NCBI RefSeq assembly: GCF_900107665.1
Contig: NZ_FNQT01000004.1
Location: 1-64,000, forward strand
Direction of reading: 5' to 3'
Length of the DNA: 64,000 nucleotides
Source of the DNA: Haloplanus vescus
Lineage (GTDB): Archaea > Halobacteriota > Halobacteria > Halobacteriales > Haloferacaceae
The notes beneath the pieces were generated by a model. That model had not been told where the DNA came from. It did not search any database and saw nothing but the letters and a program-made list of their open reading frames with translations. Shown in pieces: positions 1-64,000 of the stretch; position 1 is the first letter of the stretch, and each line of letters opens with the position of its first letter. Both the position numbers and the translations under genes were made by a program.

Positions 1-302
1 TCGACCGTCGCTAACACACGGACATCCGTAGCTGAGTGTCGTTCCCGTTCAGTACGAGCACCGTGCTCGCGGAGGAACTCATCAATACGGTCGGCTAAGG
101 ACTCCGCATCCTCCCTATCGACGTGGACGATCAGCGTCGGATGTTCCTCGTCGCTGTTCTCGATCACGAGCGAGACATCCTTGAATTCGTCCGGCTGTCT
201 ATACGCCTCGAACTCATCGGCGACCTGGTCGGCCAAGTCGTCGAGTACCTCAATCGGTTCCTTTGTCATAGATTGAATTTTGGCTTTGGAAGGTTGTGAC
301 AT
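1..302 (-). CDS. Small acidic protein, truncated by window start
   Basis: A minus-strand reading frame is open from an ATG at 302 to the window edge, so only the N-terminal ~100 residues are visible. A second in-frame ATG at 269 could be the real start; the first 11 residues before it are basic and unlike the rest. The visible part is highly acidic (haloarchaeal) and predicted helix-strand-helix: a segment around DVSLVIEN is followed by TLIVHVDRED and a helix ending in REHGAR. I do not recognise the family. It lies upstream of, and on the same strand as, the TRAM gene, which has no overlapping partner. Confidence 0.6.
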   Translation of the reverse strand, partial: MSQPSKAKIQSMTKEPIEVLDDLADQVADEFEAYRQPDEFKDVSLVIENSDEEHPTLIVHVDREDAESLADRIDEFLREHGARTERERHSATDVRVLATV

Positions 303-424
303 CGTGAACGAACGGAGAGGGCGAACGTGACTTTCAGAACCACCTCCATCAGACAAACTCGAACGGAGCCTTCTCACACCGATGGTTTACAGAGAAGGAG
401 ATTGATCCACAGAAAGAACAGCAG

Positions 425-859
425 TTAGAAAGCTCGTGGATTGCTATCGACAATGCTCGCAAACGCGACATTCTCCTGAACTTGTTCAATTTCGACGGTT
501 GGCTCGTCGCCAGGTTGAGCGCCGGCAACGATCACGACGTAGCCACGTTCGACTTTTGCGATACCGTCGCCCTGATCGCCGACTGTCTCGATGGTCACAT
601 CACGTACTTCGCCTTCCTCCACGGGAGGTCCTGAGGAAGAATGGCTCGCAGTCTCACGAGAAGGTGCTCTCTGTGACTCCTGTTGTACTGACGACTCCGT
701 CGAGACAGGAGATTCCAGAATCGCTACGCGATACGTTTCGTCAGCTGACAACGCTTCAAAGTCGATTTCGCTCGATGGGACCTCCACTATGTACGTCCCA
801 TCCTGCTCTTTAATTGGAGCACTGAACAGAGAGCGAAGGGAGTTGGGAATTTCGACCAT
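425..859 (-). CDS. TRAM-domain protein
   Basis: The C-terminal ~60 residues are a TRAM domain: VTIETVGDQGDGIAKV, then a strand YVVIVAGAQPGDEPTVEI, ending FASIVD. TRAM is a small beta-barrel that binds RNA or tRNA; free-standing haloarchaeal TRAM proteins are common and may act as RNA chaperones (family knowledge). The N-terminal ~80 residues are a linker rich in Ser and Glu. I place the start at the ATG at 859 (MVEIPNSL); upstream codons to 904 add a hydrophobic, non-halophilic stretch. The gene begins only 38 bases past the stop of the helicase gene at 897 and may share its transcript. Confidence 0.85.
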   Translation of the reverse strand: MVEIPNSLRSLFSAPIKEQDGTYIVEVPSSEIDFEALSADETYRVAILESPVSTESSVQQESQRAPSRETASHSSSGPPVEEGEVRDVTIETVGDQGDGIAKVERGYVVIVAGAQPGDEPTVEIEQVQENVAFASIVDSNPRAF

Positions 860-896
860 TGAGTTTCTAGTGCTCAGTACCCACGAGACAAGTAAT

Positions 897-3746
897 TTAA
901 ACACTATGTGTTACCACTAGCTCTCGAAGAGCCGCCTTATCGAGAGGGGTAATATTGTGCCGAGTGCCATCATCGGTGTAGAAAATAGACGCAGTAACCG
1001 ACCGATCAGGATATTGGTCGGCGACGACATGGTAGTAGATACTGAGCTGTTTCCGGTATTCATCTTCTGCGTGCGTTGTGAGATCGGTTTTGTAGTCGAT
1101 GATCTCAACACGGTCAGATGTCACGTGGAGCAAGTCGATGATGCCGCCGATCGTTACCTTCTCGCCGTCGACGGTAAGCGGAAGGAACGCATCGATCTCG
1201 GCTCTCGTCTCACCCTCGAGTGAGTCGAGTAACGCCTTGACGTGCTCTTTGTCAGGGTTATCGCCGGTTTCGACTGCTTCACCGAGAACATACCGTTCCG
1301 CAAACTCGTGGACGTCTGACCCGAACTCCATTCCCCGGCCGCCGGTATTCCCTTCGAAGACTGCGTCATCGATGAAGGTGTGTGGTGAGTAGCTTGCCGG
1401 TCCATCAGGCTCCGGAATATCGACCGTGTAGGTCGAATGCTCGCCGGGTTCTGGGTCGAACGCAGATAGATCGGGGTCGATATCTTCGACATCAACAGGG
1501 AGTGAATCGAGGAACGAATTTGGGTCAGTACCGCCAGTCAAGACGAGGTGGCTCTCAGCACGCGTGACAGCCACATAGAGAAGCCGACGTTCCTCGTCGT
1601 AGTTCTGTGGGAGGCAGCGATTAAGAACGTCAGTCTTCCAGTCGTCGTAGACGTGTGGAACGCCGTGTGCATCCTCTGAGTACACCTTCCGCTGACGGAG
1701 GCCAATCGGGTCGGTGTAGGCAATATCGCTTCCGCTGCCACCGGAAGACGGGAATTTGTTCGCGTTCATATTTGCGAGGATGACGATCGGGTATTCGAGC
1801 CCTTTCGTCGCGTGGATCGTTTGGACAGTCACCGCGTTCGTCCCAGCCCCGGCGTCGACGTCGTGTGTACTCCCATCAGCAATCGCCTCCTCGATGAATC
1901 GGATCAGCTCTCCACGGGTGAACGTCGTCGTCCCGTGAACCGACTGAATAGTGTCGAGGACGACGTCTGCGGTCGGGCCGGAACGGCCGTACTGTTCGAA
2001 CACGCGTCGGGCGACGCCGCCGAACGTCTCCAAATCCCGTAGATCCTCTCGGAATGCGACCATAGCTTCGGGATATGCCTCACGCTCGATGATCGTCTTC
2101 GTCTCGTCAATCGTGTAGCCAGCCTCTTCGAGGACGAGTGCCCACCCGCGTTCAGCGTCACGTTCGAGGATACGTAACCACGCTAACACCAGCTTCGCGG
2201 CGTCGGTCCGGAAGACCTCGATCCCACCCTCGTAGGCCATCGGCAGACCGAACGTACTCGCCGTATCGAGCAGATCCCGACCGAAATCGCGGGTTCGCGT
2301 CAACACAGCGATGTCGCCGTACTCCGGAGCGCGATACGTGCCGTCGTCGCCTTCGACGGCGTAATCATCGTTGTCGACGATTGCGTCGATCTTCGCGAGA
2401 ATGGCCTCGTGTTCGTCCTCACTCGTGAGCGCCTCGATGTAGCTATCATCTCGATCTGTATCGGCAGTCAGTGGTGTAACCTGCTCGGAGATAGCCTCCG
2501 CATCCAGAGATTCGTTCTTTGTCGCACGGGCAGTCAGCGCGTGGGTAGAGAAGTCCAAGATGGACTGCGTCGACCGGTAATTCCGCGTCAGCTGCTTGTC
2601 ATCAACCGGCGTCGTCGGGAACGTGACTCGATCTACGTCCCGATTCAGCTCCGCGGTAAATCGTTCGAGCCGATCGTCGAACTCGCGGATATTGTCGACG
2701 TCCGCGTACTGGAAGCTGTAGATGCTCTGTTTCCAGTCGCCGACCACACAGATGTTGTTCGTGCCGGCAAGCAGCAGCGTGAGTTTAAACTGGATCTCAC
2801 TGGAGTCCTGGAACTCATCGACCATCACGTACTCGTACCCCAGTTGCTCTCGGAGGTCGTGATCCTCACACAGAAGCACGAACGCGAACAGCTGAAGGAA
2901 CCCGAAGTTCAGGTAGTTCCGCCGAAGCGCGAACTCAAGATAGGCGTGATATACGTCGTGGACGAACCGCTTGAGAGCCGTTCGGTCCTCCTCGAAGACA
3001 CGTTTAGCGAGGTCCGCAGGGACTTGCTTGCCATCGCCGCGGATGTCCCACTTTGCGGGCGCCTTCGGGAGATACGTCTTATCTTCACCATACTGATAGA
3101 GCTTCTTTCGAAGCTTCGATTGCTTGCTCCCGCCGTTCCGTGGTTCATTCCGGTCGGTGAACAGCGTCTCGAACGCCTCAAAGTCCCCATCGAGGTGTGA
3201 CTCGCTGTCCCGGTACCAGCCATCCGCAGTGGGGAACACACCTTTTGCGGACAGTTCCTTGATCAGATCGAGTAGCTCCGACGTCTCCGACAGTGCCGTG
3301 AAGAACTCGTCATACTCTGGGTGGTTATCGATGAACTGGCCGATGAACTCACGAAACAGCGCCTGTTCGATGATTTTGTCTTCGATAATCCGTGTCGAGC
3401 CAGTGATCGTCTCTTCGATCCCGAGGGACATCGGTGCGTCGTGTCCGTATTCGTCGAGCAGGTCGTGTGACAGCGAGTGGAACGTCTGGATCGGCGCGTT
3501 CGCGAGCTCCCGCATCCCGTACTCGCTGTGACGCACTATCCGTTCCCGCATCTCCTCGGCCGCGTTGTTCGTAAAGGTCACCAACAGCACGTCTTCGGGA
3601 TCGACGCCATCTTGGGCGACAATGTTTGCGTATCGCCGGGTAACGGTGAACGTCTTCCCGGTGCCAGCACCCGCGTCAACGAGATAGAGGCCATCGGTCG
3701 CCTCTATGAGTTCGCGTTGCTCCCGGTTCGGGTCGACGCCGCTCAT
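897..3746 (-). CDS. UvrD/RecB-like (AddA-type) helicase-nuclease
   Basis: This 949-residue protein is a superfamily 1A DNA helicase with a fused nuclease. Visible motifs are the P-loop DAGAGTGKT near residue 25, motif II DEFQDSS near 308, GDWKQSIYSF just after it, VQTIHATKGLEYP near 640 and VAVTRA near 725. The C-terminal part carries a RecB-type PD-(D/E)XK nuclease: FGSDVHEFAE, IGGIIDLL and IDYKT near 885. It should process double-strand DNA ends with the overlapping upstream gene, as AddA does with AddB. The ATG at 3746 overlaps the stop of that gene by four bases (ATGA), which implies translational coupling. AddAB-like pairs are scattered in haloarchaea and are a plausible acquired repair or anti-phage function. 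Confidence 0.9.
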   Translation of the reverse strand: MSGVDPNREQRELIEATDGLYLVDAGAGTGKTFTVTRRYANIVAQDGVDPEDVLLVTFTNNAAEEMRERIVRHSEYGMRELANAPIQTFHSLSHDLLDEYGHDAPMSLGIEETITGSTRIIEDKIIEQALFREFIGQFIDNHPEYDEFFTALSETSELLDLIKELSAKGVFPTADGWYRDSESHLDGDFEAFETLFTDRNEPRNGGSKQSKLRKKLYQYGEDKTYLPKAPAKWDIRGDGKQVPADLAKRVFEEDRTALKRFVHDVYHAYLEFALRRNYLNFGFLQLFAFVLLCEDHDLREQLGYEYVMVDEFQDSSEIQFKLTLLLAGTNNICVVGDWKQSIYSFQYADVDNIREFDDRLERFTAELNRDVDRVTFPTTPVDDKQLTRNYRSTQSILDFSTHALTARATKNESLDAEAISEQVTPLTADTDRDDSYIEALTSEDEHEAILAKIDAIVDNDDYAVEGDDGTYRAPEYGDIAVLTRTRDFGRDLLDTASTFGLPMAYEGGIEVFRTDAAKLVLAWLRILERDAERGWALVLEEAGYTIDETKTIIEREAYPEAMVAFREDLRDLETFGGVARRVFEQYGRSGPTADVVLDTIQSVHGTTTFTRGELIRFIEEAIADGSTHDVDAGAGTNAVTVQTIHATKGLEYPIVILANMNANKFPSSGGSGSDIAYTDPIGLRQRKVYSEDAHGVPHVYDDWKTDVLNRCLPQNYDEERRLLYVAVTRAESHLVLTGGTDPNSFLDSLPVDVEDIDPDLSAFDPEPGEHSTYTVDIPEPDGPASYSPHTFIDDAVFEGNTGGRGMEFGSDVHEFAERYVLGEAVETGDNPDKEHVKALLDSLEGETRAEIDAFLPLTVDGEKVTIGGIIDLLHVTSDRVEIIDYKTDLTTHAEDEYRKQLSIYYHVVADQYPDRSVTASIFYTDDGTRHNITPLDKAALRELVVTHSV

Positions 3747-6328
3747 TGTTCACCCTCTAAGAGAAGGTCACGATTGTCTACCCGTCGGTAGTTCGTCTCG
3801 TCGGCAAGCCCCTCGATGGGGAATTCCTCGTCGCCAGTGCGGCGTCGGTTGAGTTCCGTCAGTCGCTCGTCGACAAATGATTCGAACGCATCGAGATCAC
3901 GTTTGAAGAATGCACCCTTCTGTCGGTCGACGATTGCTCGCATCACCTGCTTGCTCCCCGTCGTCACGTACTTGTACTCGCCAATCTCCGCTTGGAGTCG
4001 ATCGATCATCGTCTGTCCGAACTCGGACTCGATGAGTTCGTCGCTATCGGTCGTCTCGACGAGCTGCGCAGCATCGAAGAGCGCGGCGTACGTCTGATAG
4101 TCAATCTTCGAGAGGATCTTTTGGCACTTCTGTGCCCCCTCCTCACGGAGATACTCGAAGAACTCCTCACGTTGCACGTGCTCGGTGAGCGATTCAGGGT
4201 AGTATGTTACAGTCGTCAACGCGTCGTCGATGTCGGCGTCGCCGGCGATCACGTCGTCGACGAGTTCGGTGACGTAGAAGAAGGTGAACGAGAGTTGGTC
4301 ACCCGGACGTTGTGATCGCCAATAGGTGAGATAGAGTGCTGCCTGAAAGTCAGGCTCGTCTGTCGGCTCGTCAATCGCGGCGTGTTTGACGATTGAGGTG
4401 GCGCTGCTCTCGCTGCCACTCTTGTAGTCGAGCAGTTCTTGCTGCGACTGAACGAGGTCGATCATTCCGTTGATGCCCAATTCTTCGTCAGTAAACCGAC
4501 GTTCAGTCACGGGAGAGTCGATATCGCGACCGAAGTGAGCAGCGACGGCATTATCACCCCCACTGGACGGCGTCAGAAACGCGCCCTCGGTCGGCTGGTT
4601 CGCGTCAAGATATGAGACGATCGTTTCGAGGCTCGCACGATATTCAGTGCGCCGGGTCCGTTCGTCGACGGAGCGAACCAGCGGACGGACGTCCTCGAGC
4701 ATAAGTTCGACGACCTCCGAGAGTGTCTCTTCGTCAATCTCGTCCGGATGGTTGACGTAGAACTCCGCGAAGTCGTGGAGCAGGTTGCCCTCGGTGAGAT
4801 ACGCCTTCTCCGGACCGTCGACTATCCGGCTGAAGTAGTAGTCTCGCGGTGAGTTCACGTAGGTGTTGAGACTCGACTTGCTGATCGTCTCGACCGGGTC
4901 GGAAGTCACACCGACAGGTTCGTTCTCGAATCCGTCACCAGCTCGTGCTGCGGTTTCGATCTGATGACTTGTCGAAGGTAGATCGGAGAAGCGGTCGTAC
5001 TCCGGTTCGAGGAGCTCTTCGAAGTACAGGCACGGCGTAACGGGTGATCCGCCGGTCGCATCTTGGACGAGATAGTGTTGCTGGCTGCCGCTCTGCAACA
5101 GCAGCTGGAAGCTCTTAAGATTCCGTGTGAACTGGGCGTCCTGGTCGACCCACGGACGACGTGGGGCCGAGTGGGTCCAGCGGTCGTCAAGCCCTAGGTA
5201 GAAGACAACCTCACGACCCACGTACGACGCTGATTTCGCATCGGCGAGCAAGACACCCTCGTTCTCTCGATCGACCGGCACCTCGTAGGTCTGGAGATAG
5301 AACGACAAATCGTCGAGGCGCGCTTCCGTGATGGATTCGTCCGCGATGGTGAGTGTCTCCAGTTCCTCCCGGAAGGCATCCAGCGTGTCGCCGGCGTGGC
5401 GTTCAAACACTGAAAGGGCATCCGAGAACGTGTACTCTTGGACATCGTGGCAGAAGTCGATCAGCCACTTGAGATCTCCATCGTCAAGCTCGTGCAGTCG
5501 CTTGTTTGTGTCAGCGTCGACGACGTCACAATCGAAGACCGTCAACAGCGACCGGATCTCGCTTATTCGGGTATCAGTCCCCCGGTGGGCGGTCCGGAGG
5601 AGGTGGAGGAACAACCGGTGTTCGCTGCGATCTGTGAATCCCGGCCCGCCGAAAAACGGGATATCGGCCGCTTCGAGCGCGGACTCGATAAGCGGTGAGT
5701 ATTCGCTTTCCTGATCGAGAACAATCCCGACGTTATCAGCGTTCTCGTCATCGACGGAATCGACGACGGTCTCGACGATCGCAGTCGGCGAATCGTGTAT
5801 ACGGAACGGCGGGAGCTCGAACTCGGTATCAGCGAAGAGGTCGACCGTGTCGTACTCGGCAGGCAGATACGCTCGTTCGAGCTGGGTGAGCATCGCCGGC
5901 TCGACGACGACCACGTCGAAATTCGGATCGATGGTCTCGTTTGTGAGCTTCATCGAGGCGGTCTCGAGTTTCGCGATTCGCTCCACAGCTCGTTCGGTGG
6001 CATCGTCGACGTAGCCGTCGTACTCGAAGATAGCGTCGTGTGACCCTCGGTGTTCCCAACACTGGAGGATATTCCCAACCGCGTATGCACAGCGCTTCCA
6101 GGAGAGGTCCTCGTGATCAAGCATACCGAGGAAAGCGAGACGGTCCTCGGACTCTTGGCGTCGACCAACTGCAAGTCGGCGTGGTGGGATCGCGAACGGA
6201 CCGAGATGCGAACGATCGAGGTGGCGGTTGAGAGCACTTGCAAGCGGCCCATCCGGAGTGATCACCCGGTCGTACGATCGAACCTCTTCGTAGAGTTGGC
6301 CTGGCGATTTGGCGCGGGGAAATGGCAC
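3743..6328 (-). CDS. AddB-like PD-(D/E)XK nuclease subunit
   Basis: This 861-residue protein has the layout of AddB-type partners: an N-terminal helicase-like region without a usable P-loop (VITPDGPLASALNR) and a C-terminal RecB-family nuclease with INGMIDLVQ and LDYKSGSE near residue 630. The four Cys that hold an iron-sulfur cluster in bacterial AddB are not evident: the Cys residues are scattered. It overlaps the helicase gene downstream by four bases. A perfect 13-base inverted repeat lies 70-112 bases upstream of its start and may control the pair. Assignment rests on the nuclease motif and gene order more than on N-terminal similarity. Confidence 0.8.
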   Translation of the reverse strand: MPFPRAKSPGQLYEEVRSYDRVITPDGPLASALNRHLDRSHLGPFAIPPRRLAVGRRQESEDRLAFLGMLDHEDLSWKRCAYAVGNILQCWEHRGSHDAIFEYDGYVDDATERAVERIAKLETASMKLTNETIDPNFDVVVVEPAMLTQLERAYLPAEYDTVDLFADTEFELPPFRIHDSPTAIVETVVDSVDDENADNVGIVLDQESEYSPLIESALEAADIPFFGGPGFTDRSEHRLFLHLLRTAHRGTDTRISEIRSLLTVFDCDVVDADTNKRLHELDDGDLKWLIDFCHDVQEYTFSDALSVFERHAGDTLDAFREELETLTIADESITEARLDDLSFYLQTYEVPVDRENEGVLLADAKSASYVGREVVFYLGLDDRWTHSAPRRPWVDQDAQFTRNLKSFQLLLQSGSQQHYLVQDATGGSPVTPCLYFEELLEPEYDRFSDLPSTSHQIETAARAGDGFENEPVGVTSDPVETISKSSLNTYVNSPRDYYFSRIVDGPEKAYLTEGNLLHDFAEFYVNHPDEIDEETLSEVVELMLEDVRPLVRSVDERTRRTEYRASLETIVSYLDANQPTEGAFLTPSSGGDNAVAAHFGRDIDSPVTERRFTDEELGINGMIDLVQSQQELLDYKSGSESSATSIVKHAAIDEPTDEPDFQAALYLTYWRSQRPGDQLSFTFFYVTELVDDVIAGDADIDDALTTVTYYPESLTEHVQREEFFEYLREEGAQKCQKILSKIDYQTYAALFDAAQLVETTDSDELIESEFGQTMIDRLQAEIGEYKYVTTGSKQVMRAIVDRQKGAFFKRDLDAFESFVDERLTELNRRRTGDEEFPIEGLADETNYRRVDNRDLLLEGEQ

Positions 6329-6397
6329 GCTCAGAGACAGTCAGTGATGTCGGTTAAATCTTTGTCAGTTAGATCAGGCTTTGGAAATGTACAGCTT

Positions 6398-6440
6398 CAG
6401 AACGACGGTCGTGAGTCCTATAGCCCGGACCGTCGTTCTG
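6398..6440. repeat. Perfect 13-base inverted repeat, 17-base spacer
   Basis: CAGAACGACGGTC at 6398-6410 is matched exactly by GACCGTCGTTCTG at 6428-6440. It lies between the stop of the 6482-7258 gene and the start of the AddB-like gene, both on the minus strand. It could be an operator, an attenuator hairpin or a terminator of the upstream gene. No T-run follows it on the minus strand, which argues against a simple terminator. Confidence 0.7.
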
Positions 6441-6481
6441 TATGAATGGAAGATTCAAACCTCACAAACACCGCTCACAAC

Positions 6482-7258
6482 TCACGGCGGGTACTTGAAT
6501 GTCTCTTCGACCCGTCGTTGCAACTTGTGATCTGAAGACTCCGACGAGAATCGGAATTCGCGGATATCCTCCAGCGTCACCCCACCAGTAATCTCACCTG
6601 GCTTCCCCATCACCTGATTAAAATACACGTTCTCGTTCACGTCCGTATACAGCACGTGTAGCTGGAAGGAAACATATCGAATCCCGGCGTCATACAGTCG
6701 CTGAGTTGTCTCAAACACTGGCGACCGGACGTACTCGGCTCGACCCTCTTCGCCGTGGAACACCTCCTCAAACTCAACTTGCGTGCTGAACTCGACACGG
6801 CCTTCATTTGGGCTTAACACCCCGCCCTCCCGTGAGTTATTTTCAAACTGGTCTCCCTCGGTCCTGTTCAACGGGAAGTATCTTGGGAGGATCTCGAATC
6901 CGTCACCGGCGGGAGTGAGGAAACACGCGTCCTCTATGTCGATAGGCGTCCCTTCTCCGGGGTCTGGATCGTAACTGACGACGAGTGTGGGCCGAACATA
7001 CAGGTTCTGAGCGACGCCTTCACCGAGATTTTCCAGCTGGATCGTGAGAATATCGAACGTGCTGCCTCGGCCGCTTTTCGACTGGGTCTCCCTCCTTCGA
7101 CTCTTCACGACTGGTTTGCTTTGCCGCTCGATAGTGTCTTGCAGGTCCTCGGTCGGAACCTCAGTATTTGACTGCCAGAAGACGAAGTTCTCGACGAAAA
7201 CGGCCTTCACTGCAGTAAAGCTGAATTGAGGGATATAGTCACGGAAACGTTCGAACAT
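6482..7258 (-). CDS. Unknown protein, 258 residues
   Basis: I do not recognise the family. It starts MFERFRDYIPQF with a mixed hydrophobic segment (FSFTAVKAVFVENFVFWQ, residues 12-29) that is probably buried or membrane-associated rather than a clear transmembrane helix. Residues ~60-240 look beta-rich: ILTIQLENLGEGVAQNLYV, VEFSTQVEFEEVF and VSFQLHVLYTDV, an arrangement seen in immunoglobulin-like folds. A basic linker (SRRRETQSKSGRG) follows the hydrophobic part. It lies between the AddAB-like pair and the Type IIG locus, so a defence or repair role is possible by context only. Confidence 0.7.
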   Translation of the reverse strand: MFERFRDYIPQFSFTAVKAVFVENFVFWQSNTEVPTEDLQDTIERQSKPVVKSRRRETQSKSGRGSTFDILTIQLENLGEGVAQNLYVRPTLVVSYDPDPGEGTPIDIEDACFLTPAGDGFEILPRYFPLNRTEGDQFENNSREGGVLSPNEGRVEFSTQVEFEEVFHGEEGRAEYVRSPVFETTQRLYDAGIRYVSFQLHVLYTDVNENVYFNQVMGKPGEITGGVTLEDIREFRFSSESSDHKLQRRVEETFKYPP

Positions 7259-7278
7259 ACTGGTTAACCGTCACTCGT

Positions 7279-7290
7279 TGATAATAAATG
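7279..7290 (+). promoter_or_regulatory. Candidate TATA element for the 7318 gene
   Basis: The AT-rich run TGATAATAAATG lies about 30 bases before the ATG at 7318, the spacing expected for a leaderless haloarchaeal transcript. This supports ATG 7318 over the in-frame ATG at 7288, which lies inside the element itself. Confidence 0.4.
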
Positions 7291-7317
7291 GGTGGTCGGG
7301 GTACTCGAAGACAGGGA

Positions 7318-7569
7318 ATGGAAGACATCCCGCAACCCTCACCGGACCCGTACGACCCGGACGACACAGTGCGCGTGTATCTCGACCCGGATGACCCGGA
7401 CAGTCGCTTCCACGGCGTCCGCTGCGAGGTCGTAGACCGGTTCGCCGACGACTTAGACCGAGAGAGCGGGCGCGACTCGGACCGGTTCACGTACCGTGTA
7501 CGCGCCGTTGAGGACGGTGGCGTACTTCCCGTCGAATTTCGGCACGCAGATCTCGTCCCCGAAGAGTAG
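7318..7569 (+). CDS. Small acidic SH3-like protein next to Type IIG enzyme
   Basis: This 83-residue protein starts MEDIPQPSPDPYDPDDTV and is mostly beta: VRVYLDPDDPDSRFHGV, CEVVDRFADDLD, FTYRVRAVED and LPVEFRHADLVP. The spacing suggests a small SH3-like barrel of the type that binds nucleic acid or coats a partner protein. It converges on the Type IIG gene with a 12-base gap, so the two could form one functional locus. An earlier ATG at 7288 would add ten basic residues; I prefer 7318 because of the TATA spacing. I do not assign a function. Confidence 0.75.
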   Translation: MEDIPQPSPDPYDPDDTVRVYLDPDDPDSRFHGVRCEVVDRFADDLDRESGRDSDRFTYRVRAVEDGGVLPVEFRHADLVPEE

Positions 7570-7581
7570 CCGCGTCGCCGT

Positions 7582-10500
7582 CTAATCGTCCGCTTCGGCC
7601 GCTTCCGCGGCGTCCACGTTCAACGTCACGTCCTGCTTCCGCTCCGGTGCCGGCGGCTTCCCATCAGGGTACAGCTCCTGCATCGTTTGATGATACGCGA
7701 CGAGACCCATCTGGTTAGAGATATGGACCATGTCGCTTCCGTCGAGACCGTACAAGTCCTGTAGTGCTTGCTCGATCTTCCAGTCCGTTTCTCCACCTAA
7801 CTCCCCGTCACCGGCCAGCAACTCCTCGACACACTCTGCGATTTTCTCTGCCGTCTCCACGCCCTCCTCTGTCGTTAGCTTCGCAACAGGGATCGGGAGC
7901 GACCGGATTTTCGTCTGTGTCAGCTTAGCGAATGCCTGCGCAGCATCAATTTCACCGAACCGTTTGAACACGTAGTAATGGAATACGCGGGAGTTCAACG
8001 CGCCTAACAGGAACTTGTGGTACGTTTCCGTGTTCAATCCGTCTGGGATATTCTCCGGGACGGTCCACTTCCCGTCATACTCCTCGTCATCAGGGTCAAT
8101 GTCAACGTACCAGTTCCGCATTTCACTCCGGTCGTCCCGGATTTTGTAGATGTAGACGCTTTGCGGGCAGTACACGGGATCACCGTGGTACGCGACGGAC
8201 AGACCTACACCGGCTTGCCTGATGAACACTTTATCCCCGCGATAGATCTCCTCGTCCTTGTACTGAATTCCGTTGTACCCGGTGTCTAACCCTTTCAGCG
8301 TCAAGTGATCGTACCGTTCCCCGAAGGAATCCCCGTCCATGTACGTCACATCACCGTCTGCCGGGTCGTCGGAAACGATGTACTCTTCCCCGAGCTTGTT
8401 CTGGTACTCGAATTCAGTCTCACAGTCGGGGCACGTTTTCTTCGTGTCCGGGTCACGTCCTCGCGGCGGCGGCATCCACACTCCGCATGCGGGGCACTGA
8501 ATGATGTGCCCGGCTTTGTTAAGCTCAACTCCGCGGTGTGATTCACATAACGCACCGAGCGGAATTGAGTTCGACTGCATCGTCCCGAGTATCTCGTCGT
8601 CTGTAGTGTAGCGGAACGGCTCGATCTCCCCGGACTCGATGCACCGGTCCTGCGGGATATCGAATGAATACGCCGACTCCAGCTGTGACAGGCTCAACTC
8701 ACCTTCTATCGCCGCTCGCCGGTCATCGTCTACGAGCGTCATGCTACGGAACGTATTCCCGTCGCTCGGATCCTCGTTCCGGACTTGCAGCGTCGTGGTG
8801 TTCATCCGGATTTCTGGACCGAACCAGTCGGCTCCGAGCATATGGTACCGTTCGAACGTGTAGTTCCCCAGTAAGTGCTCGCGGACACCGGAGTGGTCCG
8901 GATTCAACAGGGTTTGCGGGAGTACGAACGCTAACCGTCCGTCGTCGTTCAAGTATTTCAGTGCGACGAGAATGAACAGTTCGTACGTGTCGAGATTATC
9001 GACGTCGAATTCGTCGCCGAACTCGTCACTCAACCACTCCGCGGCTTCGGGACTCACCTGCCCGCCCCACGGCGGATTCCCGATAATCAGGTCGAATTCG
9101 CCGAATCCGGGCGTTTCATCCTCGTCTTCGAATTGGATTTCACCGTCGAGTGCGTCTTGCGACGCGAAATTCCCAGTAAGCATACCGAGCGACGTATTCT
9201 TCCGCGCGCTGCGTAGCCACACGGAGAGTTTCGAGATTTCAATCGCTTCCTGCAGCAGGTCGTTACCATGCAGCGATTTGTCGAGAATGTCGATTTCAGT
9301 CTGCTCGTACGATTCAAGTGAAACTTGGTAGTGACCGTCGGATCCGGTCGCTCGTGCGGATCGGAGCTTTTCGTGCACCCGTCGCGCCTCACGACTCAAG
9401 TGGTTGAAACAAGAAACCAGGAACGCACCGGACCCGCACGCGATGTCCGCGATTCGGATGTTGACAATTTCCTTCAGGTAGGCTTCAAGGAATTCCTTGT
9501 CGGGGTTCTCCATCTCCATCTCCCCGTTCTCAAGGTCTAACTCGTCCCGAATCTTCGTGCGCTTGTCCTGTAGAAGGTCCTGTATCGCGTGCTCGGCGAC
9601 GTACTCGGTGAGACCCTCCCGCGTGAAGTACAGGCCATAGTCCCCTCGGTCACCGCTGAACGGGTTCGATTCGCCTTCTGCGAGGTTCGCTCGCACCTGC
9701 TCGATATCACCCACGCTCTCCTCGAAGATACGGCCGAGAACGTGCTCATTCAGGTCTTGGTGGAAGTCGTACTCGTAGAACCCGTACACGCCGTTAATCG
9801 TCGTATCCCCGATCTCGTATTCCCGAGTGAACAACTCGTCCGGGAGGGTCACTGACTGCAGCACTTCGTCCTCCTCGAACAACCCGCCGTCGTACCCGAA
9901 GATATCGTACGGGTACTCGTCCGGGCTCCCAGTGTCGATGACTCTGAACATATCCTGAATGAGCGGGTAGATTTTCCGGTCGTCCAGCGTCGGGAGTGTC
10001 GCGCCGGTGCTGACGACGTCCTCAAGCAGGTCGTCCGGGAGTAGTCCGGACGGGTGGTCTGAGAAGAAGCAAATTACGAGACCGCGGTGTATCAGGGTTT
10101 GAGCGGCTTGAATCGCGGCGAGTTGCCCGTCGCTGGATTCGCCGAGCTCCGGGGCTTCGTTGATAATTTCCTCGTACACGTCCTCCACAGCTTCCCGGTA
10201 GAATTGGTAGAAGTCCTCGGTGAGTTCCAACCGTTCGGACAGGTTCTGCGCCATGAGGTCCTCGATGTCCGAATCGGCATCCTCACCGATTAGGAACCGT
10301 CGGTGCATAATGAAGTAGAATTCCCAGAACGTCTCGGTCAACTCACCGTCGGCGTCAAGGAACTCGTCGATCTCCCACTCCTCGTAATGGTCGATACTGC
10401 CGTGGTGGTACAACCTGACTACTTCCATGTTCGACGCGACAACCCACCGAACGGACAGACCGTTCGTGATCGCGTACTCGAATGCCTGCTCCACCGGTGA

Positions 10501-10896
10501 TTTGAGGCGCGATGGATCGACTTTATCGAGGTCCGTCCCCGGGTCTTTCAGCTCTCCGACGACTTTCCTGACGTCTTCAGTGAGATCCCCGTCGTCCTGT
10601 TCGAAGTGACCGAGTAGAACGTCGGGGAACCCGTCACCGCCTTCGGAGAGTGATTCAGGGAGGAGCTGGAATTCACCGGCGCTGCCGCGCGGTCGAGTGT
10701 ATCCAAGTACATCGCTGAAAATGTCACTTACGAACGATTGCTGCAGGTTGCGCTCAGTGAGTGACGTGCTCGTTCCCGTCCAGCCTTCCACGGCATCAAC
10801 AATGTCGTCGGTATCGACTGGGCGTTCGACTTCCTGTTGCTGTAAGTACTCATCCACTAGGTCCGCGTCGAAGAGAGAGTGCTGATTAGTCGGCAA
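7582..10896 (-). CDS. Type IIG restriction-modification enzyme (Eco57I-like)
   Basis: This single 1104-residue polypeptide combines cleavage and adenine methylation. The N-terminal nuclease shows a PD-(D/E)XK signature, FPDVLLGHF near residue 88 and VGELKDPG near 115. The gamma-class N6-adenine methyltransferase core has motif [12 protein letters not shown] near 485 and motif [11 protein letters not shown] near 607. A four-Cys zinc ribbon (CPACG and CPDCE, residues ~805-830) is inserted in the presumed target-recognition region. The start is a TTG at 10896, supported by a TATA-like element 15-22 bases upstream. The size fits Type IIG enzymes (900-1200 residues). It would methylate host DNA and cut unmodified foreign DNA. 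No separate methylase or specificity gene is nearby, as expected for this type. Confidence 0.9.
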
Positions 10897-10910
10897 GGAT
10901 ATTGGGTTCT

Positions 10911-10919
10911 TTCTTATAC
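10911..10919 (-). promoter_or_regulatory. Candidate TATA element for the Type IIG gene
   Basis: On the minus strand the sequence reads GTATAAGAA, ending 15 bases before the TTG start at 10896. This is close for an archaeal promoter, so the transcript would be leaderless or nearly so. The ~270 bases from 10920 to 11189 hold no gene I can support; a low-quality minus-strand frame runs through part of it. Confidence 0.35.
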
Positions 10920-11189
10920 AGGATACTTTGTTCTATCCCTTAACCAGTCACGGCGCCATTGTCCATCCCCTTGGCCGCTATTAAAAAATTTGTCGTGTTG
11001 GGTAAATTACTGGAATTTGAGGTAGGGTATTGAGACACCTCTGACATGACCGTGTCGCTCTCGACAATGAAACAATTTTCGCCGCCCCTGAACCGTAGTT
11101 CAACCGACCGGAACACTGAATTCCCGTTGCTATCGTATCGGACACGTCTCCCCCGTCGTCCTGTCCCCGGACGGAGAGTACGATTTTGA

Positions 11190-11339
11190 ATGGACTCGAG
11201 ATACAAAGCCGAAGCACAGCTACTGTATGATGTCGTGGACTGGTTTGCTGAAAAGTACAATTCCGGCAACCAGATGCTCGTCACGTACAAGACAGCGACT
11301 ATGATATCGCGGTTTTTTGAAGCACTGGGGTATGATTGA
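11190..11339 (+). CDS. Orphan 49-residue protein, possible gene fragment
   Basis: ATG at 11190 opens a 49-codon frame preceded directly by an in-frame TGA. The product is acidic with a regular helical pattern (YKAEAQLLYDVVDWFAEKYN, then TYKTATMISRFFEALGYD), so codon use looks real. It resembles the front of a helix-turn-helix domain that stops early, which suggests a remnant of a longer gene. It lies upstream of the origin-box-like repeats and the first orc1/cdc6 gene. Function unknown. Confidence 0.4.
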   Translation: MDSRYKAEAQLLYDVVDWFAEKYNSGNQMLVTYKTATMISRFFEALGYD

Positions 11340-11381
11340 CGTGGCATTGCCTTGCCAAACGCCACATTACGTTCGACCTCA

Positions 11382-11480
11382 GGTGTTTCCGGAAATGCTT
11401 GGTTTCCTCAAAACGAACCGCATCACAGCGTGGTCAAACTCGGATTGAACTGAGATTGAATAGTACTTTCCGGAAACACC
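11382..11480. repeat. Inverted pair of origin-box-like repeats upstream of orc1/cdc6
   Basis: GGTGTTTCCGGAAA at 11382-11395 and TTTCCGGAAACACC at 11467-11480 are perfect 14-base inverted copies, 71 bases apart. Each contains the dyad TTTCCGGAAA followed by a C/G-rich tail, the general form of haloarchaeal origin recognition boxes (a GAAAC core plus a G-string). They lie 49-147 bases upstream of an orc1/cdc6 start, which is where an initiator-linked origin is expected. A TATA-like TTTTTAGTA follows at about 11490. Confidence 0.6.
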
Positions 11481-11528
11481 CCGGTCACGTTTTTAGTACT
11501 AGCCAGAAAACCAGTCTATCAATCAAAG

Positions 11529-12557
11529 ATGATCCGCGATGCTCGCGTTCTCCGCGCCGGGTTCGTCCCTCGGGAAGTTGAGCATCGCGACGCCGAAGTT
11601 AACCACCTCTCCAGCGTTCTTGAGCCCATCACGAACGGGGAACCCGCCGACACAGCCATCGTCACTGGACCCAGCGGCGCCGGCAAGACCTGCATCTCGC
11701 AGTTCGTCACCGAACGACTCCGGGAAGAGGTCCTCGACGTCGAGACCACCTACGTCAACTGCTGGCGCAACTACACGCGGTTCCGCACGCTCTACCAGAT
11801 CCTCGACGACCTCGGCGCGACCATCGACATCCACCGACAATCGACGCCGCACGACGAACTCGTCGACCGCCTCCAGCAGCACGACGGCCCGCGAACCGTC
11901 GTCATTCTCGACGAGGTCGACCAACTGGAGGACCCCAGCGTCATCTACGACCTCCACAGCCTCCCGCAGTTTGCGATCATCTGCATCGCGAACAAGGAGG
12001 AGGAGCTGTTCAGCCGCGTCGACGACCGGCTCGTGAGTCGGCTCCGTTCGAGTGAACACGTCCGGATGGACAAGTACCACGACGAGCAGCTGTACGACAT
12101 TCTGAGTGCGCGGGCGAAGTGGGGCCTCGATGAGGACGTCATCACCGACGACCAGCTCTACCGGATCGCCGACGCGGCCGCCGGCGACGCCCGCCTCGCA
12201 ATCGGCATCCTCCGAACAGCCGCCGGCAAGGCCGATCGTGAGAACCACGAGCGCATCACCGACGATATTCTCCTGGACGCCGCCGAGGATGCTCGGGCCC
12301 AGATCAAGCAGAAGAGCCTCGACTCGCTCACGCCGCACCAGCGCGTCGTCTACGACATCGTTCGCGAGCACGGCCCGGTCGGGCCGAGCGAGATTCACGA
12401 GCGCTATACCGAGGACGTCGATGACCCACGGACGAAGCGGACTATCCGCACGTATCTCTCGAAGATGGAGCAGTACAACCTCCTCGAGGCGGAAGGCACG
12501 AGTCGGGATCGAGAGTACTCGCTCGTCGATTCGGCAGCTGCATCGCCGATGCAGTGA
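11529..12557 (+). CDS. orc: Orc1/Cdc6-family replication initiator (first copy)
   Basis: This 342-residue AAA+ ATPase has Walker A TGPSGAGKT near residue 48, Walker B VVILDEVDQ near 122, sensor I FAIICIANKEEEL with the box V/VII region after it, and a C-terminal winged helix beginning LTPHQRVVYDIV near 268. It is shorter than typical Orc1 (about 400 residues) because the N-terminal region before the P-loop is brief. The protein should bind origin boxes and load the MCM helicase. Paired inverted boxes lie directly upstream. The SRAP gene is convergent, 18 bases beyond its stop. It is clearly different in sequence from the second copy at 19909. Confidence 0.93.
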   Translation: MIRDARVLRAGFVPREVEHRDAEVNHLSSVLEPITNGEPADTAIVTGPSGAGKTCISQFVTERLREEVLDVETTYVNCWRNYTRFRTLYQILDDLGATIDIHRQSTPHDELVDRLQQHDGPRTVVILDEVDQLEDPSVIYDLHSLPQFAIICIANKEEELFSRVDDRLVSRLRSSEHVRMDKYHDEQLYDILSARAKWGLDEDVITDDQLYRIADAAAGDARLAIGILRTAAGKADRENHERITDDILLDAAEDARAQIKQKSLDSLTPHQRVVYDIVREHGPVGPSEIHERYTEDVDDPRTKRTIRTYLSKMEQYNLLEAEGTSRDREYSLVDSAAASPMQ

Positions 12558-12575
12558 CCGTGACGCCGTCAGCTA

Positions 12576-13262
12576 TCAGGAACTGAACTCGCCGAGGCCC
12601 GATTGCTCGTGGTCCAGCGGCTCGATGACCTGGGGATCGTCGTTGCCAGGGTTGTTGACTCGCGTCGAGATCTCATAAGCGTCTAGGTCGTCCTTCGGGT
12701 ACGGCTGGCACAGTTCCTTGCGGGTGTCCGGGTCTGCGGCGAGCCAGTCGGACTCGGCGTCCTGCGGGAGGACGACCGGCATCCGGTCGTGGATTGAGTT
12801 CATCAGGTCGTTCGGCTCCGTCGTGAGAATCGTGACGCACGAGATCGTCTCGTCGTCGCCCTCCCAGACGTCCCAGAGCCCAGCCATCGCGAATGCGGGG
12901 TCGTCCTCCCGGTAAATCCGGTAGGGCTGCTTCGACCCGCCGTTCGGCGATTTCCATTCGTAGAACCCTGACGAGGGGACGAGGCAGGGACGTGATTTCC
13001 ACGCCCGCTCGAAGACGCGTTTCTCGTCGGCAGTCTCGGAGCGAGCGTTGATGATGCCCTCCTCGGGCTCGTCCGCCCAGAACGGAATCAACCCCCAGTG
13101 GTAGGCGTCAATCTCGTCGGAGGCCTCGTTCGTGATGATGTGGAGGTCGTCGCCAGGCGCGATGTTGTATCGGGGTGTGTACCCGCCGTCCGCGACGACC
13201 TCGGCATCGAAGCGGGCCTCGAGGTCTGCTTGGTCGATGAAGAGCGAGTTTCGGCCACACAT
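12576..13262 (-). CDS. SRAP-domain protein (YedK/HMCES family)
   Basis: The start at 13262 gives MCGRNSLF, the family signature in which Cys2 becomes N-terminal and forms a thiazolidine crosslink with abasic sites in single-stranded DNA. Further family residues are YNIAPGDDL, IPFW, INARSETADEKRVFERAW, RPCLVPSSGFYEW and the late INSIHDRMPVVL-type segment. The 228-residue length is normal. The family protects abasic sites at replication forks and has peptidase-like self-release activity (established). One of the dispersed TTAACCAACA sites lies 69 bases upstream, suggesting shared control with other plasmid genes. Confidence 0.95.
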   Translation of the reverse strand: MCGRNSLFIDQADLEARFDAEVVADGGYTPRYNIAPGDDLHIITNEASDEIDAYHWGLIPFWADEPEEGIINARSETADEKRVFERAWKSRPCLVPSSGFYEWKSPNGGSKQPYRIYREDDPAFAMAGLWDVWEGDDETISCVTILTTEPNDLMNSIHDRMPVVLPQDAESDWLAADPDTRKELCQPYPKDDLDAYEISTRVNNPGNDDPQVIEPLDHEQSGLGEFSS

Positions 13263-13330
13263 ACCGAGGAGTTCGGAGGGTAGCATCTTCAACGTAATCG
13301 CACAGGAACTTCGCGTCAGCGCCGATGTTC

Positions 13331-13372
13331 TTAACCAACAAACAGCCCCGGAAGATCCGGTGTGTTGGTTAA
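13331..13372. repeat. Dispersed bipartite site, copy 1
   Basis: TTAACCAACA at 13331-13340 and TGTTGGTTAA at 13363-13372 are a perfect 10-base inverted pair with a 22-base spacer. It lies upstream of the SRAP gene and before the TnpB element end. The ~310 bases from 13263 to 13576 contain no gene. Confidence 0.9.
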
Positions 13373-13534
13373 CTGAGCAGCAGCGGAAATAGTCAATCGT
13401 CCGCAAAACACGACGACCGAGATTGGGCTGCCATCTATCTCGTGGCTTTCCTGAAACGCGGAAGCGCCACGGCGAAGCGTATCGGGACTGTGGACAACTA
13501 GTAAACTCGCCCAGATCGCGCCCATTGACATCCT

Positions 13535-13554
13535 CCCATCCTTAGGGGAATGGG
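13535..13554 (-). ncRNA. Terminal hairpin of the TnpB element, possible guide-RNA 3' end
   Basis: CCCAT at 13535-13539 pairs with ATGGG at 13550-13554, just downstream of the TnpB stop on its own strand, and the flanking GAGGATGTCAA-type end is typical of haloarchaeal IS1341 right ends. In characterised IS605-family elements the 3' part of tnpB plus the right end encode the omega RNA, whose scaffold hairpin lies here and whose guide follows. The exact RNA ends are not determined. Confidence 0.5.
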
Positions 13555-13576
13555 ATTCCTCCGGTGGGGATATTGG

Positions 13577-14893
13577 CTATGCCGCACCCACGGAGGCAAG
13601 TTTCCCCGTGCGAGTACTCCGGTTTGTGCGCTCCTCGTTGGGACTGGCCCTCTCGGGAGAGCGTGAGAACTCCGACCAAATGTGGTCGTCCCACTTGAGG
13701 CGCACAGGCCGTGCCATCGACCCGACGTCCAGATTTACGCCAGCCTGTCGTTCGAGGAATGTCCGTGACGCACCGAGGTCGGCGTGCCCCTCGTAGCCAC
13801 ACGAACAGCGGAACACGTTGCCGTCCCGCTCCGTCTTCTCTCGTTCGCCACACACTGGACACTCCGCCGTCGTGTATGCTTCTGAGCGGACTTCGACCGT
13901 GATACCGTACTCCTCGGCGGTCGTGGCGAGACGATCGATGAACGAGCGATACGCCCAGAACTGGTGGGTTTTCTCGTTCACTTCCGCGCTCCAGTAGTCC
14001 ACCAGCACGTCCGTAAGGTCGCCGACGTACACCGTATCGACACCTTCGTCGTATAGTCGCTCGATCAAATTCCGCACGAGAGCGTCTTGGGCGTGGTCGC
14101 GGCGGCGCGTTCGCTTGCGGTACAGGGATCGAATCCGCTGACTGCTGTTTCGGCCCTCTTGGAGTTTCGATTGGAGCCTCGCGATTTCTTCGGTGGTTTC
14201 ACGGAAGCGGGCGAACAGGTCGCGTCCCTCGTAGAGATACTGCTGGCCGGTGGTGGTGGTACAAGCGACGAGGTTGTTCGCGCCTACATCCAGAGCAGCC
14301 GATTCGTCGGCTAGTGGTGAATCCTGTCGAGAATCCGGGACAGTGACAGGCTGAATGGCTCTGAACGTGTCGTCGATCTCGTCGAAGTACAGTTCCAATC
14401 GGCCCTGTTCGCCGTCCCACTTGGGAGCGCCGCAGACTTCGAGCCGTAGGCGGTCGTAGTAGCCAAGTCCGTACTCATCTTTCAGGTCTTGGCCGACCGG
14501 GATTTCGAGGCGACTCCGTTCACCAGTTTCGATGGTGTAGGAGTCATTACGGATGTACGTCCGCAACTCTCTACCGGCCTCCTCGTTGCCCCAGTAACCG
14601 GGCGGGGCGGCGTCCTCGCCATCTTCGCAGGCGGCGAAGAACGACCGCCACGCCTCGCTGTTCTTACGGATGACTTGTTGGGCAGTAGCGGAGCCGAGGA
14701 CACCGACGTACTGTTTTCGGTAGTCGGCAGTATCCCATACGGAGTCGCCGTCGAAGAAGTTCTGACGGCGCTCGTAGTTCAGTTCGTTCCACAGGCTGGC
14801 GGAGGCGTCCAACAACTCGCGGAGCAGTTGCTCATCCTGCTCGGAGAGCGGTCGCACCGCGAACGTATTGGTTCGCCTCACGACAACAGACAT
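13577..14893 (-). CDS. tnpB: TnpB-like RNA-guided nuclease, IS1341 type
   Basis: With the ATG at 14893 (MSVVVRRTN) the protein has 438 residues. The RuvC-like core shows motif [16 protein letters not shown], a region [10 protein letters not shown] where most TnpB proteins have a catalytic Glu, the zinc ribbon CPVCG with [14 protein letters not shown], and the final Asp in that last string. The second acidic position reads GDL, so catalysis could be altered; this variant is common in haloarchaea as far as I recall. There is no tnpA (Y1 transposase) nearby, so the element is IS1341-type and depends on a helper or is immobile. A 47-codon gene diverges from it 38 bases upstream. Confidence 0.9.
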
Positions 14894-14931
14894 TTGTTTC
14901 TGAATGTCTAAATGTCTTTTGGACACAAACG

Positions 14932-15075
14932 ATGCGACCGAACATCGACATCTCGCACACACTGAATGGGCGGGTGAAAGACTACGCCGAACAAGAGGAC
15001 AAGCACCTCGAAGAAGCCTATCAAGAGATTATCGAAGCCGGTCTAGAGGCGGTGGAAAATCCAGACAAGCCGTAG
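14932..15075 (+). CDS. Small TnpB-associated protein, ribbon-helix-helix-like
   Basis: ATG at 14932 opens a 47-codon frame: [20 protein letters not shown], then helical [16 protein letters not shown]. Short proteins of this form occur next to haloarchaeal IS1341-type tnpB genes and have the pattern of a ribbon-helix-helix regulator (a strand then two helices); the assignment is by pattern only. It diverges from tnpB with a 38-base gap that should hold both promoters, so it could repress the element. The 226 bases after it, up to 15301, contain no gene I can support. Confidence 0.6.
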
Positions 15076-15301
15076 CACCTGGATTGTGGGGCCGTGTTGT
15101 CGCTCAGACCCAGCCTGAAAGGATGGGCCCACTCGCTACGAACCATCCGAACCAAGGTCATTCTGGAAGCCTTCTCGGAAACCTTCGGACGGTCGCCAAA
15201 ATCCAGCGCCTGAGTCCGATTTACCGCATTACTCAGTCATTCCTTGGAAATGCGGAAGCGACACGCCGCGGCTTATCTGGTACGTGGCCATCTATTGGAG
15301 T

Positions 15302-16249
15302 ATGCCCGACCGCTCCACATCGACGTCGAACCGATTGGCGGTAGACCAGCCAACACGGAGCGCTGACCGCAACCAGAATCTGGCTAATCAAGCCGACCCC
15401 GCGACGGACGGAATGCTGCTTCCCTCCCTTGAGGACGGTATAACTCTCCTTGATGTCGAAGGTGATCGGGGTGTACCGATTCTTCAGTCATTGGTACTCG
15501 ATCATCTCCTCTTACATGACGGGCCCGCTTTCTGGATTGACGCAAACGGCCATGCGACGACGGCCACGCTGACGCAGATAGCCCCCAGTCAACGGTTGCT
15601 CAACCGAATCCACGTGGCACGCGGATTTACCGCCTACCAGCACTACGGTGCCAGCTGTGATCTCCCGACGGCAGTGAACAAGTCGATCCAGATGTCCACC
15701 ACCGACGCCGGCCCGGCCGGTCGACAACCGAGTCGCGACGAGGACACGTCGTCCCACACGCCCGCTCTCATCGTCGCGCCGGCCGTCGACGCCCAGTACC
15801 GCGCCGACGATACCCTCGGCGAGACTCACGCGAAAACCCTCCAGGCCCGAACCCTCGCCCGGCTAGTGACCTACGCCGAGGGGTATGACATCCCGGTGCT
15901 CGTTACGCGAAACGAACGAAACGAATTCACCGAATCAATCGCGACGGTCGCCGACCACCACCTGGAGTGCGAGCAAACCCGGATGGGGCCGCGGGTCGTC
16001 GGCGAGGACTTCGAGACGCTCGTCTATCCCGTCGACGACGGCGCGTACTACCAGACGACGTTCGCGTACTGGCGGCAGCTGCTCGCGGCACGCGCCACGC
16101 AGGTCGGCGTGGAACCGACGACGCCGGCGCCGTCGACGCCGACTCCCAAAGGCGTCGGGACGGGCGTCACAGCTGACGGTGAGACGGTGTCGGCTACCGC
16201 GAATCCCCTGCTCGATGCGTGGACCGCGACCGGAACAGGAGGTCGATAG
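15302..16249 (+). CDS. RecA/RadA-like paralogue with degraded P-loop
   Basis: The 315-residue product begins MPDRSTSTSNRL. Residues ~40-200 follow a RecA-fold pattern: ITLLDVEGDRGVPILQSLVL in place of the usual GPPGSGKT loop, FWIDANGHATTATL as the next strand, LNRIHVARGFTAYQHY, and a Walker B-like strand PALIVAPAVD. No lysine sits at the ATP-binding position, so ATP hydrolysis is doubtful. The C-terminal ~60 residues are Pro/Thr-rich and disordered. It stands two bases before the small charged gene and the family B polymerase. The arrangement resembles bacterial ImuA-ImuB-DnaE2 mutagenesis cassettes in logic, though not in sequence. An upstream GTG at 15284 is possible. Confidence 0.75.
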   Translation: MPDRSTSTSNRLAVDQPTRSADRNQNLANQADPATDGMLLPSLEDGITLLDVEGDRGVPILQSLVLDHLLLHDGPAFWIDANGHATTATLTQIAPSQRLLNRIHVARGFTAYQHYGASCDLPTAVNKSIQMSTTDAGPAGRQPSRDEDTSSHTPALIVAPAVDAQYRADDTLGETHAKTLQARTLARLVTYAEGYDIPVLVTRNERNEFTESIATVADHHLECEQTRMGPRVVGEDFETLVYPVDDGAYYQTTFAYWRQLLAARATQVGVEPTTPAPSTPTPKGVGTGVTADGETVSATANPLLDAWTATGTGGR

Positions 16250-16251
16250 CG

Positions 16252-16557
16252 ATGGGGCGCACAAACCCGACGTACCGAGATGCGCTGCGGGCCATCGAAG
16301 AGCGCTGGACGGAGTTCCGCCGGGCACTGCGGCGTCGCGACCAGCCGCGCTTCGACCGACTATTCGAGTACGCCCGCGAGCACGCCGACGCGAGCGGGCT
16401 GTTGAACCACCAGAACCCGCTGCTGCCGGCGCTACTCAGCATCGATCTCGAACAGGAGGCCCGCCTCGACGACCACGAGGAACGCCTCGAGGAGCTCGAA
16501 GCCGCGGTCGCAGCACGCGATGACCAGGAGAGTGCCCCACCGGACGCGAACCCGTGA
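16252..16557 (+). CDS. Small charged helical protein of the PolB cassette
   Basis: This 101-residue protein starts MGRTNPTYRDALRAIEERWT and is almost all helix, with many Arg, Asp and Glu (FRRALRRRDQPRF, LEQEARLDDHEERLEELEAA). The last 30 residues form a short coiled coil. The ATG lies two bases after the stop of the RecA-like gene, and its stop codon overlaps the polymerase start (GTGA at 16554-16557). It is probably an adaptor that links the two larger proteins. No family name is recognised. Confidence 0.75.
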   Translation: MGRTNPTYRDALRAIEERWTEFRRALRRRDQPRFDRLFEYAREHADASGLLNHQNPLLPALLSIDLEQEARLDDHEERLEELEAAVAARDDQESAPPDANP

Positions 16558-18725
16558 CGATGTCGTTCAGTATCGACTTTCTGGACGACGGCCGCGTCCT
16601 GGAGTGGGAGGCAACTGCCGACAGCGCCGTGGCGACCGAGCGCCAAGACTACACCCCACGCTTCTACGTCGCCGCTCGCGACCCTGATGCCGACCTCGAC
16701 CTCACGACACTCCAGTCGGTGTACGACCAGCACCCGGACGTCGTCGCGACCGAGATGGTTGCGCGACGCCCCGGCTTTCGACGAGACGAGGAGGCCGTTC
16801 TCGCAGTCGACGTTGCCCACATCGATCGCGTCACTCCACTCGCCCGGCAGGCACGCCAGCTGTCGGACTATCCAATCGGGGATCTCGCCTGTTTCAACGT
16901 CGACTTCTCGCGAGAGTTCCGGTACTGTCTGGAGACCGGCGCCGATCCGACGCCGGCGAGCGAGCTCTCGACGCTCCGTCTCAGCGTCCCGGTGACCGAA
17001 ACGAGCAACGACGTCTATGGGGAACTGTCTGTCGCCGGCGACACCGTCACCGGCTCGCCGACGGATATCCTGACCGCCGTCCAGGAGGTGCTCGAAGCAC
17101 ACGATCCGGACGTCCTGGTCTGCTCAACCAGCGAGATCGTCCCGACGCTGTACAAGATGGCGACGGACGCCGGCGTCGGCGACTTCTCGCTGAGTCGGTG
17201 GCCGGACGTCGACTACCAGCAGCTTGCGAGCCGGTCGACGTACTCGAGCTACGGTCGCGTCGGTCACTCACCGGCGCGGTACAACGTGCCCGGACGGGCG
17301 ATCATCGACGAGTCGAACACGTTCTTCTACGGGGAGACGAACCTCGAGGGCGTCATCGACCTCGTGTCGCGCTCGAAAAAGCCCGTCCAGGAGCTCGCGT
17401 GGGCGTCAATCGGGAACGTGCTGACGGCGATCCAGATCTGCGAGGCCCACGACCGCGGTGTCCTCGTCCCGTGGAACTCCTGGCGCCACGAGTTCTTCAA
17501 GCCGATGGGGACGCTCCACGACGCCGACCGTGGCGGCTTCATCTTCGCGCCCGAGGTCGGGCTTCACGAGAACGTCCACGAACTCGACTTCTCCTCGTTG
17601 TACCCGAACATCATCTGTACGCGGAACGTCTCACCGGACGTCATCCGGTGTGACTGCCACAGCGACCGCGACGACGTCCCCGGCCTCGGGTACTCGATCT
17701 GCGACGACCGGGGCTACCTTGTCGACGTGCTACAGCCGATCATCGACGCGCGCGACGAGATCAAGGCGGCCATTCGTCGCGAGAAGGAACGGAACAACCC
17801 CGACGAGGACCGGCTGGTGGAACTCGAGGGACGGTCGGGAGCGCTGAAGTGGATCCTCGTCGCCTGCTTCGGCTATCAGGGATTCAGCAACGCGAAGTTC
17901 GGCCGCATTGAGTGCCACGAGGCGATTAACGCATTCGCTCGCGAAATTCTGCTGACGGCAAAACAGCAACTGGAAGCCGGCGGCTGGCGGGTCGTCCACG
18001 GCATCGTTGACTCCATCTGGGTGACCCCGGACCCTGACGTCGACGACGAGAACCGCGAAGACCTCAAAGCACTCGCGACGGCAATCACGGAAGAGGTCGA
18101 GATCCGGCTCGAACACGAAGCCCACTACGACTGGGTGGCGTTCGTGCCGCAGCGCGAGAGCGACGCCGGCGCGTTGACGAAGTACTTCGGGAAGGTCGCC
18201 GGCGACGACGATTTCAAGATACGCGGTATCGAAGCCCGGCAGCGCTCAACCCCACCGTTCATCGAGGACGTCCAGCGGGACTGTCTCGAACGGCTCGGTG
18301 CGACTAAATCTCCGGACACCGTACTCGACTGTCTTCAGGACGCGATCAAGCGCCTCCACGCTGGAACGGTGCCGGTCGAGCAGCTCGTCGAACGGAATCG
18401 TGTCTCCAAGCCGCTGGAAGGGTACACGCAGAATACGCAGAACGTGGCGGCGCTGAAGCGGGCTCGGGACCAGGACCTCGCCATCCACCCAGGACAGGAC
18501 ATCGAGTACGTGGTCGTCGACGACGAGAAGAGCTCGCGAGAGCGGGTCGCGTTAGCCCACGAAGAGATAGAGTCGTACGATGCGTCGTACTACGAGACGC
18601 AACTCGTCAGAGCTGTCGAGAGTGTGCTGGCACCACTTGGCTGGGATCGGATGGAGATTCAACGCGAGATCGCGGAAACTCGGGAAACGGACTTGGACGC
18701 CTTCACCGAGATTGAGAGTGGTTAA
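16554..18725 (+). CDS. polB: Family B DNA polymerase, exonuclease-inactivated (PolB2-like)
   Basis: The 723-residue protein has polymerase motif A ELDFSSLYPNII near residue 343, motif B KWILVACFGYQGFSN near 431 (usual form K-x3-NSxYG) and motif C GIVDSIWV near 483 (usual YGDTDSV). The catalytic Asp of motif A and the second Asp of motif C remain, but the first motif C Asp is Ile. The N-terminal exonuclease motifs are gone: NVDFSREF and LVCSTSEIVPTLY lack the expected acidic pairs. Archaeal PolB2 enzymes are known to have altered motifs and are thought to work in lesion bypass. Start choice is GTG 16554 (four-base overlap) or ATG 16560. The stop codon lies inside copy 2 of the dispersed bipartite site. 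Confidence 0.9.
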   Translation: MTMSFSIDFLDDGRVLEWEATADSAVATERQDYTPRFYVAARDPDADLDLTTLQSVYDQHPDVVATEMVARRPGFRRDEEAVLAVDVAHIDRVTPLARQARQLSDYPIGDLACFNVDFSREFRYCLETGADPTPASELSTLRLSVPVTETSNDVYGELSVAGDTVTGSPTDILTAVQEVLEAHDPDVLVCSTSEIVPTLYKMATDAGVGDFSLSRWPDVDYQQLASRSTYSSYGRVGHSPARYNVPGRAIIDESNTFFYGETNLEGVIDLVSRSKKPVQELAWASIGNVLTAIQICEAHDRGVLVPWNSWRHEFFKPMGTLHDADRGGFIFAPEVGLHENVHELDFSSLYPNIICTRNVSPDVIRCDCHSDRDDVPGLGYSICDDRGYLVDVLQPIIDARDEIKAAIRREKERNNPDEDRLVELEGRSGALKWILVACFGYQGFSNAKFGRIECHEAINAFAREILLTAKQQLEAGGWRVVHGIVDSIWVTPDPDVDDENREDLKALATAITEEVEIRLEHEAHYDWVAFVPQRESDAGALTKYFGKVAGDDDFKIRGIEARQRSTPPFIEDVQRDCLERLGATKSPDTVLDCLQDAIKRLHAGTVPVEQLVERNRVSKPLEGYTQNTQNVAALKRARDQDLAIHPGQDIEYVVVDDEKSSRERVALAHEEIESYDASYYETQLVRAVESVLAPLGWDRMEIQREIAETRETDLDAFTEIESG

Positions 18726-18762
18726 CCAACACTATCGAGGTATCGGGAGGTTTGTTGGTTAA
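18722..18762. repeat. Dispersed bipartite site, copy 2
   Basis: TTAACCAACA at 18722-18731 and TGTTGGTTAA at 18753-18762 are perfect inverted arms with a 21-base spacer. The polB stop codon TAA (18723-18725) is part of the left arm. It marks the boundary between the polymerase cassette and the origin region. Confidence 0.9.
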
Positions 18763-18806
18763 TACTGAGTGAAGACACGGAAGGGAGCTGGAGAGAATAC
18801 CTCGCC

Positions 18807-19869
18807 CACACACCCCTCGTCCAGAGTGAAAACCAATCGGAGAGTGGGGTGAGGTCCACGGGAAACGGGGGTTCTTGTGGGGAGAAAGCAACAGGAATCG
18901 CGGAAAGACTGCTTGAGACGGGAGAACACGGAGGAAATGGAACAGCGAACACGAGCAGCGGTTCGAAACCACCCGGACGAATGCCGCCTTCGTCCTCCTT
19001 CTTGTGCTGAATGCACTTGGGGAGTGGTAGGAGGTAGGTAGTAATAAAACCTCTAGGTAATACTATGGAGATTGGTATGTTTAGAGGATCTTCGACTGTG
19101 TGACGACTGCTGTTCGAGGGATACTCGTCTCACGTCTTGTGATTTCGGTACTTTCCAGCCGACTCGTCGTGTGGTTTCCGCCGGGTCAACCGAGGGACTC
19201 TCGTAGCGTTTCACTCTGGACGAGGGGTGTGGGGGTTAGATTTCATCGTCCGCGTATTATGAGACGTTGAAGGAAAATCGTCATTCTGACTATTCGCCAA
19301 CCAGCGAACCGGCATCAAAGCCGAAATCGGGATTGGTATCTCCCGATCTCCCTCATCACTCGGAATCAAGATACCCGATCCCGACAGTTCCGATTGTACC
19401 CTGCTTTGCTTCGGCTGGAGATCTGACCTGTGTCTTCACTCTTGATTGGGGGTGCCGACGAACGCTCGTCAGCATCACTCGAGGTTCACACTTCACTCCT
19501 GCTCGTCACACCTACGCTTTCACTCTGGACGAGGGGTGTCTGCCGTGCGTCAGACGTCCAGGGTCGATGTGTCCTCTCATAGAAATGATTGATTACCAGG
19601 TTCGGGAGATACACTCTGGACGGGGGGTGTCGTCTCAACCAAGTACGCTGCTCCCGTATGGAGGGCTATTCACTCTTGACCAGGGGTGTGTCAAACCCGC
19701 TCCAGTCTGGCGTTTTCACTCTGGATTGGGGGTGCCCGTCTGCGGCGGTAACTCTCGCTCCGAATCCGATTTCACTCGGGACCGACTCGACCCTTTGTGA
19801 GGATGATACGCCAGCGACAAAACATCAGAAGACGACCATAGCCCGATTTACACTCTGGTCGAGGTAGCC
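18807..19869. other. Candidate replication origin, upstream array of origin boxes
   Basis: Boxes built as TTCACTCTGGA, two or three bases, then AGGGGTGT occur near 19209-19231, 19518-19540, 19609-19631 and 19668-19690, with variants ending GGGGGTGCC near 19435 and 19714 and a weak copy near 19847. One copy at 18807-18833 is inverted. The gap from 18763 to the orc1/cdc6 start at 19909 has no gene. Variable spacing, a G-run at one end and the adjacent initiator gene fit an Orc1-bound origin; the inverted outer copy could bound a DNA unwinding segment around 19030-19080, which is AT-rich. Confidence 0.8.
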
Positions 19870-19908
19870 AAATCATTAAGTAGGTCCCATCCGCGATATC
19901 TGATATTG

Positions 19909-21186
19909 ATGGCTGAGGAACCGTCCCAACTCTCTGACTTCGACGGCCGCTACGAGGATCCCGCTGACGATCCCCTCTTTGACTTTGATGAAGACGACCC
20001 CGACCGAGCCAACATTTTCGCTCGAAAGGAACTGCTGAAGGTTGGCCACGTCCCTGAAAGCGGCCGTATCGTCGGCCGAGATGGCGAGATCAAGGCCGTT
20101 GCTGCTGAACTCAGGCCGATCGTTCGTGGCGATCCGCCCAACAACGTGATTATTTACGGGAAAACGGGTACGGGGAAGTCGCTCGTTGCCCGTCACGTCA
20201 CAGAACGAGCCCGCCGAGCCGCGGAGTCGAACGGTGTGTCCGTCGGCACGGTCTACGTCGACTGCGCGCAGCACAACACACAGACACGCGTCGCGAGGAC
20301 GGTGACTCGTTCACTCAACGAAACGGACGAGACTGACTTCGATATTCCACGCGCAGGGATTGGCAGCGGGGAATACTACGACTATCTCTGGGAGATTCTG
20401 GATACTGCCTACGAGTCAGTCATCATCATTCTCGACGAGGTGGACCGACTCGATGACGATGATATTCTTATGCAGCTCTCGCGGGCTCGCGAATCGGGGA
20501 AAGCGGATTGCCACCTGGGCGTCATCGCAGTCAGCAACAAGATCGAGTATCGCGACCAGCTGAACGAACGCGTCAAGTCCAGTCTTCGCGAGGAGGAGTT
20601 CGTCTTCCAACCCTACGACGCGAATCAGCTGCGCGAGATTATGAAGCACCGACGGGACGCGTTCCACGATGGCGTTCTCTCTGATGATGTGATCCCGCTG
20701 ACGGCGGCACTAGCTGCCCAAGAACACGGTGACGCCAGAAAGGCCATCGAAATTCTTCGTCACGCCGGCGAACTGGCCGAACGAGAAAACGTCGAGACGG
20801 TCGTCGAGGAACACGTTCGCGATGCCCAGGAGTGGGCTGAAATCGATCGCTTCGAGGAGCTGCTACGCGGGTCGACGACACAGGTCAAATTCATCCTCTA
20901 TTCGCTCGCGCTGCTCACCGAAGAGAATCCGAACGAGGATGGATTCTCTACCAACCGAATTTACGAACGGTATCAAGCGACGACAGAGAAGGCCGATGCG
21001 AAGACTCTCAGCGAGCACCGCGTCTACGAGCTGTTGAAAGAGCAGGCGTTCCTCGGTGTCGTTGAATCTACTCGGACCGGGGGTGGCCGGGGTGAAGGCA
21101 GTTATCTCGAGCACCGGTTGGTTCAGGATACCGGCATCGTGCTGAAATCTGTCCTCCGGGATAGCCGGCTGGAAGACCTGGCCTAG
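19909..21186 (+). CDS. orc: Orc1/Cdc6-family replication initiator (second copy)
   Basis: With ATG 19909 the protein has 425 residues, the normal Orc1 length. Motifs: ANIFARKELLKVGHVPESGR at the N-terminus, Walker A YGKTGTGKS near 84, Walker B VIIILDEVDRLDDDD near 176, sensor I LGVIAVSNKIEYRD, and a sensor II region around EHGDARKAIEILRHAG. The C-terminal winged helix begins near residue 320 (TQVKFILYSLALL). It is flanked on both sides by origin-box arrays, so it is the likely main initiator of this replicon. It differs clearly from the 11529 copy, which suggests two separately acquired replicators. Confidence 0.95.
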   Translation: MAEEPSQLSDFDGRYEDPADDPLFDFDEDDPDRANIFARKELLKVGHVPESGRIVGRDGEIKAVAAELRPIVRGDPPNNVIIYGKTGTGKSLVARHVTERARRAAESNGVSVGTVYVDCAQHNTQTRVARTVTRSLNETDETDFDIPRAGIGSGEYYDYLWEILDTAYESVIIILDEVDRLDDDDILMQLSRARESGKADCHLGVIAVSNKIEYRDQLNERVKSSLREEEFVFQPYDANQLREIMKHRRDAFHDGVLSDDVIPLTAALAAQEHGDARKAIEILRHAGELAERENVETVVEEHVRDAQEWAEIDRFEELLRGSTTQVKFILYSLALLTEENPNEDGFSTNRIYERYQATTEKADAKTLSEHRVYELLKEQAFLGVVESTRTGGGRGEGSYLEHRLVQDTGIVLKSVLRDSRLEDLA

Positions 21187-21202
21187 CTCCCGTTTCGGTC
21201 GC

Positions 21203-21496
21203 TGACCACACCCCTGATCACGAGTGTATCTCTCGATACGTCGGAAACGTGGGGTGGGGGATCCGAGGTCGTCTTCTACTCCCAATAATCGACTTTGGCC
21301 GGGTGACGAAACGACGGAAACGTGGGGGGTGTGATCCCCTCGATCGTGGCTGCGTTCCCTCCACCGACCTCCAGTTACGACGGAAACGTGGGGTGGGTAT
21401 TTTTTCTCCGAGTGTTACCTGTTTGGACTGACCGGACCCATTCACACTGAGGGGTGTGGGGTGGGTTGAACCCATTCACACTCTGGGGGGTGTCCT
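21203..21496. other. Candidate replication origin, downstream array of origin boxes
   Basis: Three direct repeats CGGAAACGTGGGG, each followed by a G/T-rich tail, start near 21242, 21315 and 21381, about 66-73 bases apart. They are followed by two copies of CCCATTCACACT with a GGGGTGTG-type tail near 21438 and 21471. An inverted box, CACTCGTGATCAGGGGTGT on the minus strand, lies at 21205-21227. The first set has the GAAAC core of classical haloarchaeal boxes, while the second resembles the upstream array. The gap from 21187 to 21549 contains nothing else. Confidence 0.75.
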
Positions 21497-21549
21497 CTGC
21501 GACGCTACTAATTGCGCTTGACAAACCTCCGGCTACGGTTCACCACCGT

Positions 21550-21873
21550 CTACTCGTCGGGACTGACGGGGCCTTTATACTGGGAACGAACTTTTTCGCC
21601 TTCTCGCCACTGCCAGTAGTAGTAGCGGTTGTCGTTAATCTCCTTGATCGTGATCGTGGCCTTCGCCGGGACGTCGTCCGGCAGATCGTCGGGACGTTCT
21701 TCAATTTCGCTTTCATCTGAATCCTCTTCGAGACGTGCCTCGCCAGCTTTGTGCTCAGCTAGCTCTTCAGCGTAGCGGGCAACGCGCTGGAGCTGCTCAG
21801 AAGAGGACTCGTTGAGCGTATTGACGAGGTCTGTCGGGAGTTCCGCCGGCGGCGTCGGTGGCTCGTAGGACAT
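21550..21873 (-). CDS. Small protein with a beta-rich C-terminal domain
   Basis: The 107-residue product starts MSYEPPTPPAELPTDLVNTL at 21873. A helical N-terminal half (LQRVARYAEELAEHKAGEAR) leads through an acidic linker to ATITIKEINDNRYYYWQWRE and GEKVRSQYKGPV. That ending is a recurrent haloarchaeal plasmid motif with an aromatic RYYYW strand, probably nucleic-acid binding, but I do not assign a family. Copy 3 of the dispersed bipartite site begins 16 bases upstream of the start, which suggests direct control. It may modulate the neighbouring replicator. Confidence 0.7.
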   Translation of the reverse strand: MSYEPPTPPAELPTDLVNTLNESSSEQLQRVARYAEELAEHKAGEARLEEDSDESEIEERPDDLPDDVPAKATITIKEINDNRYYYWQWREGEKVRSQYKGPVSPDE

Positions 21874-21889
21874 CAGCGGTCGCCTCGTG

Positions 21890-21930
21890 TTAACCAACAT
21901 AACCCGCTAATCCATAGTTTTGTTGGTTAA
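21890..21930. repeat. Dispersed bipartite site, copy 3
   Basis: TTAACCAACA at 21890-21899 and TGTTGGTTAA at 21921-21930, spacer 21 bases, both arms perfect. It lies between the 21873 gene (minus strand) and the SNF2-type helicase gene (plus strand). Confidence 0.9.
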
Positions 21931-22084
21931 GTTGGTAATATCAGTCAGTCCTCGCTACCTGTAACATTACTCGCAACTTCTTTATGAATGAATTTATGAC
22001 GCGAAGATGTACACCCTTAGCAATTATACTACGAGCTACTAAATCGCCACTAACCCACCAAACTTCACGGAACACATACGAGGG

Positions 22085-25000
22085 ATGTTCATCTTACATG
22101 CGGTCACGGACGATTGCGGGAAAATATACCTCTGGGCAGAGGATTCGACACTTCCTCGTTTGCGAACAAAGGAACAGGACTCGAAAGGTGGAGAGAGGCA
22201 TCCGTTTGCTGTTGACAAGCAGACTCTCAACGATATTCTGTCATATGCGGGGTATGGAAACGCAAATACGGAGATGATCACTCTCACAGTCTATTTGCCG
22301 TCAGGTCAAGATAATCCTCAGCCGTCCCCATCAATTCGGGAAGAGAACGCACAAGAGACTACCACATCACTCGCTCCGTGGCTCATCCCAGCAGTGGAAG
22401 TCGATCCAAGAGACGCTCCATTGATCCTCTCATATCTTTCGCAGCCATCTTCAACTGATAAGGAGACGATTAGTCACGGAGAAAACCTTATCAAATCGGG
22501 ACGGACCGTCAAGTACTGGTCTTCTGTTTGCTCGGTAGCAGAGTCGTACGTTGAATCTGGGCGGGTTGTACCACACCTCGCAGAGAAGGACGGGTCCGTT
22601 ACCGGTGTTTGGCGTGCGTACCCCTCTAGGGAAGCTGATATTGATCTGATTACGGAGCTGATGGAAGCGATGCCACCGCTCGCACGGACATCCGTAGGGA
22701 TTGGATCGAAGCCTATCCTCAACCGAGGATCCCCTAATGATCCAATCGGTCGTTCCTCAAGGGATGTCTTGACGCGCGCACTAGACCAAGTGGTCAATGC
22801 GCTGTCGAAAGAGCGCTTATCCCCGACTGAGACGGACTTAGCCACGGACAAAGTGGAATCAGCCCATCAACAATGGATCCGCACGCTTCAAAGGACCGGG
22901 GAGCCGATCGATGCTGCTCCCGAGGCGATCGCTGAACTTCGAGACCAACTCGACGAGTGGACACGCCCTCCCGTGACAGGGGATGAGCAAGAAGTCAGGC
23001 TCTGTTTCCAGCTGAAAGAGCCTGAAGTGGAAACTGATATGCTGATTTCGGAGTCGGAGACGGAACCGGTTGTTCCTGACGGTTGGATGCTCGAATTGCT
23101 CCTGCAATCTGAGGACGACCCGAGCCTCGTCGTTGAGGCGAGCGAACTGTGGAACTCGGATCGCTCCACATCGAAAATACTCGCACGCCATCTCAACCAG
23201 CCCACTGAGATACTGAAAAACGAACTGGAGCGCGCATCCCCGCTATATCCACGACTCAAGGAAGAACTCGACCAATCGAAACCGACTGCGATAGAGTTAT
23301 CGAACAGCGATGCCGCCGAATTCCTACAGGAATATGCAGAAGTTCTCCGGCAAGCAGGATTTGGAGTGATTCTTCCAAACTGGTGGGGAGAGCCGCCGCA
23401 ACGACTGGGTGCTCGACTGGTCGTCTCTGACGCCGATGACGAGTTTGAGACTACTGGTAGCGGTCTGGGAATTGAACAGCTGTGTGAGTTCGACTGGGAG
23501 ATCGTTCTCGGGGAAAACAGTCTCTCTGAAGACGAGTTGGAAGAACTATCCACACTCAAACAATCGCTCGTACACTTCCAGGGAAAGTGGGTCTCAGTAC
23601 AGGACGATGACGCCAAATCGGCAAGAGACCTCCTCCATCGTGAAGAAGAACGTACTCTTGAGGAAGCGCTTCAAGCGGATACTGAGATTAGCGACGACGG
23701 AGTTAGCCTCCCGGTCGTCGAAAAGAGATTAGAGGGAACGTTCAAGAAGTTGTTTGAGCAGGATTTCGAGATATGGGCCGAGAAAATAGACACCCCGTCT
23801 GGGTTTGACGGGGAGTTGCGCTCGTATCAGAAAACGGGCCTAGGCTGGATTTCGTATCTGGAAGATCACGGCTTTGGTGGCTGTCTGGCGGACGATATGG
23901 GACTGGGGAAGACGATACAGATACTCGCCCGTCTCGTTCAAGAGCGTTCCGTTGATCCCTTGGTTGGTCCGACACTTGTAGTGTGTCCGTTGTCTGTGGT
24001 ATACAACTGGAAAAGTGAGGCGAATAAGTTTACACCAGATCTGACGGTACATATTCACCACGGCCAAGGTCGAATGTCGGGGGGCGACCTTGCCAGCGCC
24101 ATACAACACCACGACGTAATCATTACTACCTACGGGACGGCGAGGAGCGATATCGAACTACTGCGAGACATTCAGTTCCATAGGATCGTTCTTGATGAGG
24201 CACAGAAGATCAAAAACACATCAGCCAGTCGTACACAGGCGATAAGGTCACTGTCGGCTCATCATCGGTTGGCGTTAACTGGAACTCCCGTTGAGAACCG
24301 GTTGAGTGAACTTTGGTCCATTATGGAGTTCTGCAATCCCGGACTACTTGGCACCGAGAGCCAATTCAGAAACGCCTTTTCTCGGCCTATTGAGGAACAG
24401 GGAGATATTGAGAAGATGGAGCAGCTCAGACAACTCATACGTCCATTTGTGCTGCGACGTGAGAAAACTGACAACTCGATAATCGACGATCTTCCGGAGA
24501 AATTGGAAAAAAAGGAGTACTGTGGACTCACTGAGGAACAAGCAACCCTATACAAGGCAGTAGCCGATGAAATCTTTGAGCAAATTGAGCAGTCCCAGGA
24601 TATCGAACGAAGGGGGCGAATTCTGAAGCTGATCGGCAATCTCAAATCGATTTGTAATCACCCACGTCAGTATCTTAACGACGATCAGCGTATCAGTGGT
24701 CGATCGGGCAAGCTTGACGTCCTTGATGACCTCGTCCAGAAGATAGGAGCTAATGACGAGAAGGGACTGATATTCACACAATACACCCAGATGGCGGAGC
24801 TGCTGTTAGAACACTTACGAGGTCAAGGCCACCGTGTGTTCTACCTCTATGGGGGGACAGCGAAGGAGGAGCGGGAAGAGATGATTGACGAATTTGAGAA
24901 CACTGAGGGATCCTGTTTCTTCTTGTTATCACTGCATGCTGGTGGCACCGGGATCAATCTCACGCCGGCTAACTACGTTATCCACTATGACCGGTGGTGG

Positions 25001-25237
25001 AACCCTGCCGTCGAAAAGCAAGCAACTGACCGAGCGTATCGGATTGGGCAAGACAATAACGTACAGGTACACAAACTGATTTGTCGAGGAACGATCGAAG
25101 AATCGATCGACCAAATTATTGAGAGCAAGCGTGACCTAGCAGAACAGGTACTGGCCGATAGCGACGAGTGGATAACTGAACTATCGGATGAAGAACTTCG
25201 CAACCTCGTATCGTTATCAGCAGACTCTCTGGTATGA
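22085..25237 (+). CDS. SNF2-family DNA translocase
   Basis: This 1050-residue protein has a complete SNF2 ATPase in its second half: LADDMGLGKTIQIL near residue 599, LDEAQKIKN near 701, ALTGTPVENRLSELWSIM near 730 and, in the second RecA-like domain, GLIFTQYTQMAELL near 890 and RAYRIGQ near 980. The first 550 residues match bacterial-type SNF2 proteins in layout and probably form an accessory DNA- or protein-binding module. The sequence is AT-richer than the flanking core genes, suggesting transfer. The stop overlaps the start of the helix-hairpin-helix gene by four bases, so the two are coupled. SNF2 proteins of this group often occur in defence or repair loci. Confidence 0.93.
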   Translation: MFILHAVTDDCGKIYLWAEDSTLPRLRTKEQDSKGGERHPFAVDKQTLNDILSYAGYGNANTEMITLTVYLPSGQDNPQPSPSIREENAQETTTSLAPWLIPAVEVDPRDAPLILSYLSQPSSTDKETISHGENLIKSGRTVKYWSSVCSVAESYVESGRVVPHLAEKDGSVTGVWRAYPSREADIDLITELMEAMPPLARTSVGIGSKPILNRGSPNDPIGRSSRDVLTRALDQVVNALSKERLSPTETDLATDKVESAHQQWIRTLQRTGEPIDAAPEAIAELRDQLDEWTRPPVTGDEQEVRLCFQLKEPEVETDMLISESETEPVVPDGWMLELLLQSEDDPSLVVEASELWNSDRSTSKILARHLNQPTEILKNELERASPLYPRLKEELDQSKPTAIELSNSDAAEFLQEYAEVLRQAGFGVILPNWWGEPPQRLGARLVVSDADDEFETTGSGLGIEQLCEFDWEIVLGENSLSEDELEELSTLKQSLVHFQGKWVSVQDDDAKSARDLLHREEERTLEEALQADTEISDDGVSLPVVEKRLEGTFKKLFEQDFEIWAEKIDTPSGFDGELRSYQKTGLGWISYLEDHGFGGCLADDMGLGKTIQILARLVQERSVDPLVGPTLVVCPLSVVYNWKSEANKFTPDLTVHIHHGQGRMSGGDLASAIQHHDVIITTYGTARSDIELLRDIQFHRIVLDEAQKIKNTSASRTQAIRSLSAHHRLALTGTPVENRLSELWSIMEFCNPGLLGTESQFRNAFSRPIEEQGDIEKMEQLRQLIRPFVLRREKTDNSIIDDLPEKLEKKEYCGLTEEQATLYKAVADEIFEQIEQSQDIERRGRILKLIGNLKSICNHPRQYLNDDQRISGRSGKLDVLDDLVQKIGANDEKGLIFTQYTQMAELLLEHLRGQGHRVFYLYGGTAKEEREEMIDEFENTEGSCFFLLSLHAGGTGINLTPANYVIHYDRWWNPAVEKQATDRAYRIGQDNNVQVHKLICRGTIEESIDQIIESKRDLAEQVLADSDEWITELSDEELRNLVSLSADSLV

Positions 25238-26232
25238 CTTGGTCTAATAGACAACTCGTCAACAGTGAGGAGACCAACCAGGACTCACGAAAACCGAGTG
25301 CGACGTGGTGGAGACATCGATTTTCCGCAACAAATGCATCAGTTGAGGGTGTGAATGATTCGCTCGAAGAATCTCTTGACGAATTCTGGACTGGGCTACC
25401 TGAGGAGTATGAGATCCCTTCCGAAGATGCTGAAGAGGATGAACAGACGAAATTAGCATCACTCGGTGCTCCACCAGAGGGATTCAGTCGGGCTTTTGAG
25501 ATGGCTAATCGGCTCCACGAGAAAATTCAAGAGCCACAGAGATATCAGACTCAACAAACTCAATTCACACCAGAAACGTCTATCAGAACCGTAGTGGACG
25601 AGATTCCACGTGCAGGACCGGTTATCGTAACGAATCTGGAAAACGAGGGTTACGAGACACTCGGTGATCTGGAGGGAGTTTCCAATCGCGAATTAATGAG
25701 AGTGAACCGAGTTGGAACGGAAACAGCAGAGCGGTTGATTGAGTTCACCCAGAATCAGATACCGGGAGATCGAGATTGGAATCGAGCGAGCGACCGATCA
25801 GCTATCTCGAACGATGTTGAGCTCCGCAAGATTTCGGAGCAGATCCCCGGTTTCGGAGATACCAGTCGAAAGAAGATCGAAAAAGAGGGATATGAGACTG
25901 TAGGAGACGTACGTGCTGCAACGGCTAATGAACTAACTGATATTAAACAGATTGGCGAAGGGACTGTTTCGAAACTTTTGGACTACATAGAAAATAATTC
26001 AGGAGAACCCAGTCCAATAGCAGATAAACAGATACCAGACGATACCTCGATAGAAGATTTCGCGGCAGATGTTCCGAGTGTGGGTCGGGTGTTGATCTCT
26101 AAATTGACTCAAGAGGGGTATGAGACGGTAGGTGATCTTCGTACTGCGACCATTGAGGACCTAACCAACGTCGAGCATATCGGTGAAAAGAAGGCAGAAT
26201 CTCTTTTGGAACACGCTGGTTTGAGGATGTAG
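25234..26232 (+). CDS. Protein with three helix-hairpin-helix repeats, partner of SNF2 gene
   Basis: The 332-residue product has three similar repeats near residues 120-170, 200-250 and 275-330, each reading roughly IPxxGxxxxxKLxxEGYETVGDLR, then LTDIKQIGEG and SKLLDYIE or an equivalent. This is the tandem helix-hairpin-helix fold that binds DNA without sequence specificity, as in RadA and DNA ligase tails. The N-terminal part contains SATWWRHRF, which recalls the start of the SWIM zinc-finger proteins that accompany SNF2 genes, but the SWIM Cys/His set is absent. It is likely a DNA-targeting subunit of the translocase, through coupled translation (ATGA overlap). Confidence 0.85.
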   Translation: MTWSNRQLVNSEETNQDSRKPSATWWRHRFSATNASVEGVNDSLEESLDEFWTGLPEEYEIPSEDAEEDEQTKLASLGAPPEGFSRAFEMANRLHEKIQEPQRYQTQQTQFTPETSIRTVVDEIPRAGPVIVTNLENEGYETLGDLEGVSNRELMRVNRVGTETAERLIEFTQNQIPGDRDWNRASDRSAISNDVELRKISEQIPGFGDTSRKKIEKEGYETVGDVRAATANELTDIKQIGEGTVSKLLDYIENNSGEPSPIADKQIPDDTSIEDFAADVPSVGRVLISKLTQEGYETVGDLRTATIEDLTNVEHIGEKKAESLLEHAGLRM

Positions 26233-26470
26233 ACAGTGAGTCCGGGTTTGAGGAATTTACAGTCCCACACGCTTGACCTGCCAACGGAGTCGAACCGGTA
26301 CTTAGTGGCGGAGAACATAGCTTCGATCACCTAGTCCTATCCGTGGTGACTGCCATCCAACCGGTCGTTGCGAATACGTCAAGTTAGCGAATAGCTGGAG
26401 GTGAATGCGATCAGAGATTCAAACGACACTCGCGGTATGGAGGATTCGTAAAGCATCGGCTGCTCACATG

Positions 26471-26511
26471 TTAACCAACAAAGTGCGTACCGGTATAGAT
26501 TTGTTGGTTAA
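26471..26511. repeat. Dispersed bipartite site, copy 4
   Basis: TTAACCAACA at 26471-26480 and TGTTGGTTAA at 26502-26511, spacer 21 bases, both arms perfect. It lies between two convergent gene ends, so it is not a simple promoter element for either gene. The rest of the 345-base gap 26233-26577 shows no gene. Confidence 0.9.
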
Positions 26512-26577
26512 ACAGATATCGCCCCGTCACGGGCTGAAGAGTATGAATAGCAAACTATTCGGGAATAGAACGTTCCA

Positions 26578-26991
26578 TTAGATGTCGTCGGGACGAAGCG
26601 CGTTCTCGTACTTGACCATCTTCTCGGATTTATCGCCGATGGTGTCGTAGATCTGTTGGAGCGTCTCTTCAGCGGCGAGCAGGTTGTGCTCCTCCAGGAA
26701 CTCCTGACCCTCTTCGGTGAGACCGTAGAACTTCCAGGGGTAGCCCTGTCGGCGCTGGTCGTCGTCCAGGGCGACCTCCTTCACGATGCCCTCATCGATC
26801 AGCTTCTGGATGTGCTTGTAGACAGTGGCGTCACTCACGCTGGGGTTGAGCTCCTCGAGTTCGTACATCGAAGGAAGCTGCTCGGGGTGCTGGAGGATGT
26901 TGTTGATTAGGGCAAACCGCGTCTGCTGAGTGACGAAATGGATGAGTTCCCGTGGTGCCGTGTTCTCACCGTTCCCAAGGCCATCGTCCAT
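26578..26991 (-). CDS. Winged-helix regulator, PadR-like
   Basis: The 137-residue product from ATG 26991 (MDDGLGNGENTAP) has a winged helix-turn-helix: FALINNILQHPEQLPSMYEL, then the recognition part PSVSDATVYKHIQKLIDEGI and the wing. The C-terminal helix (LLAAEETLQQIYDTI) suggests dimerisation, as in PadR proteins. A 24-base palindrome, GTAGTTTAC plus its exact inverse, lies 29-52 bases upstream and fits an autoregulatory operator covering the TATA site. An earlier ATG at 27018 would bring the protein start to two bases from the palindrome and leave no room for a promoter, so I prefer 26991. Confidence 0.8.
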   Translation of the reverse strand: MDDGLGNGENTAPRELIHFVTQQTRFALINNILQHPEQLPSMYELEELNPSVSDATVYKHIQKLIDEGIVKEVALDDDQRRQGYPWKFYGLTEEGQEFLEEHNLLAAEETLQQIYDTIGDKSEKMVKYENALRPDDI

Positions 26992-27019
26992 ATTGGTGTG
27001 TTCAATCGAGTACGCCAAA

Positions 27020-27043
27020 GTAGTTTACCCCAGAGTAAACTAC
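27020..27043. promoter_or_regulatory. 24-base palindromic operator of the PadR-like gene
   Basis: GTAGTTTAC at 27020-27028 is matched exactly by GTAAACTAC at 27035-27043 with a six-base centre. It lies 29-52 bases upstream of the chosen start at 26991, where the TATA element of a leaderless promoter would be. A protein dimer binding here would block TBP/TFB, so autorepression is the simplest reading. Confidence 0.65.
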
Positions 27044-27076
27044 CACGCAGAAGCGACTGAGAAGCAAGACAGGAGC

Positions 27077-27895
27077 TTACACCTGTGGTGGAAGCTGACC
27101 ATCTGGACGTGGGACCTGCCCCTGTTTGATTTCGTGATCGACGCGACGCATATGTTTGCAGCCCCCGTCTGGAGCGCGCTGCTGCCAATCGGAACAGGTA
27201 CAGGATTGCCCGATGATATCGACTTCGTATCGATTTCCGGACGCCGCTTCGACTTCGTAGCGACCACCCTTGGCGAGTAGGGAGACGGTCATCGCTTCCT
27301 CGACAGCGCGCTTTGTGCGGGGCTCGAGATCATCAGCTGAGGTGGAGCCGTCTGATACGAGCATTCGGTCGCGGACGTCTCCCGCCTGTCCGCCGTCTGG
27401 AGCGACAGCGCTTCCAATCTCCTGAATCCGGTTTTCCAAGAGTGCTTCCGCAAGGTTCCCCTCCGGCCAGAGAAAGTGGACTTCTCGTCGCTCTCGATGA
27501 TCGTAGGAGCCACAGGTGGCGGCATTCCCTTCCCAGACTCGCCATGCCCTCAGCGCGGCCATCACGGTGAGGATGCCCCGAGGAACCGGTGTTTGGTCCT
27601 CAGGGTAGAACACTCGAAAGCGCGTACAGTCGTCCTGTGGCGGTACTGTGTCCCACCACTCGACGTCGGACCCCCAACTGTCGTACATCGCTTGATCTCG
27701 GCCGTATCCGACCGTCACGCCATCGACCTGCGGGACCTCCTCGGGGATCGCGTTGGCATCGCCTTCGAGGAGTCGGAGTACAGCGTACCGGAGATACTCG
27801 TGTGTAGGGGAGTTCGTGGTTTGGGCGATCTGGTCGTACTGCTCTGCGACTCGCTCCGCTTCTGCCAGAACGGCTCTGAGATGTCGCTCTGTCAT
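27077..27895 (-). CDS. SWIM zinc-finger protein
   Basis: The 272-residue protein ends in a SWIM-type finger: SCTCSDWQQRAPDGGCKHMRRV (shown here by its Cys at positions ~234 and 236 and the later Cys-Lys-His). SWIM fingers bind DNA or proteins. The first 170 residues contain conserved aromatic patches (WGSDVEWWDTVPPQDDCTRF) of unknown fold. The leader carries a 24-base hairpin ending 20 bases before the start, followed on the far side by an A-tract and copy 5 of the dispersed site. SWIM proteins often team with SNF2 translocases, and one lies 2 kb away, but they are in different transcripts here. Confidence 0.8.
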   Translation of the reverse strand: MTERHLRAVLAEAERVAEQYDQIAQTTNSPTHEYLRYAVLRLLEGDANAIPEEVPQVDGVTVGYGRDQAMYDSWGSDVEWWDTVPPQDDCTRFRVFYPEDQTPVPRGILTVMAALRAWRVWEGNAATCGSYDHRERREVHFLWPEGNLAEALLENRIQEIGSAVAPDGGQAGDVRDRMLVSDGSTSADDLEPRTKRAVEEAMTVSLLAKGGRYEVEAASGNRYEVDIIGQSCTCSDWQQRAPDGGCKHMRRVDHEIKQGQVPRPDGQLPPQV

Positions 27896-27914
27896 AATTC
27901 GGTGAGGCTGGAAT

Positions 27915-27938
27915 GCGCCTCCACCCCTCGGCGGGCGC
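27915..27938 (-). repeat. Leader hairpin with GGGTG loop (SWIM gene)
   Basis: GCGCC at 27915-27919 pairs with GGCGC at 27934-27938. On the minus strand the loop contains AGGGGTGG. It lies 20 bases before the SWIM start at 27895 and is preceded in the transcript by TTTTTT and copy 5 of the bipartite site. Confidence 0.7.
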
Positions 27939-27946
27939 TCAAAAAA

Positions 27947-27987
27947 TTAACCAACGCACCAGCCAGATATCCCGACTTGTTGGTTAA
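27947..27987. repeat. Dispersed bipartite site, copy 5
   Basis: TTAACCAACG at 27947-27956 (last base differs from consensus) and TGTTGGTTAA at 27978-27987, spacer 21 bases. It lies between the SWIM gene and the AbiEii gene. Confidence 0.88.
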
Positions 27988-28044
27988 TCGCCAGAGCTCC
28001 GGATGCAGCACCCATCGGTCATCCACACCGACATCGGCCGTTGC

Positions 28045-28848
28045 CTACGGCGATCCCTGTTGGGAGATCACCGTGTCCAACTGCTCCCAGACCATTTCGA
28101 ACGCCGGCGGATCACCGGTCAGGTCCGGCAGCGTGGTCTCCCACTGGTGGCGGATCGTTTCTTGTTGCTCGTCCGGGAGTCCGTCGCTCAGATCAACGGT
28201 GAGCCCATCGTGTTTGCACTTCGCGTCGAAGGCGGGCCCCACGTCGGCAAAGTTGATGGTGACCGAATCGGTTTCGAGCAGCTGATAGAGGTCGTAGTAG
28301 TCACGGGCGGCCCCGCGCTGGTAGATCGCTCGGAGCTTTTCAGCGAAGATCTCCTCGACGCTGTACGCCTGGAGGTCGAACTCGGGCACGTCTTCGTACG
28401 CGTGCGTGTGCTGAACAGGATCGAAAGCGACGTGCTCGTCGACCATCACGTCGATGCTGGTCGTGTTGGGGTGGTTGAGGACGCCGCGGTACTGAATGCT
28501 GATGTCGACGTAGTGGGTCGGGTAGTGGTCCTGCTGAGATTCGTGATGCTCTCGAATCTCGAATTCGATGCCAGAGCGGTCGGCAATCGTATCGAGGACC
28601 GTTCGGAGTTCCTGTTTGGACCCCTGGTACTCCCCTTCGACGCCAAAATCGAGGTCTTCTGAGAATCGCCACGATTGCGGGAAATACAGCTTGGACAGCG
28701 CGGTCCCGCCTTTGAACAGGAGGTTGTCGCCGTAGCCGCTCGTGAAGATGCCCCAGAGAAGCCACGAATTGACGTAGTTCTTCTCGGCGTACCCTTGCCG
28801 AACGCCCAGTTCGCGAGCGAGAATCCGGAGCCGGTCCTGACTGATCAT
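28045..28848 (-). CDS. abiEii: AbiEii/AbiGii-family nucleotidyltransferase toxin
   Basis: The 267-residue product carries the nucleotidyltransferase signature LLFKGGTALSKLYF near residue 45 and RFSEDLDFGV near 62, then IDVMVDE and EEIFAEKLRAIYQRGAARDYYDLYQL near 170-195. In the type IV AbiE systems this enzyme modifies tRNA or another target and causes growth arrest, with AbiEi as the cognate antitoxin. The start at 28846-28848 is five bases from the upstream stop, so both genes are co-transcribed. The antitoxin is the gene just upstream. Both are typical of plasmid stability or phage-exclusion modules. Confidence 0.95.
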   Translation of the reverse strand: MISQDRLRILARELGVRQGYAEKNYVNSWLLWGIFTSGYGDNLLFKGGTALSKLYFPQSWRFSEDLDFGVEGEYQGSKQELRTVLDTIADRSGIEFEIREHHESQQDHYPTHYVDISIQYRGVLNHPNTTSIDVMVDEHVAFDPVQHTHAYEDVPEFDLQAYSVEEIFAEKLRAIYQRGAARDYYDLYQLLETDSVTINFADVGPAFDAKCKHDGLTVDLSDGLPDEQQETIRHQWETTLPDLTGDPPAFEMVWEQLDTVISQQGSP

Positions 28849-28853
28849 CGCGA

Positions 28854-29684
28854 TCAGGACTCCGTCGGCTCCAGCGTGGCTGGCTCGACGTTGATTCGGA
28901 GGCGATACGTACTGTCGGTCGATCCGGTGTCGGGTCGCGTCGGGTCCAGCAACGAGTAGCCACTCGTGAACGACGCGACGAGTTCCTCGCGGGCGGGGAG
29001 GCCGATGCCGAGCTGATCGGCGAGGTAGACGATCCGCTTGGTCGCCGCGCCGTTGTCGAGGCGTTCGAGGTACTCGCCGACGGTGTCCCAGTCGCAGCCC
29101 CGGTCGTCGGCGGTGCGCATCGCGGTTGCAAGTTCTCGAAGGCCACCACAGAACTCGGGGTGGTCCGCACAGTCGACCAGCGTCTTCTCCAGGTTGCTGA
29201 CCTGAACGGTCGTGCCTTCGATGGATGTCGGCTCAAAGCCGAAGAACTTCCGCTCGGTGACTGTCGTGACGCGGTACGGGACACCGTGGATCTCTCGGCT
29301 TTGCGCTCGGGTCGGCGTGACGACGTACACCGTCCGGGGAACCTGTTCGGTCAGCCCGTGGTGGCTGAGGGCGCTGTAGTAGCCGATGTACATTGGCTCG
29401 GCGACGTGGGCGGCGATGAGGTACTCGTGGGTGGTGTACACGGCTTCCTCGCCGGCTGTGAGTGGAATGATGAGATACGTGCCCGAGAAGAGCCGGTCGA
29501 GCCAGCCCTTCTCGGTGAGTCGGGAGGCGATCTCGCGGGCGGTATTTGGGGGGACCTCCAGCGTCGTCTCGATGTCGTCGACGGAGATGATTTGGTGACC
29601 CGCGCCAGCGAGTTGTGCAAGGAGTCGACTTTCTCGAGTCGAGAGACCCTGGCGTATATTTTGTGTTTGCTCTATGGTACTCAT
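28854..29684 (-). CDS. abiEi: AbiEi-like antitoxin and transcription regulator
   Basis: With ATG 29684 (MSTIEQTQNI) the protein has 276 residues. A winged helix-turn-helix spans residues ~15-70 (VDDIETTLEVPPNTAREIAS). The rest shows the AbiEi core, with PMYIGYYSALSHHGLTEQ and FGFEPTSIEGTTVQVSNLEK; the C-terminal domain covers the toxin in the family. The stop lies five bases before the toxin start. Copy 6 of the dispersed site lies about 80 bases upstream. The protein probably represses its own operon in the usual way. Confidence 0.92.
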   Translation of the reverse strand: MSTIEQTQNIRQGLSTRESRLLAQLAGAGHQIISVDDIETTLEVPPNTAREIASRLTEKGWLDRLFSGTYLIIPLTAGEEAVYTTHEYLIAAHVAEPMYIGYYSALSHHGLTEQVPRTVYVVTPTRAQSREIHGVPYRVTTVTERKFFGFEPTSIEGTTVQVSNLEKTLVDCADHPEFCGGLRELATAMRTADDRGCDWDTVGEYLERLDNGAATKRIVYLADQLGIGLPAREELVASFTSGYSLLDPTRPDTGSTDSTYRLRINVEPATLEPTES

Positions 29685-29763
29685 ACCTGCGTTTCTTACA
29701 TAGAGTATAAACACGGGCCTGCTTTAGCCTTGCGACTGCCGCGGACGGCGGAGACAAGCAGAC

Positions 29764-29804
29764 TTAACCAACAGAATCGGGGTGTGGAACCGTGCGTTGG
29801 TTAA
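29764..29804. repeat. Dispersed bipartite site, copy 6
   Basis: TTAACCAACA at 29764-29773 and CGTTGGTTAA at 29795-29804 (first base differs), spacer 21 bases. It lies between the ArdC-like gene end at 29809 and the AbiEi start at 29684. No leader hairpin accompanies this copy. Confidence 0.88.
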
Positions 29805-29808
29805 GGAT

Positions 29809-30741
29809 TCAAGCGCCGTCTTCGGCTACGTCGATGAGCTCTTCTGCTGTGGAACTGATCCGGTCGAGACGGTCGCGAACGATCTCGGGATCGTCCGACT
29901 CCCACGCGGCCAAGTAGAACGCCGACCCGCTGGTATCTAACCCACAGTACCGCCCGACGACGTACGCGACCGCCTCGGCTTCGACTTCGCGTTTCGACCG
30001 CTCGGTGTCGTCGTCGACGTCGAAGTGGAGCAGGGCGTGGGCGTACTCGTGGATCAACGTCCGCGCAAGGTCGGCATCGTTCTCCCGATCACGCACCTCG
30101 ACACGCGGTTGCATACCGACGAGACTCAGCTGCTCGCAGATGCCTTTCGCCTCGCCGTGCGTCCACTCCGCTTCCGGAATAATCCGAACCGTCACGCCAA
30201 GTTCGTCGGCGGCTCCAGTCAGCCGACCGACGAGGTCGCCGGCGTCCCCGGTTGCTTCCGTGTCGAGATCAGGAAGCGGCTCGCCTTCGGTCTGAGAGAC
30301 GTCAAACACCGGCGCGGGCTTGAACCCGACCAGGCCCTCGGACCACTCTTCAGGCGACGTCTCGTCGTAGTCACAGTCACTGTCCTCGTGGTAGCTCGGC
30401 GAGTTCTCGCACTCTGGACACTGCTTCGTGATGATCGGCGCCCAGATCCAGATGGCCGACTCCCCCTCCGTGACGTGGCGGTCGAACTCTTCCTGCCACG
30501 TCCGGTAGCCCGTCACCCGGGTCGCCTCGGGACACTGCCGCTTGATGAGGAGCGTGTTCCGGTAGGAGTAGTCGTGGAAACGACTCTGGACGTCGAGCCA
30601 CTCCTGGAACTCTTCGCTGGCCTGCGCGTCGTCGACGCCGGCGACGAGGTCGTCGATCCACTGTTCGATGGTGCTGTTCATCTCGTCGGATCGTGTGTCG
30701 GTCTGCTCGAAGGAGACCGACGAGTCACTAGTCGTAGCCAT
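29809..30741 (-). CDS. ArdC-like antirestriction protein with metalloprotease domain
   Basis: The 310-residue product begins MATTSDSSVSF (ATG 30741) with a good SD, GGTGA, ten bases upstream. Residues ~30-110 form an ArdC-type N-terminal domain: WIDDLVAGVDDAQASEEFQE, then FHDYSYRNTLLIKRQCP and GYRTWQEEF. The C-terminal half is an ImmA/IrrE-like metallopeptidase with HEYAHALLH near 235 and the downstream EVEAEAVAYVV. A four-Cys cluster appears between the two parts. ArdC proteins bind single-stranded DNA during conjugative entry and block host restriction (established for plasmid pSa), so it should protect the incoming replicon. Confidence 0.88.
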   Translation of the reverse strand: MATTSDSSVSFEQTDTRSDEMNSTIEQWIDDLVAGVDDAQASEEFQEWLDVQSRFHDYSYRNTLLIKRQCPEATRVTGYRTWQEEFDRHVTEGESAIWIWAPIITKQCPECENSPSYHEDSDCDYDETSPEEWSEGLVGFKPAPVFDVSQTEGEPLPDLDTEATGDAGDLVGRLTGAADELGVTVRIIPEAEWTHGEAKGICEQLSLVGMQPRVEVRDRENDADLARTLIHEYAHALLHFDVDDDTERSKREVEAEAVAYVVGRYCGLDTSGSAFYLAAWESDDPEIVRDRLDRISSTAEELIDVAEDGA

Positions 30742-30786
30742 TGTGTTCACCGAATCAAGGTCACGGCGACTGCGTCTGTTCAGACC

Positions 30787-30808
30787 GCGCCGCACCCCTC
30801 AGGGGCGT
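30787..30808 (-). repeat. Leader hairpin with GGGTG (ArdC gene)
   Basis: CGCC at 30788-30791 pairs with GGCG at 30804-30807; the minus strand reads CCCCTGAGGGGTGCGG within the element. A T-run (TTTTTT) precedes it in the transcript. It lies 46 bases upstream of the ArdC start. Confidence 0.6.
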
Positions 30809-30828
30809 CCAAAAAACCGCTCTGTCGG

Positions 30829-31176
30829 TTAGCGGAGTTCGTGGCGTTCGTCAGCGAAGCCGACCGTGACGAGGTACTCGAGGAACTCGTCGAAGCGCTC
30901 GACGTCGCTGGGTGTGTCAGTCGCAAGGTGACGCGTCCACTCGATGGCCCACTGGAAGGCGGGATCTGTCCCGCCCTTGCCGTGTAGATACCACCACCGG
31001 GCCGCTTTGAGAACCACTATGGGATTCGTCGGCGGCTGCTCACCGGCGAGCCCACGGGTGATGGACTCGATTTCGTCGGGGACGTCGGCGGAATCGACCT
31101 CCGCTGATTGCGTGTTGTCGATATCGACCGGGATCTCGTCGACCGAGACGTTGTCGGGACTCTGTTGTTGACTCAC
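30829..31176 (-). CDS. Small protein of unknown function, ArdC operon
   Basis: This 115-residue protein starts with GTG at 31176, supported by SD GAGGTGA six bases upstream. The first 45 residues are acidic and disordered. The remainder is helical with a Trp/Tyr-rich stretch, VLKAARWWYLHGKGGTDPAF and WAIEWTRHLA, then VERFDEFLEYLVTVGF. No family recognised. The context is a run of minus-strand genes with the ArdC-like gene next downstream and the DUF6610-like gene upstream, each with its own leader hairpin. Confidence 0.75.
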   Translation of the reverse strand: MSQQQSPDNVSVDEIPVDIDNTQSAEVDSADVPDEIESITRGLAGEQPPTNPIVVLKAARWWYLHGKGGTDPAFQWAIEWTRHLATDTPSDVERFDEFLEYLVTVGFADERHELR

Positions 31177-31205
31177 TGGAAGTCACCTCTGAGGGCTCTC
31201 GAAGG

Positions 31206-31230
31206 AGCCCTCGCCCTCTCTGGGGGCACG
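31206..31230 (-). repeat. Leader hairpin (31176 gene), variant
   Basis: GCCC at 31207-31210 pairs with GGGC at 31224-31227; the loop carries AGAGGGCGA on the minus strand, a variant of the usual GGGTG core. A T-rich tract (TTTTT) precedes it in the transcript. It lies 30 bases upstream of the GTG start. Confidence 0.5.
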
Positions 31231-31247
31231 AAAAACAGGTCGCGAAG

Positions 31248-32249
31248 TCACGCCGGCGGGAGGTAGACGCTCTGCTCGCCGGCGATCTCCTCCAGGTTGT
31301 TTCGGTGACGGTGGCTGAAGTAGCACTCGTAGCTGCAGTATCCACAGATTGCGCCGGTATCGTATTCGGCCACGTACGGGCCGCGGCGAGTTCGCCAGAC
31401 GTTCGTCCCGCACTCGGTACAGACGGCGTCCTCGAGAACGGCAGGACTCGGTCCCTCGTACTCGACGTTGAGCCCCTCGTCTTCCGGTGTCGTTTCGGGC
31501 CAGATCCCGTGGCCCCTCCAAAACTCACGGACGCGAGCGAGGCTGTGGCGCACTGTTTTTCGGACGGTGACGTGGTCGGCGTCGCGACCGCTGTCGTCCC
31601 AGCCGTCGGCCGTCCAGAACTCACCGAACTGTGCGCCACGATGTAGCCCGTTCCAGTCGACGCCGACGATGTCGGCTGGTGGCTCGTCCGTGAGTGTCGG
31701 TCTGGTCAGCTGTCGAATGGCGTTGAGCTGCTTGGGCGGACTCCCGCCGAGGATATGGACGCGTCGTCCTCTCCAATCGGCTGGGTCGGAGAACTCGTGG
31801 GCCAGGCGGTCGGCGTATCCCCGTGAATATCCGAGGACGAGGGTCTCGGGTATCGCATCGATCACCGCCCGCGACTTCGGAACGACGATGAGCTCGGCCT
31901 CGGGGTAGCTCGCTTGGATCTCGCGAGCGGCAGCGATGTGGGCGTCGACGGCATCTGGTTCGTAGATGTCGCCGATGACACCGACCTGTGGCTCGTGCTC
32001 GAAGAAGCAATCGACGAATCGTTCCAGGTCGGGATTGCGGAAGTCGTTATCGAGCATCCCCACCGGAATCTCGAGGTTCTGGTACTGGTCTGCCTGATAC
32101 CCACAGTCTTCTCGAAACCCGGGGAGAAACCCGAGGGCCAACGCATCAGCGACGAATGGGGCTCGATGCAGGAACGCTATCTGGTCTGCCTGTCTGGCAG
32201 CAGCGATGTCGCTAGCCGTGCTGGAGTCTGGACTCAAATCGAGGGACAT
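31248..32249 (-). CDS. Large conserved plasmid protein, DUF6610-like
   Basis: The 333-residue product starts MSLDLSPDSSTA at 32249. It reads as a TIM-barrel-like enzyme: IPVGMLDNDF, VGVIGDIYEPDAVDAHIAAA, ELIVVPKSRAVIDAIPE, LVLGYSRGYADRLAHEF, VHILGGSPPKQL and IVGVDWNGLHRGAQ, with alternating strand and helix. The C-terminal part has two CxxC pairs (CTECG and CGYCSYECYF) for a zinc site. I recall proteins of this type in haloarchaeal plasmids and phages as DUF6610; the barrel and the zinc site invite comparison with tRNA-guanine transglycosylase-like DNA modification enzymes, which is only an inference. Copy 7 of the bipartite site and a hairpin lie upstream. Confidence 0.7.
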   Translation of the reverse strand: MSLDLSPDSSTASDIAAARQADQIAFLHRAPFVADALALGFLPGFREDCGYQADQYQNLEIPVGMLDNDFRNPDLERFVDCFFEHEPQVGVIGDIYEPDAVDAHIAAAREIQASYPEAELIVVPKSRAVIDAIPETLVLGYSRGYADRLAHEFSDPADWRGRRVHILGGSPPKQLNAIRQLTRPTLTDEPPADIVGVDWNGLHRGAQFGEFWTADGWDDSGRDADHVTVRKTVRHSLARVREFWRGHGIWPETTPEDEGLNVEYEGPSPAVLEDAVCTECGTNVWRTRRGPYVAEYDTGAICGYCSYECYFSHRHRNNLEEIAGEQSVYLPPA

Positions 32250-32277
32250 GACTGAACTCGCGAGGCGGCTGCTGGGC

Positions 32278-32299
32278 GCCCCGCACCCATTCAGGGGGC
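32278..32299 (-). repeat. Leader hairpin with GGGTG loop (DUF6610-like gene)
   Basis: GCCCC at 32278-32282 pairs with GGGGC at 32295-32299, loop of 12 bases reading CTGAATGGGTGC on the minus strand, with TTTTTT just before it in the transcript. It lies 29 bases before the start at 32249. Confidence 0.7.
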
Positions 32300-32323
32300 T
32301 GAAAAAACGGGACACTCTCAACG

Positions 32324-32365
32324 TTAACCAACACGAGGTGGTAGCTGACTCCGGTTGTTGGTTAA
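32324..32365. repeat. Dispersed bipartite site, copy 7
   Basis: TTAACCAACA at 32324-32333 and TGTTGGTTAA at 32356-32365, spacer 22 bases, both arms perfect. It lies between the 32375 gene end and the DUF6610-like gene leader. Confidence 0.9.
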
Positions 32366-32374
32366 GACCGATCG

Positions 32375-32596
32375 CTACGTCTCATCCTCACGCAACTCTT
32401 CGGCCTTCCACTGGAGCCGACGCAGAATCTGCGTCCGATTCTGGTTGGCGTTTTCGTAGGCAACACACTCACGGAGTGTCTCCATATCGGGGATCGTCGC
32501 GATCCCAGCCTTGATCAGTCGGTGGTTCGGTGCTTCGAGGCGCTTCTCGGGTGGGAATTCGTCGTCAGCCCCGCTGTTGTCCGCGGATTTCTCCAT
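32375..32596 (-). CDS. Small helical protein, unknown
   Basis: This 73-residue protein starts MEKSADNSGADDEF. After an acidic N-terminus, residues 20-73 are helical: HRLIKAGIATIPDMETLREC and YENANQNRTQILRRLQWKAE. The amphipathic pattern suggests a small adaptor or a DNA-binding helix pair. No family recognised. A perfect seven-base-pair hairpin lies just upstream in its leader. It sits downstream of the DUF932-like gene. Confidence 0.7.
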   Translation of the reverse strand: MEKSADNSGADDEFPPEKRLEAPNHRLIKAGIATIPDMETLRECVAYENANQNRTQILRRLQWKAEELREDET

Positions 32597-32601
32597 CTCT
32601 A

Positions 32602-32625
32602 TCGCCCTCCACCCCTGAAGGGCGA
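32602..32625 (-). repeat. Leader hairpin with GGGTG loop (32596 gene)
   Basis: TCGCCCT at 32602-32608 pairs perfectly with AGGGCGA at 32619-32625; the ten-base loop reads TCAGGGGTGG on the minus strand. It begins only six bases before the start codon at 32596, the shortest distance in the family. Confidence 0.75.
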
Positions 32626-32662
32626 GAAAGACAGAGCAGCCGACTACCCCATCATCGCAGCG

Positions 32663-33823
32663 TCAGGCCATCGCGTCCTGGAACCGCTCACGAAGCGCGT
32701 CCTCACGTTCCTCGAACTGGTCGACCTTCTCCTGTAGATCGTCGCTGACGCGCTCGATGCTCGCGAGTGCCCGCTCGCCGGCGAGCGACGCCTGCGACCC
32801 GTCGTCGCTGTCGGCCTCCAGCTGCTCCTCGTAGGCTCGCTCGACCCGCCCGATGGTGCCCTCCGGGTTGAACAGGATGTCGTTGGCCGTGCGGACGTAG
32901 CCGTCCAGTGACGCACCCTCCTTGCCCTGGAAGAAGTGAGTGAGCGCGTACGTGGCGCCGGAATGGAGCGTCCACATATCGATCTCGACGGGAGAGGCCG
33001 CGTTGGCCTCCGCATCACTCGCGGCACGCTCGGCCAGGTAGTCCGGGAAGCCCAGCAGGCTGTAGAACTCCGTGACGGTGAACGGCAGGTCTGAGAAGTC
33101 GAGGTCGATGTCCTGTGCGTCACGGATGAACTCGAAGAGGTCGTCGGCGACGAGTTCGACCTGTGCGAGGAGTTCCTCCCACCAGCTCCGGAAGTTCCGC
33201 ACGTCGCCGACGTGTTTGATGACCTCCTTGTCGGTGAGCGAGCGCATCGTGTTGGAACAATAGCCGTCCTGAGCGAACCCCTCCACGTAGACGGCGTGCT
33301 CGCCGAAGAAGTCGTAGCCCGACGTGACGCCCATCGTGATCGGGTCCGACCGGCCGGGGAGGCGCACCTCGAGGCCGTCGAACATGATGTCCATATGGAC
33401 CTCGCCGCCGCCCCGGTAGCGACGAATCTCGCCGAACATCACGTCACCCAGCGGCGTTCCGTCGATAGTCTCCTCCCGAAGGACCTCCTCTAGAGGGCCG
33501 TAGACGTCGACCGGGTTGATGATCGAGTACGAGTCGGTCGGAATATGGAACAAGGAATCCGTTTCGGCGTCCTCCTCACGGGCCTGCTCTCGAGCGCGAC
33601 TCGGCTCGACGAGCGCGTTGAACCGCTCCGTCTCGACCCACTCGTCGGTGTACGGATTCTTGTAGGCCACGGTCGACTCGACGGCCTGCGGGAGGTCGCG
33701 GATCGCCTCAGCGAAGCTCACGGTGTGTTTGCCGCCGTGACGCTGACGATACCACTCGGGTAGTTCGGTGTCGGTACGTCCATCGACGCCAGCGAAGATG
33801 GTTCTCGACTCTGGGTCTTTCAT
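32663..33823 (-). CDS. DUF932-like plasmid protein
   Basis: The chosen start ATG 33823 (MKDPESRTIF) has an ideal SD, GAGGTGA, five bases upstream; a GTG/ATG-like start at 33868 would add 15 unrelated residues. The 386-residue product has the DUF932/LGT-like layout: FHIPTDSYSIINPVDVYGPL, IRRYRGGGEVHMDIMF, VRLPGRSDPITMGV, FAQDGYCSNTMRSLTDKE and a helical C-terminus ending in a coiled coil. DUF932 proteins are frequent in phages and plasmids, and their biochemical role is not established. A hairpin and copy 8 of the bipartite site precede it. Confidence 0.75.
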   Translation of the reverse strand: MKDPESRTIFAGVDGRTDTELPEWYRQRHGGKHTVSFAEAIRDLPQAVESTVAYKNPYTDEWVETERFNALVEPSRAREQAREEDAETDSLFHIPTDSYSIINPVDVYGPLEEVLREETIDGTPLGDVMFGEIRRYRGGGEVHMDIMFDGLEVRLPGRSDPITMGVTSGYDFFGEHAVYVEGFAQDGYCSNTMRSLTDKEVIKHVGDVRNFRSWWEELLAQVELVADDLFEFIRDAQDIDLDFSDLPFTVTEFYSLLGFPDYLAERAASDAEANAASPVEIDMWTLHSGATYALTHFFQGKEGASLDGYVRTANDILFNPEGTIGRVERAYEEQLEADSDDGSQASLAGERALASIERVSDDLQEKVDQFEEREDALRERFQDAMA

Positions 33824-33874
33824 CGTAGTCACCTCGACGCAGGAACGCTCATCGACGGCTGCCTGCATCGTCTC

Positions 33875-33900
33875 GCGCCCTGCGCCCCTCTGCCGGGCGC
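33875..33900 (-). repeat. Leader hairpin (DUF932-like gene), variant loop
   Basis: GCGCCC at 33875-33880 pairs with GGGCGC at 33895-33900; the loop reads GGCAGAGGGGCGCA on the minus strand, with GGGCG instead of GGGTG. In the transcript it is preceded by a GTT-repeat tract (TTGTTGTTG type). Distance to the ATG at 33823 is 52 bases. Confidence 0.6.
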
Positions 33901-33915
33901 AACAACAACACCACG

Positions 33916-33956
33916 TTAACCAACATTGACCCAGGCAACAGCCGACTGTTGGTTAA
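33916..33956. repeat. Dispersed bipartite site, copy 8
   Basis: TTAACCAACA at 33916-33925 and TGTTGGTTAA at 33947-33956, spacer 21 bases, both arms perfect. It lies between the methyltransferase-HEPN fusion gene end and the DUF932-like gene leader. Confidence 0.9.
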
Positions 33957-34065
33957 TAACCAACCGGCGGCGACACATCTTACTGTCGTTACTCAGTACT
34001 TGAGCGACGAAGTCGTACCTGCTACGGGTTCGGAATCCACGGATGTCTCTCCCAGGGGAGATGGC

Positions 34066-35520
34066 TCAATCCGATTCTACTATATCCCGCAAAAGCTTAT
34101 GTCGGGCACGTAAATCTCCTGCTGTCCAATCGCTCTCCGTGTCGTTACTCATTGAGTGAACAAGCGGGTTATAGTGAGCAACAGCATCTCGAAGGTCTTT
34201 CACATCCCATATTGTTGCCCCATATGATTCTAGATCTACCGGTAGCTGCTGCATCTCATCGGCCTCAGACAGGATGTCAAGTAGTTTCCCTACGGTACCC
34301 CCGGCTAGCTTGTCAGGTGCGAGATCGCCGACATAGGTCGTGCGGATGTGAATGTCGGTCTCAGTTTCCCAGTCCGGGATGTGTTCACGGATGATCTTTC
34401 GTAGTCGAATTTCAAACTGAGCGAGAAGCACGTACAGATACTGGTAGACGGGAATCTTGTTCAGGTCGAATCGGGTCACGATTCCCTCCGGATCATTTGG
34501 CTGGCCGACGAAACAGAACCGTTCTCCGTCTCTTCCTAGTCGTTCAATTACCGTCCCGACTTCTTCTCCGGGAGCGACGCAATCTGAGTCCGTTAGCGGC
34601 AGTACGTGTTCGGTGACGGGCTCTTCACCTCGTATCTCCATCTCTGCTCTGGAGACGTAGCCACGAAGTCCCTCTAGTTGCTCCGGATCATCGAAGACGA
34701 ATGCAGCGTCGTAGTCCTCATAGTAGAGATCTAAGTAGACGAAGGCAGCGTCATCCTCAGCACTATATACATCCAACTCCGGGAAACATGTCGCTGTATG
34801 GCGAGCAGGCTCGCTGATTGTCGGTGAGGTTGCACTCGCCATGAGTTGGGACTCAACTTCTGATGGGTCTGGTCGGATTGATGATACCGCTGGGTCGAAC
34901 TCCTCTGACTCCGGACTATTGACTTTGAGGAGCATGTGGGGAATATCGGCCTCAAAATGGTCGCGATCAACCGATTCAACATCTGCAACTTTCGGAGCCA
35001 AGTAACTGCGGAAGGGGCCCTTTGTCTCTTCTGTTTTGAATCCTCTCGTAGTCAAGAATACACCGTTTCCGTCCTCTGTTAGGACGTGTAGCGACCGTTC
35101 GAGAAACAGCAGGCCGGTATGGATACGGGCTGTATCCGGAGATATCTGAGCAAAGGAGGTAGCATACTCGCGCTGCTTTTCCTCACTCAGATCAATCCAC
35201 TGGACGGTTGGCGGATAGCTAAGCACGAACTCAAACGAGTCAAGGCGTGCGTCCGCACTCAGATAGTCTCCGTTCCGAACCTCTACTTGGTCAGTGTAGT
35301 TCTCTCGAACCGTCTCGACATACTCGTCCTCTGTATCGATCGCAACCCCAGATGGTGGGTCATGCACCGAGTCCTCGAAATATCGTTCCACAGCAGAAAT
35401 TAATTCACCTTTCCCACATCCCGGATACAGGATTCGCTTCCCGTACGTGGAGCTGATATCCTCGAAGAGGAGTTCAGCCATCCGATCAGCAACCGTCTCA
35501 GGAACACGAAATGGAGGCAT
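34066..35520 (-). CDS. Methyltransferase-CBS-HEPN fusion protein, candidate defence effector
   Basis: From ATG 35520 (MPPFRVPETVADRM) the protein has 484 residues. Residues ~20-220 form a class I methyltransferase fold with motif I ILYPGCGKGELI, the Asp of motif II GVAIDTEDEY, and a motif IV-like YPPTVQW (altered from NPPY, so activity is uncertain). Residues ~310-370 resemble a CBS domain (PLTDSDCVAPGEEV, then GIVTRFDLNKI). The C-terminus is a HEPN-like helical domain with the RNase signature R-x4-H in LRDAVAHYNPL near 440. HEPN RNases are common abortive-infection effectors; CBS domains sense nucleotides. The combination suggests a nucleotide-triggered toxin with a modification or recognition module. 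Confidence 0.75.
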   Translation of the reverse strand: MPPFRVPETVADRMAELLFEDISSTYGKRILYPGCGKGELISAVERYFEDSVHDPPSGVAIDTEDEYVETVRENYTDQVEVRNGDYLSADARLDSFEFVLSYPPTVQWIDLSEEKQREYATSFAQISPDTARIHTGLLFLERSLHVLTEDGNGVFLTTRGFKTEETKGPFRSYLAPKVADVESVDRDHFEADIPHMLLKVNSPESEEFDPAVSSIRPDPSEVESQLMASATSPTISEPARHTATCFPELDVYSAEDDAAFVYLDLYYEDYDAAFVFDDPEQLEGLRGYVSRAEMEIRGEEPVTEHVLPLTDSDCVAPGEEVGTVIERLGRDGERFCFVGQPNDPEGIVTRFDLNKIPVYQYLYVLLAQFEIRLRKIIREHIPDWETETDIHIRTTYVGDLAPDKLAGGTVGKLLDILSEADEMQQLPVDLESYGATIWDVKDLRDAVAHYNPLVHSMSNDTESDWTAGDLRARHKLLRDIVESD

Positions 35521-35571
35521 AATCTCCCGTTTCGCATCCAACCTAATGACGTTATGCCGGGAGAGAGTGGT

Positions 35572-35839
35572 TCACTCATCTGAGTCGGTGGTCTCTGATT
35601 GGACTGTTTCGTGAACATTCTCCAGTTCCTCTCGGCGAGCCGACGCTCTGGTGGACGCTGATGTCGTGCTTTTTACAGAGCATTCGTTTGACTGTGAAGG
35701 TCATCTCGTCAAAATCGGCCGTCGTGATGCCGATGTCCTCCGGTGATAGGGTCTCATCAGCCGTTGATGTCTCGAAAACAGGTATCGGCCGCGATGTCGC
35801 TAGTGGGGAGCCGTCACTCGTCGCCTTCGAACCCCTCAC
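35572..35839 (-). pseudogene. Small gene with a probable frameshift
   Basis: The minus-strand frame from GTG 35839 reads as a halophilic protein through LSPEDIGITTADFDEM and FTVKRMLC, then changes to basic junk and stops at 35576. The next frame restores a natural acidic ending, STTSASTRASARREELENVH followed by ETVQSETTDSDE, and stops at 35572-35574. The shift occurs at a run of five A bases (TGTAAAAAGC on the coding strand); one base fewer joins both parts. This may be a true disrupted gene, a sequencing error in the homopolymer or a programmed shift. The upstream region 35838-35880 contains the palindrome GCGCGAATTCGCGC. Confidence 0.65.
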
Positions 35840-36016
35840 GCGCGCGCGAATTCGCGCACGCTATTCGCGCGTAATTGGCGTCCTCAAGCGCTCTAACACC
35901 AGATTTATGGATTATGGGTGTATCTGTCCTGATAGAATGTCATCAGATCACTCTCGACTCAGGCTTGCCACCATGTTTAGTCGATTTCAGAGCCAGCCAG
36001 AGGAGGGTCGTTGAAT

Positions 36017-36802
36017 ATGCCGACGATCAACGCATACAAACACGATCTTGGTTACTACATCCGCGCTTGGACAACCGACCTCGGAAACATCAATTACAAG
36101 CTTCGCTCCCGGGGTAACACGATCATCGAACGCTTCGGATTGGAAGATGGTGACGAGATTTCGTGGGATACAATCCACGCTTTGAAATCGATTGGAGAAA
36201 TCTACACCGAGGGATCCGGAACGCTCGGTCGCGATGACTTCGCCCCTCTTGATGGTGATACGAAAACTCTGTCAGAAGAGGAAGCGAAAAGACTGCTCGA
36301 TTCAATTTTGGACGAGAAGAATCCGTCCGAGCAACGGATCAAGGAGCTCTGTGACATCTTAGACATAGAGCGTCCCGAGTCGAACATTGAGCGACTGGAG
36401 CAGGAGTTAGCATCCCGAATCGCCGGCATCACCAGTCGCGAGAGTTTCCAAACGGAGGTGACATTGAATGGTCCCGCCGATCAGGCAAGCATCTCTGTCA
36501 ATATAGAGCCCTCGGAAGAATCCACAGAGCCACCTCTGGATTCCAAGATCAATCTTCTGCTGTTGGGCGATACGTCCCTCGATGATCCCGGGATTGCTCG
36601 ACATGATATCTATCTCTGCGAGGAACATGGTCTCGAAGGATGGTCGTTTGCTTATTCGGGTTCGTGGGAGACCCATGCGGAGATGGCACGTCAGAAGGCA
36701 GAACTCATGCCAATCGTGATTCAGTGGTTCGACGATCTGAATATTGACTACGGCATTCCGAAGGAGAGTTTCGGCGGCGCTCAACGAGATCTCCTTGGAT
36801 AG
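36017..36802 (+). CDS. Unknown protein, 261 residues
   Basis: ATG at 36017 (MPTINAYKHDLGYYIRAW) has a strong SD, AGGAGGG, at 36001-36007. The protein is a mix of helices and an acidic middle region. The C-terminal part (IVIQWFDDLNIDYGIPKESF) is more ordered, and the segment INLLLLGDTSLDDPGIARHD contains a short strand followed by an acidic loop. I see no known motif. It is one of few plus-strand genes in this part and stands alone between the frameshifted gene and the 37292 gene. Confidence 0.7.
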   Translation: MPTINAYKHDLGYYIRAWTTDLGNINYKLRSRGNTIIERFGLEDGDEISWDTIHALKSIGEIYTEGSGTLGRDDFAPLDGDTKTLSEEEAKRLLDSILDEKNPSEQRIKELCDILDIERPESNIERLEQELASRIAGITSRESFQTEVTLNGPADQASISVNIEPSEESTEPPLDSKINLLLLGDTSLDDPGIARHDIYLCEEHGLEGWSFAYSGSWETHAEMARQKAELMPIVIQWFDDLNIDYGIPKESFGGAQRDLLG

Positions 36803-36845
36803 CATCCGCCCACACAGCCTTCGTCGCGGTATGCTCGGCTAGCGG

Positions 36846-37292
36846 TTATTGGAACTCACCTTCCCGGTGTCCCAGGCCTCGTGGTCGTTCCGGGGGCTGG
36901 CGGGGAAAGGAATCCGACGGCCGACGGGCGGTGTCTGGACCGCGTCCGGCTTCTTGATTGCTCGCACTCGCGGTCCCGGTTGGTCGGGACCCGACGTACA
37001 TCGGCTTTCGTGCTTGGCTCCGCTCCGTGACGACCTCGCGATGGAGCATCGTACAGAGCCCCATAACGCTCTCGGCGAGGTCGAACGCCGCTGCTCGCGA
37101 CCGGAGGTCGTGCTGGCTGAAGAGGATCGTCCCATCGGCCCGATCGACCCGGACCAGCCAGTCCGAGGATTGCTGGACGTGGCAGAGGACGGATTTCGAG
37201 AACTCGTAGGCGAACACGAAATGGTCGTCGTCTGTTCGGCGATGCAACCACCAGTGGTCAGGGGCGCTCTCGCTGTTGCTCTCAGAACTCAT
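36846..37292 (-). CDS. Plasmid protein with a suspected C-terminal frameshift
   Basis: The product starts MSSESNSESAPDHWWLHRRT at 37292. The first ~110 residues look normal: FVFAYEFSKSVLCHVQQSSD, WLVRVDRADGTILFSQHDLR and AFDLAESVMGLCTMLHREVV. The final ~35 residues in this frame are Arg/Pro-rich and non-halophilic, ending at 36846. The next frame gives a GC-biased and more plausible ending, KKPDAVQTPPVGRRIPF then DHEAWDTGKVSS, with a stop at 36839. A single-base indel near 36955-36970 would join them. A nine-base-pair leader hairpin lies upstream. No family name is recognised. Confidence 0.65.
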   Translation of the reverse strand: MSSESNSESAPDHWWLHRRTDDDHFVFAYEFSKSVLCHVQQSSDWLVRVDRADGTILFSQHDLRSRAAAFDLAESVMGLCTMLHREVVTERSQARKPMYVGSRPTGTASASNQEAGRGPDTARRPSDSFPRQPPERPRGLGHREGEFQ

Positions 37293-37314
37293 CGGTTACC
37301 CGGGACGGATGTGT

Positions 37315-37337
37315 CGTCCCGCACCCCTTGCGGGACG
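37315..37337 (-). repeat. Leader hairpin with AGGGG loop (37292 gene)
   Basis: CGTCCCGCA at 37315-37323 pairs perfectly with TGCGGGACG at 37329-37337 around CCCCT, the best stem of the family (nine pairs). On the minus strand the loop and the 3' stem read AGGGGTGCGG, and the element is preceded by a GTT-repeat tract. It ends 22 bases before the start at 37292. Confidence 0.8.
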
Positions 37338-37426
37338 AACAACAACAACGCTCATGTCGTCGCGACTTCGTCGCCACCGTCGGCAACGTATATAGTCATA
37401 GCAAGATACTGTCCAATTACATTCGG

Positions 37427-38791
37427 ATGGCTGTACTGGACGACCTCTCGGGATTCGAGTTCGAGGACTTGATGGAGGACGTCTTCCGGAACCTCGGCTA
37501 CGAGAACGTCCGTCAGGCCGAGCGGACGGCCGACGAGGGGCGCGACGTCATCATGGAGGAGGTCGTCGATGGGACGCGACGGGCGATCATCGTCGAGTGT
37601 AAGCACACTGGGACGGTCGGCCGGCCGGTTGTCCAGAAGCTCCACTCGGCGATCGCGACGTTCGACTTCGACGGCCCCAAACGCGGAATGGTCGTCACGA
37701 CTGGCCGGTTCACGAATCCTGCTCAGGAGTACGCCGACCGCCTCCAGCAGAACGACGACCCTCATCCAATCGAGTTACTCGATGGCGAGGACCTCCGGGA
37801 GATCGCCGACGAAATCGGTCTCGATCTCTACAACGGGCGCATCGAGATCCTCTGTGACGAGACGCTCCGACCGTACGACCCGGCGGCGGATGTCGACGCA
37901 CCTGTCCAGGAGGCGTTCCGCGACATTGAGAACATCGAGGCCGCGGATCTGCCGGTGCCGCACTCGCAAGTGACGTTCCGACCGGTGGTTGCGATCACCG
38001 CCGACACGAACGCTGTCTTCGAGACCTCAGTCGGTGTCATCCACCGGATCAACGACCGTACACAGTTCGTTGTCCACGCTGAGCGCGGCCATCCGAAGGT
38101 GGCCGACGACGAAGTCGCGACGCTGGTCACCGAGAATTTCCACGCGACGGTTCCCCTCGATACCGGGCAGCTTACCGAGGTATTCGACGATGTCGACGAA
38201 CGACGGTTCGGCCAGACCCAAACGGAGTACAAGGAGTGGGCTGTTGACCGCATCCAGGATTACCACACGACGACGGTGACCTACACCGGCGACAATAACG
38301 TCACGTACAACAAGACGTGTGAGCCCAATCTCTCGGACATCTCAGTGCAATCGATTGAGCCGGTGTATCTACCTGAGGTTCGGCAGACGACAGAGATACT
38401 GGAGTACTCGTATCCGTACGAATACTATGCTGCTGGCCCCTCACGGGTCACTCTGGAGGACGGGATTCATCGCTGCGTCCACTGCAAAACGAGCGGCGTC
38501 GACGAGACGTACACCTACTGTCCGAACTGCGGGGCGATCGCCTGCGACACCCACATCAAGACCGAACGGCTCGAAGGGGAGCCGGTCTGTACCGGCTGTG
38601 CGGTGACCGAACGGTTCGCGCTGAAGAGGAAGTACTTCTACGACGAGGAGAATCTCGACGCGTTCCGAAAGGAGTACGCCGAGATGCCGATCCACGAGAA
38701 GGCGATGGAGAACAAGCTGCTGGCTGGCGGGAGCGTGGTTGCGACGCTGCTGCTCGTCGTCGGACTCCTCGTGATCGGCGGCATCATCTAA
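37427..38791 (+). CDS. Mrr-type restriction endonuclease with zinc ribbon and membrane anchor
   Basis: With ATG 37427 (MAVLDDLSGFEFEDL) the protein has 454 residues. The N-terminal domain shows the Mrr/PD-(D/E)XK pattern: GYENVRQAERTADEGRDVIM near 30-50, then IIVECKHTG near 55-63 and QKLHSAIATFDFDG. This family cuts modified or foreign DNA. Residues ~345-390 form a four-Cys zinc ribbon (CVHC, CPNCG, CTGC). The last ~20 residues are a hydrophobic helix, VVATLLLVVGLLVIGGII, so the nuclease is probably held at the membrane, where incoming DNA would be met. It diverges from a hairpin-led gene at 37292. Confidence 0.85.
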   Translation: MAVLDDLSGFEFEDLMEDVFRNLGYENVRQAERTADEGRDVIMEEVVDGTRRAIIVECKHTGTVGRPVVQKLHSAIATFDFDGPKRGMVVTTGRFTNPAQEYADRLQQNDDPHPIELLDGEDLREIADEIGLDLYNGRIEILCDETLRPYDPAADVDAPVQEAFRDIENIEAADLPVPHSQVTFRPVVAITADTNAVFETSVGVIHRINDRTQFVVHAERGHPKVADDEVATLVTENFHATVPLDTGQLTEVFDDVDERRFGQTQTEYKEWAVDRIQDYHTTTVTYTGDNNVTYNKTCEPNLSDISVQSIEPVYLPEVRQTTEILEYSYPYEYYAAGPSRVTLEDGIHRCVHCKTSGVDETYTYCPNCGAIACDTHIKTERLEGEPVCTGCAVTERFALKRKYFYDEENLDAFRKEYAEMPIHEKAMENKLLAGGSVVATLLLVVGLLVIGGII

Positions 38792-38827
38792 CCAGTCGCA
38801 ATTTTCCGCCAGGCTGCGGGGTTAGGG

Positions 38828-39778
38828 TTACGAGACTCCGTACTGCTCTTTTAGTGCCATATATTCGTCCTTCTTTGGGAGGATGACTGGCAGATCATCT
38901 GTCCTGTCGAAGTCGCCCCGAAGTGGCCGATACAACGCTTTCATAATGGATTCCAGGTCGTACCACCTTGCGGTCTCGACGAGTGTCTCCTGATCGATGT
39001 TCTCCGCCTCGATCAGTAGCATCGAATAGCTGACGCGCCGGGATCCGCTATCCAGAAGGAGCGTATGGCATACGACTTCAGCAGCCGTTAGCTCCTCGTC
39101 CGGAGCATACCAGAACGGAGGCTCGCCGGCGAGGAAAAACTGTAGACCATACGCTGCAAACCGGCCCAGTCCGGTCATCTCCCAGTCCGGAGCTGCTTGG
39201 AGTGCGTCCGTATCCTCGTCGGTCTGTAGGCGAACGAGTGCTCGCTTCGGATCGCACCACGCGATCGTGGCACTGGGAGCGATTTCCCGGACTCGGGCTC
39301 GATGTTCGTGTTCTACAGTAGCCCGGACGAACGCCAACAGCGGCGAGACCTCGTCCCGGAGGGCGTACTTCGAATCGGATTGGGAGAGTAACGCTCGGTG
39401 CTTGAGCGGCGATAACGCGCTATGGACACCTTGTCGGGTGATTCCGAGTCGGTCTGCGATATCAGCGATGTGTCGTGGTCTATCGAGATACCAACACACG
39501 CGGAGTGTGGCTGGGGAGAGCAGTTCCGTCCAGTCCACGTGGCTGAACTCCGACAGCAGCGTTCGATACGCTTCGGTAACTGGATGTTCCGCGATGCGGA
39601 CACGACGCTGATTGCTGGACCCACGCGTTTCTGTGAGTAATCCCGCTGCGAGCAATTCGTCGAGTACGTCGTACAGATGGTCTCGTGAATATCCGGTTTC
39701 AGCCGCCAGTTCCTCCGGTGTTGCTTTACGGCCGGTACTCAGCGTGTCAAGCACGGCGAGTCCGGCCTTCGAAATCAT
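38828..39778 (-). CDS. Transcription regulator with two winged helices
   Basis: This 316-residue protein begins MISKAGLAVLDTLSTGRKAT. Residues ~5-60 and ~90-145 each show a winged helix-turn-helix: PEELAAETGYSRDHLYDVLD and HIADIADRLGITRQGVHSAL. The remaining 170 residues contain LGRFAAYGLQFFLAGEPPFW and a stretch related to nucleotidyltransferase-antitoxin partners, which I cannot confirm. Regulators of this layout occur in haloarchaeal mobile regions. The ATG at 39776-39778 is followed on the upstream side by an AT-rich promoter region (ACCCTAACTATATAAATACG). It lies downstream of a run of five minus-strand genes. Confidence 0.75.
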   Translation of the reverse strand: MISKAGLAVLDTLSTGRKATPEELAAETGYSRDHLYDVLDELLAAGLLTETRGSSNQRRVRIAEHPVTEAYRTLLSEFSHVDWTELLSPATLRVCWYLDRPRHIADIADRLGITRQGVHSALSPLKHRALLSQSDSKYALRDEVSPLLAFVRATVEHEHRARVREIAPSATIAWCDPKRALVRLQTDEDTDALQAAPDWEMTGLGRFAAYGLQFFLAGEPPFWYAPDEELTAAEVVCHTLLLDSGSRRVSYSMLLIEAENIDQETLVETARWYDLESIMKALYRPLRGDFDRTDDLPVILPKKDEYMALKEQYGVS

Positions 39779-39822
39779 CTGGGTCTTTCTAAACCCTAAC
39801 TATATAAATACGATTTGGGATT

Positions 39823-40407
39823 TTACTTGACGACTGCTTCGTCCCGGACCAGTTCTGCGAGCGCGTCCTCGAGCGACCCGTGGAATTGCCAGCTCGCCTG
39901 CTCGAAGGCCTCGTCAGTCGGGCCGTCCCAGCGGGGGAACGCGGAGTGACCGCTCACTTTGACGGTCCACTCGGTCGGATCGTCGAACGGGTTCTCCGTC
40001 GGGAGTTCGACGACGTAGAGGTACTCCTCGTCGCCATGGATGCCGTCGGCCGGATTCTCGACGCCGTGGCCCAGCAGGAACAGCGGCTGGTCGAGATGCT
40101 CCATATTGGACGGCTCAAGGAGATCCGCTGGCTGAGCCGCGTCGATCGTTCGCTCTGGGTCGCCATCCAGGTAGAGGTCGACCGTCGAGAGCTTGTCGAG
40201 GAACACGAAGGTCGCCGCCGTGTAGCCCGGGCCACGCTCTGCGCGGGTCGCATCGAGAAGCTCTTTCAGTTGTGCGAGATCCCGGAGGACGCTCCCGGGG
40301 TACCCGTCCGAATGCCGGTACACCTGCGCGACGCGGTCGGCGCTGCCATCTGTCTCACCGGTCTGTTCGACTCGTTGGACGAATCGGAGTTGGCTCCGTG
40401 TCGACAT
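39823..40407 (-). CDS. Plasmid/phage-like protein with YRHSDGYP motif
   Basis: The 194-residue product starts MSTRSQLRFVQRVEQTGETD at 40407. It carries AQVYRHSDGYPGSVLRDLAQ near residue 30, a motif seen in phage- and plasmid-encoded proteins, then TAATFVFLDKL, EYLYVVELPTENPFD and a C-terminal FHGSLEDALAELVRDE. The rest is strand-rich and acidic. I cannot assign a reaction. A hairpin with an eight-pair stem lies 21 bases upstream in the leader. Confidence 0.7.
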   Translation of the reverse strand: MSTRSQLRFVQRVEQTGETDGSADRVAQVYRHSDGYPGSVLRDLAQLKELLDATRAERGPGYTAATFVFLDKLSTVDLYLDGDPERTIDAAQPADLLEPSNMEHLDQPLFLLGHGVENPADGIHGDEEYLYVVELPTENPFDDPTEWTVKVSGHSAFPRWDGPTDEAFEQASWQFHGSLEDALAELVRDEAVVK

Positions 40408-40427
40408 CGGTACTCGCCGGCGCGTGT

Positions 40428-40450
40428 GCGCCGGCACCCATCGCCGGCGC
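40428..40450 (-). repeat. Leader hairpin with GGGT loop (40407 gene)
   Basis: GCGCCGGC at 40428-40435 pairs perfectly with GCCGGCGC at 40443-40450 around a seven-base loop, which reads GATGGGT on the minus strand and continues into GCCGG. It begins 21 bases before the ATG and is preceded in the transcript by GGTGTTGTTTCA. Confidence 0.8.
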
Positions 40451-40489
40451 TGAAACAACACCACACAGTCGTAGCGGGATTGCAATCCG

Positions 40490-40885
40490 CTAAGCGAGAT
40501 GTGACACCTCGTCTGGTTCCTCCACGTCGTCGAATTCACCACGCTCGACCGGCTCCCAATCCTCCCCAGGTGCTGGACTCCACCAGTCGATCTCATAGGC
40601 ACCCGGTGCACCGAGGATTTTTGCCCGTGCCGAGCCGTCAGGCAGGTCGCGACGGAGCTTCTCGTCGACGTGAAGGTTCCACGTCGAGTCGGTGTCGAAG
40701 CACGCGAGCACAGCCTCCTCGTAGCCACGGTTTTCTCGGGACTCTCGGAGGACGACCTGCGTGTTACAGTTCTTGCAGAACACTCCCTCGAAGGGAATGT
40801 GGGTGAACACGTCCTGCCCGCAGACGGGGCACCAGAGGAACTCAAACAGTGCCTCGCTGTGTCGGTCGAGTACTTCGAGACTCAT
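40490..40885 (-). CDS. Small zinc-ribbon protein
   Basis: The 131-residue product starts MSLEVLDRHSEALFEFLWCP at 40885. A CPVCG pair and a CKNC pair near residues 19-44 make a zinc ribbon, followed by QVVLRESRENRGYEEAVLAC and a beta-rich tail (YEIDWWSPAPGEDWEPVERG). It probably belongs to one of the haloarchaeal plasmid DUFs that recur in this context, but I do not give a number. It is part of a run of minus-strand genes; the next gene begins 73 bases upstream. Confidence 0.75.
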   Translation of the reverse strand: MSLEVLDRHSEALFEFLWCPVCGQDVFTHIPFEGVFCKNCNTQVVLRESRENRGYEEAVLACFDTDSTWNLHVDEKLRRDLPDGSARAKILGAPGAYEIDWWSPAPGEDWEPVERGEFDDVEEPDEVSHLA

Positions 40886-40957
40886 TGTTGGACCGACCCG
40901 GTTCGACCGGGTCACTCTCTCCGCCCCGGCCGAAAAACACCCTGCGTGTGTACGTTC

Positions 40958-41323
40958 TCAGCGTTCAGGGCCGTAGACGATGCGCGAGGGGGCTTCGTAC
41001 CCACAGTCCGGACAGTCGTACCAGCGCTGTACCTTCGCTCCATCAGCTGTCTTCTCACCGACGAGGACGTCGTCGTTTGGACACTCCGGACAGTTCAGTT
41101 CGGGCGCTGGCTGCTCCCGAAGCGCATTCCGGAACGTTGTCGCCTCCTTCGTCTCGAAGCCTCGCGACCAGATCGGGTAGCCGTCGACGAGGATCGCCCC
41201 GCGCCACTTGTACCGGTATGAATCCGGCGCCCGGTGTAGAACGGCTCGCGCTCCAGTCTCGGTGTTTCGATACGCGAGTGTTGGTGTACGACTCTCCCGG
41301 GACCAGTTGGTGATCCGTGGCAT
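40958..41323 (-). CDS. Zinc-ribbon protein, unknown function
   Basis: This 121-residue product starts MPRITNWSRESRTPTLAYRN. A beta-rich first half (YKWRGAILVDGYPIWSRGFE) is followed by LNCPECPNDDVLVGEKTAD and WYDCPDCGYEA, a complete four-Cys zinc ribbon of the kind found in RNA polymerase or nucleic-acid-binding proteins. It lies six bases downstream of the 41330 gene end, so the two share a transcript. Functional assignment is open. Confidence 0.75.
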   Translation of the reverse strand: MPRITNWSRESRTPTLAYRNTETGARAVLHRAPDSYRYKWRGAILVDGYPIWSRGFETKEATTFRNALREQPAPELNCPECPNDDVLVGEKTADGAKVQRWYDCPDCGYEAPSRIVYGPER

Positions 41324-41329
41324 TGTCAG

Positions 41330-41830
41330 TCAGAAGTGGACGTCTGCGGGGACAATCCAGAGTGTCTGGCTGTCTTCCTCTTCCTCGAGGACACGATCGA
41401 GCTGATCGCGATGGCGAATCCCCATCGCGTGCTGGTCGTACATCGGGATTGATGGCCCCTCGTAGGCCCCGACCTGATGGAACGCGTGTCGGGCGAGGTC
41501 CTCGTCGCGCATGATCGCCTCGTCGCTGAGCTCGTCGAGCGCCTCCTTCACGCGGTCGAGATTCCGCTGGAACTCTTCCTTGGTGGCGTTCCAGGCTCGA
41601 TCGAGCAGTTCACCGCCCTCCTCTGAATTGATGGGTGCTGCCGTCGGTAGGTCTCCCCAGCGAGCCTTCCCGGCGACCGTCGTATCCTCTTCATCGAAGG
41701 TGCAGTAGTAGTCGAACACGGCGCAGCCGTGGGGGTTCGCCCCGACGAGACGGTCGAAGACTGCTTTCCCTTCGACAAGGGCGTCGTGCTGTGTCGGTGC
41801 CTCGACCAACGCGTAGATGACCATATGCAT
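41330..41830 (-). CDS. Unknown protein, 166 residues
   Basis: The start at 41830 (MHMVIYALVEAPTQHDALVE) has SD GGTGA at good spacing (AAGGTGAACAAAG before ATG). Strand and helix alternate: VIYALVEAPT, AVFDRLVGANPHGCAVFDYY and, near the end, QLDRVLEEEEDSQTLWIVPA. The compact N-terminal strand pattern suggests a small alpha/beta fold. No family recognised. It is followed by the 41323 gene after six bases. A hairpin lies in its leader, 59 bases upstream. Confidence 0.7.
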   Translation of the reverse strand: MHMVIYALVEAPTQHDALVEGKAVFDRLVGANPHGCAVFDYYCTFDEEDTTVAGKARWGDLPTAAPINSEEGGELLDRAWNATKEEFQRNLDRVKEALDELSDEAIMRDEDLARHAFHQVGAYEGPSIPMYDQHAMGIRHRDQLDRVLEEEEDSQTLWIVPADVHF

Positions 41831-41888
41831 CTTTGTTCACCTTGGAGCGCCGACTCACCGGGACCTGCTCCGCTTTGTCTGCTCGGTG

Positions 41889-41909
41889 CGCCGGCACCCT
41901 TCGCCGGCG
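41889..41909 (-). repeat. Leader hairpin with GGGT loop (41830 gene)
   Basis: CGCCGGC at 41889-41895 pairs perfectly with GCCGGCG at 41903-41909; the seven-base loop reads GAAGGGT on the minus strand and continues into GCCGG. A TTTTTTCG tract precedes it in the transcript. It lies 59 bases before the start codon. Confidence 0.8.
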
Positions 41910-41939
41910 TTCGAAAAAACTCGCTTCGCGAGATCGCGT

Positions 41940-42362
41940 TCAGGAGTCGCGTGTCCGCTCGACGGTGATCGTTAGGTCGCCCGACTCGTAGTCGGCCTCG
42001 AAGTCGACGCTGAACGCATCCGATTGGTAGGCGGCGTGGTAGGCACGGTGCAGTTCGAGCGACCCGGTCGCCTTGAAGTGGAAGAACGCAGCTGAGGTGT
42101 AGGGTTTGCTCTGGGTTTCGACCTGCGTCTCGACAGAGGCCGGGAGTGCGATTTGCGGCGTGTCCGTGTCGATGCTCGCAGCGAACGCCTTCGCTTCCTC
42201 GACGGTGGCCTGCGAATGTGCGGGCGTCTCACCGGTTAGCACGTTCACGGGCGTCTCCGTGTCGTCGGTGAACAGGACATCGTGAAAGGTGCGCGTCCCG
42301 AGGACTGCGTCGGGACCGAACTCACAATCGTGGAATGGATTGTCGTCTGGTTTCTCGGGCAT
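41940..42362 (-). CDS. Unknown plasmid protein, 140 residues
   Basis: The product starts MPEKPDDNPFHDCEFGPDAV. It is strand-rich in the second half: FFHFKATGSLELHRAYHAAY, VDFEADYESGDLTITVERTR. The N-terminal half is polar and acidic. I recognise no motif. It lies downstream of the 42437 gene in the minus-strand run. A weak hairpin sits between the two genes. Confidence 0.65.
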   Translation of the reverse strand: MPEKPDDNPFHDCEFGPDAVLGTRTFHDVLFTDDTETPVNVLTGETPAHSQATVEEAKAFAASIDTDTPQIALPASVETQVETQSKPYTSAAFFHFKATGSLELHRAYHAAYQSDAFSVDFEADYESGDLTITVERTRDS

Positions 42363-42370
42363 CCAATCAC

Positions 42371-42388
42371 GAGCCCACGGTGGGGCTC
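42371..42388 (-). repeat. Weak leader hairpin (42362 gene)
   Basis: GAGCCC at 42371-42376 pairs with GGGCTC at 42383-42388 around six bases. It occupies the same position as the other leader hairpins but lacks the clear GGGTG core, so its membership of the family is uncertain. Confidence 0.4.
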
Positions 42389-42436
42389 AGTCCTTTCTGC
42401 CCCAGAAAAACACCATCTGCTTCGACGCAAATCGGC

Positions 42437-43099
42437 CTATGAGCGGCTAAGTGTCGCGTCCTGAGACGGTGTTTCACCGCTCGGGATGCGCAACTCCTGC
42501 CGCTTCCCGACCCACTCGCCGAGTTTCTGCTTGAGGTACTGGCGAGCAGTCGACTGGGTGAACACACCCTTGTCGACCATATCGCCGACGACGTCCTTCA
42601 GCGCCCGGAACTGCCCCTTCAGATGGCCGTCGCCGACCGGATCGCCGTCGTGCCACCGAACGGTCGCGAGCGCCCCGTTCCCGACCGTCTCACCGTGGTC
42701 GATTGTCTCCGAATCGTACTGCAGGCCGAACCACAGCGTCCGGTAGGCGGTCACCTCGAAGGTCGGTGACACCACGTAGAACGCCTCGTGATGGAGGTAG
42801 TCGAGATGGTCAGCGATGATCTCCTCGAGGGTGAGGTCGGTGGCGTGGGGCTTCGGCTCGACGACCGTCGATGGCCGGTCTTCGCCGGTGAGGTAGCCGT
42901 CGACGGCATCTGCCTCGAGGCCATCGGCCAGTTCAGCCAGCAGCTGTTTCGCCCACTTTGAGTCGGTGTTGTCGCCACCGAACGGCGACTCAGCCGAGAT
43001 TCGGTGCTTGAGCTTCAGGTTCGCAGCACCCCAATGAGAGTAGTGGAGCGTGTACTGTCCGTCTGTCCGTTCGTACGCAACAAGTGCGCGGTGACCCAT
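42437..43099 (-). CDS. Plasmid protein MGHRALVAYER-type (DUF6735-like)
   Basis: ATG 43099 gives MGHRALVAYERTDGQYTLHY with SD GAGGTGA eight bases upstream; the earlier GTG at 43111 overlaps that SD. The 220-residue product has a beta-rich N-terminus (HYSHWGAANLKLKHRI), helical middle (LLAELADGLEADAV), and a strand-helix region FYVVSPTFEVTAYRTLWFGL. I recall this opening as DUF6735 in haloarchaeal plasmids, an assignment from memory. A leader hairpin of lower quality precedes it. Confidence 0.7.
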   Translation of the reverse strand: MGHRALVAYERTDGQYTLHYSHWGAANLKLKHRISAESPFGGDNTDSKWAKQLLAELADGLEADAVDGYLTGEDRPSTVVEPKPHATDLTLEEIIADHLDYLHHEAFYVVSPTFEVTAYRTLWFGLQYDSETIDHGETVGNGALATVRWHDGDPVGDGHLKGQFRALKDVVGDMVDKGVFTQSTARQYLKQKLGEWVGKRQELRIPSGETPSQDATLSRS

Positions 43100-43134
43100 T
43101 TGAACACTCACCTCGCAGGGCGACCCACGACTGG

Positions 43135-43160
43135 ATCGTCCCGCACCCCTCCCGGGGGAT
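43135..43160 (-). repeat. Leader hairpin with GGGTG (43099 gene)
   Basis: TCCC at 43139-43142 pairs with GGGA at 43156-43159, extended by ATC/GAT at the ends. On the minus strand the element reads CCCGGGAGGGGTGCGGGACG through the core. It lies 36 bases upstream of the start at 43099. Confidence 0.6.
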
Positions 43161-43168
43161 GAACAACG

Positions 43169-43549
43169 CTACTCGTCGATCGGTTCGGGGGAACTGAGGT
43201 CCGCGTAGAGAACTTCGCCGTCGCGAACGACGTACCGCTTCGCCAGCACTGGGAAGCGGCACTTCGTAAACCCCGCTGTCTGGATGTCGAGTTCCTCGTC
43301 AGCTTCGAGGTGGTCGGCGAGTTCTCGCAAGAATTCGTGGGTCACGATGCCGCCTTCGTAGTCCGGGAGGCCGTTCTCGCGCGTCTCGTACACTTCGAAA
43401 TCGTCGAATCCCCAGATGGTGAGTTCGCCTTCGTCGGTGACCTCCCAGCTGAGCGTTCCGAAGCAGTAGCTCTCACAGAGTTCGCGAACTGCCTGTGGAT
43501 CCGATACGATTGCGCCGGTTGACGTCGTCGCAGCTTGTAGTGTCGCCAT
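43169..43549 (-). CDS. Unknown protein, 126 residues
   Basis: The start at 43549 gives MATLQAATTSTGAIVSDPQA. The product alternates strand and helix: VRELCESYCFGTLSWEVTDE, LTIWGFDDFEVYETREN, FLRELADHLEADEELDIQTA, ending RYVVRDGEVLYADLSSPEPI. This is a compact halophilic domain of unknown function. It is in the minus-strand run, with a hairpin 18 bases upstream. Confidence 0.7.
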   Translation of the reverse strand: MATLQAATTSTGAIVSDPQAVRELCESYCFGTLSWEVTDEGELTIWGFDDFEVYETRENGLPDYEGGIVTHEFLRELADHLEADEELDIQTAGFTKCRFPVLAKRYVVRDGEVLYADLSSPEPIDE

Positions 43550-43566
43550 CTCTGGGCTCGCGGGAA

Positions 43567-43590
43567 GCCCCGCACCCCTCTTGGGGGGTG
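43567..43590 (-). repeat. Leader hairpin with GGGTG (43549 gene)
   Basis: GCCCC at 43567-43571 pairs with GGGG within 43583-43588. The minus strand reads CCAAGAGGGGTGCGGGGCTT in the core. It begins 18 bases upstream of the ATG at 43549. Confidence 0.65.
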
Positions 43591-43635
43591 ACAAACCGAC
43601 ACTGGAAGTGCCCCTGGCGTCGACGGCGATGACGA

Positions 43636-43824
43636 TCAGTCGTCTGTTGGGGCGTCTGGTCCGCTCCCGTCCTCTGGTTGCGTGAGTAGGCTCACTTCTT
43701 CCAGGAGGTCTCTTGCAGTCTCGACTCGCTCTCGATCCGCGTCGTCCAACCGCTCGACGTCGAGGCGGCTGAGATTGCTGAGTACACGATGCATCCGGTA
43801 GCCCTGTTCGACTTGCTGATTCAT
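43636..43824 (-). CDS. Small helical protein, unknown
   Basis: The start at 43824 gives a 62-residue product beginning MNQQVEQGYRMHRVLSNLSR. It forms two helices with an acidic, disordered tail (DGSGPDAPTDD). The helical pair (LDVERLDDADRERVETARDL) could be a dimerisation or regulatory motif. No family recognised. It is the first gene of the minus-strand run counted from the promoter side. Confidence 0.65.
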   Translation of the reverse strand: MNQQVEQGYRMHRVLSNLSRLDVERLDDADRERVETARDLLEEVSLLTQPEDGSGPDAPTDD

Positions 43825-44112
43825 CGGTAGCGCCTCACCACTCGCCGGCGCGGATAGACACTCCACGTGACTGTCATCGGCGCATCAGCGTCGCCACTAG
43901 TGCTCATCGCGACGCGTTGCCGCTAGGAGGTCACTCTCACACCCGTCGTCCAGCCTACTGTCCGGGATGTGGGATGCCTCGCCGGTCGGCCGTAGTTCCT
44001 CAAAGTCAGAATATCGGTCGTACATCGGTTGGCTCACAACTTCTGTCGGTATCGCATTTCAACGTCCGGACGCCTTCGCTCGCATCGTTCTCTTGATTAT
44101 GCGAGACTGTAC

Positions 44113-44123
44113 AAACATATATG
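44113..44123 (+). promoter_or_regulatory. Candidate TATA element for the DUF7342-like gene
   Basis: AAACATATATG ends 39 bases upstream of the ATG at 44162. An SD, GAGGTG, lies six bases before the ATG, so the gene has a short leader. The rest of the 337-base gap 43825-44161 contains no gene, although a plus-strand frame runs through it. Confidence 0.4.
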
Positions 44124-44161
44124 GGAGCAGGGCGCGAACACTGTCCCAAGAGGTGCCAACC

Positions 44162-44713
44162 ATGACCGAATCCTCGCGAGATGGGGTCCAATCGTGGACT
44201 GAGTCGATGAGCGCCCGCGACCGCATTCGGGCGGTCGCCGAGTCACTTCGGGAACCCCGCTCAGTTAACTGGATCAGCGAGCAGGCCGACGCTGCCTGGA
44301 GCACGACCAACGAGGAACTTCAGGATCTCGTCGACCAGGGCCAGTTGCGTCGCGTTGAGGCTGGCGAGACCACGCGCTACCAGCCAGACTACACGCGACT
44401 GCTCTTCGAGGAGATCCGCACGCTCATCGAGGAAAACACCCGCGAGGAGCTGCGGAGCGAATTGGCTGCGATAACCGAGGAGATCGAGGAGTGGCAGGCA
44501 ACCTACGACGTCGAGACGTGGGAGGAACTTGAACAGTCGCTCGCCGACGGCGATCTCGCAAGTGCCGAGCTCCGCGAGCGCCGCGATGTCATCGCGTTCT
44601 GGCGTGAGAACGAGGAGGATCGTCGCCTCATCAAGCACGCACTGGAACTCTACTCCGACGTCGAAGCCGCCCGCGAGCAGCTGACCGACGTGGCTGACCG
44701 CGCCACGAGCTAA
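44162..44713 (+). CDS. Winged-helix protein, antitoxin-like (DUF7342-like)
   Basis: The start at 44162 (MTESSRDGVQSWTESM) is supported by SD GAGGTG. The 183-residue protein has a winged helix-turn-helix in residues ~25-80 (SVNWISEQADAAWSTTNEEL, then DLVDQGQLRRVEAGETTRYQ) and long acidic helices afterwards (LIEENTREELRSELAAITEE). It precedes the 44731 gene by 17 bases. I recall this family as DUF7342. The arrangement matches a DNA-binding antitoxin in front of a small toxin of the TumE group. Confidence 0.8.
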   Translation: MTESSRDGVQSWTESMSARDRIRAVAESLREPRSVNWISEQADAAWSTTNEELQDLVDQGQLRRVEAGETTRYQPDYTRLLFEEIRTLIEENTREELRSELAAITEEIEEWQATYDVETWEELEQSLADGDLASAELRERRDVIAFWRENEEDRRLIKHALELYSDVEAAREQLTDVADRATS

Positions 44714-44730
44714 TCCTCCTCTCTCACAGA

Positions 44731-45219
44731 ATGATCTTTCTTGCCGGTCGCGACCGCTATACACAGCGGACCCTCCTCCGCGACGTTCACGACCGATTGA
44801 CGAACCAGCCAGGGTGTGAAGAGGTCCGCTATCGCCCGTCTCGACGCCGACCCCGGTACGTCATCGCGGATGTCGATCCGACGACGTTCCTGAGTAACTC
44901 GTACGACGCGGCGACAGCACGACTGGAGATTCGTTTCTGGTACCCCGCTGGCGTCGACCACGAATACTACCGCATCAACTGGATCGAACCGGACCGAAAT
45001 CTGATGCTCGGCTTCCACCAGGACGCCGACCATCCGGACCTTGGGCCCTGTCACATCCAACTCAATCACGAAGACACGTCTGTCAACCGGCATAGCGCGA
45101 CGTTTCTCGATGCGCATCCACTCGCCGTCCTCGATGACCGACTCCAGCAGTTCCCGCCCGCGCTAGCTGCGATTCACTGGAAGAATGGAGCACCCTCGCT
45201 CCCTACCTGGCCCGTCTAG
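44731..45219 (+). CDS. Small protein, possible TumE-like toxin
   Basis: The 162-residue product starts MIFLAGRDRYTQRTLLRDVH. The core has ATARLEIRFWYPAGVDHEYY, INWIEPDRNLMLGFHQDADH and PDLGPCHIQLNHED. Conserved His/Asp residues in a strand-rich setting resemble TumE-type toxins (formerly DUF6516), which are read from memory and pattern only. It follows a winged-helix gene at 17 bases, as in toxin-antitoxin operons. Copy 9 of the dispersed site lies 190 bases downstream. It is possibly a ribonuclease. Confidence 0.65.
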   Translation: MIFLAGRDRYTQRTLLRDVHDRLTNQPGCEEVRYRPSRRRPRYVIADVDPTTFLSNSYDAATARLEIRFWYPAGVDHEYYRINWIEPDRNLMLGFHQDADHPDLGPCHIQLNHEDTSVNRHSATFLDAHPLAVLDDRLQQFPPALAAIHWKNGAPSLPTWPV

Positions 45220-45408
45220 ACAGCGAGTTCATCGAACCTCTGGTGATGCGTCCAGGCCATGGTCGGCGTGACGTTTCCGGACTTGGCGATGTCACGGTGC
45301 GTTACCTACTCCCCCTGTTCCCGCCCCGCTTTGTAGAGACAGGCCGCTGCGAACCTGTCGAATGAACGCCCGCCGTGACTGACCTCGGACTTGCGGGTAC
45401 TCACCGTG

Positions 45409-45449
45409 TTAACCAACAGAAGCCATCTCTATCGGAGACTGTTGGTTAA
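45409..45449. repeat. Dispersed bipartite site, copy 9
   Basis: TTAACCAACA at 45409-45418 and TGTTGGTTAA at 45440-45449, spacer 21 bases, both arms perfect. It lies between two convergent gene ends. This is the last copy in the window; none appears before 13 kb or after 45.5 kb. Confidence 0.9.
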
Positions 45450-45469
45450 CCGGTGAGATTCCTACTGCC

Positions 45470-46339
45470 CTATTCGGGAGCAGGCCCGTAGCGACCTGTG
45501 CCACACACTTGGCACTCCCAGATTGGTTGGCCCGTCCAGGTCTCGTCAGGGAGCGACTCGCGTGTCCTGAACCGATGTTCTGTTTCTTTCGTACAGTGAT
45601 GGCACTCGAGGGCTGTTACGGTCGGGATTTCGGCTCCGGTACTGGTGGATTCCGTTTCGCGGGGTACTCTTTCCACAGCGATTGCTGGGACGATCCACAG
45701 CTGATCGCTGTCGTCGAGCGTGTGCTCGAGGGACGACTCATCGCGAATTCCCTGGCCACGCTCGTCATAGACGCGTGGAATCTCCGTCTGAGAACGATCG
45801 CTCCTCTCGTCCCACGCTGTCCGCTCACGGGCCGCTGTTAGTAACGCGTCGCCAGCCGCTGAGGTCACCTCAGTAGCAGCGGGGAGCGTAGGCCAGCGCT
45901 CGGTTAGCTGGGGTGCGGGCTCGTCGTCGAGATCGTAGATGAGCGTACAGTCGTCGATCGGCTCGTCGTGACCTGACGTGAGGAGTTTCGCTGCAGCTGC
46001 TCCCTTTGCCACGGCGCCGTAGAACGTCGACGACTTGACGAGGAACTGGATCACACCACGGAGTGTTTGCTCGGAACTCGCAGCACCCGACGCTGACGCG
46101 GCGTCGAGTTCGTGTTCGAGACAGAACCGGCATTTTCGTTGCGACGCCGGGATCGATGCGCCACAGGAGATACAGGCTCGGTCCGTGTCGGTAGTTCCAT
46201 CCGGATACCCACCCGAATGCGAGGCCTCACGCTGGCGGGTGGGCTGGCTGTCTGCTGGCTGATCCAGCGCTGGGTCCGGCACCAGAGCGCCCTCCCCGAC
46301 AGGTTGGAACGCCTCTCGGTCTGAGTTATGGTCAGTCAT
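45470..46339 (-). CDS. Double zinc-ribbon protein, unknown
   Basis: The 289-residue product starts MTDHNSDREAFQPVGEGALV. It has two zinc sites, one near residues 55-75 (CISCG and CRFC) and one at the C-terminus (CHHC and CQVCGTGRYGP). A helical segment lies between (LRGVIQFLVKSSTFYGAVAK), and a strand-rich region follows (LWIVPAIAVERVPR). Several haloarchaeal plasmid proteins have this two-ribbon layout. No reaction can be assigned. It lies in the same direction as the TFB gene upstream. Confidence 0.75.
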   Translation of the reverse strand: MTDHNSDREAFQPVGEGALVPDPALDQPADSQPTRQREASHSGGYPDGTTDTDRACISCGASIPASQRKCRFCLEHELDAASASGAASSEQTLRGVIQFLVKSSTFYGAVAKGAAAAKLLTSGHDEPIDDCTLIYDLDDEPAPQLTERWPTLPAATEVTSAAGDALLTAARERTAWDERSDRSQTEIPRVYDERGQGIRDESSLEHTLDDSDQLWIVPAIAVERVPRETESTSTGAEIPTVTALECHHCTKETEHRFRTRESLPDETWTGQPIWECQVCGTGRYGPAPE

Positions 46340-46441
46340 CGATTCGCTCCGCGTTTCCCCCGGTTTGGTATTTAAACTCAGGGGTGAGGAAATGCGGGGA
46401 CGGATTCGGCGCCGACGAAATAAATCCGGGCCGAGACGGAG

Positions 46442-46546
46442 TCAGTCACGGAGCTCAGCGACCGCTCGACCGACCTCGCGAACGTGCTCACTCCGCTCGA
46501 TATCAAGTTCTGTCGACAGATACTCGACAGTCTCTTCCAGATCCAT
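46442..46546 (-). CDS. Very small acidic protein
   Basis: A 34-codon frame starts ATG at 46546 (MDLEETVEYLSTELDIERSE) and ends at 46442. The product is all helix and strongly acidic, a halophilic composition unlike random translation. The upstream sequence has a G-run, GGGGGT, that could act as an SD. It lies 53 bases downstream of the TFB stop. No function known. Confidence 0.5.
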   Translation of the reverse strand: MDLEETVEYLSTELDIERSEHVREVGRAVAELRD

Positions 46547-46599
46547 ACCCCCTGGTAGACTCTCTGCCGGTATGTAGGTACTCCTCCACCGGATGCGTC

Positions 46600-47520
46600 T
46601 CACATCGCTTGGAGTTCGTCTCGCCGGCTTCGGAGCGTCACGACTGACACCTCTGCTGCCGACGCGACGGTGGATTGGGTAATCAACGCGCCCTGCTCTT
46701 GGGCAGCCAGATAGACGCAAGCGGCCGCGACGCCCGATGGCTGACAGCCGTTCGTGAGGGCTGTTCCCTCGGCGCGTTCTGCGAGTTCGTTCGCGTGTCG
46801 GCGAATGTCGTGGTCTAACTCCAGCGCCGAGATCAGCCGCGGAACGAACGACGTCGGGCGCATTGGTGGTGCTGGGAGCTCTAATTCGCGATTCAGTGTT
46901 CGGTAGGCGTTGGTGACACGAGTGGACTCGACTCTGGCGGCGTCGACGACATCCTCGAGGAGGAGCGGGTGTTGGTTACATCGGCAGGTACCGTAGATGC
47001 TCGCTGCACCGATGGCTTCGATGGATCTGCCACGAAGCAGATCCTCGCTCTGAGCGCTCCGGAAGAGCTGACAGGCTTGGTCACGAATCGACTCGGAGAG
47101 TTCGAGCGTACTCGCCAGCCGGCGTACCTCGCCCAACCCGTGTGCGAGATTCCGTTCCGCTTTGGACCGCCACCGGCCACGGGTCTGCTCACGTCGCATC
47201 CGGGCCAGCCGCCGGCGTTTCTGCCCAGAGAGTACGTTCCCGTGTGCATCGGTTCCGTGGCCGATCTCGGTCGAGAGGCCTCGATCGTGACGGGCCGCAG
47301 TCAGGGGTGCGCCTGTTCGCTCGCATTTGTCCTCATCGTACGATCGCCACTCTGGCCCGTGATCGATACGTTGTTCATCGATAACGAGCCCACAGTCCTC
47401 GCAGACCGTTTCCTTGACGTTGGTAGTGACGTGTCCGTCGCACTCGGGACATCGGTTTGCGCTCGACTCCGTTTGGACGTCTTCGTCGAAACCAGTTTCA
47501 TAGATGTCTCTCGTTGCCAT
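46600..47520 (-). CDS. tfb: Transcription initiation factor TFB
   Basis: From ATG 47520 (MATRDIYETGFDEDVQ) the 306-residue protein has an N-terminal zinc ribbon (CPECDGHVT, CEDCGLVI) and a B-finger region around GPEWRSY, then two cyclin folds of about 90 residues each (LGEVRRLASTLELSESIRDQ; FVPRLISALELDHDIRRHAN). The first repeat contains SIEAIGAASIYGTCR, and the second GVAAACVYLAAQEQG. Haloarchaea carry several TFBs that select promoter classes, and a plasmid-borne copy could redirect transcription toward its own genes. SD GGTGA precedes the ATG by five bases. An inverted repeat lies 40-100 bases upstream. Confidence 0.93.
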   Translation of the reverse strand: MATRDIYETGFDEDVQTESSANRCPECDGHVTTNVKETVCEDCGLVIDEQRIDHGPEWRSYDEDKCERTGAPLTAARHDRGLSTEIGHGTDAHGNVLSGQKRRRLARMRREQTRGRWRSKAERNLAHGLGEVRRLASTLELSESIRDQACQLFRSAQSEDLLRGRSIEAIGAASIYGTCRCNQHPLLLEDVVDAARVESTRVTNAYRTLNRELELPAPPMRPTSFVPRLISALELDHDIRRHANELAERAEGTALTNGCQPSGVAAACVYLAAQEQGALITQSTVASAAEVSVVTLRSRRDELQAM

Positions 47521-47561
47521 CGTTCTCACCAAGGTCAGGAACTCGCCAGTACAGCGAGCCC

Positions 47562-47623
47562 TCACCTATTAAGCGGCGAAGAGAAACCACTCATATCCCG
47601 ATATTCACAATAGGTGAGTGGTT
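47562..47623. repeat. Overlapping inverted repeats upstream of TFB
   Basis: AATAGGTGAGTGGTT at 47609-47623 has two mirrors: TCACCTATT at 47562-47570 matches its first nine bases, and AACCACTCA at 47585-47593 matches the last nine. The TTAATA in the first mirror could be the TATA element of tfb. The combination suggests a control site that can adopt alternative pairings or bind a dimer at two spacings. Confidence 0.5.
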
Positions 47624-47716
47624 CTAAACTGTGCGAAGTTAATGAGAATGAATATGTTATGTAGGGTGATGGTCCGGGATAAATATTGAAAAGGGTGCTT
47701 TGAGAACCCTTGTGTA

Positions 47717-50700
47717 ATGACAGAGGACAGTGTTTTTCTTGCAGATTCTATATCTCGGCCGGAGGAGGAAATCATAGTCCAATATATCCAAGAGAGGGAG
47801 AGTCCGATTCATATCTTTGGTGAGCCAGGCGTTGGGAAAACAACAATTCTTGAACGGGTAATAACCGATGGTATAGCCGATCTTGATGTAAATAAGCGAA
47901 ATATACGGGCAAACCATAGTCTCAATGATCTATTTCGTGAGGTCTGCCACGCACTCTTTGCGGCTCTCCCTGAAGACAAGAAAGAGGAGGGACGACAGTT
48001 TGCCGGACTCAGTGTCAGTTCACCAGTTGGTGGAGCCGGTGTCTCATTCGAAAGCGTGGAAGCCGAAGCATCACGAGCACAGTTTGGGTATCGGGATTCC
48101 CTACTGGGCCTCAGCGAATTATTCCCCGAGGATCAGCGTCTGCTCATCTGCATTGACGACGTACATGAACTGAGTGATGACGAACGTGCGATTCGAGATG
48201 CGATTCAAGAAGCTGATGATACCCTTCCATCAGAGGTGGTTCTCATCACGGCCGGTCGACTTGTATGGGATGACCTTGAGACAGCTGTATCGCTCTCGAT
48301 GTTTGCCGAAGAACAGACCGTAACCTTTCTTCAAGATGTTTTCCCAGAGATTTCTGCCGAACGGGCACGTACGATTCATGACCAGTTAGGCGGCCACCCA
48401 TTGTACATCGGGTTGTTGGCCGAGTCGGACGTTGACCAAGAGCTTCCCGACATCCCAGAACGAGAAGTACAACAAGAGATCGAACAACGGTATTTTGGCT
48501 TCTTAGAGCCTGATGAACGCCGCCTTCTCTTGGCAACAGCACCGTTAGATGAGCTCAATGAGGAACTCTGCACACAGGTTGTTTCAGAGGAATATGGATT
48601 TGACCGCATCACCGTCGGAGACATCCTTGATTCCCTAAGTACCCGTACCGTCGTACAGACAATCGGTCGGAATGCTGACGGCCTCCAAACGTTCAAAATC
48701 CATGATGTCTTCCGCGAATTCTTGCAAGAGCGCTCCGACCACATTGAGATCGCCCGCAGAGGCGCATGTATCTATTACGCTGAGAAATTAATCCAACTTG
48801 TCGATGAGGATCGGACTTTCGAGACCGAAATCGATTACGTCACATCGTGGTCAACCCATCTCTCAGACCACGTTATCAATGAAGAATCACATCTCATCGC
48901 GCAACTTATCGAAGAGACCGTAGCTGATGATGGCCTCCGATTCTATCCCCTGTCATTGCTTATTAGGGAGTTCAAAAAACGAGATGCAACTGCACTCCCG
49001 GACGAGATCGTTGAGTCGGTTCTCGACAGCGTTGATGCAAGCTGTTCAATGGCGAATGATTTCTACGATACCGACTTGGATCACTCCTGGGCCGAGTTAC
49101 TGTTTCAGGACGGAGCATTCACCAACCCAGATAGTAATCTCATTAGTTATCTAGGACGGACCACAGAGACACAACCAACGTTTATTCGACGCGTGGCTGA
49201 AGAAATCGACACCGAAGATAACCGAACACTCCGATTCCTTATCTCCATTGGCCGCGACCTCCCCATCAATGATGCCGCTCTAATCGGGCAACAAGCAGCG
49301 ATCTGGATCCAAGACGACGAAGCATACGGATACCTTGCCAGCCACACACTGCGACTAGCCTCATATCTGGCTGAAAACGGCGAATACGATGTTCCACTTG
49401 AAATACTCGAAGCCGTCCTGGAACCCCGAGATGGGGACCAGTTAGACATTGACCAGGGGATGGTACGCTACAATCTCACAACAATGCTTGACGAGAACTT
49501 TGACGCCTTAATCAGCGAGCGAGGTGAAAAACTGATTAGGGTGTTCGCCTCGAAACTCACCGCGGCTCTCGATCAATACGCTGACAGAGCAAGACTGGTT
49601 GCGGCACGTACCTCTTTCGCTGATTTACAGTATGTCGAGGACAATAGAGGTAGCCTCGAAGAGATTCTTCTGGAATATTTTATACGGGCGGTTACTGACT
49701 GGGTGGCTGAGAATACATCAGGAAACGAGCAAAACGAATTGGTTGAGCAACTTCTGTCTCGACCTACCCTTCTTCGACGTGTTGGCTTCTATGTCCTCAG
49801 CGAGCACCCGGACTCCTTTGAGGAAACCATTCAAAATGAACTGACGACGTCGGAGAATTATCGCGAGCACCAATCACAGTACGAATTTTATCTGGTCCTC
49901 AGTTCAGGTTTCGAATACTTGGATGACGCTGCTCAAGCCCAAGTGTGTGAGATTATTGAAGATGGGCCATATACCGATTCAGTAGAGGATCAAGCGGCAC
50001 GGATGGCTGAACGAGGTGAAGAATCAGCAAGCTACTTCGAACAACGGATTCGCGAGACATGGCGGCGAGACAGGTTGTATATGATCCGCGAGCATTTGAA
50101 GGGAGAGTATTCTGATCAGCTTGATGAATTGGTAGAAAAATATGGTGAGCCGGATCAACTACCGTCGCGAACCCCTCAGCCAACGGTGAGTGGAGGGATG
50201 GTTCGCGAACGAGGCCCCGTCGAAACCGAGGAACTCCGTGAACAGTCTGCCGAGGAAGTATTGACGACCGCGGTTGAATGGGAACCGCCAGAATCTGACC
50301 TTTGGGATACCCTGGAAGACGATCAACTCGAGGAACAGAATTATCTAGGGTTCTCTCGCCAGCTTCGAGAGCTGATTATGGAGGATCCGCAGCGGTATGC
50401 GCGTGAAATCTCGGTGTTGGAAGACGCGAACCCACGATATGCTGAAGCCGCATTTCGGGCCTTCAGCGAGCTCGTTGACGATGGAGAAACCTTTCCCTGG
50501 GAGTCTATCATTGAACTCGGCCAAGTGATTACCGCATCGCCGACCTCATGGAGTGGTCAGGTTCGAACAAACTTGGCCAAGCTGATAAACAAAGGGATTG
50601 CAGCGGATGCAATTGAATTCCCAGCCGGTACTGAGTCAGCCGTTGAATCGATTCTACGAACCTTACTAACTGACTCGGACCCAGATGCCGATAGAGACCA

Positions 50701-51754
50701 GCCTTCGGAGGGGATGGCTGGATATGGTGACCCAGTTCAAGTAGCGATCAACAGTGTTCGACCAATGGCTGTGAACGCATACATCACTTACCTTAGTTGG
50801 CAGGATGGCCACACCGAGGACGCCCTTTCCCAGGATATCTTCGACCCAATCCGCGACCGCATCCGTGAGGATCCCTCACTTGCGGTTCGATCCGTGATTG
50901 GGCGACGATTTGGACGTCTATATTCTCTTGATCCAGATTTGATTGAAGAGCATCTTACAGATATTTTCCCACGCGACACTGACCTGGATGGTCGACAACG
51001 GTTTATTGCCGCGTGGAACTCCTACACAGCAAGTAATCGATACTGGGATGATGACTCTTTCCGCCCATACTACCGACACGCACTCAACCTCCTAGATACA
51101 GACGAGGATCAGGCGTATCAAATCGCAATACGCTCGACAACCGCACACGTCGTTTCCATCTATCTGTTCGAAGATGAAGACATCGCCGATGAGGACAGTC
51201 TCATGCGACAGTTCTACGACGTAGTAGATCGCGATGGAGCAAAGGAATTAGCATCAACAATGTCTTCGTCAATGGGAAATGACAATGTTGAAGAACAGTG
51301 GAAGAAGATTCGAGAACTTTGGTCATGGCGGTTAGATACTCTTGATCCCGACGATGAGGCGAATGGTGCAGAAGTCTATCAGTTCCTTGATTGCGTAAGG
51401 AATTCGACTAAAACGACACTAGAAGAGGAGAATATACTCATTGGCCGATCTCTTCCCTTCGTCGCCCACCAAAATCACCATTGGCGACGTATTGAAGAGT
51501 GGCTCGCTGAACAGTCTACATCCTATCCAGTGGTTGCAATTAATCTCTATGACGAATTAGTAGAAGCTGTCCCCTGCGAAGACTGGTCAGCTATAGCACG
51601 CAATAGCGAAGAAGAGAACCGGTCTCAATTGTACGAAAGTGCTGAAGCAGCAGGAAGTGATCCACTTCAAACAGCATTAGATATAGCGGATCAGTTCGCA
51701 GCAGAAAACAACCAAATGGATAGAGAGTTTTTGGAACAACACCTAACTCCGTAG
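47717..51754 (+). CDS. Giant STAND NTPase, candidate anti-phage sensor
   Basis: The 1345-residue product has a P-loop NTPase near the N-terminus: FGEPGVGKTT near residue 35, Walker B LLICIDDVHELSD near 143 and ITAGRL after it, followed by a helical winged part with LGGHPLYIGLLAE near 225. From about 340 on it is built of helix-rich repeats (FRFYPLSLLIREFKK-type), typical of STAND sensors such as the Avs group, in which the repeats recognise a viral protein. No N-terminal effector (nuclease, Sir2 or protease) is visible, so an effector would be separate: the convergent PD-(D/E)XK gene is the natural candidate. AT-rich codon use differs from its neighbours. Confidence 0.85.
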   Translation: MTEDSVFLADSISRPEEEIIVQYIQERESPIHIFGEPGVGKTTILERVITDGIADLDVNKRNIRANHSLNDLFREVCHALFAALPEDKKEEGRQFAGLSVSSPVGGAGVSFESVEAEASRAQFGYRDSLLGLSELFPEDQRLLICIDDVHELSDDERAIRDAIQEADDTLPSEVVLITAGRLVWDDLETAVSLSMFAEEQTVTFLQDVFPEISAERARTIHDQLGGHPLYIGLLAESDVDQELPDIPEREVQQEIEQRYFGFLEPDERRLLLATAPLDELNEELCTQVVSEEYGFDRITVGDILDSLSTRTVVQTIGRNADGLQTFKIHDVFREFLQERSDHIEIARRGACIYYAEKLIQLVDEDRTFETEIDYVTSWSTHLSDHVINEESHLIAQLIEETVADDGLRFYPLSLLIREFKKRDATALPDEIVESVLDSVDASCSMANDFYDTDLDHSWAELLFQDGAFTNPDSNLISYLGRTTETQPTFIRRVAEEIDTEDNRTLRFLISIGRDLPINDAALIGQQAAIWIQDDEAYGYLASHTLRLASYLAENGEYDVPLEILEAVLEPRDGDQLDIDQGMVRYNLTTMLDENFDALISERGEKLIRVFASKLTAALDQYADRARLVAARTSFADLQYVEDNRGSLEEILLEYFIRAVTDWVAENTSGNEQNELVEQLLSRPTLLRRVGFYVLSEHPDSFEETIQNELTTSENYREHQSQYEFYLVLSSGFEYLDDAAQAQVCEIIEDGPYTDSVEDQAARMAERGEESASYFEQRIRETWRRDRLYMIREHLKGEYSDQLDELVEKYGEPDQLPSRTPQPTVSGGMVRERGPVETEELREQSAEEVLTTAVEWEPPESDLWDTLEDDQLEEQNYLGFSRQLRELIMEDPQRYAREISVLEDANPRYAEAAFRAFSELVDDGETFPWESIIELGQVITASPTSWSGQVRTNLAKLINKGIAADAIEFPAGTESAVESILRTLLTDSDPDADRDQPSEGMAGYGDPVQVAINSVRPMAVNAYITYLSWQDGHTEDALSQDIFDPIRDRIREDPSLAVRSVIGRRFGRLYSLDPDLIEEHLTDIFPRDTDLDGRQRFIAAWNSYTASNRYWDDDSFRPYYRHALNLLDTDEDQAYQIAIRSTTAHVVSIYLFEDEDIADEDSLMRQFYDVVDRDGAKELASTMSSSMGNDNVEEQWKKIRELWSWRLDTLDPDDEANGAEVYQFLDCVRNSTKTTLEEENILIGRSLPFVAHQNHHWRRIEEWLAEQSTSYPVVAINLYDELVEAVPCEDWSAIARNSEEENRSQLYESAEAAGSDPLQTALDIADQFAAENNQMDREFLEQHLTP

Positions 51755-52051
51755 TTACAGTCTGACTCAACTTGGGCGAAAAGGATCCTGATCGGGTTTA
51801 GTAGGGATTTGCGGATACTCTCTACCCCTGCCGTGAGGAGATCACCGGTTCTGTGGTCGACAAGCTAGTGACGTTCAATATCCTTGTACTGTCGAATTGA
51901 TTCCACAGTGGTTTGTTTGACCAAGGGGGGCCCCAATCTGGTCTCCGAAGTGATGAAAATAGTACCGAGTTTGCCGGTTTTCTTGTTCCGTAATTACCTC
52001 GCTTGTCAAACGATACCCAACTGGCAACGTGACCTAAAGCACAGAGTAAGA

Positions 52052-54580
52052 CTATACGGGGAGGATATCTTTCTCTAAAAATTCTCGAAGCTCAGTAATA
52101 TCTAAGCCACTAACGGAAGCCTCATTTCTAAAGTTCTCAAAGAAAACCTTGGCATCTTCTCTGGTCAAGTGGACATAGTATTCTCTATCAATATTCTGAT
52201 GGTATAATTTCCCGTCGTTGAGGGTCAAATAGAGCTGTTCATAGAAGTCATGGATGTTGTCCTTGATTAGTTCCATATTTTCGTTGTAGCCGATGTAGAG
52301 TCCAAGCAGGAAATCAGAGTGCATTAACACGGGGATACCATTCCATTTCCTCATTCCATTGAGCTTCTTCGCACCAACTGAACCGAAGTTCCCCGGCCTT
52401 GCGTTCGTGATGACGATAAAATTCTGGAACTTTGAGTCCGAACTCTTGACTTCATCACTCTTGTAGATTTTAAGCGCATACGTCCGAAGCATTTCAGCTT
52501 CTTTTGAAGACATATTGATCTCATCCTTCGTAGTGAATTTCCCGTCGTAGGCGAACGAACGAAAGTATTCGTTGTCATTTCGATAGAAGAATAGTTCTCC
52601 GAAGCCATCTGGTTGGTTCCCCCGTCTCTTTTCTCCCCACTGCTCCGTGCTTACTATAGCCTGTTTGATAATGTGGAAAGCGTCCTGCTCAAACTCACCA
52701 CCACTGTAATCTTCAGGCTCGGTTACTAACTTCCCGAGCTGTTTGAACGCATCATGGGCGTTATCAGAAATCCTCTTTTCAGTCGTTCTTGCAACACTGT
52801 GGAGACGCTTAGAAATATAGTTATCCGGTAGTTCGTCATCTATGTCTTTTTCGATAAGGTCACCCAGATCAATAACTTCGGACGTGATTTCTTCGATCAA
52901 ATTCTCGTCTATTACTGTACCCGGATTAAGAACAAGAACTGGATGGATACTCTTTCGGAGGTACTTCGCACTTCCCGGTGTCAGGTTACCCCCTTCTACG
53001 TTTAGGAGGACACGGATGATCTCGCCCTTATCTCCAATCTGGTAGAATTCGAATTCGCGCCCGTAGATACCTTCTCTCTTCTGTCCGTAGTAGGTGAGAC
53101 CCTCGTCTTTGACTAATTTCTCGAAATACCGACGGGTACCGGATTTACTCAGCTCAAGCTCGAATGAGTTGTAGAAGACTTCAAGATTCCCTCCGCATTT
53201 TTGGCACATATCATAGTCTCTGAGATAGATATTCCCACAGCCTTCACATTGTTTATGTTCCACGTCATCCTTGTCCAGAACACCCAAATCATCGGTGAGC
53301 GTCTTAACCAGATCGTCATCTCGGATGTATCGGGCTTCATAAGCGGAGACACCTTTGAGCATCTGCGAAATCAAACGCTCTCGGGTTTTCGCCACAAGGT
53401 GAAGGGGGATTTTCTCGTTCAGTGGAATACCGAAATCCTCGTGAAAAGTCTCAGAGACTTGGTCTTGACGAGTCTCTGATCGTGTCTTGATATCAGCGTT
53501 GAGTCTTAAGAAATTATTCTCAATATTCTCTTCAATCTTCACGCGGGCGTTGGTTCCGAGATGGCTAAACCAGAATTTCCGTATATTTTGGAGATTGATA
53601 TCTGCAATCTCATCTGAGAACTTGGCGAGAACTGGTCGGATATCGCGTTCCTCCGATTGCTTGGAGAGAGCAATTGGAATGGATGGTTGGGTATTTGTTT
53701 GCCGGAGCTGAGCCGAGAGAATTGAGTTGTCATCATCTTCAATATCGGTCTTTGTGAATTCATCGGCAAACCGTGACGCCGTTAACTCGTCATCATCCTC
53801 GATCCAGTCTGCCTCAACTGTCAATATTGAAAATACTTCTTCAATCTTGGTTTTGAGCGTCTCTCTAATCGCAGAACTTGAAGTATCAATTCTAATCGTA
53901 TCCTCGTTATGATTCACCTCAAGAAATACTGTTTTCACGTCCCGTCTCCGTTGTGATCCGCTCGCCATATCGCGGGCTTCTGTGTCAGAAGCCTGTCGAT
54001 CGATACTAAAGATGGTAGAGTCCTCAAACTCCATTCTATTCCGGCTGTTATATCTGAAGTTCCTGGCACGAGTTTTTCGAGAAAGAGTCATTTGGATACC
54101 TCTGCTATTTTCCTCAAATCGGGATCTGTAATCGTCAGGGAGTTGATTTTGAACTCGATATTTGATTTTATCAGAACTGTCGAGCCACTCATTGTACAGG
54201 AATATATGATATACGAGATTCTCATCACCATCGAGTAGCTGTTCCAAGACATACTCGATTTCCTCTCCTTGACGAACAGAGTGTTCTCTCTTTGACGCGA
54301 GGTCTCGAATAGATAGTCGTTTGTCGTCAAGGAATTTGTATAGAGAGAATACAAAAACTGTTTCTTCGGACTGCCTGAGAAGTTTCTCGAAAATACTCCC
54401 CTCCGATGCGTCAATACCCGCAAATTCCAATGTTAGGTCAAGAAAATCTGACGTTGTACTATCCAATATATCACTGAATTGACCTCGATATGTGCCACTC
54501 CAATTATCTTGATAGACAGAATATTCGAGAGGGACGAGTTCGGTAGTTTGCGAGATAATGTCGCCAACATTACCAGACAT
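52052..54580 (-). CDS. Large protein with zinc ribbon and PD-(D/E)XK-like domain
   Basis: The 842-residue protein begins MSGNVGDIISQTTELVPLEY. A four-Cys zinc ribbon (CEGCG with CQKCG) lies near 443-462. The C-terminal third has a restriction-endonuclease pattern: EFEQDAFHIIKQAIVS near 635, then QPDGFGELFFY near 656, and SFAYDGKFTTKDE near 675 (Asp-x-Lys). It has no helicase or methyltransferase motifs. Codon use and the low GC match the STAND gene on the other strand, with which it converges across ~300 bases, suggesting co-acquisition. It could be the nuclease effector of a new defence pair. The gap 51755-52051 holds nothing I can support. Confidence 0.75.
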   Translation of the reverse strand: MSGNVGDIISQTTELVPLEYSVYQDNWSGTYRGQFSDILDSTTSDFLDLTLEFAGIDASEGSIFEKLLRQSEETVFVFSLYKFLDDKRLSIRDLASKREHSVRQGEEIEYVLEQLLDGDENLVYHIFLYNEWLDSSDKIKYRVQNQLPDDYRSRFEENSRGIQMTLSRKTRARNFRYNSRNRMEFEDSTIFSIDRQASDTEARDMASGSQRRRDVKTVFLEVNHNEDTIRIDTSSSAIRETLKTKIEEVFSILTVEADWIEDDDELTASRFADEFTKTDIEDDDNSILSAQLRQTNTQPSIPIALSKQSEERDIRPVLAKFSDEIADINLQNIRKFWFSHLGTNARVKIEENIENNFLRLNADIKTRSETRQDQVSETFHEDFGIPLNEKIPLHLVAKTRERLISQMLKGVSAYEARYIRDDDLVKTLTDDLGVLDKDDVEHKQCEGCGNIYLRDYDMCQKCGGNLEVFYNSFELELSKSGTRRYFEKLVKDEGLTYYGQKREGIYGREFEFYQIGDKGEIIRVLLNVEGGNLTPGSAKYLRKSIHPVLVLNPGTVIDENLIEEITSEVIDLGDLIEKDIDDELPDNYISKRLHSVARTTEKRISDNAHDAFKQLGKLVTEPEDYSGGEFEQDAFHIIKQAIVSTEQWGEKRRGNQPDGFGELFFYRNDNEYFRSFAYDGKFTTKDEINMSSKEAEMLRTYALKIYKSDEVKSSDSKFQNFIVITNARPGNFGSVGAKKLNGMRKWNGIPVLMHSDFLLGLYIGYNENMELIKDNIHDFYEQLYLTLNDGKLYHQNIDREYYVHLTREDAKVFFENFRNEASVSGLDITELREFLEKDILPV

Positions 54581-54891
54581 ACAACCATCGTACCGTCAGA
54601 GTTACTTAATATTGACCCCCCACTCGAACAGTCCACCTCAGGTTCCAAGGGGCGGTTAATCACTTAATGTCTCCTGGATACTTCGGGGGTTTGTGCGGCT
54701 GCACCTCGCAAGGCCAGACAACTCACTCTGGTCTTACACCGACCCCTAAGATTCACGGATAAGAGCTAAATCCGTATCCGGGGTTGTGGCTGCGCGCGCA
54801 GCGACCGGAGGGAGCGAGCACGGAGCGGTGGGCGGGGCGGCGGGGCTTGGGTCGGTCCGGCACTCACCAGAAAAAGAAGGGGCGTCGGCCC
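54581..54891. other. Gene-free boundary of the AT-rich island
   Basis: Composition changes sharply here, from AT-rich on the left to GC-rich on the right. A perfect 14-base palindrome, GCTGCGCGCGCAGC, lies at 54789-54802. No coding region, tRNA-like structure or direct repeat marks a precise junction. The island boundary is probably within 54.6-54.9 kb. Confidence 0.5.
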
Positions 54892-55752
54892 CTACTCTTC
54901 CCACCAGCGGTCGTCGCGCTCTGGGAAGACGATCATACTGTCGTAGGTGACTGCGAGGGAACAGCGCCCTTGGTACCAGTTCTTCTTGAGCGCGCGCATC
55001 CGCACCCGTTCACCTTCTCGGACGAATTTTGGCTCTGAAGCCGTCCAGGATGTGAACTTGATTTTCCCGGTGTCGTCTGCGATGAGACCGACTTGTGCTA
55101 TGGCTGAATCGCTCGGAGGCCAGAGTTTCACGATCTCGCCTTCGATGCTCACCTCGTCGGTCTGCACGTCCGGGACGTCCTCGATCGGGCAGATGGCGCC
55201 GGGGGCCGCCTTGAGCGCGTCCATCGTGTCGAACACTGCTTCGGTGATGTCCTGCCCCTTGGCGACCCGCTTTGCGAGCGCCCGCGAGACAGCGGCCCGA
55301 CTGTGACCGGTGCGAAGCCGCTGTGCCATCCGGTCTGCTTCCTGGTTCACCTTCGCCAGCTCCATCCGGGAGAGGCGTTCACGCGGATCCGTCCGCTCAG
55401 GGGTGCGTTCCTCCCGCTTGCGCTGCCGCCGTTCGGTGACGACCTCGCGGGTCCGCTTCGCCCGCCCATCTTGGGTGCCGAGTTCTGCCTGGGCGCTGAT
55501 GTGGTCCAGTTCGGCCTCCCGGGCGCGAATCTTCTCTTCCTGCGCGAGGGGCAGGTGCGAGAAGTCCTGGACGATGCCGTCTGGGTGGTTGGAATCCACC
55601 TTTGCCTGCGTTTCCTGCTGGACCGTCGCCCGGAACTTCGGCTGGTCGTCGACGACCTCGAAGCCGTCCTCGTCGACGCCGGCGTCTTCAGTTCGTTCGA
55701 ATGCCTGTTCATCCACCGTAACGACCTTGCGACTCGAGTTGTTACTTGACAT
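54892..55752 (-). CDS. OB-fold single-strand DNA-binding (RPA-like) protein
   Basis: From ATG 55752 (MSSNNSSRKVVTVDEQAFER) the protein has 286 residues. The N-terminal 170 are charged and helical (REAELDHISAQAELGTQDGR). The C-terminal ~90 residues form an OB-fold: VSIEGEIVKLWPPSDSAIAQ, VGLIADDTGKIKFTSWTASE, VREGERVRMRALKKNWYQGR and LAVTYDSMIVFP, with the aromatic strand typical of RPA-type domains. It may protect plasmid single-stranded DNA. The upstream region contains a 19-base perfect inverted repeat. It is the last gene of the minus-strand run from 58.1 kb. Confidence 0.85.
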   Translation of the reverse strand: MSSNNSSRKVVTVDEQAFERTEDAGVDEDGFEVVDDQPKFRATVQQETQAKVDSNHPDGIVQDFSHLPLAQEEKIRAREAELDHISAQAELGTQDGRAKRTREVVTERRQRKREERTPERTDPRERLSRMELAKVNQEADRMAQRLRTGHSRAAVSRALAKRVAKGQDITEAVFDTMDALKAAPGAICPIEDVPDVQTDEVSIEGEIVKLWPPSDSAIAQVGLIADDTGKIKFTSWTASEPKFVREGERVRMRALKKNWYQGRCSLAVTYDSMIVFPERDDRWWEE

Positions 55753-56339
55753 TGGTATCCTCCAGATACCACTGAAGGCGCTCGCGCGCCGCCACCGCGA
55801 TGCCCCAAACATCGCGGTTTTCCGACGATGTCGACGTCCGATAGCACCGACTGCGCGCTCTCGCTCGCGCCTTCGCGAGCGCCCTGCCGGGCGCGAGCGA
55901 GAGCGCGCCCAAGTGCGGCGACCCCAACCAGCACCGCGCGCCGACCCGCCCGGAGCGAGCGGCCAGCGGAGAAAGCGTGGGGGGTGAGCAGCGACGCCGC
56001 GCAACCCCCCGCGCTTTCCCGCTGGCGTCGAGGGCACATTCACTTTAGCCCGGCAGCCCGCCCGCTACTGCAGGCAGGCAGCCCGGAATGGTCGGTCGCG
56101 AGCGACGCGGAGGGCGGCAGCGGCGAGCGGGGCGGGCCGGTACGCACACACCTGTCCAGCCGGCCGCGACACTCGGCGACCCAGCTACCGTCCTGGCGGA
56201 CTCAGAAAGGGCGAGGCCGTCTCGGTCGTCCCCCGACCCCGCAAGCACCGCAGGGACGAGGAGCGCAGCGGTGGTCGCGGGATGCCGAGCGGCCGAGGGC
56301 TTTCAGGGAACGTCGCCGTCGACGAATTCGATCGCGCTA
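55753..56339. other. GC-rich gene-free region with a long inverted repeat
   Basis: No gene is supported: frames are Arg- or Pro-rich and not halophilic. GCGCGCTCTCGCTCGCGCC at 55853-55871 and its exact inverse at 55890-55908 form a 19-base-pair hairpin with an 18-base loop. If transcribed in the leader of the OB-fold gene it would strongly affect its expression; it could also be a cruciform site or a protein-binding dyad. Confidence 0.6.
55853..55908. repeat. Perfect 19-base inverted repeat, GC-rich
   Basis: Arms at 55853-55871 and 55890-55908 are exact inverse copies. The loop (55872-55889) contains TTCGCGAGCG, itself palindromic in part. It lies ~100 bases upstream of the OB-fold gene start. 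Confidence 0.85.
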
Positions 56340-56597
56340 CTAATCCGGTGCCCCGGCTGGCTCGTCGAGAAGGACATCGACGCCGTCGTGGGTAACAGCG
56401 AGCTGAATCCCTTCCACAGTGAACCGGACCTCGACGTCGCCGGTTGAAGATGCGAGAAGCTGTTCGAGTGCCCCGACGTCAACGGCGTCGTGGAGCTGAT
56501 ACGAATCACTCGCCAACCCGTGGGCTTCCAGTGTCTCGACGATTTCAACGAGTAGATCAGGGGATGTATCTGAGTCTCGGGGGGTGGAGGGAGCCAT
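56340..56597 (-). CDS. HalOD1-type output domain protein
   Basis: The 85-residue product starts MAPSTPRDSDTSPDLLVEIV and fits the HalOD1 domain, found as the output module of haloarchaeal signalling proteins: helix LVEIVETLEAHGL, then LHDAVDVGALEQLL, then strands VEVRFTVEGIQLAVTHDGVD. The whole protein is one such domain. It probably interacts with another protein in a response pathway; there is no DNA-binding motif. It lies between the 56682 gene and the gene-free 55753-56339 region. Confidence 0.8.
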   Translation of the reverse strand: MAPSTPRDSDTSPDLLVEIVETLEAHGLASDSYQLHDAVDVGALEQLLASSTGDVEVRFTVEGIQLAVTHDGVDVLLDEPAGAPD

Positions 56598-56681
56598 TGT
56601 GGCCTCGGCGGGTACATAGGACGAATAGGAGTTAAAAATGGGGACTCGACGGACCGTCGCTACGGGCTTTCAACCGGTCCC

Positions 56682-57011
56682 TCAGCCGTCGTCCTGGGCG
56701 TTTAGCTCCTCGAGGAACCAGCTGGCGTCGGTCCCGATCCGAACGCCGTCGACGTTGCGCATCTCGAGGCCGTTCGTGGCGGTCCGAAACGGCTCCTCGT
56801 CGACGAGGATGCGGTGGATGACTGTCCGGACCGACTCCGTTCCGTACCTGTCGACGAGAGCCGCGACCGCCGTATCGAAATGCGCATCCTCGTGCTCGGC
56901 TCGCGGGTTCTGCGCCCGGTGGATCACGAGGTCGACCACATCGTCGACCGATGCGTGCTCGGGATTCCCGGTTTGCTCACGAACGTTATAGAGGGGCTCA
57001 GCATCAGACAT
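56682..57011 (-). CDS. Small protein with aromatic C-terminus, unknown
   Basis: The 109-residue product starts MSDAEPLYNVREQTGNPEHA. Helix (SVDDVVDLVIHRAQNPRAEH), long helix (DTAVAALVDRYGTESVRTVI), and a short strand-rich end (MRNVDGVRIGTDASWFLEEL). It lies seven bases from the upstream zinc-ribbon gene and is in the same run. No family recognised. Confidence 0.7.
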   Translation of the reverse strand: MSDAEPLYNVREQTGNPEHASVDDVVDLVIHRAQNPRAEHEDAHFDTAVAALVDRYGTESVRTVIHRILVDEEPFRTATNGLEMRNVDGVRIGTDASWFLEELNAQDDG

Positions 57012-57017
57012 TATGGA

Positions 57018-57374
57018 TCACTCCGTCTCGTCGTCCGTATCGGTCCTCGCCGGGTCGATTTCTCGTTGCCGGCAGATCGCAGCCAGCGTCTCCTCAAGCG
57101 TGTCCACACTCCCGGTCGCCGCGAGCTCGTCGGTAATCTCGTCGATGAGTGCGGCTCGCTTGACGGCAGTCTCGTCGCCGGCGGTCGTGTCGATTGATGC
57201 GACGCGAAGCGCCCGCGTTTCGTGCCAGCCACAGTTCCAACAGTCTCGGGTCACCTCGATCTGCTCGTCCTCTTCCGCTGCGAGGACGGCGTCGGACACC
57301 GACGTCGAAAGCGGCCGGTCCGGTCCGACCTCAAGGGTGACTGGGGACCCGCACGCGGGGCAGTCCATAGTCAT
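57018..57374 (-). CDS. Small zinc-ribbon protein
   Basis: From the ATG at 57374 (MTMDCPACGSPVTLEVGPDR) the product has 118 residues; a second ATG at 57368 is equally possible. CPACG at the start and CWNCGWHE near 55 form a zinc ribbon. The C-terminal part is a helix pair (AVKRAALIDEITDELAATGS). This resembles a transcription- or RNA-associated zinc ribbon, but no assignment is made. The following gene starts seven bases after its stop. Confidence 0.7.
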   Translation of the reverse strand: MTMDCPACGSPVTLEVGPDRPLSTSVSDAVLAAEEDEQIEVTRDCWNCGWHETRALRVASIDTTAGDETAVKRAALIDEITDELAATGSVDTLEETLAAICRQREIDPARTDTDDETE

Positions 57375-57523
57375 CCCGAGGAGCGCCCTTCTGTTGAAGA
57401 TAGCGGAGCGACGGGACAGCGACACAACCAACGCTGCAGGGGCGTGGGGTGGGACAGCTACGGACAACTGTGACCCTCCCGGAGTGGTCGCCGTTCCACT
57501 CACCTTGACGACCGCTCGGCGGA

Positions 57524-57853
57524 TCAGTCAGAGACGATGTGCGTGTCGAGGTCGCGCGTCCAGTACGTTGCCGGCCCACCGGGACTACACCGTGCACAGA
57601 CCTGTATCGGGCCTTCGAGATGGCCGAGTTCGATCCGAAACCGGGTGAGCGCTGCGAGCGCGTCGACGACAAGGCCACAGCTGTCACAGGCGTAGTGATC
57701 ACGCTCGTCGGGATTTGCCGTCTCCTGAATCGCACAGTCGACGCAAATCGGGTGACTGACCTGCTCCTCTTTCCCCCACGTGTAGGCGATCCCGGTCTCT
57801 GTCCCGGGTGGCGCCTCGCAGAAGGCACAGCCGGCCAGCGTCTGCTGCATCAT
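57524..57853 (-). CDS. Zinc-ribbon protein (DUF7558-like)
   Basis: From ATG 57853 (MMQQTLAGCAFCEAPPGTET) the 109-residue product has three CxxC pairs (CAFC, CVDC, CDSC) and a final CARC. A compact double zinc ribbon is likely. The ATG overlaps the TGA stop of the upstream gene. I recall this as DUF7558, from memory. A nucleic-acid-binding role is possible by analogy with other zinc ribbons. Confidence 0.75.
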   Translation of the reverse strand: MMQQTLAGCAFCEAPPGTETGIAYTWGKEEQVSHPICVDCAIQETANPDERDHYACDSCGLVVDALAALTRFRIELGHLEGPIQVCARCSPGGPATYWTRDLDTHIVSD

Positions 57854-58140
57854 TCGTCCGCCTCGCCGGCGTCGTGGGCGGCCATCCAGCCCGTGTGGAA
57901 GACGGCGAGCTGCTGCATCGATTCGAACGCTGTGTCGCTGGGCTCGTGAACGAGGAGCCGCTGGTCGACGACCGGTGTGACCGTCCCGGCATCGAGTAGC
58001 TCTCGAATCAGCTGGCGGGCCGTCTCGTCGTCGAGATCCGCCGTCGACGGTGACCGGGCATCCCGATCCTGAGCGAGCAATTCTGCTTCGAACCATTCGT
58101 GATCGTCTGCCGTATCGTCGTATCTATCCGGACCAGACAT
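57850..58140 (-). CDS. Unknown small acidic protein
   Basis: ATG 58140 gives a 96-residue product beginning MSGPDRYDDTADDHEWFEAE. It has a central helix (DETARQLIRELLDAGTVTPV) and a late segment MQQLAVFHTGWMAAHDAGEA. The stop overlaps the start of the DUF7558-like gene by two bases (ATGATG arrangement), implying coupling. A leader hairpin with GGGTG lies 26 bases upstream, so this is the promoter-side gene of the run. No family recognised. Confidence 0.7.
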   Translation of the reverse strand: MSGPDRYDDTADDHEWFEAELLAQDRDARSPSTADLDDETARQLIRELLDAGTVTPVVDQRLLVHEPSDTAFESMQQLAVFHTGWMAAHDAGEADE

Positions 58141-58165
58141 ACGAATCAGGGGCAGCGCACGAACC

Positions 58166-58186
58166 GCCCCGCACCCATTCTGGGGC
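58166..58186 (-). repeat. Leader hairpin with GGGTG loop (58140 gene)
   Basis: GCCCC at 58166-58170 pairs with GGGGC at 58182-58186, loop AGAATGGGTGC on the minus strand. It begins 26 bases upstream of the ATG. This outlying copy shows that the leader hairpin family extends beyond the main cluster. Confidence 0.75.
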
Positions 58187-58399
58187 ACAATAAACAGTCA
58201 CCACTGGCGCTTAGTCTCAGCCACGACGGCGATGTGGTCCTCTCTCCTCCACGCCTCCCGCCATCGTCCGGGTGGCAATCCCGCTCACGTGGCCTGCGGC
58301 CTGGCACCTCGGCCCTGTTGGCCGCGAACATAACTTTGGGCCGCCACCCCCACCATATATCGGTTGATTTTCCTGCTGTCTGGTGGCGGAATTCGGCCC

Positions 58400-58559
58400 T
58401 AAATCGCAAGACAGCGATACCTGACACCAAATTTCGTTGGCTGTCCGGGAACTCTCTGATTAGTGAGTCTGGTGTCTAGTGCTGCTATCTTGCGATTTAT
58501 GCACTCCACACGAGTCCATTCATATCTGGTGTCTAGGAAAGACTAGGGGTGGTGTCAGG
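58400..58559. repeat. Cluster of inverted and direct repeats, gene-free region
   Basis: The region 58187-58669 has no gene. TAAATCGCAAGA at 58400-58411 is matched by TCTTGCGATTTA at 58488-58499. CCTGACACC at 58420-58428 is matched by GGTGTCAGG at 58551-58559. CTGGTGTCTAG occurs at 58469-58479 and 58526-58536 (57 bases apart). The combination resembles a recombination or binding site, for example an attachment region or end of a mobile element. No coding frame spans it. Confidence 0.6.
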
Positions 58560-58669
58560 CTGTCTATTCGGGCGGTATAGGTGAATAGATTCTGTTGAAA
58601 CGCTACACAAGTGATAGAAATAGCGAACTACGATCGCCGCTCCCGCAGAACTCTCGGAGTTCGCCGTTC

Positions 58670-61600
58670 CTATCCCTCAGTATAGAAGCTGATGTAGAAC
58701 GACCCACCACGAAGCTTTTCTAGAATCTCCCGCTCCTCTCGCTCGATACCGACGAACTCGTCGACGTTGTCTATATCTAAGAGATTTACAGTGCGGTCAT
58801 TGTCACTTCGCCAGTCGGTTGAGAAACCGACGAGTCGGATTATGTAACGGAATGCGCGCACTTGGTCCGTGTTTGCGTCGTCTGGGGACAACGGTCCGGG
58901 ACGGAGCGCCATACGTAGCTCGTTCCCGGTTAATTTGATTCGGCCGCTTCGCATCCGTTCCGCTGCGACGGCTTTCGACTCGACCCGATACATCCACTCC
59001 GGTGTCCAAGACACGACGGACTCGGTTTCTGGCATTGCCGCGAAGGGATCTATCAAGTCAAACCCTGGCCCTCGTTCCGCAGACGTATCGAACAGGGCGT
59101 GGAACGCCATCCTTGTATCGCTCGTCTCAGCCAGGTTCTTTGTCCGGAGCACATCGGCAGGGCTGGTGGCCTCCACTGCGCCGCTACTGGTCCACGATGT
59201 TGCAATCTCGTCGACTGACTTCAGTCTCCACCTGTCGTGTCCACGCCACGTTTCCAAGCGATCTAAAATCGACGAACGGACGCTGACTGGTGCGGCTTGG
59301 AATCGCTGCCACGCACGATTCAAGCAAATTAATTCTCCCTCTCGGCCTCTTGCATCGATTCCGACGTTGGGTTGTCCGTACTCACCCCCCGAGGAATCGC
59401 CGATGGTTGGGGAACCTCCTCCGGAAGCGGAGCCGTCGGCTGAGATCTGTGATGCGAGCGAATCGAGCGACTCATCTCGCCCCTGAAGCCACTCATTCGT
59501 GAGATCTTCCCTCGTTCGGCCCTCATCGGTTGCGTAGTCACTCGTTGTGCCGTAGAACTTCGCGAGCGCGGTTTCAAAGGCTTTGTCACCGCCATTGGGA
59601 GTCGTCGCCGCTTCGATGAGTGACTCCATCCGCTCTTCGATGGTCTGGTCGGTATAGATTACATCCGACTGTTTCAGGTCTTCCCACTCTGTGCGACCCC
59701 ATTTCCTGACGGCGCCTCTGAGATGTTCCAGCGGTTCTGGCGTTGACTTGAGGTAGGGCAACGCGCCGAGCCGGACCTCGCAAATGTCGGATGGAAGCGT
59801 TTCTGCGTGCGGAACGAATTGCGCGACGCGTCTATTTGGCTTTGGAGCCGGTGTAGCCTCTCGCGCATCTTTGGCTGCGCGTTCGAGGGTCGCCTCGCCC
59901 TCATCTTCGTACCTACCGACTGCATTCCAGAACCGACGAAATCGTTGTATAGTCGTGCTGTATGACTCCACCGGAGCGGTACCCTTTGCCGACGGCCACG
60001 TTTCGAGAGTTTGCCACCGATACCCGGCCTTGACGAGTGCGTCGATGTCGATACTGTTAACGGACTGATCGAGTTGGTAGGTGATCCGGTGTCGCACCGC
60101 CTCATCGTCGGTGGCTGCGGCACGTATACATTCGATAGCGACCTCATTGTCGAATCCACACTTCTCAGTCAGCGTGTTGAGCCACGACTGGAGCAACGTG
60201 CTCTTAGTAACCGCGGCTGGGTCATCTTCGAGTCTGTGTAACTCATTCAGCGTTACGCGCGCGTTGACAGTGAGTTCATCCCCTTCAGTTAGGGATACGG
60301 TGGGTGCAATCGTCGAAACGAGGCCCTGAAGAGTGTGGTGGATAACTTCAAGACGCTGTGTACGGAGCTCGTTGATCTCCGCTCGAACTTCCTCCAATGC
60401 CGAGCGATACTCTGTCTCCAGTGCCGACTCTCCTTTGAACAAGACGTTCTCGAAGGTATCTGCGAGGTCGAACTGTTCGAGTACTTGGACGATACCATCT
60501 GCTGTGAGGTACGGCGGTATCGCGTCACCATCGACACGCTTCACTGCGTCTTCGAAAAGGGCGATATGTAGTCCTCCATCCTTGGCTCCGTCAGCCGGTT
60601 CCCATTGTGCCGAATTACGCTGCGTATCGTCATCGTCGTCACGTGCGACGATCGCGATTCGGTTCTCGACGACAGCAGACAATTGATCGTGCTTTTCTTC
60701 GAGGTCTGGAGCTGTTGCCTGTTCGAGATATGCTGCCAACAGGTACTGTTGACGCTGCCGAAGCGTCTCCCGAAGGGTGTCGAGGCGATCCGTCCCCGAT
60801 TCGACCTCACCACCACTGACTGGTCGAGGAGACGGTGGTTCGCTCTCTATGATTATCCCGAATGTTACTGTCGTCGCCTCTTCGTCGGCAGAGCTTTCGG
60901 TCCCAAGAAGGCGGGCAACTTCTGTCGAGTCGGAAGGCCGTTCGACGAACGGCCGTGCGTCCCGAACCAACCGATCACGTGAAAACGAGGAGAGTGGTTG
61001 TGTGAAAATAACCGGCTGCTGTGCTATTGACGGCGCCCCCGGTGCGGGCGCTTCCGCACCAATCTTAAGCGCTTTCGAGTTGCGGCCTTCTGTAATTCGA
61101 ACCGTCGTTCCGAGGCGCCAAATATCGCGCCGAATCCAGCGCCGAATCTCTGGTCGTTCGTCGAGTCGATCTGCGAGTGTCTGTCCGGAAGCGAGCCGGC
61201 GCATCAGGGCGTCGATGGGCACAGAAAGCGCCCGTGCGGACCAGCTCGCCGATATATCGAAGGGGTTCTGACCTGGTGTCTTCTCCACTGCGAACTGCCC
61301 AATGAACCAGTTGAGTCGCTGAGCTGCCATCGGTGGGGTCAAATTATCGATTTCTCGAATACCGAGGATCCTGAGAGCTGACGAAATATCCACTGCCTCT
61401 GACCCCGATGTGGGAGCTAACCTCTGTTCGAGTTTGGAACTGTCGACTCGCGGCAAATACTGAGCAGCCCCTCTGACTTGTTCTGCATCGTCGAAGATCA
61501 ATTTCTCTGCCGAAGCTGTCGTCCCATCCTCGACTGTAAGCCGGTCATTCCCGCCCTCATCTTCGAATTGGCTGTCGACAGGCCAGAGCTCTGCTTGAGC

Positions 61601-64000
61601 TAATTGCACGGTTCCGAGGCTGGGGATAGCAGCCCCGTCTGGGCTTTCGCTGAACGAGTGCCAGTTGCTACAGAGCCACGCGCTGTTAGCGACTGTTTCG
61701 GCAAGGTCTGGCCATAGGAGCAAGATTGCGTCCCGATACTTCTCGCGAGCTCGACCATCAGATATCTGAGGTAGATCGGGGAAGTACCACCAGACCGGCA
61801 TAAGTGCCTCTTGCGAATCGTTTGCAGCCCATGTTTCCTCGTCGCATTCCAGCCAGTTGTTTCCACAGCCCGTTGAGTGGGTGGCGGTGAATGCAGGATG
61901 ATTGTCTGACCGCCACATGACGTCGGTATAGGTATCTAAAACCTCGTCTGGCACGTCGAATCCGTCGTCTTCGTTGAGGGGTTCTCCGCGAGCGAGATTC
62001 TGGGCATCGGCAACGCTAATTGTACCTGCCTCACGATCGTCGTCTCCTCTGGTCGGCAACACCCATCGCCAATCGATTCGAGGGCCGATCTGTACGCCCA
62101 GATGAATCAGGAAGTCCAGACGCAAGACCCGCTGGAGCCCCTCGCTACTTGACCAACTTCCAAACACCCGTTGCCAATAGTCGCTTTCTGGTTCCGCGAG
62201 TGTCGGTGTCTCGGACGGTGTTACGCTGGACGCCTTCTCGATGACCGCTGCCCATCGCCGAAACGTAGTTGCTCGGGACTCTTCGTGTGACCCTGCGTCG
62301 AAGAATCGATCTGAACTCGAATCGATTCCTTCTAGAATATCTGCAGCTGCTTCGAACTCGCTTACCCATTCGGTCCCGAATACGATTTGTTCGGCAGGAA
62401 GCGTTTCGTCCTGCCCGTCCTGGTGTCCGATTGGCAATTCAACCTGCTGGGTGTAGCGCCGCTCAAGATAGTCATCGTAGTCGGAAGGCAATTTGTTCGT
62501 CTTGGCACCAGTTAATGTGGCCTCTACCTCGTCGAATCGACGATTCCGATTGGGGATTGGATGAAGCCACTTCGCTATCTGTCCACGTGTTACCGTCTCG
62601 TAGAGTGTCGAGAGATAACCGATAACGCTAGAATCGGAAGTTCTCTCCCCCGAATATCCTCCAGCCTCTGCAGCAACCCGTCGGTAGAATTCTGCAGGGC
62701 TATCCAGATTTCTGGTCCCCCAGTCCCGGTTGAAACTCTCGAGTGGCCCGATCCATTCCGTTCGGAACGGGACCACGAACACGGGGAGTGTCGTCGGTGG
62801 GGATGGAAGTTCTGAGATAATTGACTCAGACGTCTGACTACTCCCGGTTCGGCGAAAGACAATACGCTCGCTCCGTTGTGCTCCGTGTCCCTGCCGCGTG
62901 TCTCCGCGAGAGCGAGCACGAACGAGATGTGTGACACCATTAGAGGCATCAGTGTCGTTAGCCTGGTGTGCTTCGGCGGGTATGAGGGGGACTCTTTTTT
63001 CCCCGAGCCGACCCGCTGCTCGCTTCACGTCTGAATCGTCGTCTAAGTCGAGTTCATCACCTTCAGAGGCTGATGTGAGGATCGAACAGATCGTCTCGAA
63101 GTACGCCTCCGCGTGTTCAACCCGTTCAACTGGTACCGCCCACCTACCAGAGGAAACAGCGCTTCCACTGAGCCCCCAGTACTCACACAGAATATCGATG
63201 CAGCCTCGGGCATTACCGGTGTCATCGTCGAAAAGACGCTCCAGAACCTCGGTCAGGCCCAGCCTCCTCGCACACTGGCGAAATGTATGCTCGGTGTCGC
63301 CCTGTAATGTAGAGACACGTTGACTCCAGGTGTCTCCCGACTCAATGACTGTCTCGGCTGGTAACGGTGCTTCGGGCGCGTCTCGACGAAGGGTCTCGAA
63401 CCCTCGAATGCGCTCGGGATCAAGCAGGGTATCCCGAGGGCATTGTGCGTCCGTGTCATCGGTCGGAACAATCGGAGAATCCTGAAGCAACGTGACCGCC
63501 TCCTGTACGCTCTCGGTTAGAGGCGTCCCGGAACCCGAACTGGGTTCCCCGCGTAACGGCATCGTCATCCAAGGCATCCACTGCCTGAATCCATCCCTGC
63601 TTGCTCCTCTCTCGTCGCCCCTCGCCAAGTCTGTCCCGGCGTCAGCAATTAAGTCTGGAAGCCGGTCAAGGATCTGTAGATTTTGTTGGTCGTCAGCGAG
63701 CGACTGCCTATCGAACTCGACCCGGAATGGTGCGTGGACGACGAACGGGAACGGGGTCGTAGCCTTCTCTATCGGGTAGTGGAGGTAGAGTGGCTTTGGC
63801 GATGGGTTCCAGTCATCCGTCGATTCGGGGGGCCGTTCGAACAGTAGGTGGATCTCGTCCCGTTCGTCTTGGTCGTCATTCGGAACAATCTCGTCATATG
63901 TTCGAGTGTAGCGTCTATACTGACGAGTCTGCGAGGTACCGTCGGCGGTCTGGACCGTATAATCGACTGACCTGCGAGTCGTATTGGAGTGTTCGTCTAT
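58670..64000 (-). CDS. Giant protein, possibly sacsin/GHKL-like, truncated at window end
   Basis: The frame is open from 64000 to the stop at 58670 and continues upstream, so at least 1776 residues belong to it. Near the visible N-terminal end is KPLYLHYPIEKATTPFPF, then FVVHAPFRVEFDRQSL, a string reminiscent of the segment after the ATPase in sacsin-like and related GHKL proteins. The remainder (~1500 residues) is helical with many acidic stretches. The first plausible internal start (TTG at 63628) is not the true start because coding continues upstream. Proteins of this size with HSP90-type ATPases occur in defence loci, but the ATPase is outside the window and the assignment is tentative. 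Confidence 0.6.
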   Translation of the reverse strand: MDEHSNTTRRSVDYTVQTADGTSQTRQYRRYTRTYDEIVPNDDQDERDEIHLLFERPPESTDDWNPSPKPLYLHYPIEKATTPFPFVVHAPFRVEFDRQSLADDQQNLQILDRLPDLIADAGTDLARGDERGASRDGFRQWMPWMTMPLRGEPSSGSGTPLTESVQEAVTLLQDSPIVPTDDTDAQCPRDTLLDPERIRGFETLRRDAPEAPLPAETVIESGDTWSQRVSTLQGDTEHTFRQCARRLGLTEVLERLFDDDTGNARGCIDILCEYWGLSGSAVSSGRWAVPVERVEHAEAYFETICSILTSASEGDELDLDDDSDVKRAAGRLGEKRVPLIPAEAHQANDTDASNGVTHLVRARSRGDTRQGHGAQRSERIVFRRTGSSQTSESIISELPSPPTTLPVFVVPFRTEWIGPLESFNRDWGTRNLDSPAEFYRRVAAEAGGYSGERTSDSSVIGYLSTLYETVTRGQIAKWLHPIPNRNRRFDEVEATLTGAKTNKLPSDYDDYLERRYTQQVELPIGHQDGQDETLPAEQIVFGTEWVSEFEAAADILEGIDSSSDRFFDAGSHEESRATTFRRWAAVIEKASSVTPSETPTLAEPESDYWQRVFGSWSSSEGLQRVLRLDFLIHLGVQIGPRIDWRWVLPTRGDDDREAGTISVADAQNLARGEPLNEDDGFDVPDEVLDTYTDVMWRSDNHPAFTATHSTGCGNNWLECDEETWAANDSQEALMPVWWYFPDLPQISDGRAREKYRDAILLLWPDLAETVANSAWLCSNWHSFSESPDGAAIPSLGTVQLAQAELWPVDSQFEDEGGNDRLTVEDGTTASAEKLIFDDAEQVRGAAQYLPRVDSSKLEQRLAPTSGSEAVDISSALRILGIREIDNLTPPMAAQRLNWFIGQFAVEKTPGQNPFDISASWSARALSVPIDALMRRLASGQTLADRLDERPEIRRWIRRDIWRLGTTVRITEGRNSKALKIGAEAPAPGAPSIAQQPVIFTQPLSSFSRDRLVRDARPFVERPSDSTEVARLLGTESSADEEATTVTFGIIIESEPPSPRPVSGGEVESGTDRLDTLRETLRQRQQYLLAAYLEQATAPDLEEKHDQLSAVVENRIAIVARDDDDDTQRNSAQWEPADGAKDGGLHIALFEDAVKRVDGDAIPPYLTADGIVQVLEQFDLADTFENVLFKGESALETEYRSALEEVRAEINELRTQRLEVIHHTLQGLVSTIAPTVSLTEGDELTVNARVTLNELHRLEDDPAAVTKSTLLQSWLNTLTEKCGFDNEVAIECIRAAATDDEAVRHRITYQLDQSVNSIDIDALVKAGYRWQTLETWPSAKGTAPVESYSTTIQRFRRFWNAVGRYEDEGEATLERAAKDAREATPAPKPNRRVAQFVPHAETLPSDICEVRLGALPYLKSTPEPLEHLRGAVRKWGRTEWEDLKQSDVIYTDQTIEERMESLIEAATTPNGGDKAFETALAKFYGTTSDYATDEGRTREDLTNEWLQGRDESLDSLASQISADGSASGGGSPTIGDSSGGEYGQPNVGIDARGREGELICLNRAWQRFQAAPVSVRSSILDRLETWRGHDRWRLKSVDEIATSWTSSGAVEATSPADVLRTKNLAETSDTRMAFHALFDTSAERGPGFDLIDPFAAMPETESVVSWTPEWMYRVESKAVAAERMRSGRIKLTGNELRMALRPGPLSPDDANTDQVRAFRYIIRLVGFSTDWRSDNDRTVNLLDIDNVDEFVGIEREEREILEKLRGGSFYISFYTEG

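Follow-up and report, generated by a model that had tools for sequence, protein, structure and literature searches.

A dispersed double site on haloarchaeal plasmids and viruses, and a 107-residue protein as its candidate binder

The window, that is, the whole stretch of 64,000 nucleotides analysed here, contains nine dispersed copies of a bipartite site (Table 1). Six of them precede genes on the minus strand, one overlaps the stop codon of PolB and two are placed between convergent gene ends, exactly as given in the preliminary description. Sites 2 and 3 flank the replication module (Orc1/Cdc6), and the order PolB–site–Orc1 recurs. The genes at 44207–45219 are situated between site 9 and the downstream backbone genes. 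The genes from 27 to 44 kb are mostly on one strand. T4SS-type genes are present on the same plasmid as the sites.

Table 1. Double sites and selected genes of the window (a dot marks a site with no strand assigned)
Feature	Position	Strand	Context
Site 1	13331..13372	.	upstream of SRAP gene
Site 2	18722..18762	.	overlaps the stop codon of PolB, with the Orc1 region on the other side
Site 3	21890..21930	-	proposed operator in the candidate binder's own promoter
Site 4	26471..26511	.	between SNF2/HHH genes and PadR-like gene
Site 5	27947..27987	.	upstream of gene 27077-27895 (backbone cluster 5)
Site 6	29764..29804	.	between ArdC-like gene and AbiEi/AbiEii cargo
Site 7	32324..32365	.	upstream of the run DUF6610 gene, gene 30829-31176, ArdC-like gene
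Site 8	33916..33956	.	upstream of gene 32663-33868 (backbone cluster 12)
Site 9	45409..45449	.	after gene 45470-46339 (cluster 47)
Candidate binder gene	21550..21873	-	107 aa, MSYEPPTPPAEL...KATITIKEINDNRYYYWQWREGEKVRSQYKGPV
Orc1/Cdc6 gene	19909..21186	+	adjoins candidate binder gene
ArdC N-terminal domain / M78 peptidase gene	29809..30795	-	closes the gene run behind site 7
SRAP-domain gene	12576..13265	-	behind site 1

The double site is 41 bases long, and the distance between the arm starts is 32 or 33 in all nine copies. The 10-mer pattern TTAACCAACA-N-TGTTGGTTAA is matched exactly by seven of the nine; in sites 5 and 6 one arm departs from it by a single base, the tenth, so that perfect 9-mer arms are seen in every copy. 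The sites are real and not due to chance, the 10-mer pattern being absent from 100 dinucleotide shuffles, and the arms are nearly invariant. In 62 unique sites from viral loci, fetched with a free spacer of 20–26, the arm starts are 31 (3 sites), 32 (16), 33 (36) or 34 (7) bp apart. Degenerate copies are rare: 247 arm pairs are exact, 9 carry one mismatch and 12 carry two, and many of these 12 have spacings unrelated to that of the site. The count favours exact pairs because most of the loci were fetched for exact copies.

The sites had been described as confined to the 13–45 kb core. This holds inside the window and fails beyond it: the window's replicon (C4) has a tenth site at 81178, and a second replicon of the same assembly (C5) has nine more, while a scan of the remaining eight contigs found none. 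The assembly repeats a unit of about 104,006 bp. Among the Halobacteria, 2375 copies were found in 270 of 391 genomes, and the reversed pattern is absent from all 391. The site is also present on haloarchaeal viruses, e.g. ChaoS9, where one of the three sites in the 40 kb covered is at a promoter and the others are at gene ends.

The likely reader of the sites is the 107-residue protein encoded behind site 3. Of 40 loci with a member of this family, 37 have a site directly upstream of the gene, and in 35 of the 40 the site ends 9–20 bp before the start codon. All 86 unique sites whose nearest start is that of the candidate binder are at 0–29 bp from it, whereas only 10 of 282 sites nearest to starts of other genes are within 20 bp, and none is at 20–39 bp (333 sites minus 8 unplaced and 3 inside genes, from loci partly fetched around the binder). 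Moreover, the consensus AAAACTATGG is observed between the arms in 69 unique binder-gene spacers and not in 167 other spacers; in site 3 it occupies about 21912–21921 on the minus strand. It looks like a promoter-like (TATA-like) element of the binder gene, and since the site surrounds it just before the start, the binder should repress itself.

The co-occurrence of the site and the protein points the same way. A strong homologue (E ≤ 1e-28, a cut-off chosen after the values were known; 391 genomes) is encoded in all 155 genomes with at least six sites, in 47 of 58 with 3–5, in 14 of 57 with 1–2, and in one of 121 with none, the comparison favouring this family because the homologues that went into the profile were ones next to sites. 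In the single site-less genome with a strong homologue, that copy looks decayed: its ATG is replaced by ATA and one arm lacks a base. A second copy there is interrupted, its site carrying one mismatch. A frequent neighbour taken as a control, DUF6610, is found in 101 of 155, 19 of 58, 8 of 57 and 13 of 121 genomes of the same four groups. The strong homologue is missing from 54 of the 270 site-bearing genomes; relaxing the cut-off to E ≤ 1e-5 yields a homologue in 250 of the 270, but also in 59 of the 121 without sites. Hence a plasmid-encoded DNA-binding protein, one of the options raised initially, is well supported as the predicted binder, and the check suggested there, co-occurrence with one gene across genomes, yields the 107-residue protein as the candidate.

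Sites of a different class, CTAACCAAC...GTTGGTTAG, are found in 31 of 391 genomes, upstream of divergent homologues (a set derived partly from loci picked for having sites). The CTAACCAAC class is itself dispersed and for the most part tracks its own protein: the matching subgroup is encoded in 15 of 18 genomes with at least five such sites against 2 of 20 contrast genomes, a partly circular comparison, as the query came from three of the 15 positives and the cut-off was set after the values were known. In the divergent relative L194 the half-sites are direct repeats about 19 bp apart. Out of 37 family members, one, the divergent relative L116, matches DUF6788 (Pfam PF20586, 7e-10). The window protein has no Pfam match to DUF6788 at E ≤ 1 and, unlike it, lacks the cysteines; the DUF6788-like relatives have their own long-spaced inverted repeat upstream, of the CCTTATGTAAC type. 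No mention of DUF6788 was found in the open-licence literature.

The predicted fold of the protein has no significant match. The AF2 model has two helices and three strands (mean pLDDT 74.6, pTM 0.42), and a Foldseek search against the PDB produced no matches with E ≤ 0.001; the solved arm-type domains 3rmp and 3jtz, compared with the predicted three-stranded binder, were matched only at E > 1. The best hit in the VIA structure comparison (Z 3.6) is to folds other than the AP2/integrase arm type. Among sequences of solved structures the best match is a glycosyl transferase (E 0.029), and the best one in PHROGs has E 0.11. No ParB family, ParB and KorB being ParB-type CTPase/HTH proteins, is among the 21 families listed by Pfam at E up to 1 for the 37 members. 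In public records of haloarchaeal megaplasmids, e.g. pNRC200, and of ChaoS9 the protein is named only "hypothetical" or "uncharacterized", and excerpts of the ChaoS9 and PhiH1 papers call the homologues "uncharacterized". The ChaoS9 record asserts homologues of its protein in phiH1 and phiCh1; tblastn with the ChaoS9 protein gave matches only in two ChaoS9 records.

The spacers, described as not conserved, indeed vary in sequence, but their A+T phasing is conserved. A+T content is highest at the dyad and at 9 bp to each side of it, with a periodicity near 10 bp that was reached in 0 of 1000 shuffles (spacers thinned to less than 70% identity, 167 to 127 and 91 to 61), as in bent double-stranded DNA. 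Together with the arm spacing, this argues for the proposal that both half-sites face the same side of the helix.

As regards genomic placement, the sites are placed at the heads of plasmid-backbone operons and at their boundaries (ArdC, SRAP, AbiE, Orc1/PolB), and precede conserved gene runs. Of 234 sites, after removal of 46 at edges, 7 unplaced and 3 inside genes, the 178 intergenic ones comprise 37 in divergent, 31 in convergent and 110 in tandem gaps, close to the share of each in intergenic space. The opinion that not every site can be accounted for as a plain promoter operator was thus right as to position, given the 31 convergent ones; for the two in the window, the neighbouring genes are absent there in related plasmids, which may explain their convergent setting. 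The distance from the arm to the apparent TATA box, judged by eye, varies from about 0 to over 50 bp.

Our best reading, which we consider probable, is that the sites are targets of the 107-residue protein acting as a plasmid-wide, self-regulating repressor of establishment and maintenance genes. The binder would be an oligomer with two recognition units, each reading one arm of 9–10 bp, both on the same face of the bent 41-bp stretch. It would repress its own promoter through the site whose arms enclose the TATA-like element, and from the other sites hold down the ArdC-type anti-restriction gene, the SRAP gene, the DUF6610 run, the toxin–antitoxin (TA) cargo and the replication module. In a new host cell, where the binder is not yet made, the establishment genes would be switched on in a burst and then shut down. 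Binding, oligomeric state, repression and the burst are all inferred. This reading is weakened by the lack of preference for promoter-type gaps, by the site-bearing genomes with no strong homologue, by the MOB-suite typing of all 216 plasmid records carrying the protein as non-mobilizable, by the absence of significant matches to the predicted fold, and by the variable arm-to-TATA distance together with the single promoter site in ChaoS9.

An unlikely alternative is segregation or architecture, the same protein pairing, condensing or tethering plasmid copies, with autoregulation incidental, as in partition proteins. The indifference of the sites to promoter orientation, their near-invariant arms and the bent-DNA phasing would all fit, as would clustering near the binder gene, with nine of ten C4 sites within about 24 kb and five of nine C5 sites within about 9 kb. 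However, C4 and C5 share the same sites in one cell, each with a gene which we take to be ParA-like from its P-loop motif, and up to nine family matches per genome are awkward for an incompatibility-setting centromere. The presence of the same sites on two replicons of one cell led us to reject the centromere as sole function.

It is rather improbable that a bound site acts as a boundary or insulator, separating neighbouring transcription units both ways, with each cargo module keeping an edge site. Consistent with this, in 114 of 275 stop-side distances the stop codon is within 20 bp of the site, and the interval of 20–39 bp upstream of non-binder starts is avoided. Between backbone genes 3 and 5 (distinct junctions; sites overlapping the gene 3 stop included), two exact sites are present at 14 of the 15 junctions that contain TA cargo, and one exact plus one degenerate at the other; of 14 junctions without cargo, 10 have one site, two a degenerate one and two none. 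On the other hand, the seven junctions with other cargo have one site only. Further, at convergent sites a T5 tract follows the stop in 2 of 36 cases, no more often than in convergent gaps lacking a site (25 of 404), so a terminator or roadblock was rejected, and their excess in tandem gaps (30 of 67 against 75 of 637 in control gaps) was dropped as support because a T-run in the leader of the next gene can cause it. An Rfam search of 11–48 kb of the window gave one sub-threshold match only (E 0.45).

Site-specific recombination or cassette exchange, also suggested initially, is very unlikely. Homology between plasmids with different cargo does break at the site arms, and TA cargo brings an extra site, but cargo landing in intergenic space gives like breakpoints, Pfam and PHROGs detect no recombinase domain in the binder, and there is no common crossover core, since the spacers differ between copies. 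The integron attC core is RYYYAAC / GTTRRRY, and the arm GTTGGTT has T where a purine is needed. Finally, single-stranded hairpins used in conjugative entry, in favour of which one could cite the 10-bp complementary arms, the T4SS-type genes and the one-strand gene bias, are hardly credible and were set aside, as the nearly fixed loop length and phased A+T suit double-stranded bending.

The proposed plasmid-wide repressor may be best seen as an archaeal counterpart of KorB and StbA, with no claim of homology. According to excerpts of the R388 papers (PMC3098194, PMC3937220), the DNA-binding protein StbA acts as a repressor at its own promoter, and its 9-bp motif is also present in further promoters of the establishment region. 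StbA represses P-ardC, P-orf7, P-orf12 and P-orf14, and the negative feedback in R388 produces a burst after conjugation. The likeness rests on the logic of the system, as protein and site differ: in the bacterial stbDRs, 9-bp direct repeats with 2-bp spacing are grouped in two sets of five, whereas the archaeal site is a single inverted repeat with arms of 9–10 bp and starts 31–34 bp apart. KorB of RK2, as far as excerpts go, belongs to the ParB-like CTPase clamps and has a 16-bp OB, its operators occurring in several places, either 4–10 bp upstream of promoters or farther off, at 45 to >1000 bp (PMC11790492), and unites partition and repression (PMC5577506). The dispersed near-invariant operators are similar, while the candidate has 107 residues and no ParB domain in the Pfam search. 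In halovirus HF2, intergenic repeats of 58 and 29 bp have promoter activity and are conserved among related viruses (excerpts of PMC8707807); these are likewise repeated haloarchaeal intergenic elements, with a regulatory function in HF2, but the HF2 motifs quoted there differ from the 41-base site. In the open-licence literature we found neither TTAACCAAC nor GTTGGTTAA together with haloarchaea, nor a plasmid-wide regulator of this kind in haloarchaea; GTTGGTTAA alone gave, among the matches listed, papers unrelated by title.

A broader and doubtful extension would be a class-wide archaeal nucleoprotein system, in which one small family, in several coevolving classes, reads bent three-turn double sites on plasmids and viruses, serving jointly as a replicon-wide regulator and as a factor for boundaries or segregation, a shared punctuation code under which replicons can exchange cargo. 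The sites mark the plasmid backbone and the positions of its cargo, and with a candidate binder, a target of 41 bp and two or more dispersed specificity classes, archaeal plasmid regulation and maintenance become directly testable.

All nine sites of the preliminary description were recovered at their positions in the window, with perfect 9-base arms in all nine and perfect 10-base arms in seven; the 10-mer pattern did not appear in any of 100 dinucleotide shuffles. The replicon-wide search that it proposed yields 29 sites in the genome of H. vescus: 20 on C4, the contig containing the window, nine on a second contig, C5, and none on the other eight. The sites and genes of C4 (201,092 bp) recur at +104,006 bp, which suggests that the contig represents almost two rounds of a circular plasmid of about 104 kb; its 20 sites are ten per unit of about 104,006 bp.

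Exact sites are present in 270 of 391 Halobacteria genomes (one per species), representing 68 of 86 genera, and total 2375, the doubled C4 being counted twice. The reversed pattern was found in none of these 391 genomes. The distance between arm starts is 31–34 bp in nearly all cases. In public genomes, sites were seen in at least 119 stretches, most with haloarchaeal record titles; viral contigs (putative viruses) gave 60 stretches with sites.

The candidate binder, a 107-aa protein, belongs to a family of about 108 codons that was found by similarity clustering of proteins from the fetched loci. It is present in 40 loci, in 37 of which a site lies at most 200 bp upstream; the exceptions are L074, L117, which is truncated at the edge of the locus, and L116, where a DUF6788-type relative has another repeat. 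The site ends 9–20 bp before the binder start in 35 of the 40 loci; in two viral homologues the gap is 1 bp. The consensus AAAACTATGG occupies a fixed place between the arms in 69 unique spacers of binder sites, and no AAAACTATGG-like element is seen in 167 non-binder spacers. We read it as the putative core promoter of the binder gene; since it is located between both arms, we infer that the binder would repress its own gene. In the predicted fold, three strands follow two helices (mean pLDDT 74.6, pTM 0.42), and structure and sequence searches gave no convincing match among solved structures.

Co-occurrence with a single regulator gene had been suggested as a way to name the binder. The same 391 genomes were searched with a profile of 37 homologues, initially built from those beside sites, and homologues with E ≤ 1e-28, a threshold chosen after the values had been seen, were considered strong. 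Such a homologue is present in all 155 genomes with at least six sites, in 47 of 58 with 3–5 sites, in 14 of 57 with one or two, and in one of 121 with none. In the latter, G114, ATA replaces ATG and the arm is one base short, and a second, interrupted binder copy has a site with one mismatch. The corresponding counts for DUF6610, a frequent site neighbour used as a control, are 101/155, 19/58, 8/57 and 13/121. On the other hand, a strong homologue is missing from 54 of the genomes with sites; in 43 of them there are one or two sites, perhaps remnants or traces of lost replicons. Also against co-occurrence, at the looser cut-off E ≤ 1e-5 some homologue is found not only in 250 of the 270 site-bearing genomes but also in 59 of the 121 site-free ones, some of those inspected among the latter being relatives with other upstream repeats or none.

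Divergent homologues have divergent inverted repeats with similar spacing directly upstream, their arms being of the CTAACCAAC, TTAACCAAG/CTTGGTTAG and TTACCCCAC types, or, for DUF6788-like relatives, CCTTATGTAAC or TGTGCAACA. A scan with the arm not preset produced an upstream inverted repeat for 119 of 142 distinct homologues, a set that includes loci picked for having sites, and at least four of these repeats (L180, L187, L296, L307) look decayed or fortuitous. The homologues in L191, L193, L196, L198, L201, L207 and L208, from genomes of one family (f4), have no upstream inverted repeat and are possibly domesticated copies. In L194, the half-site upstream of a binder relative is present in two copies about 19 bp apart, in direct rather than inverted orientation.

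Sites of the CTAACCAAC class are likewise dispersed, with up to 15 sites per genome in 31 of the 391 genomes and none for the reversed control. None of 24 unique CTAACCAAC sites in the fetched loci is inside a called gene, and one is at a locus edge. The matching protein subgroup (E ≤ 1e-23) is present in 15 of 18 genomes with at least five CTAACCAAC sites, three of the 15 having supplied the query, vs. two of 20 contrast genomes (G269, G385). In G102 and G169, rich in CTAACCAAC, the subgroup match is only about 1e-18, and no binder homologue was found in G021. The five CTAACCAAC sites of G021, one of them in L281, have similar, A+T-rich spacers.

In the loci fetched by pattern alone and the window, 178 classified sites fall into 110 tandem, 37 divergent and 31 convergent gene gaps, with three more inside called genes. 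The intergenic space of these loci has nearly the same make-up (63, 19.5 and 17 per cent, respectively). Genes were called by a simple codon-usage script, so that start codons are approximate. A larger collection comprised 333 unique sites, some of them from loci fetched around the binder. Of 275 distances to the stop codon on the stop side, 114 do not exceed 20 bp, and no non-binder gene starts 20–39 bp from a site. In the window, both convergent sites (26471 and 45409) adjoin genes missing at those places in other plasmids (e.g., L260 and L269; L217 and L263), which would explain their odd setting.

In the spacers, thinned to below 70% identity (127 with 23 bp and 61 with 24 bp), A+T content peaks at the dyad and again about 9 bp away on each side, dipping in between; the power near the 10-bp period was not matched in 1000 within-spacer shuffles. 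Together with TTAA in each arm, the peaks form five A+T centres about 9.5 bp apart across 41 bp, as would be expected if the site were bent round a protein contacting both arms from one face.

The backbone was compared in 60 regions from other genomes, each spanning the binder and up to 20 kb in length. Genes 3 (ArdC-like) and 5 are in order in 31 of them. In many, not all, of the regions, sites precede the run DUF6610–gene 6–ArdC and genes 12 and 5, and lie between the binder and a divergent HVO_2833-type regulator and between PolB and Orc1. The interval between genes 3 and 5 was compared at 36 distinct junctions. Fourteen are cargo-free, with one exact site in ten, a degenerate one in two and none in two. 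Fifteen carry toxin–antitoxin cargo of the nucleotidyltransferase or AbiE type, with two exact sites in 14, and one exact and one degenerate in the remaining one. The seven with other cargo have one site. The short flank adjoining gene 5 is conserved, while the spacer varies.

In several backbone genes, the leader, in some cases site-less, has a T-run and then a GC-rich hairpin immediately ahead of the start. On the leaders' coding strand this combination occurs in 7 of 223 leaders on two plasmids, all in the ArdC region, vs. 2 of 3000 random stretches, and may be a promoter or leader element common to these genes. On either side of the Orc1 gene there are short repeats of two unlike families, one CTCTGGACGAGGGGTGT-like and one GGAAACGTGGGGTGGG-like, which may mark a replication origin.

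Positions of the binder, backbone genes, leader elements and repeats in the window and fetched loci
Feature	Location	Strand
Candidate binder	window 21550-21873	minus
Site directly upstream of binder	window 21890-21930	
Gene 5	window 27077-27895	
Gene 3 (ArdC-like)	window 29809-30795	
Gene 12	window 32663-33868	
T-run/hairpin leaders	window 27896-27946, 32250-32323, upstream of 40885	minus
T-run/hairpin leaders	L218, upstream of 3894, 4647, 9911, 13016	plus
Two further T-run hairpins	window, about 42411 and about 41920	minus
Short repeats flanking Orc1 (by eye)	window 19140-19860, 21200-21480	
CTAACCAAC arms	upstream of homologues in L185, L188, L203	
TTAACCAAG/CTTGGTTAG arms	upstream of homologue in L186	
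TTACCCCAC arms	upstream of homologue in L248	
CCTTATGTAAC- or TGTGCAACA-type arms	upstream of DUF6788-like relatives	
Right arm at pNRC200 binder copy	L280, about 19950-20000	

C4 and C5 each carry a gene that we take to be ParA-like from its P-loop motif, that of C4 having a small neighbour, which belongs to cluster 16. Among the T4SS-type genes of C4 are a TrbL/VirB6-like gene (5.9e-16), a T4CP-like gene (2.9e-5, above its cut-off) and a TraG-like ATPase (5.4e-5, below its cut-off). The binder family is present in 216 of 72,556 plasmid records, haloarchaeal throughout among the matches listed, and MOB-suite types all 216 as non-mobilizable. Plasmid pNRC200 carries it as VNG_RS11815, annotated as a hypothetical protein; at the copy examined, the right arm of the site is present and the left arm is missing. 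The virus ChaoS9 carries it as ChaoS9_240, annotated as uncharacterized, and the 40 kb of its sequence that were examined contain three sites: one at this gene, one at the orc1 stop and one where ChaoS9_395 ends.

Among described systems, the logic comes closest to that of StbA of R388 and KorB of RK2, although the protein and the site here are unlike both. PMC3937220 and PMC3098194 describe StbA as a repressor of its own promoter and of the ardC, orf7, orf12 and orf14 promoters, in a network leading to a burst after conjugation. The OB sites of KorB are near to or far from promoters, according to PMC11790492. The parsimonious reading of the sequence data is that the binder would be a plasmid-wide regulator, repressing itself and acting on backbone genes from dispersed operators. 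Since the sites disregard promoter orientation, this leaves room for their additional role in segregation, architecture or boundaries; partition and repression are combined in one protein in KorB, as stated in PMC5577506.
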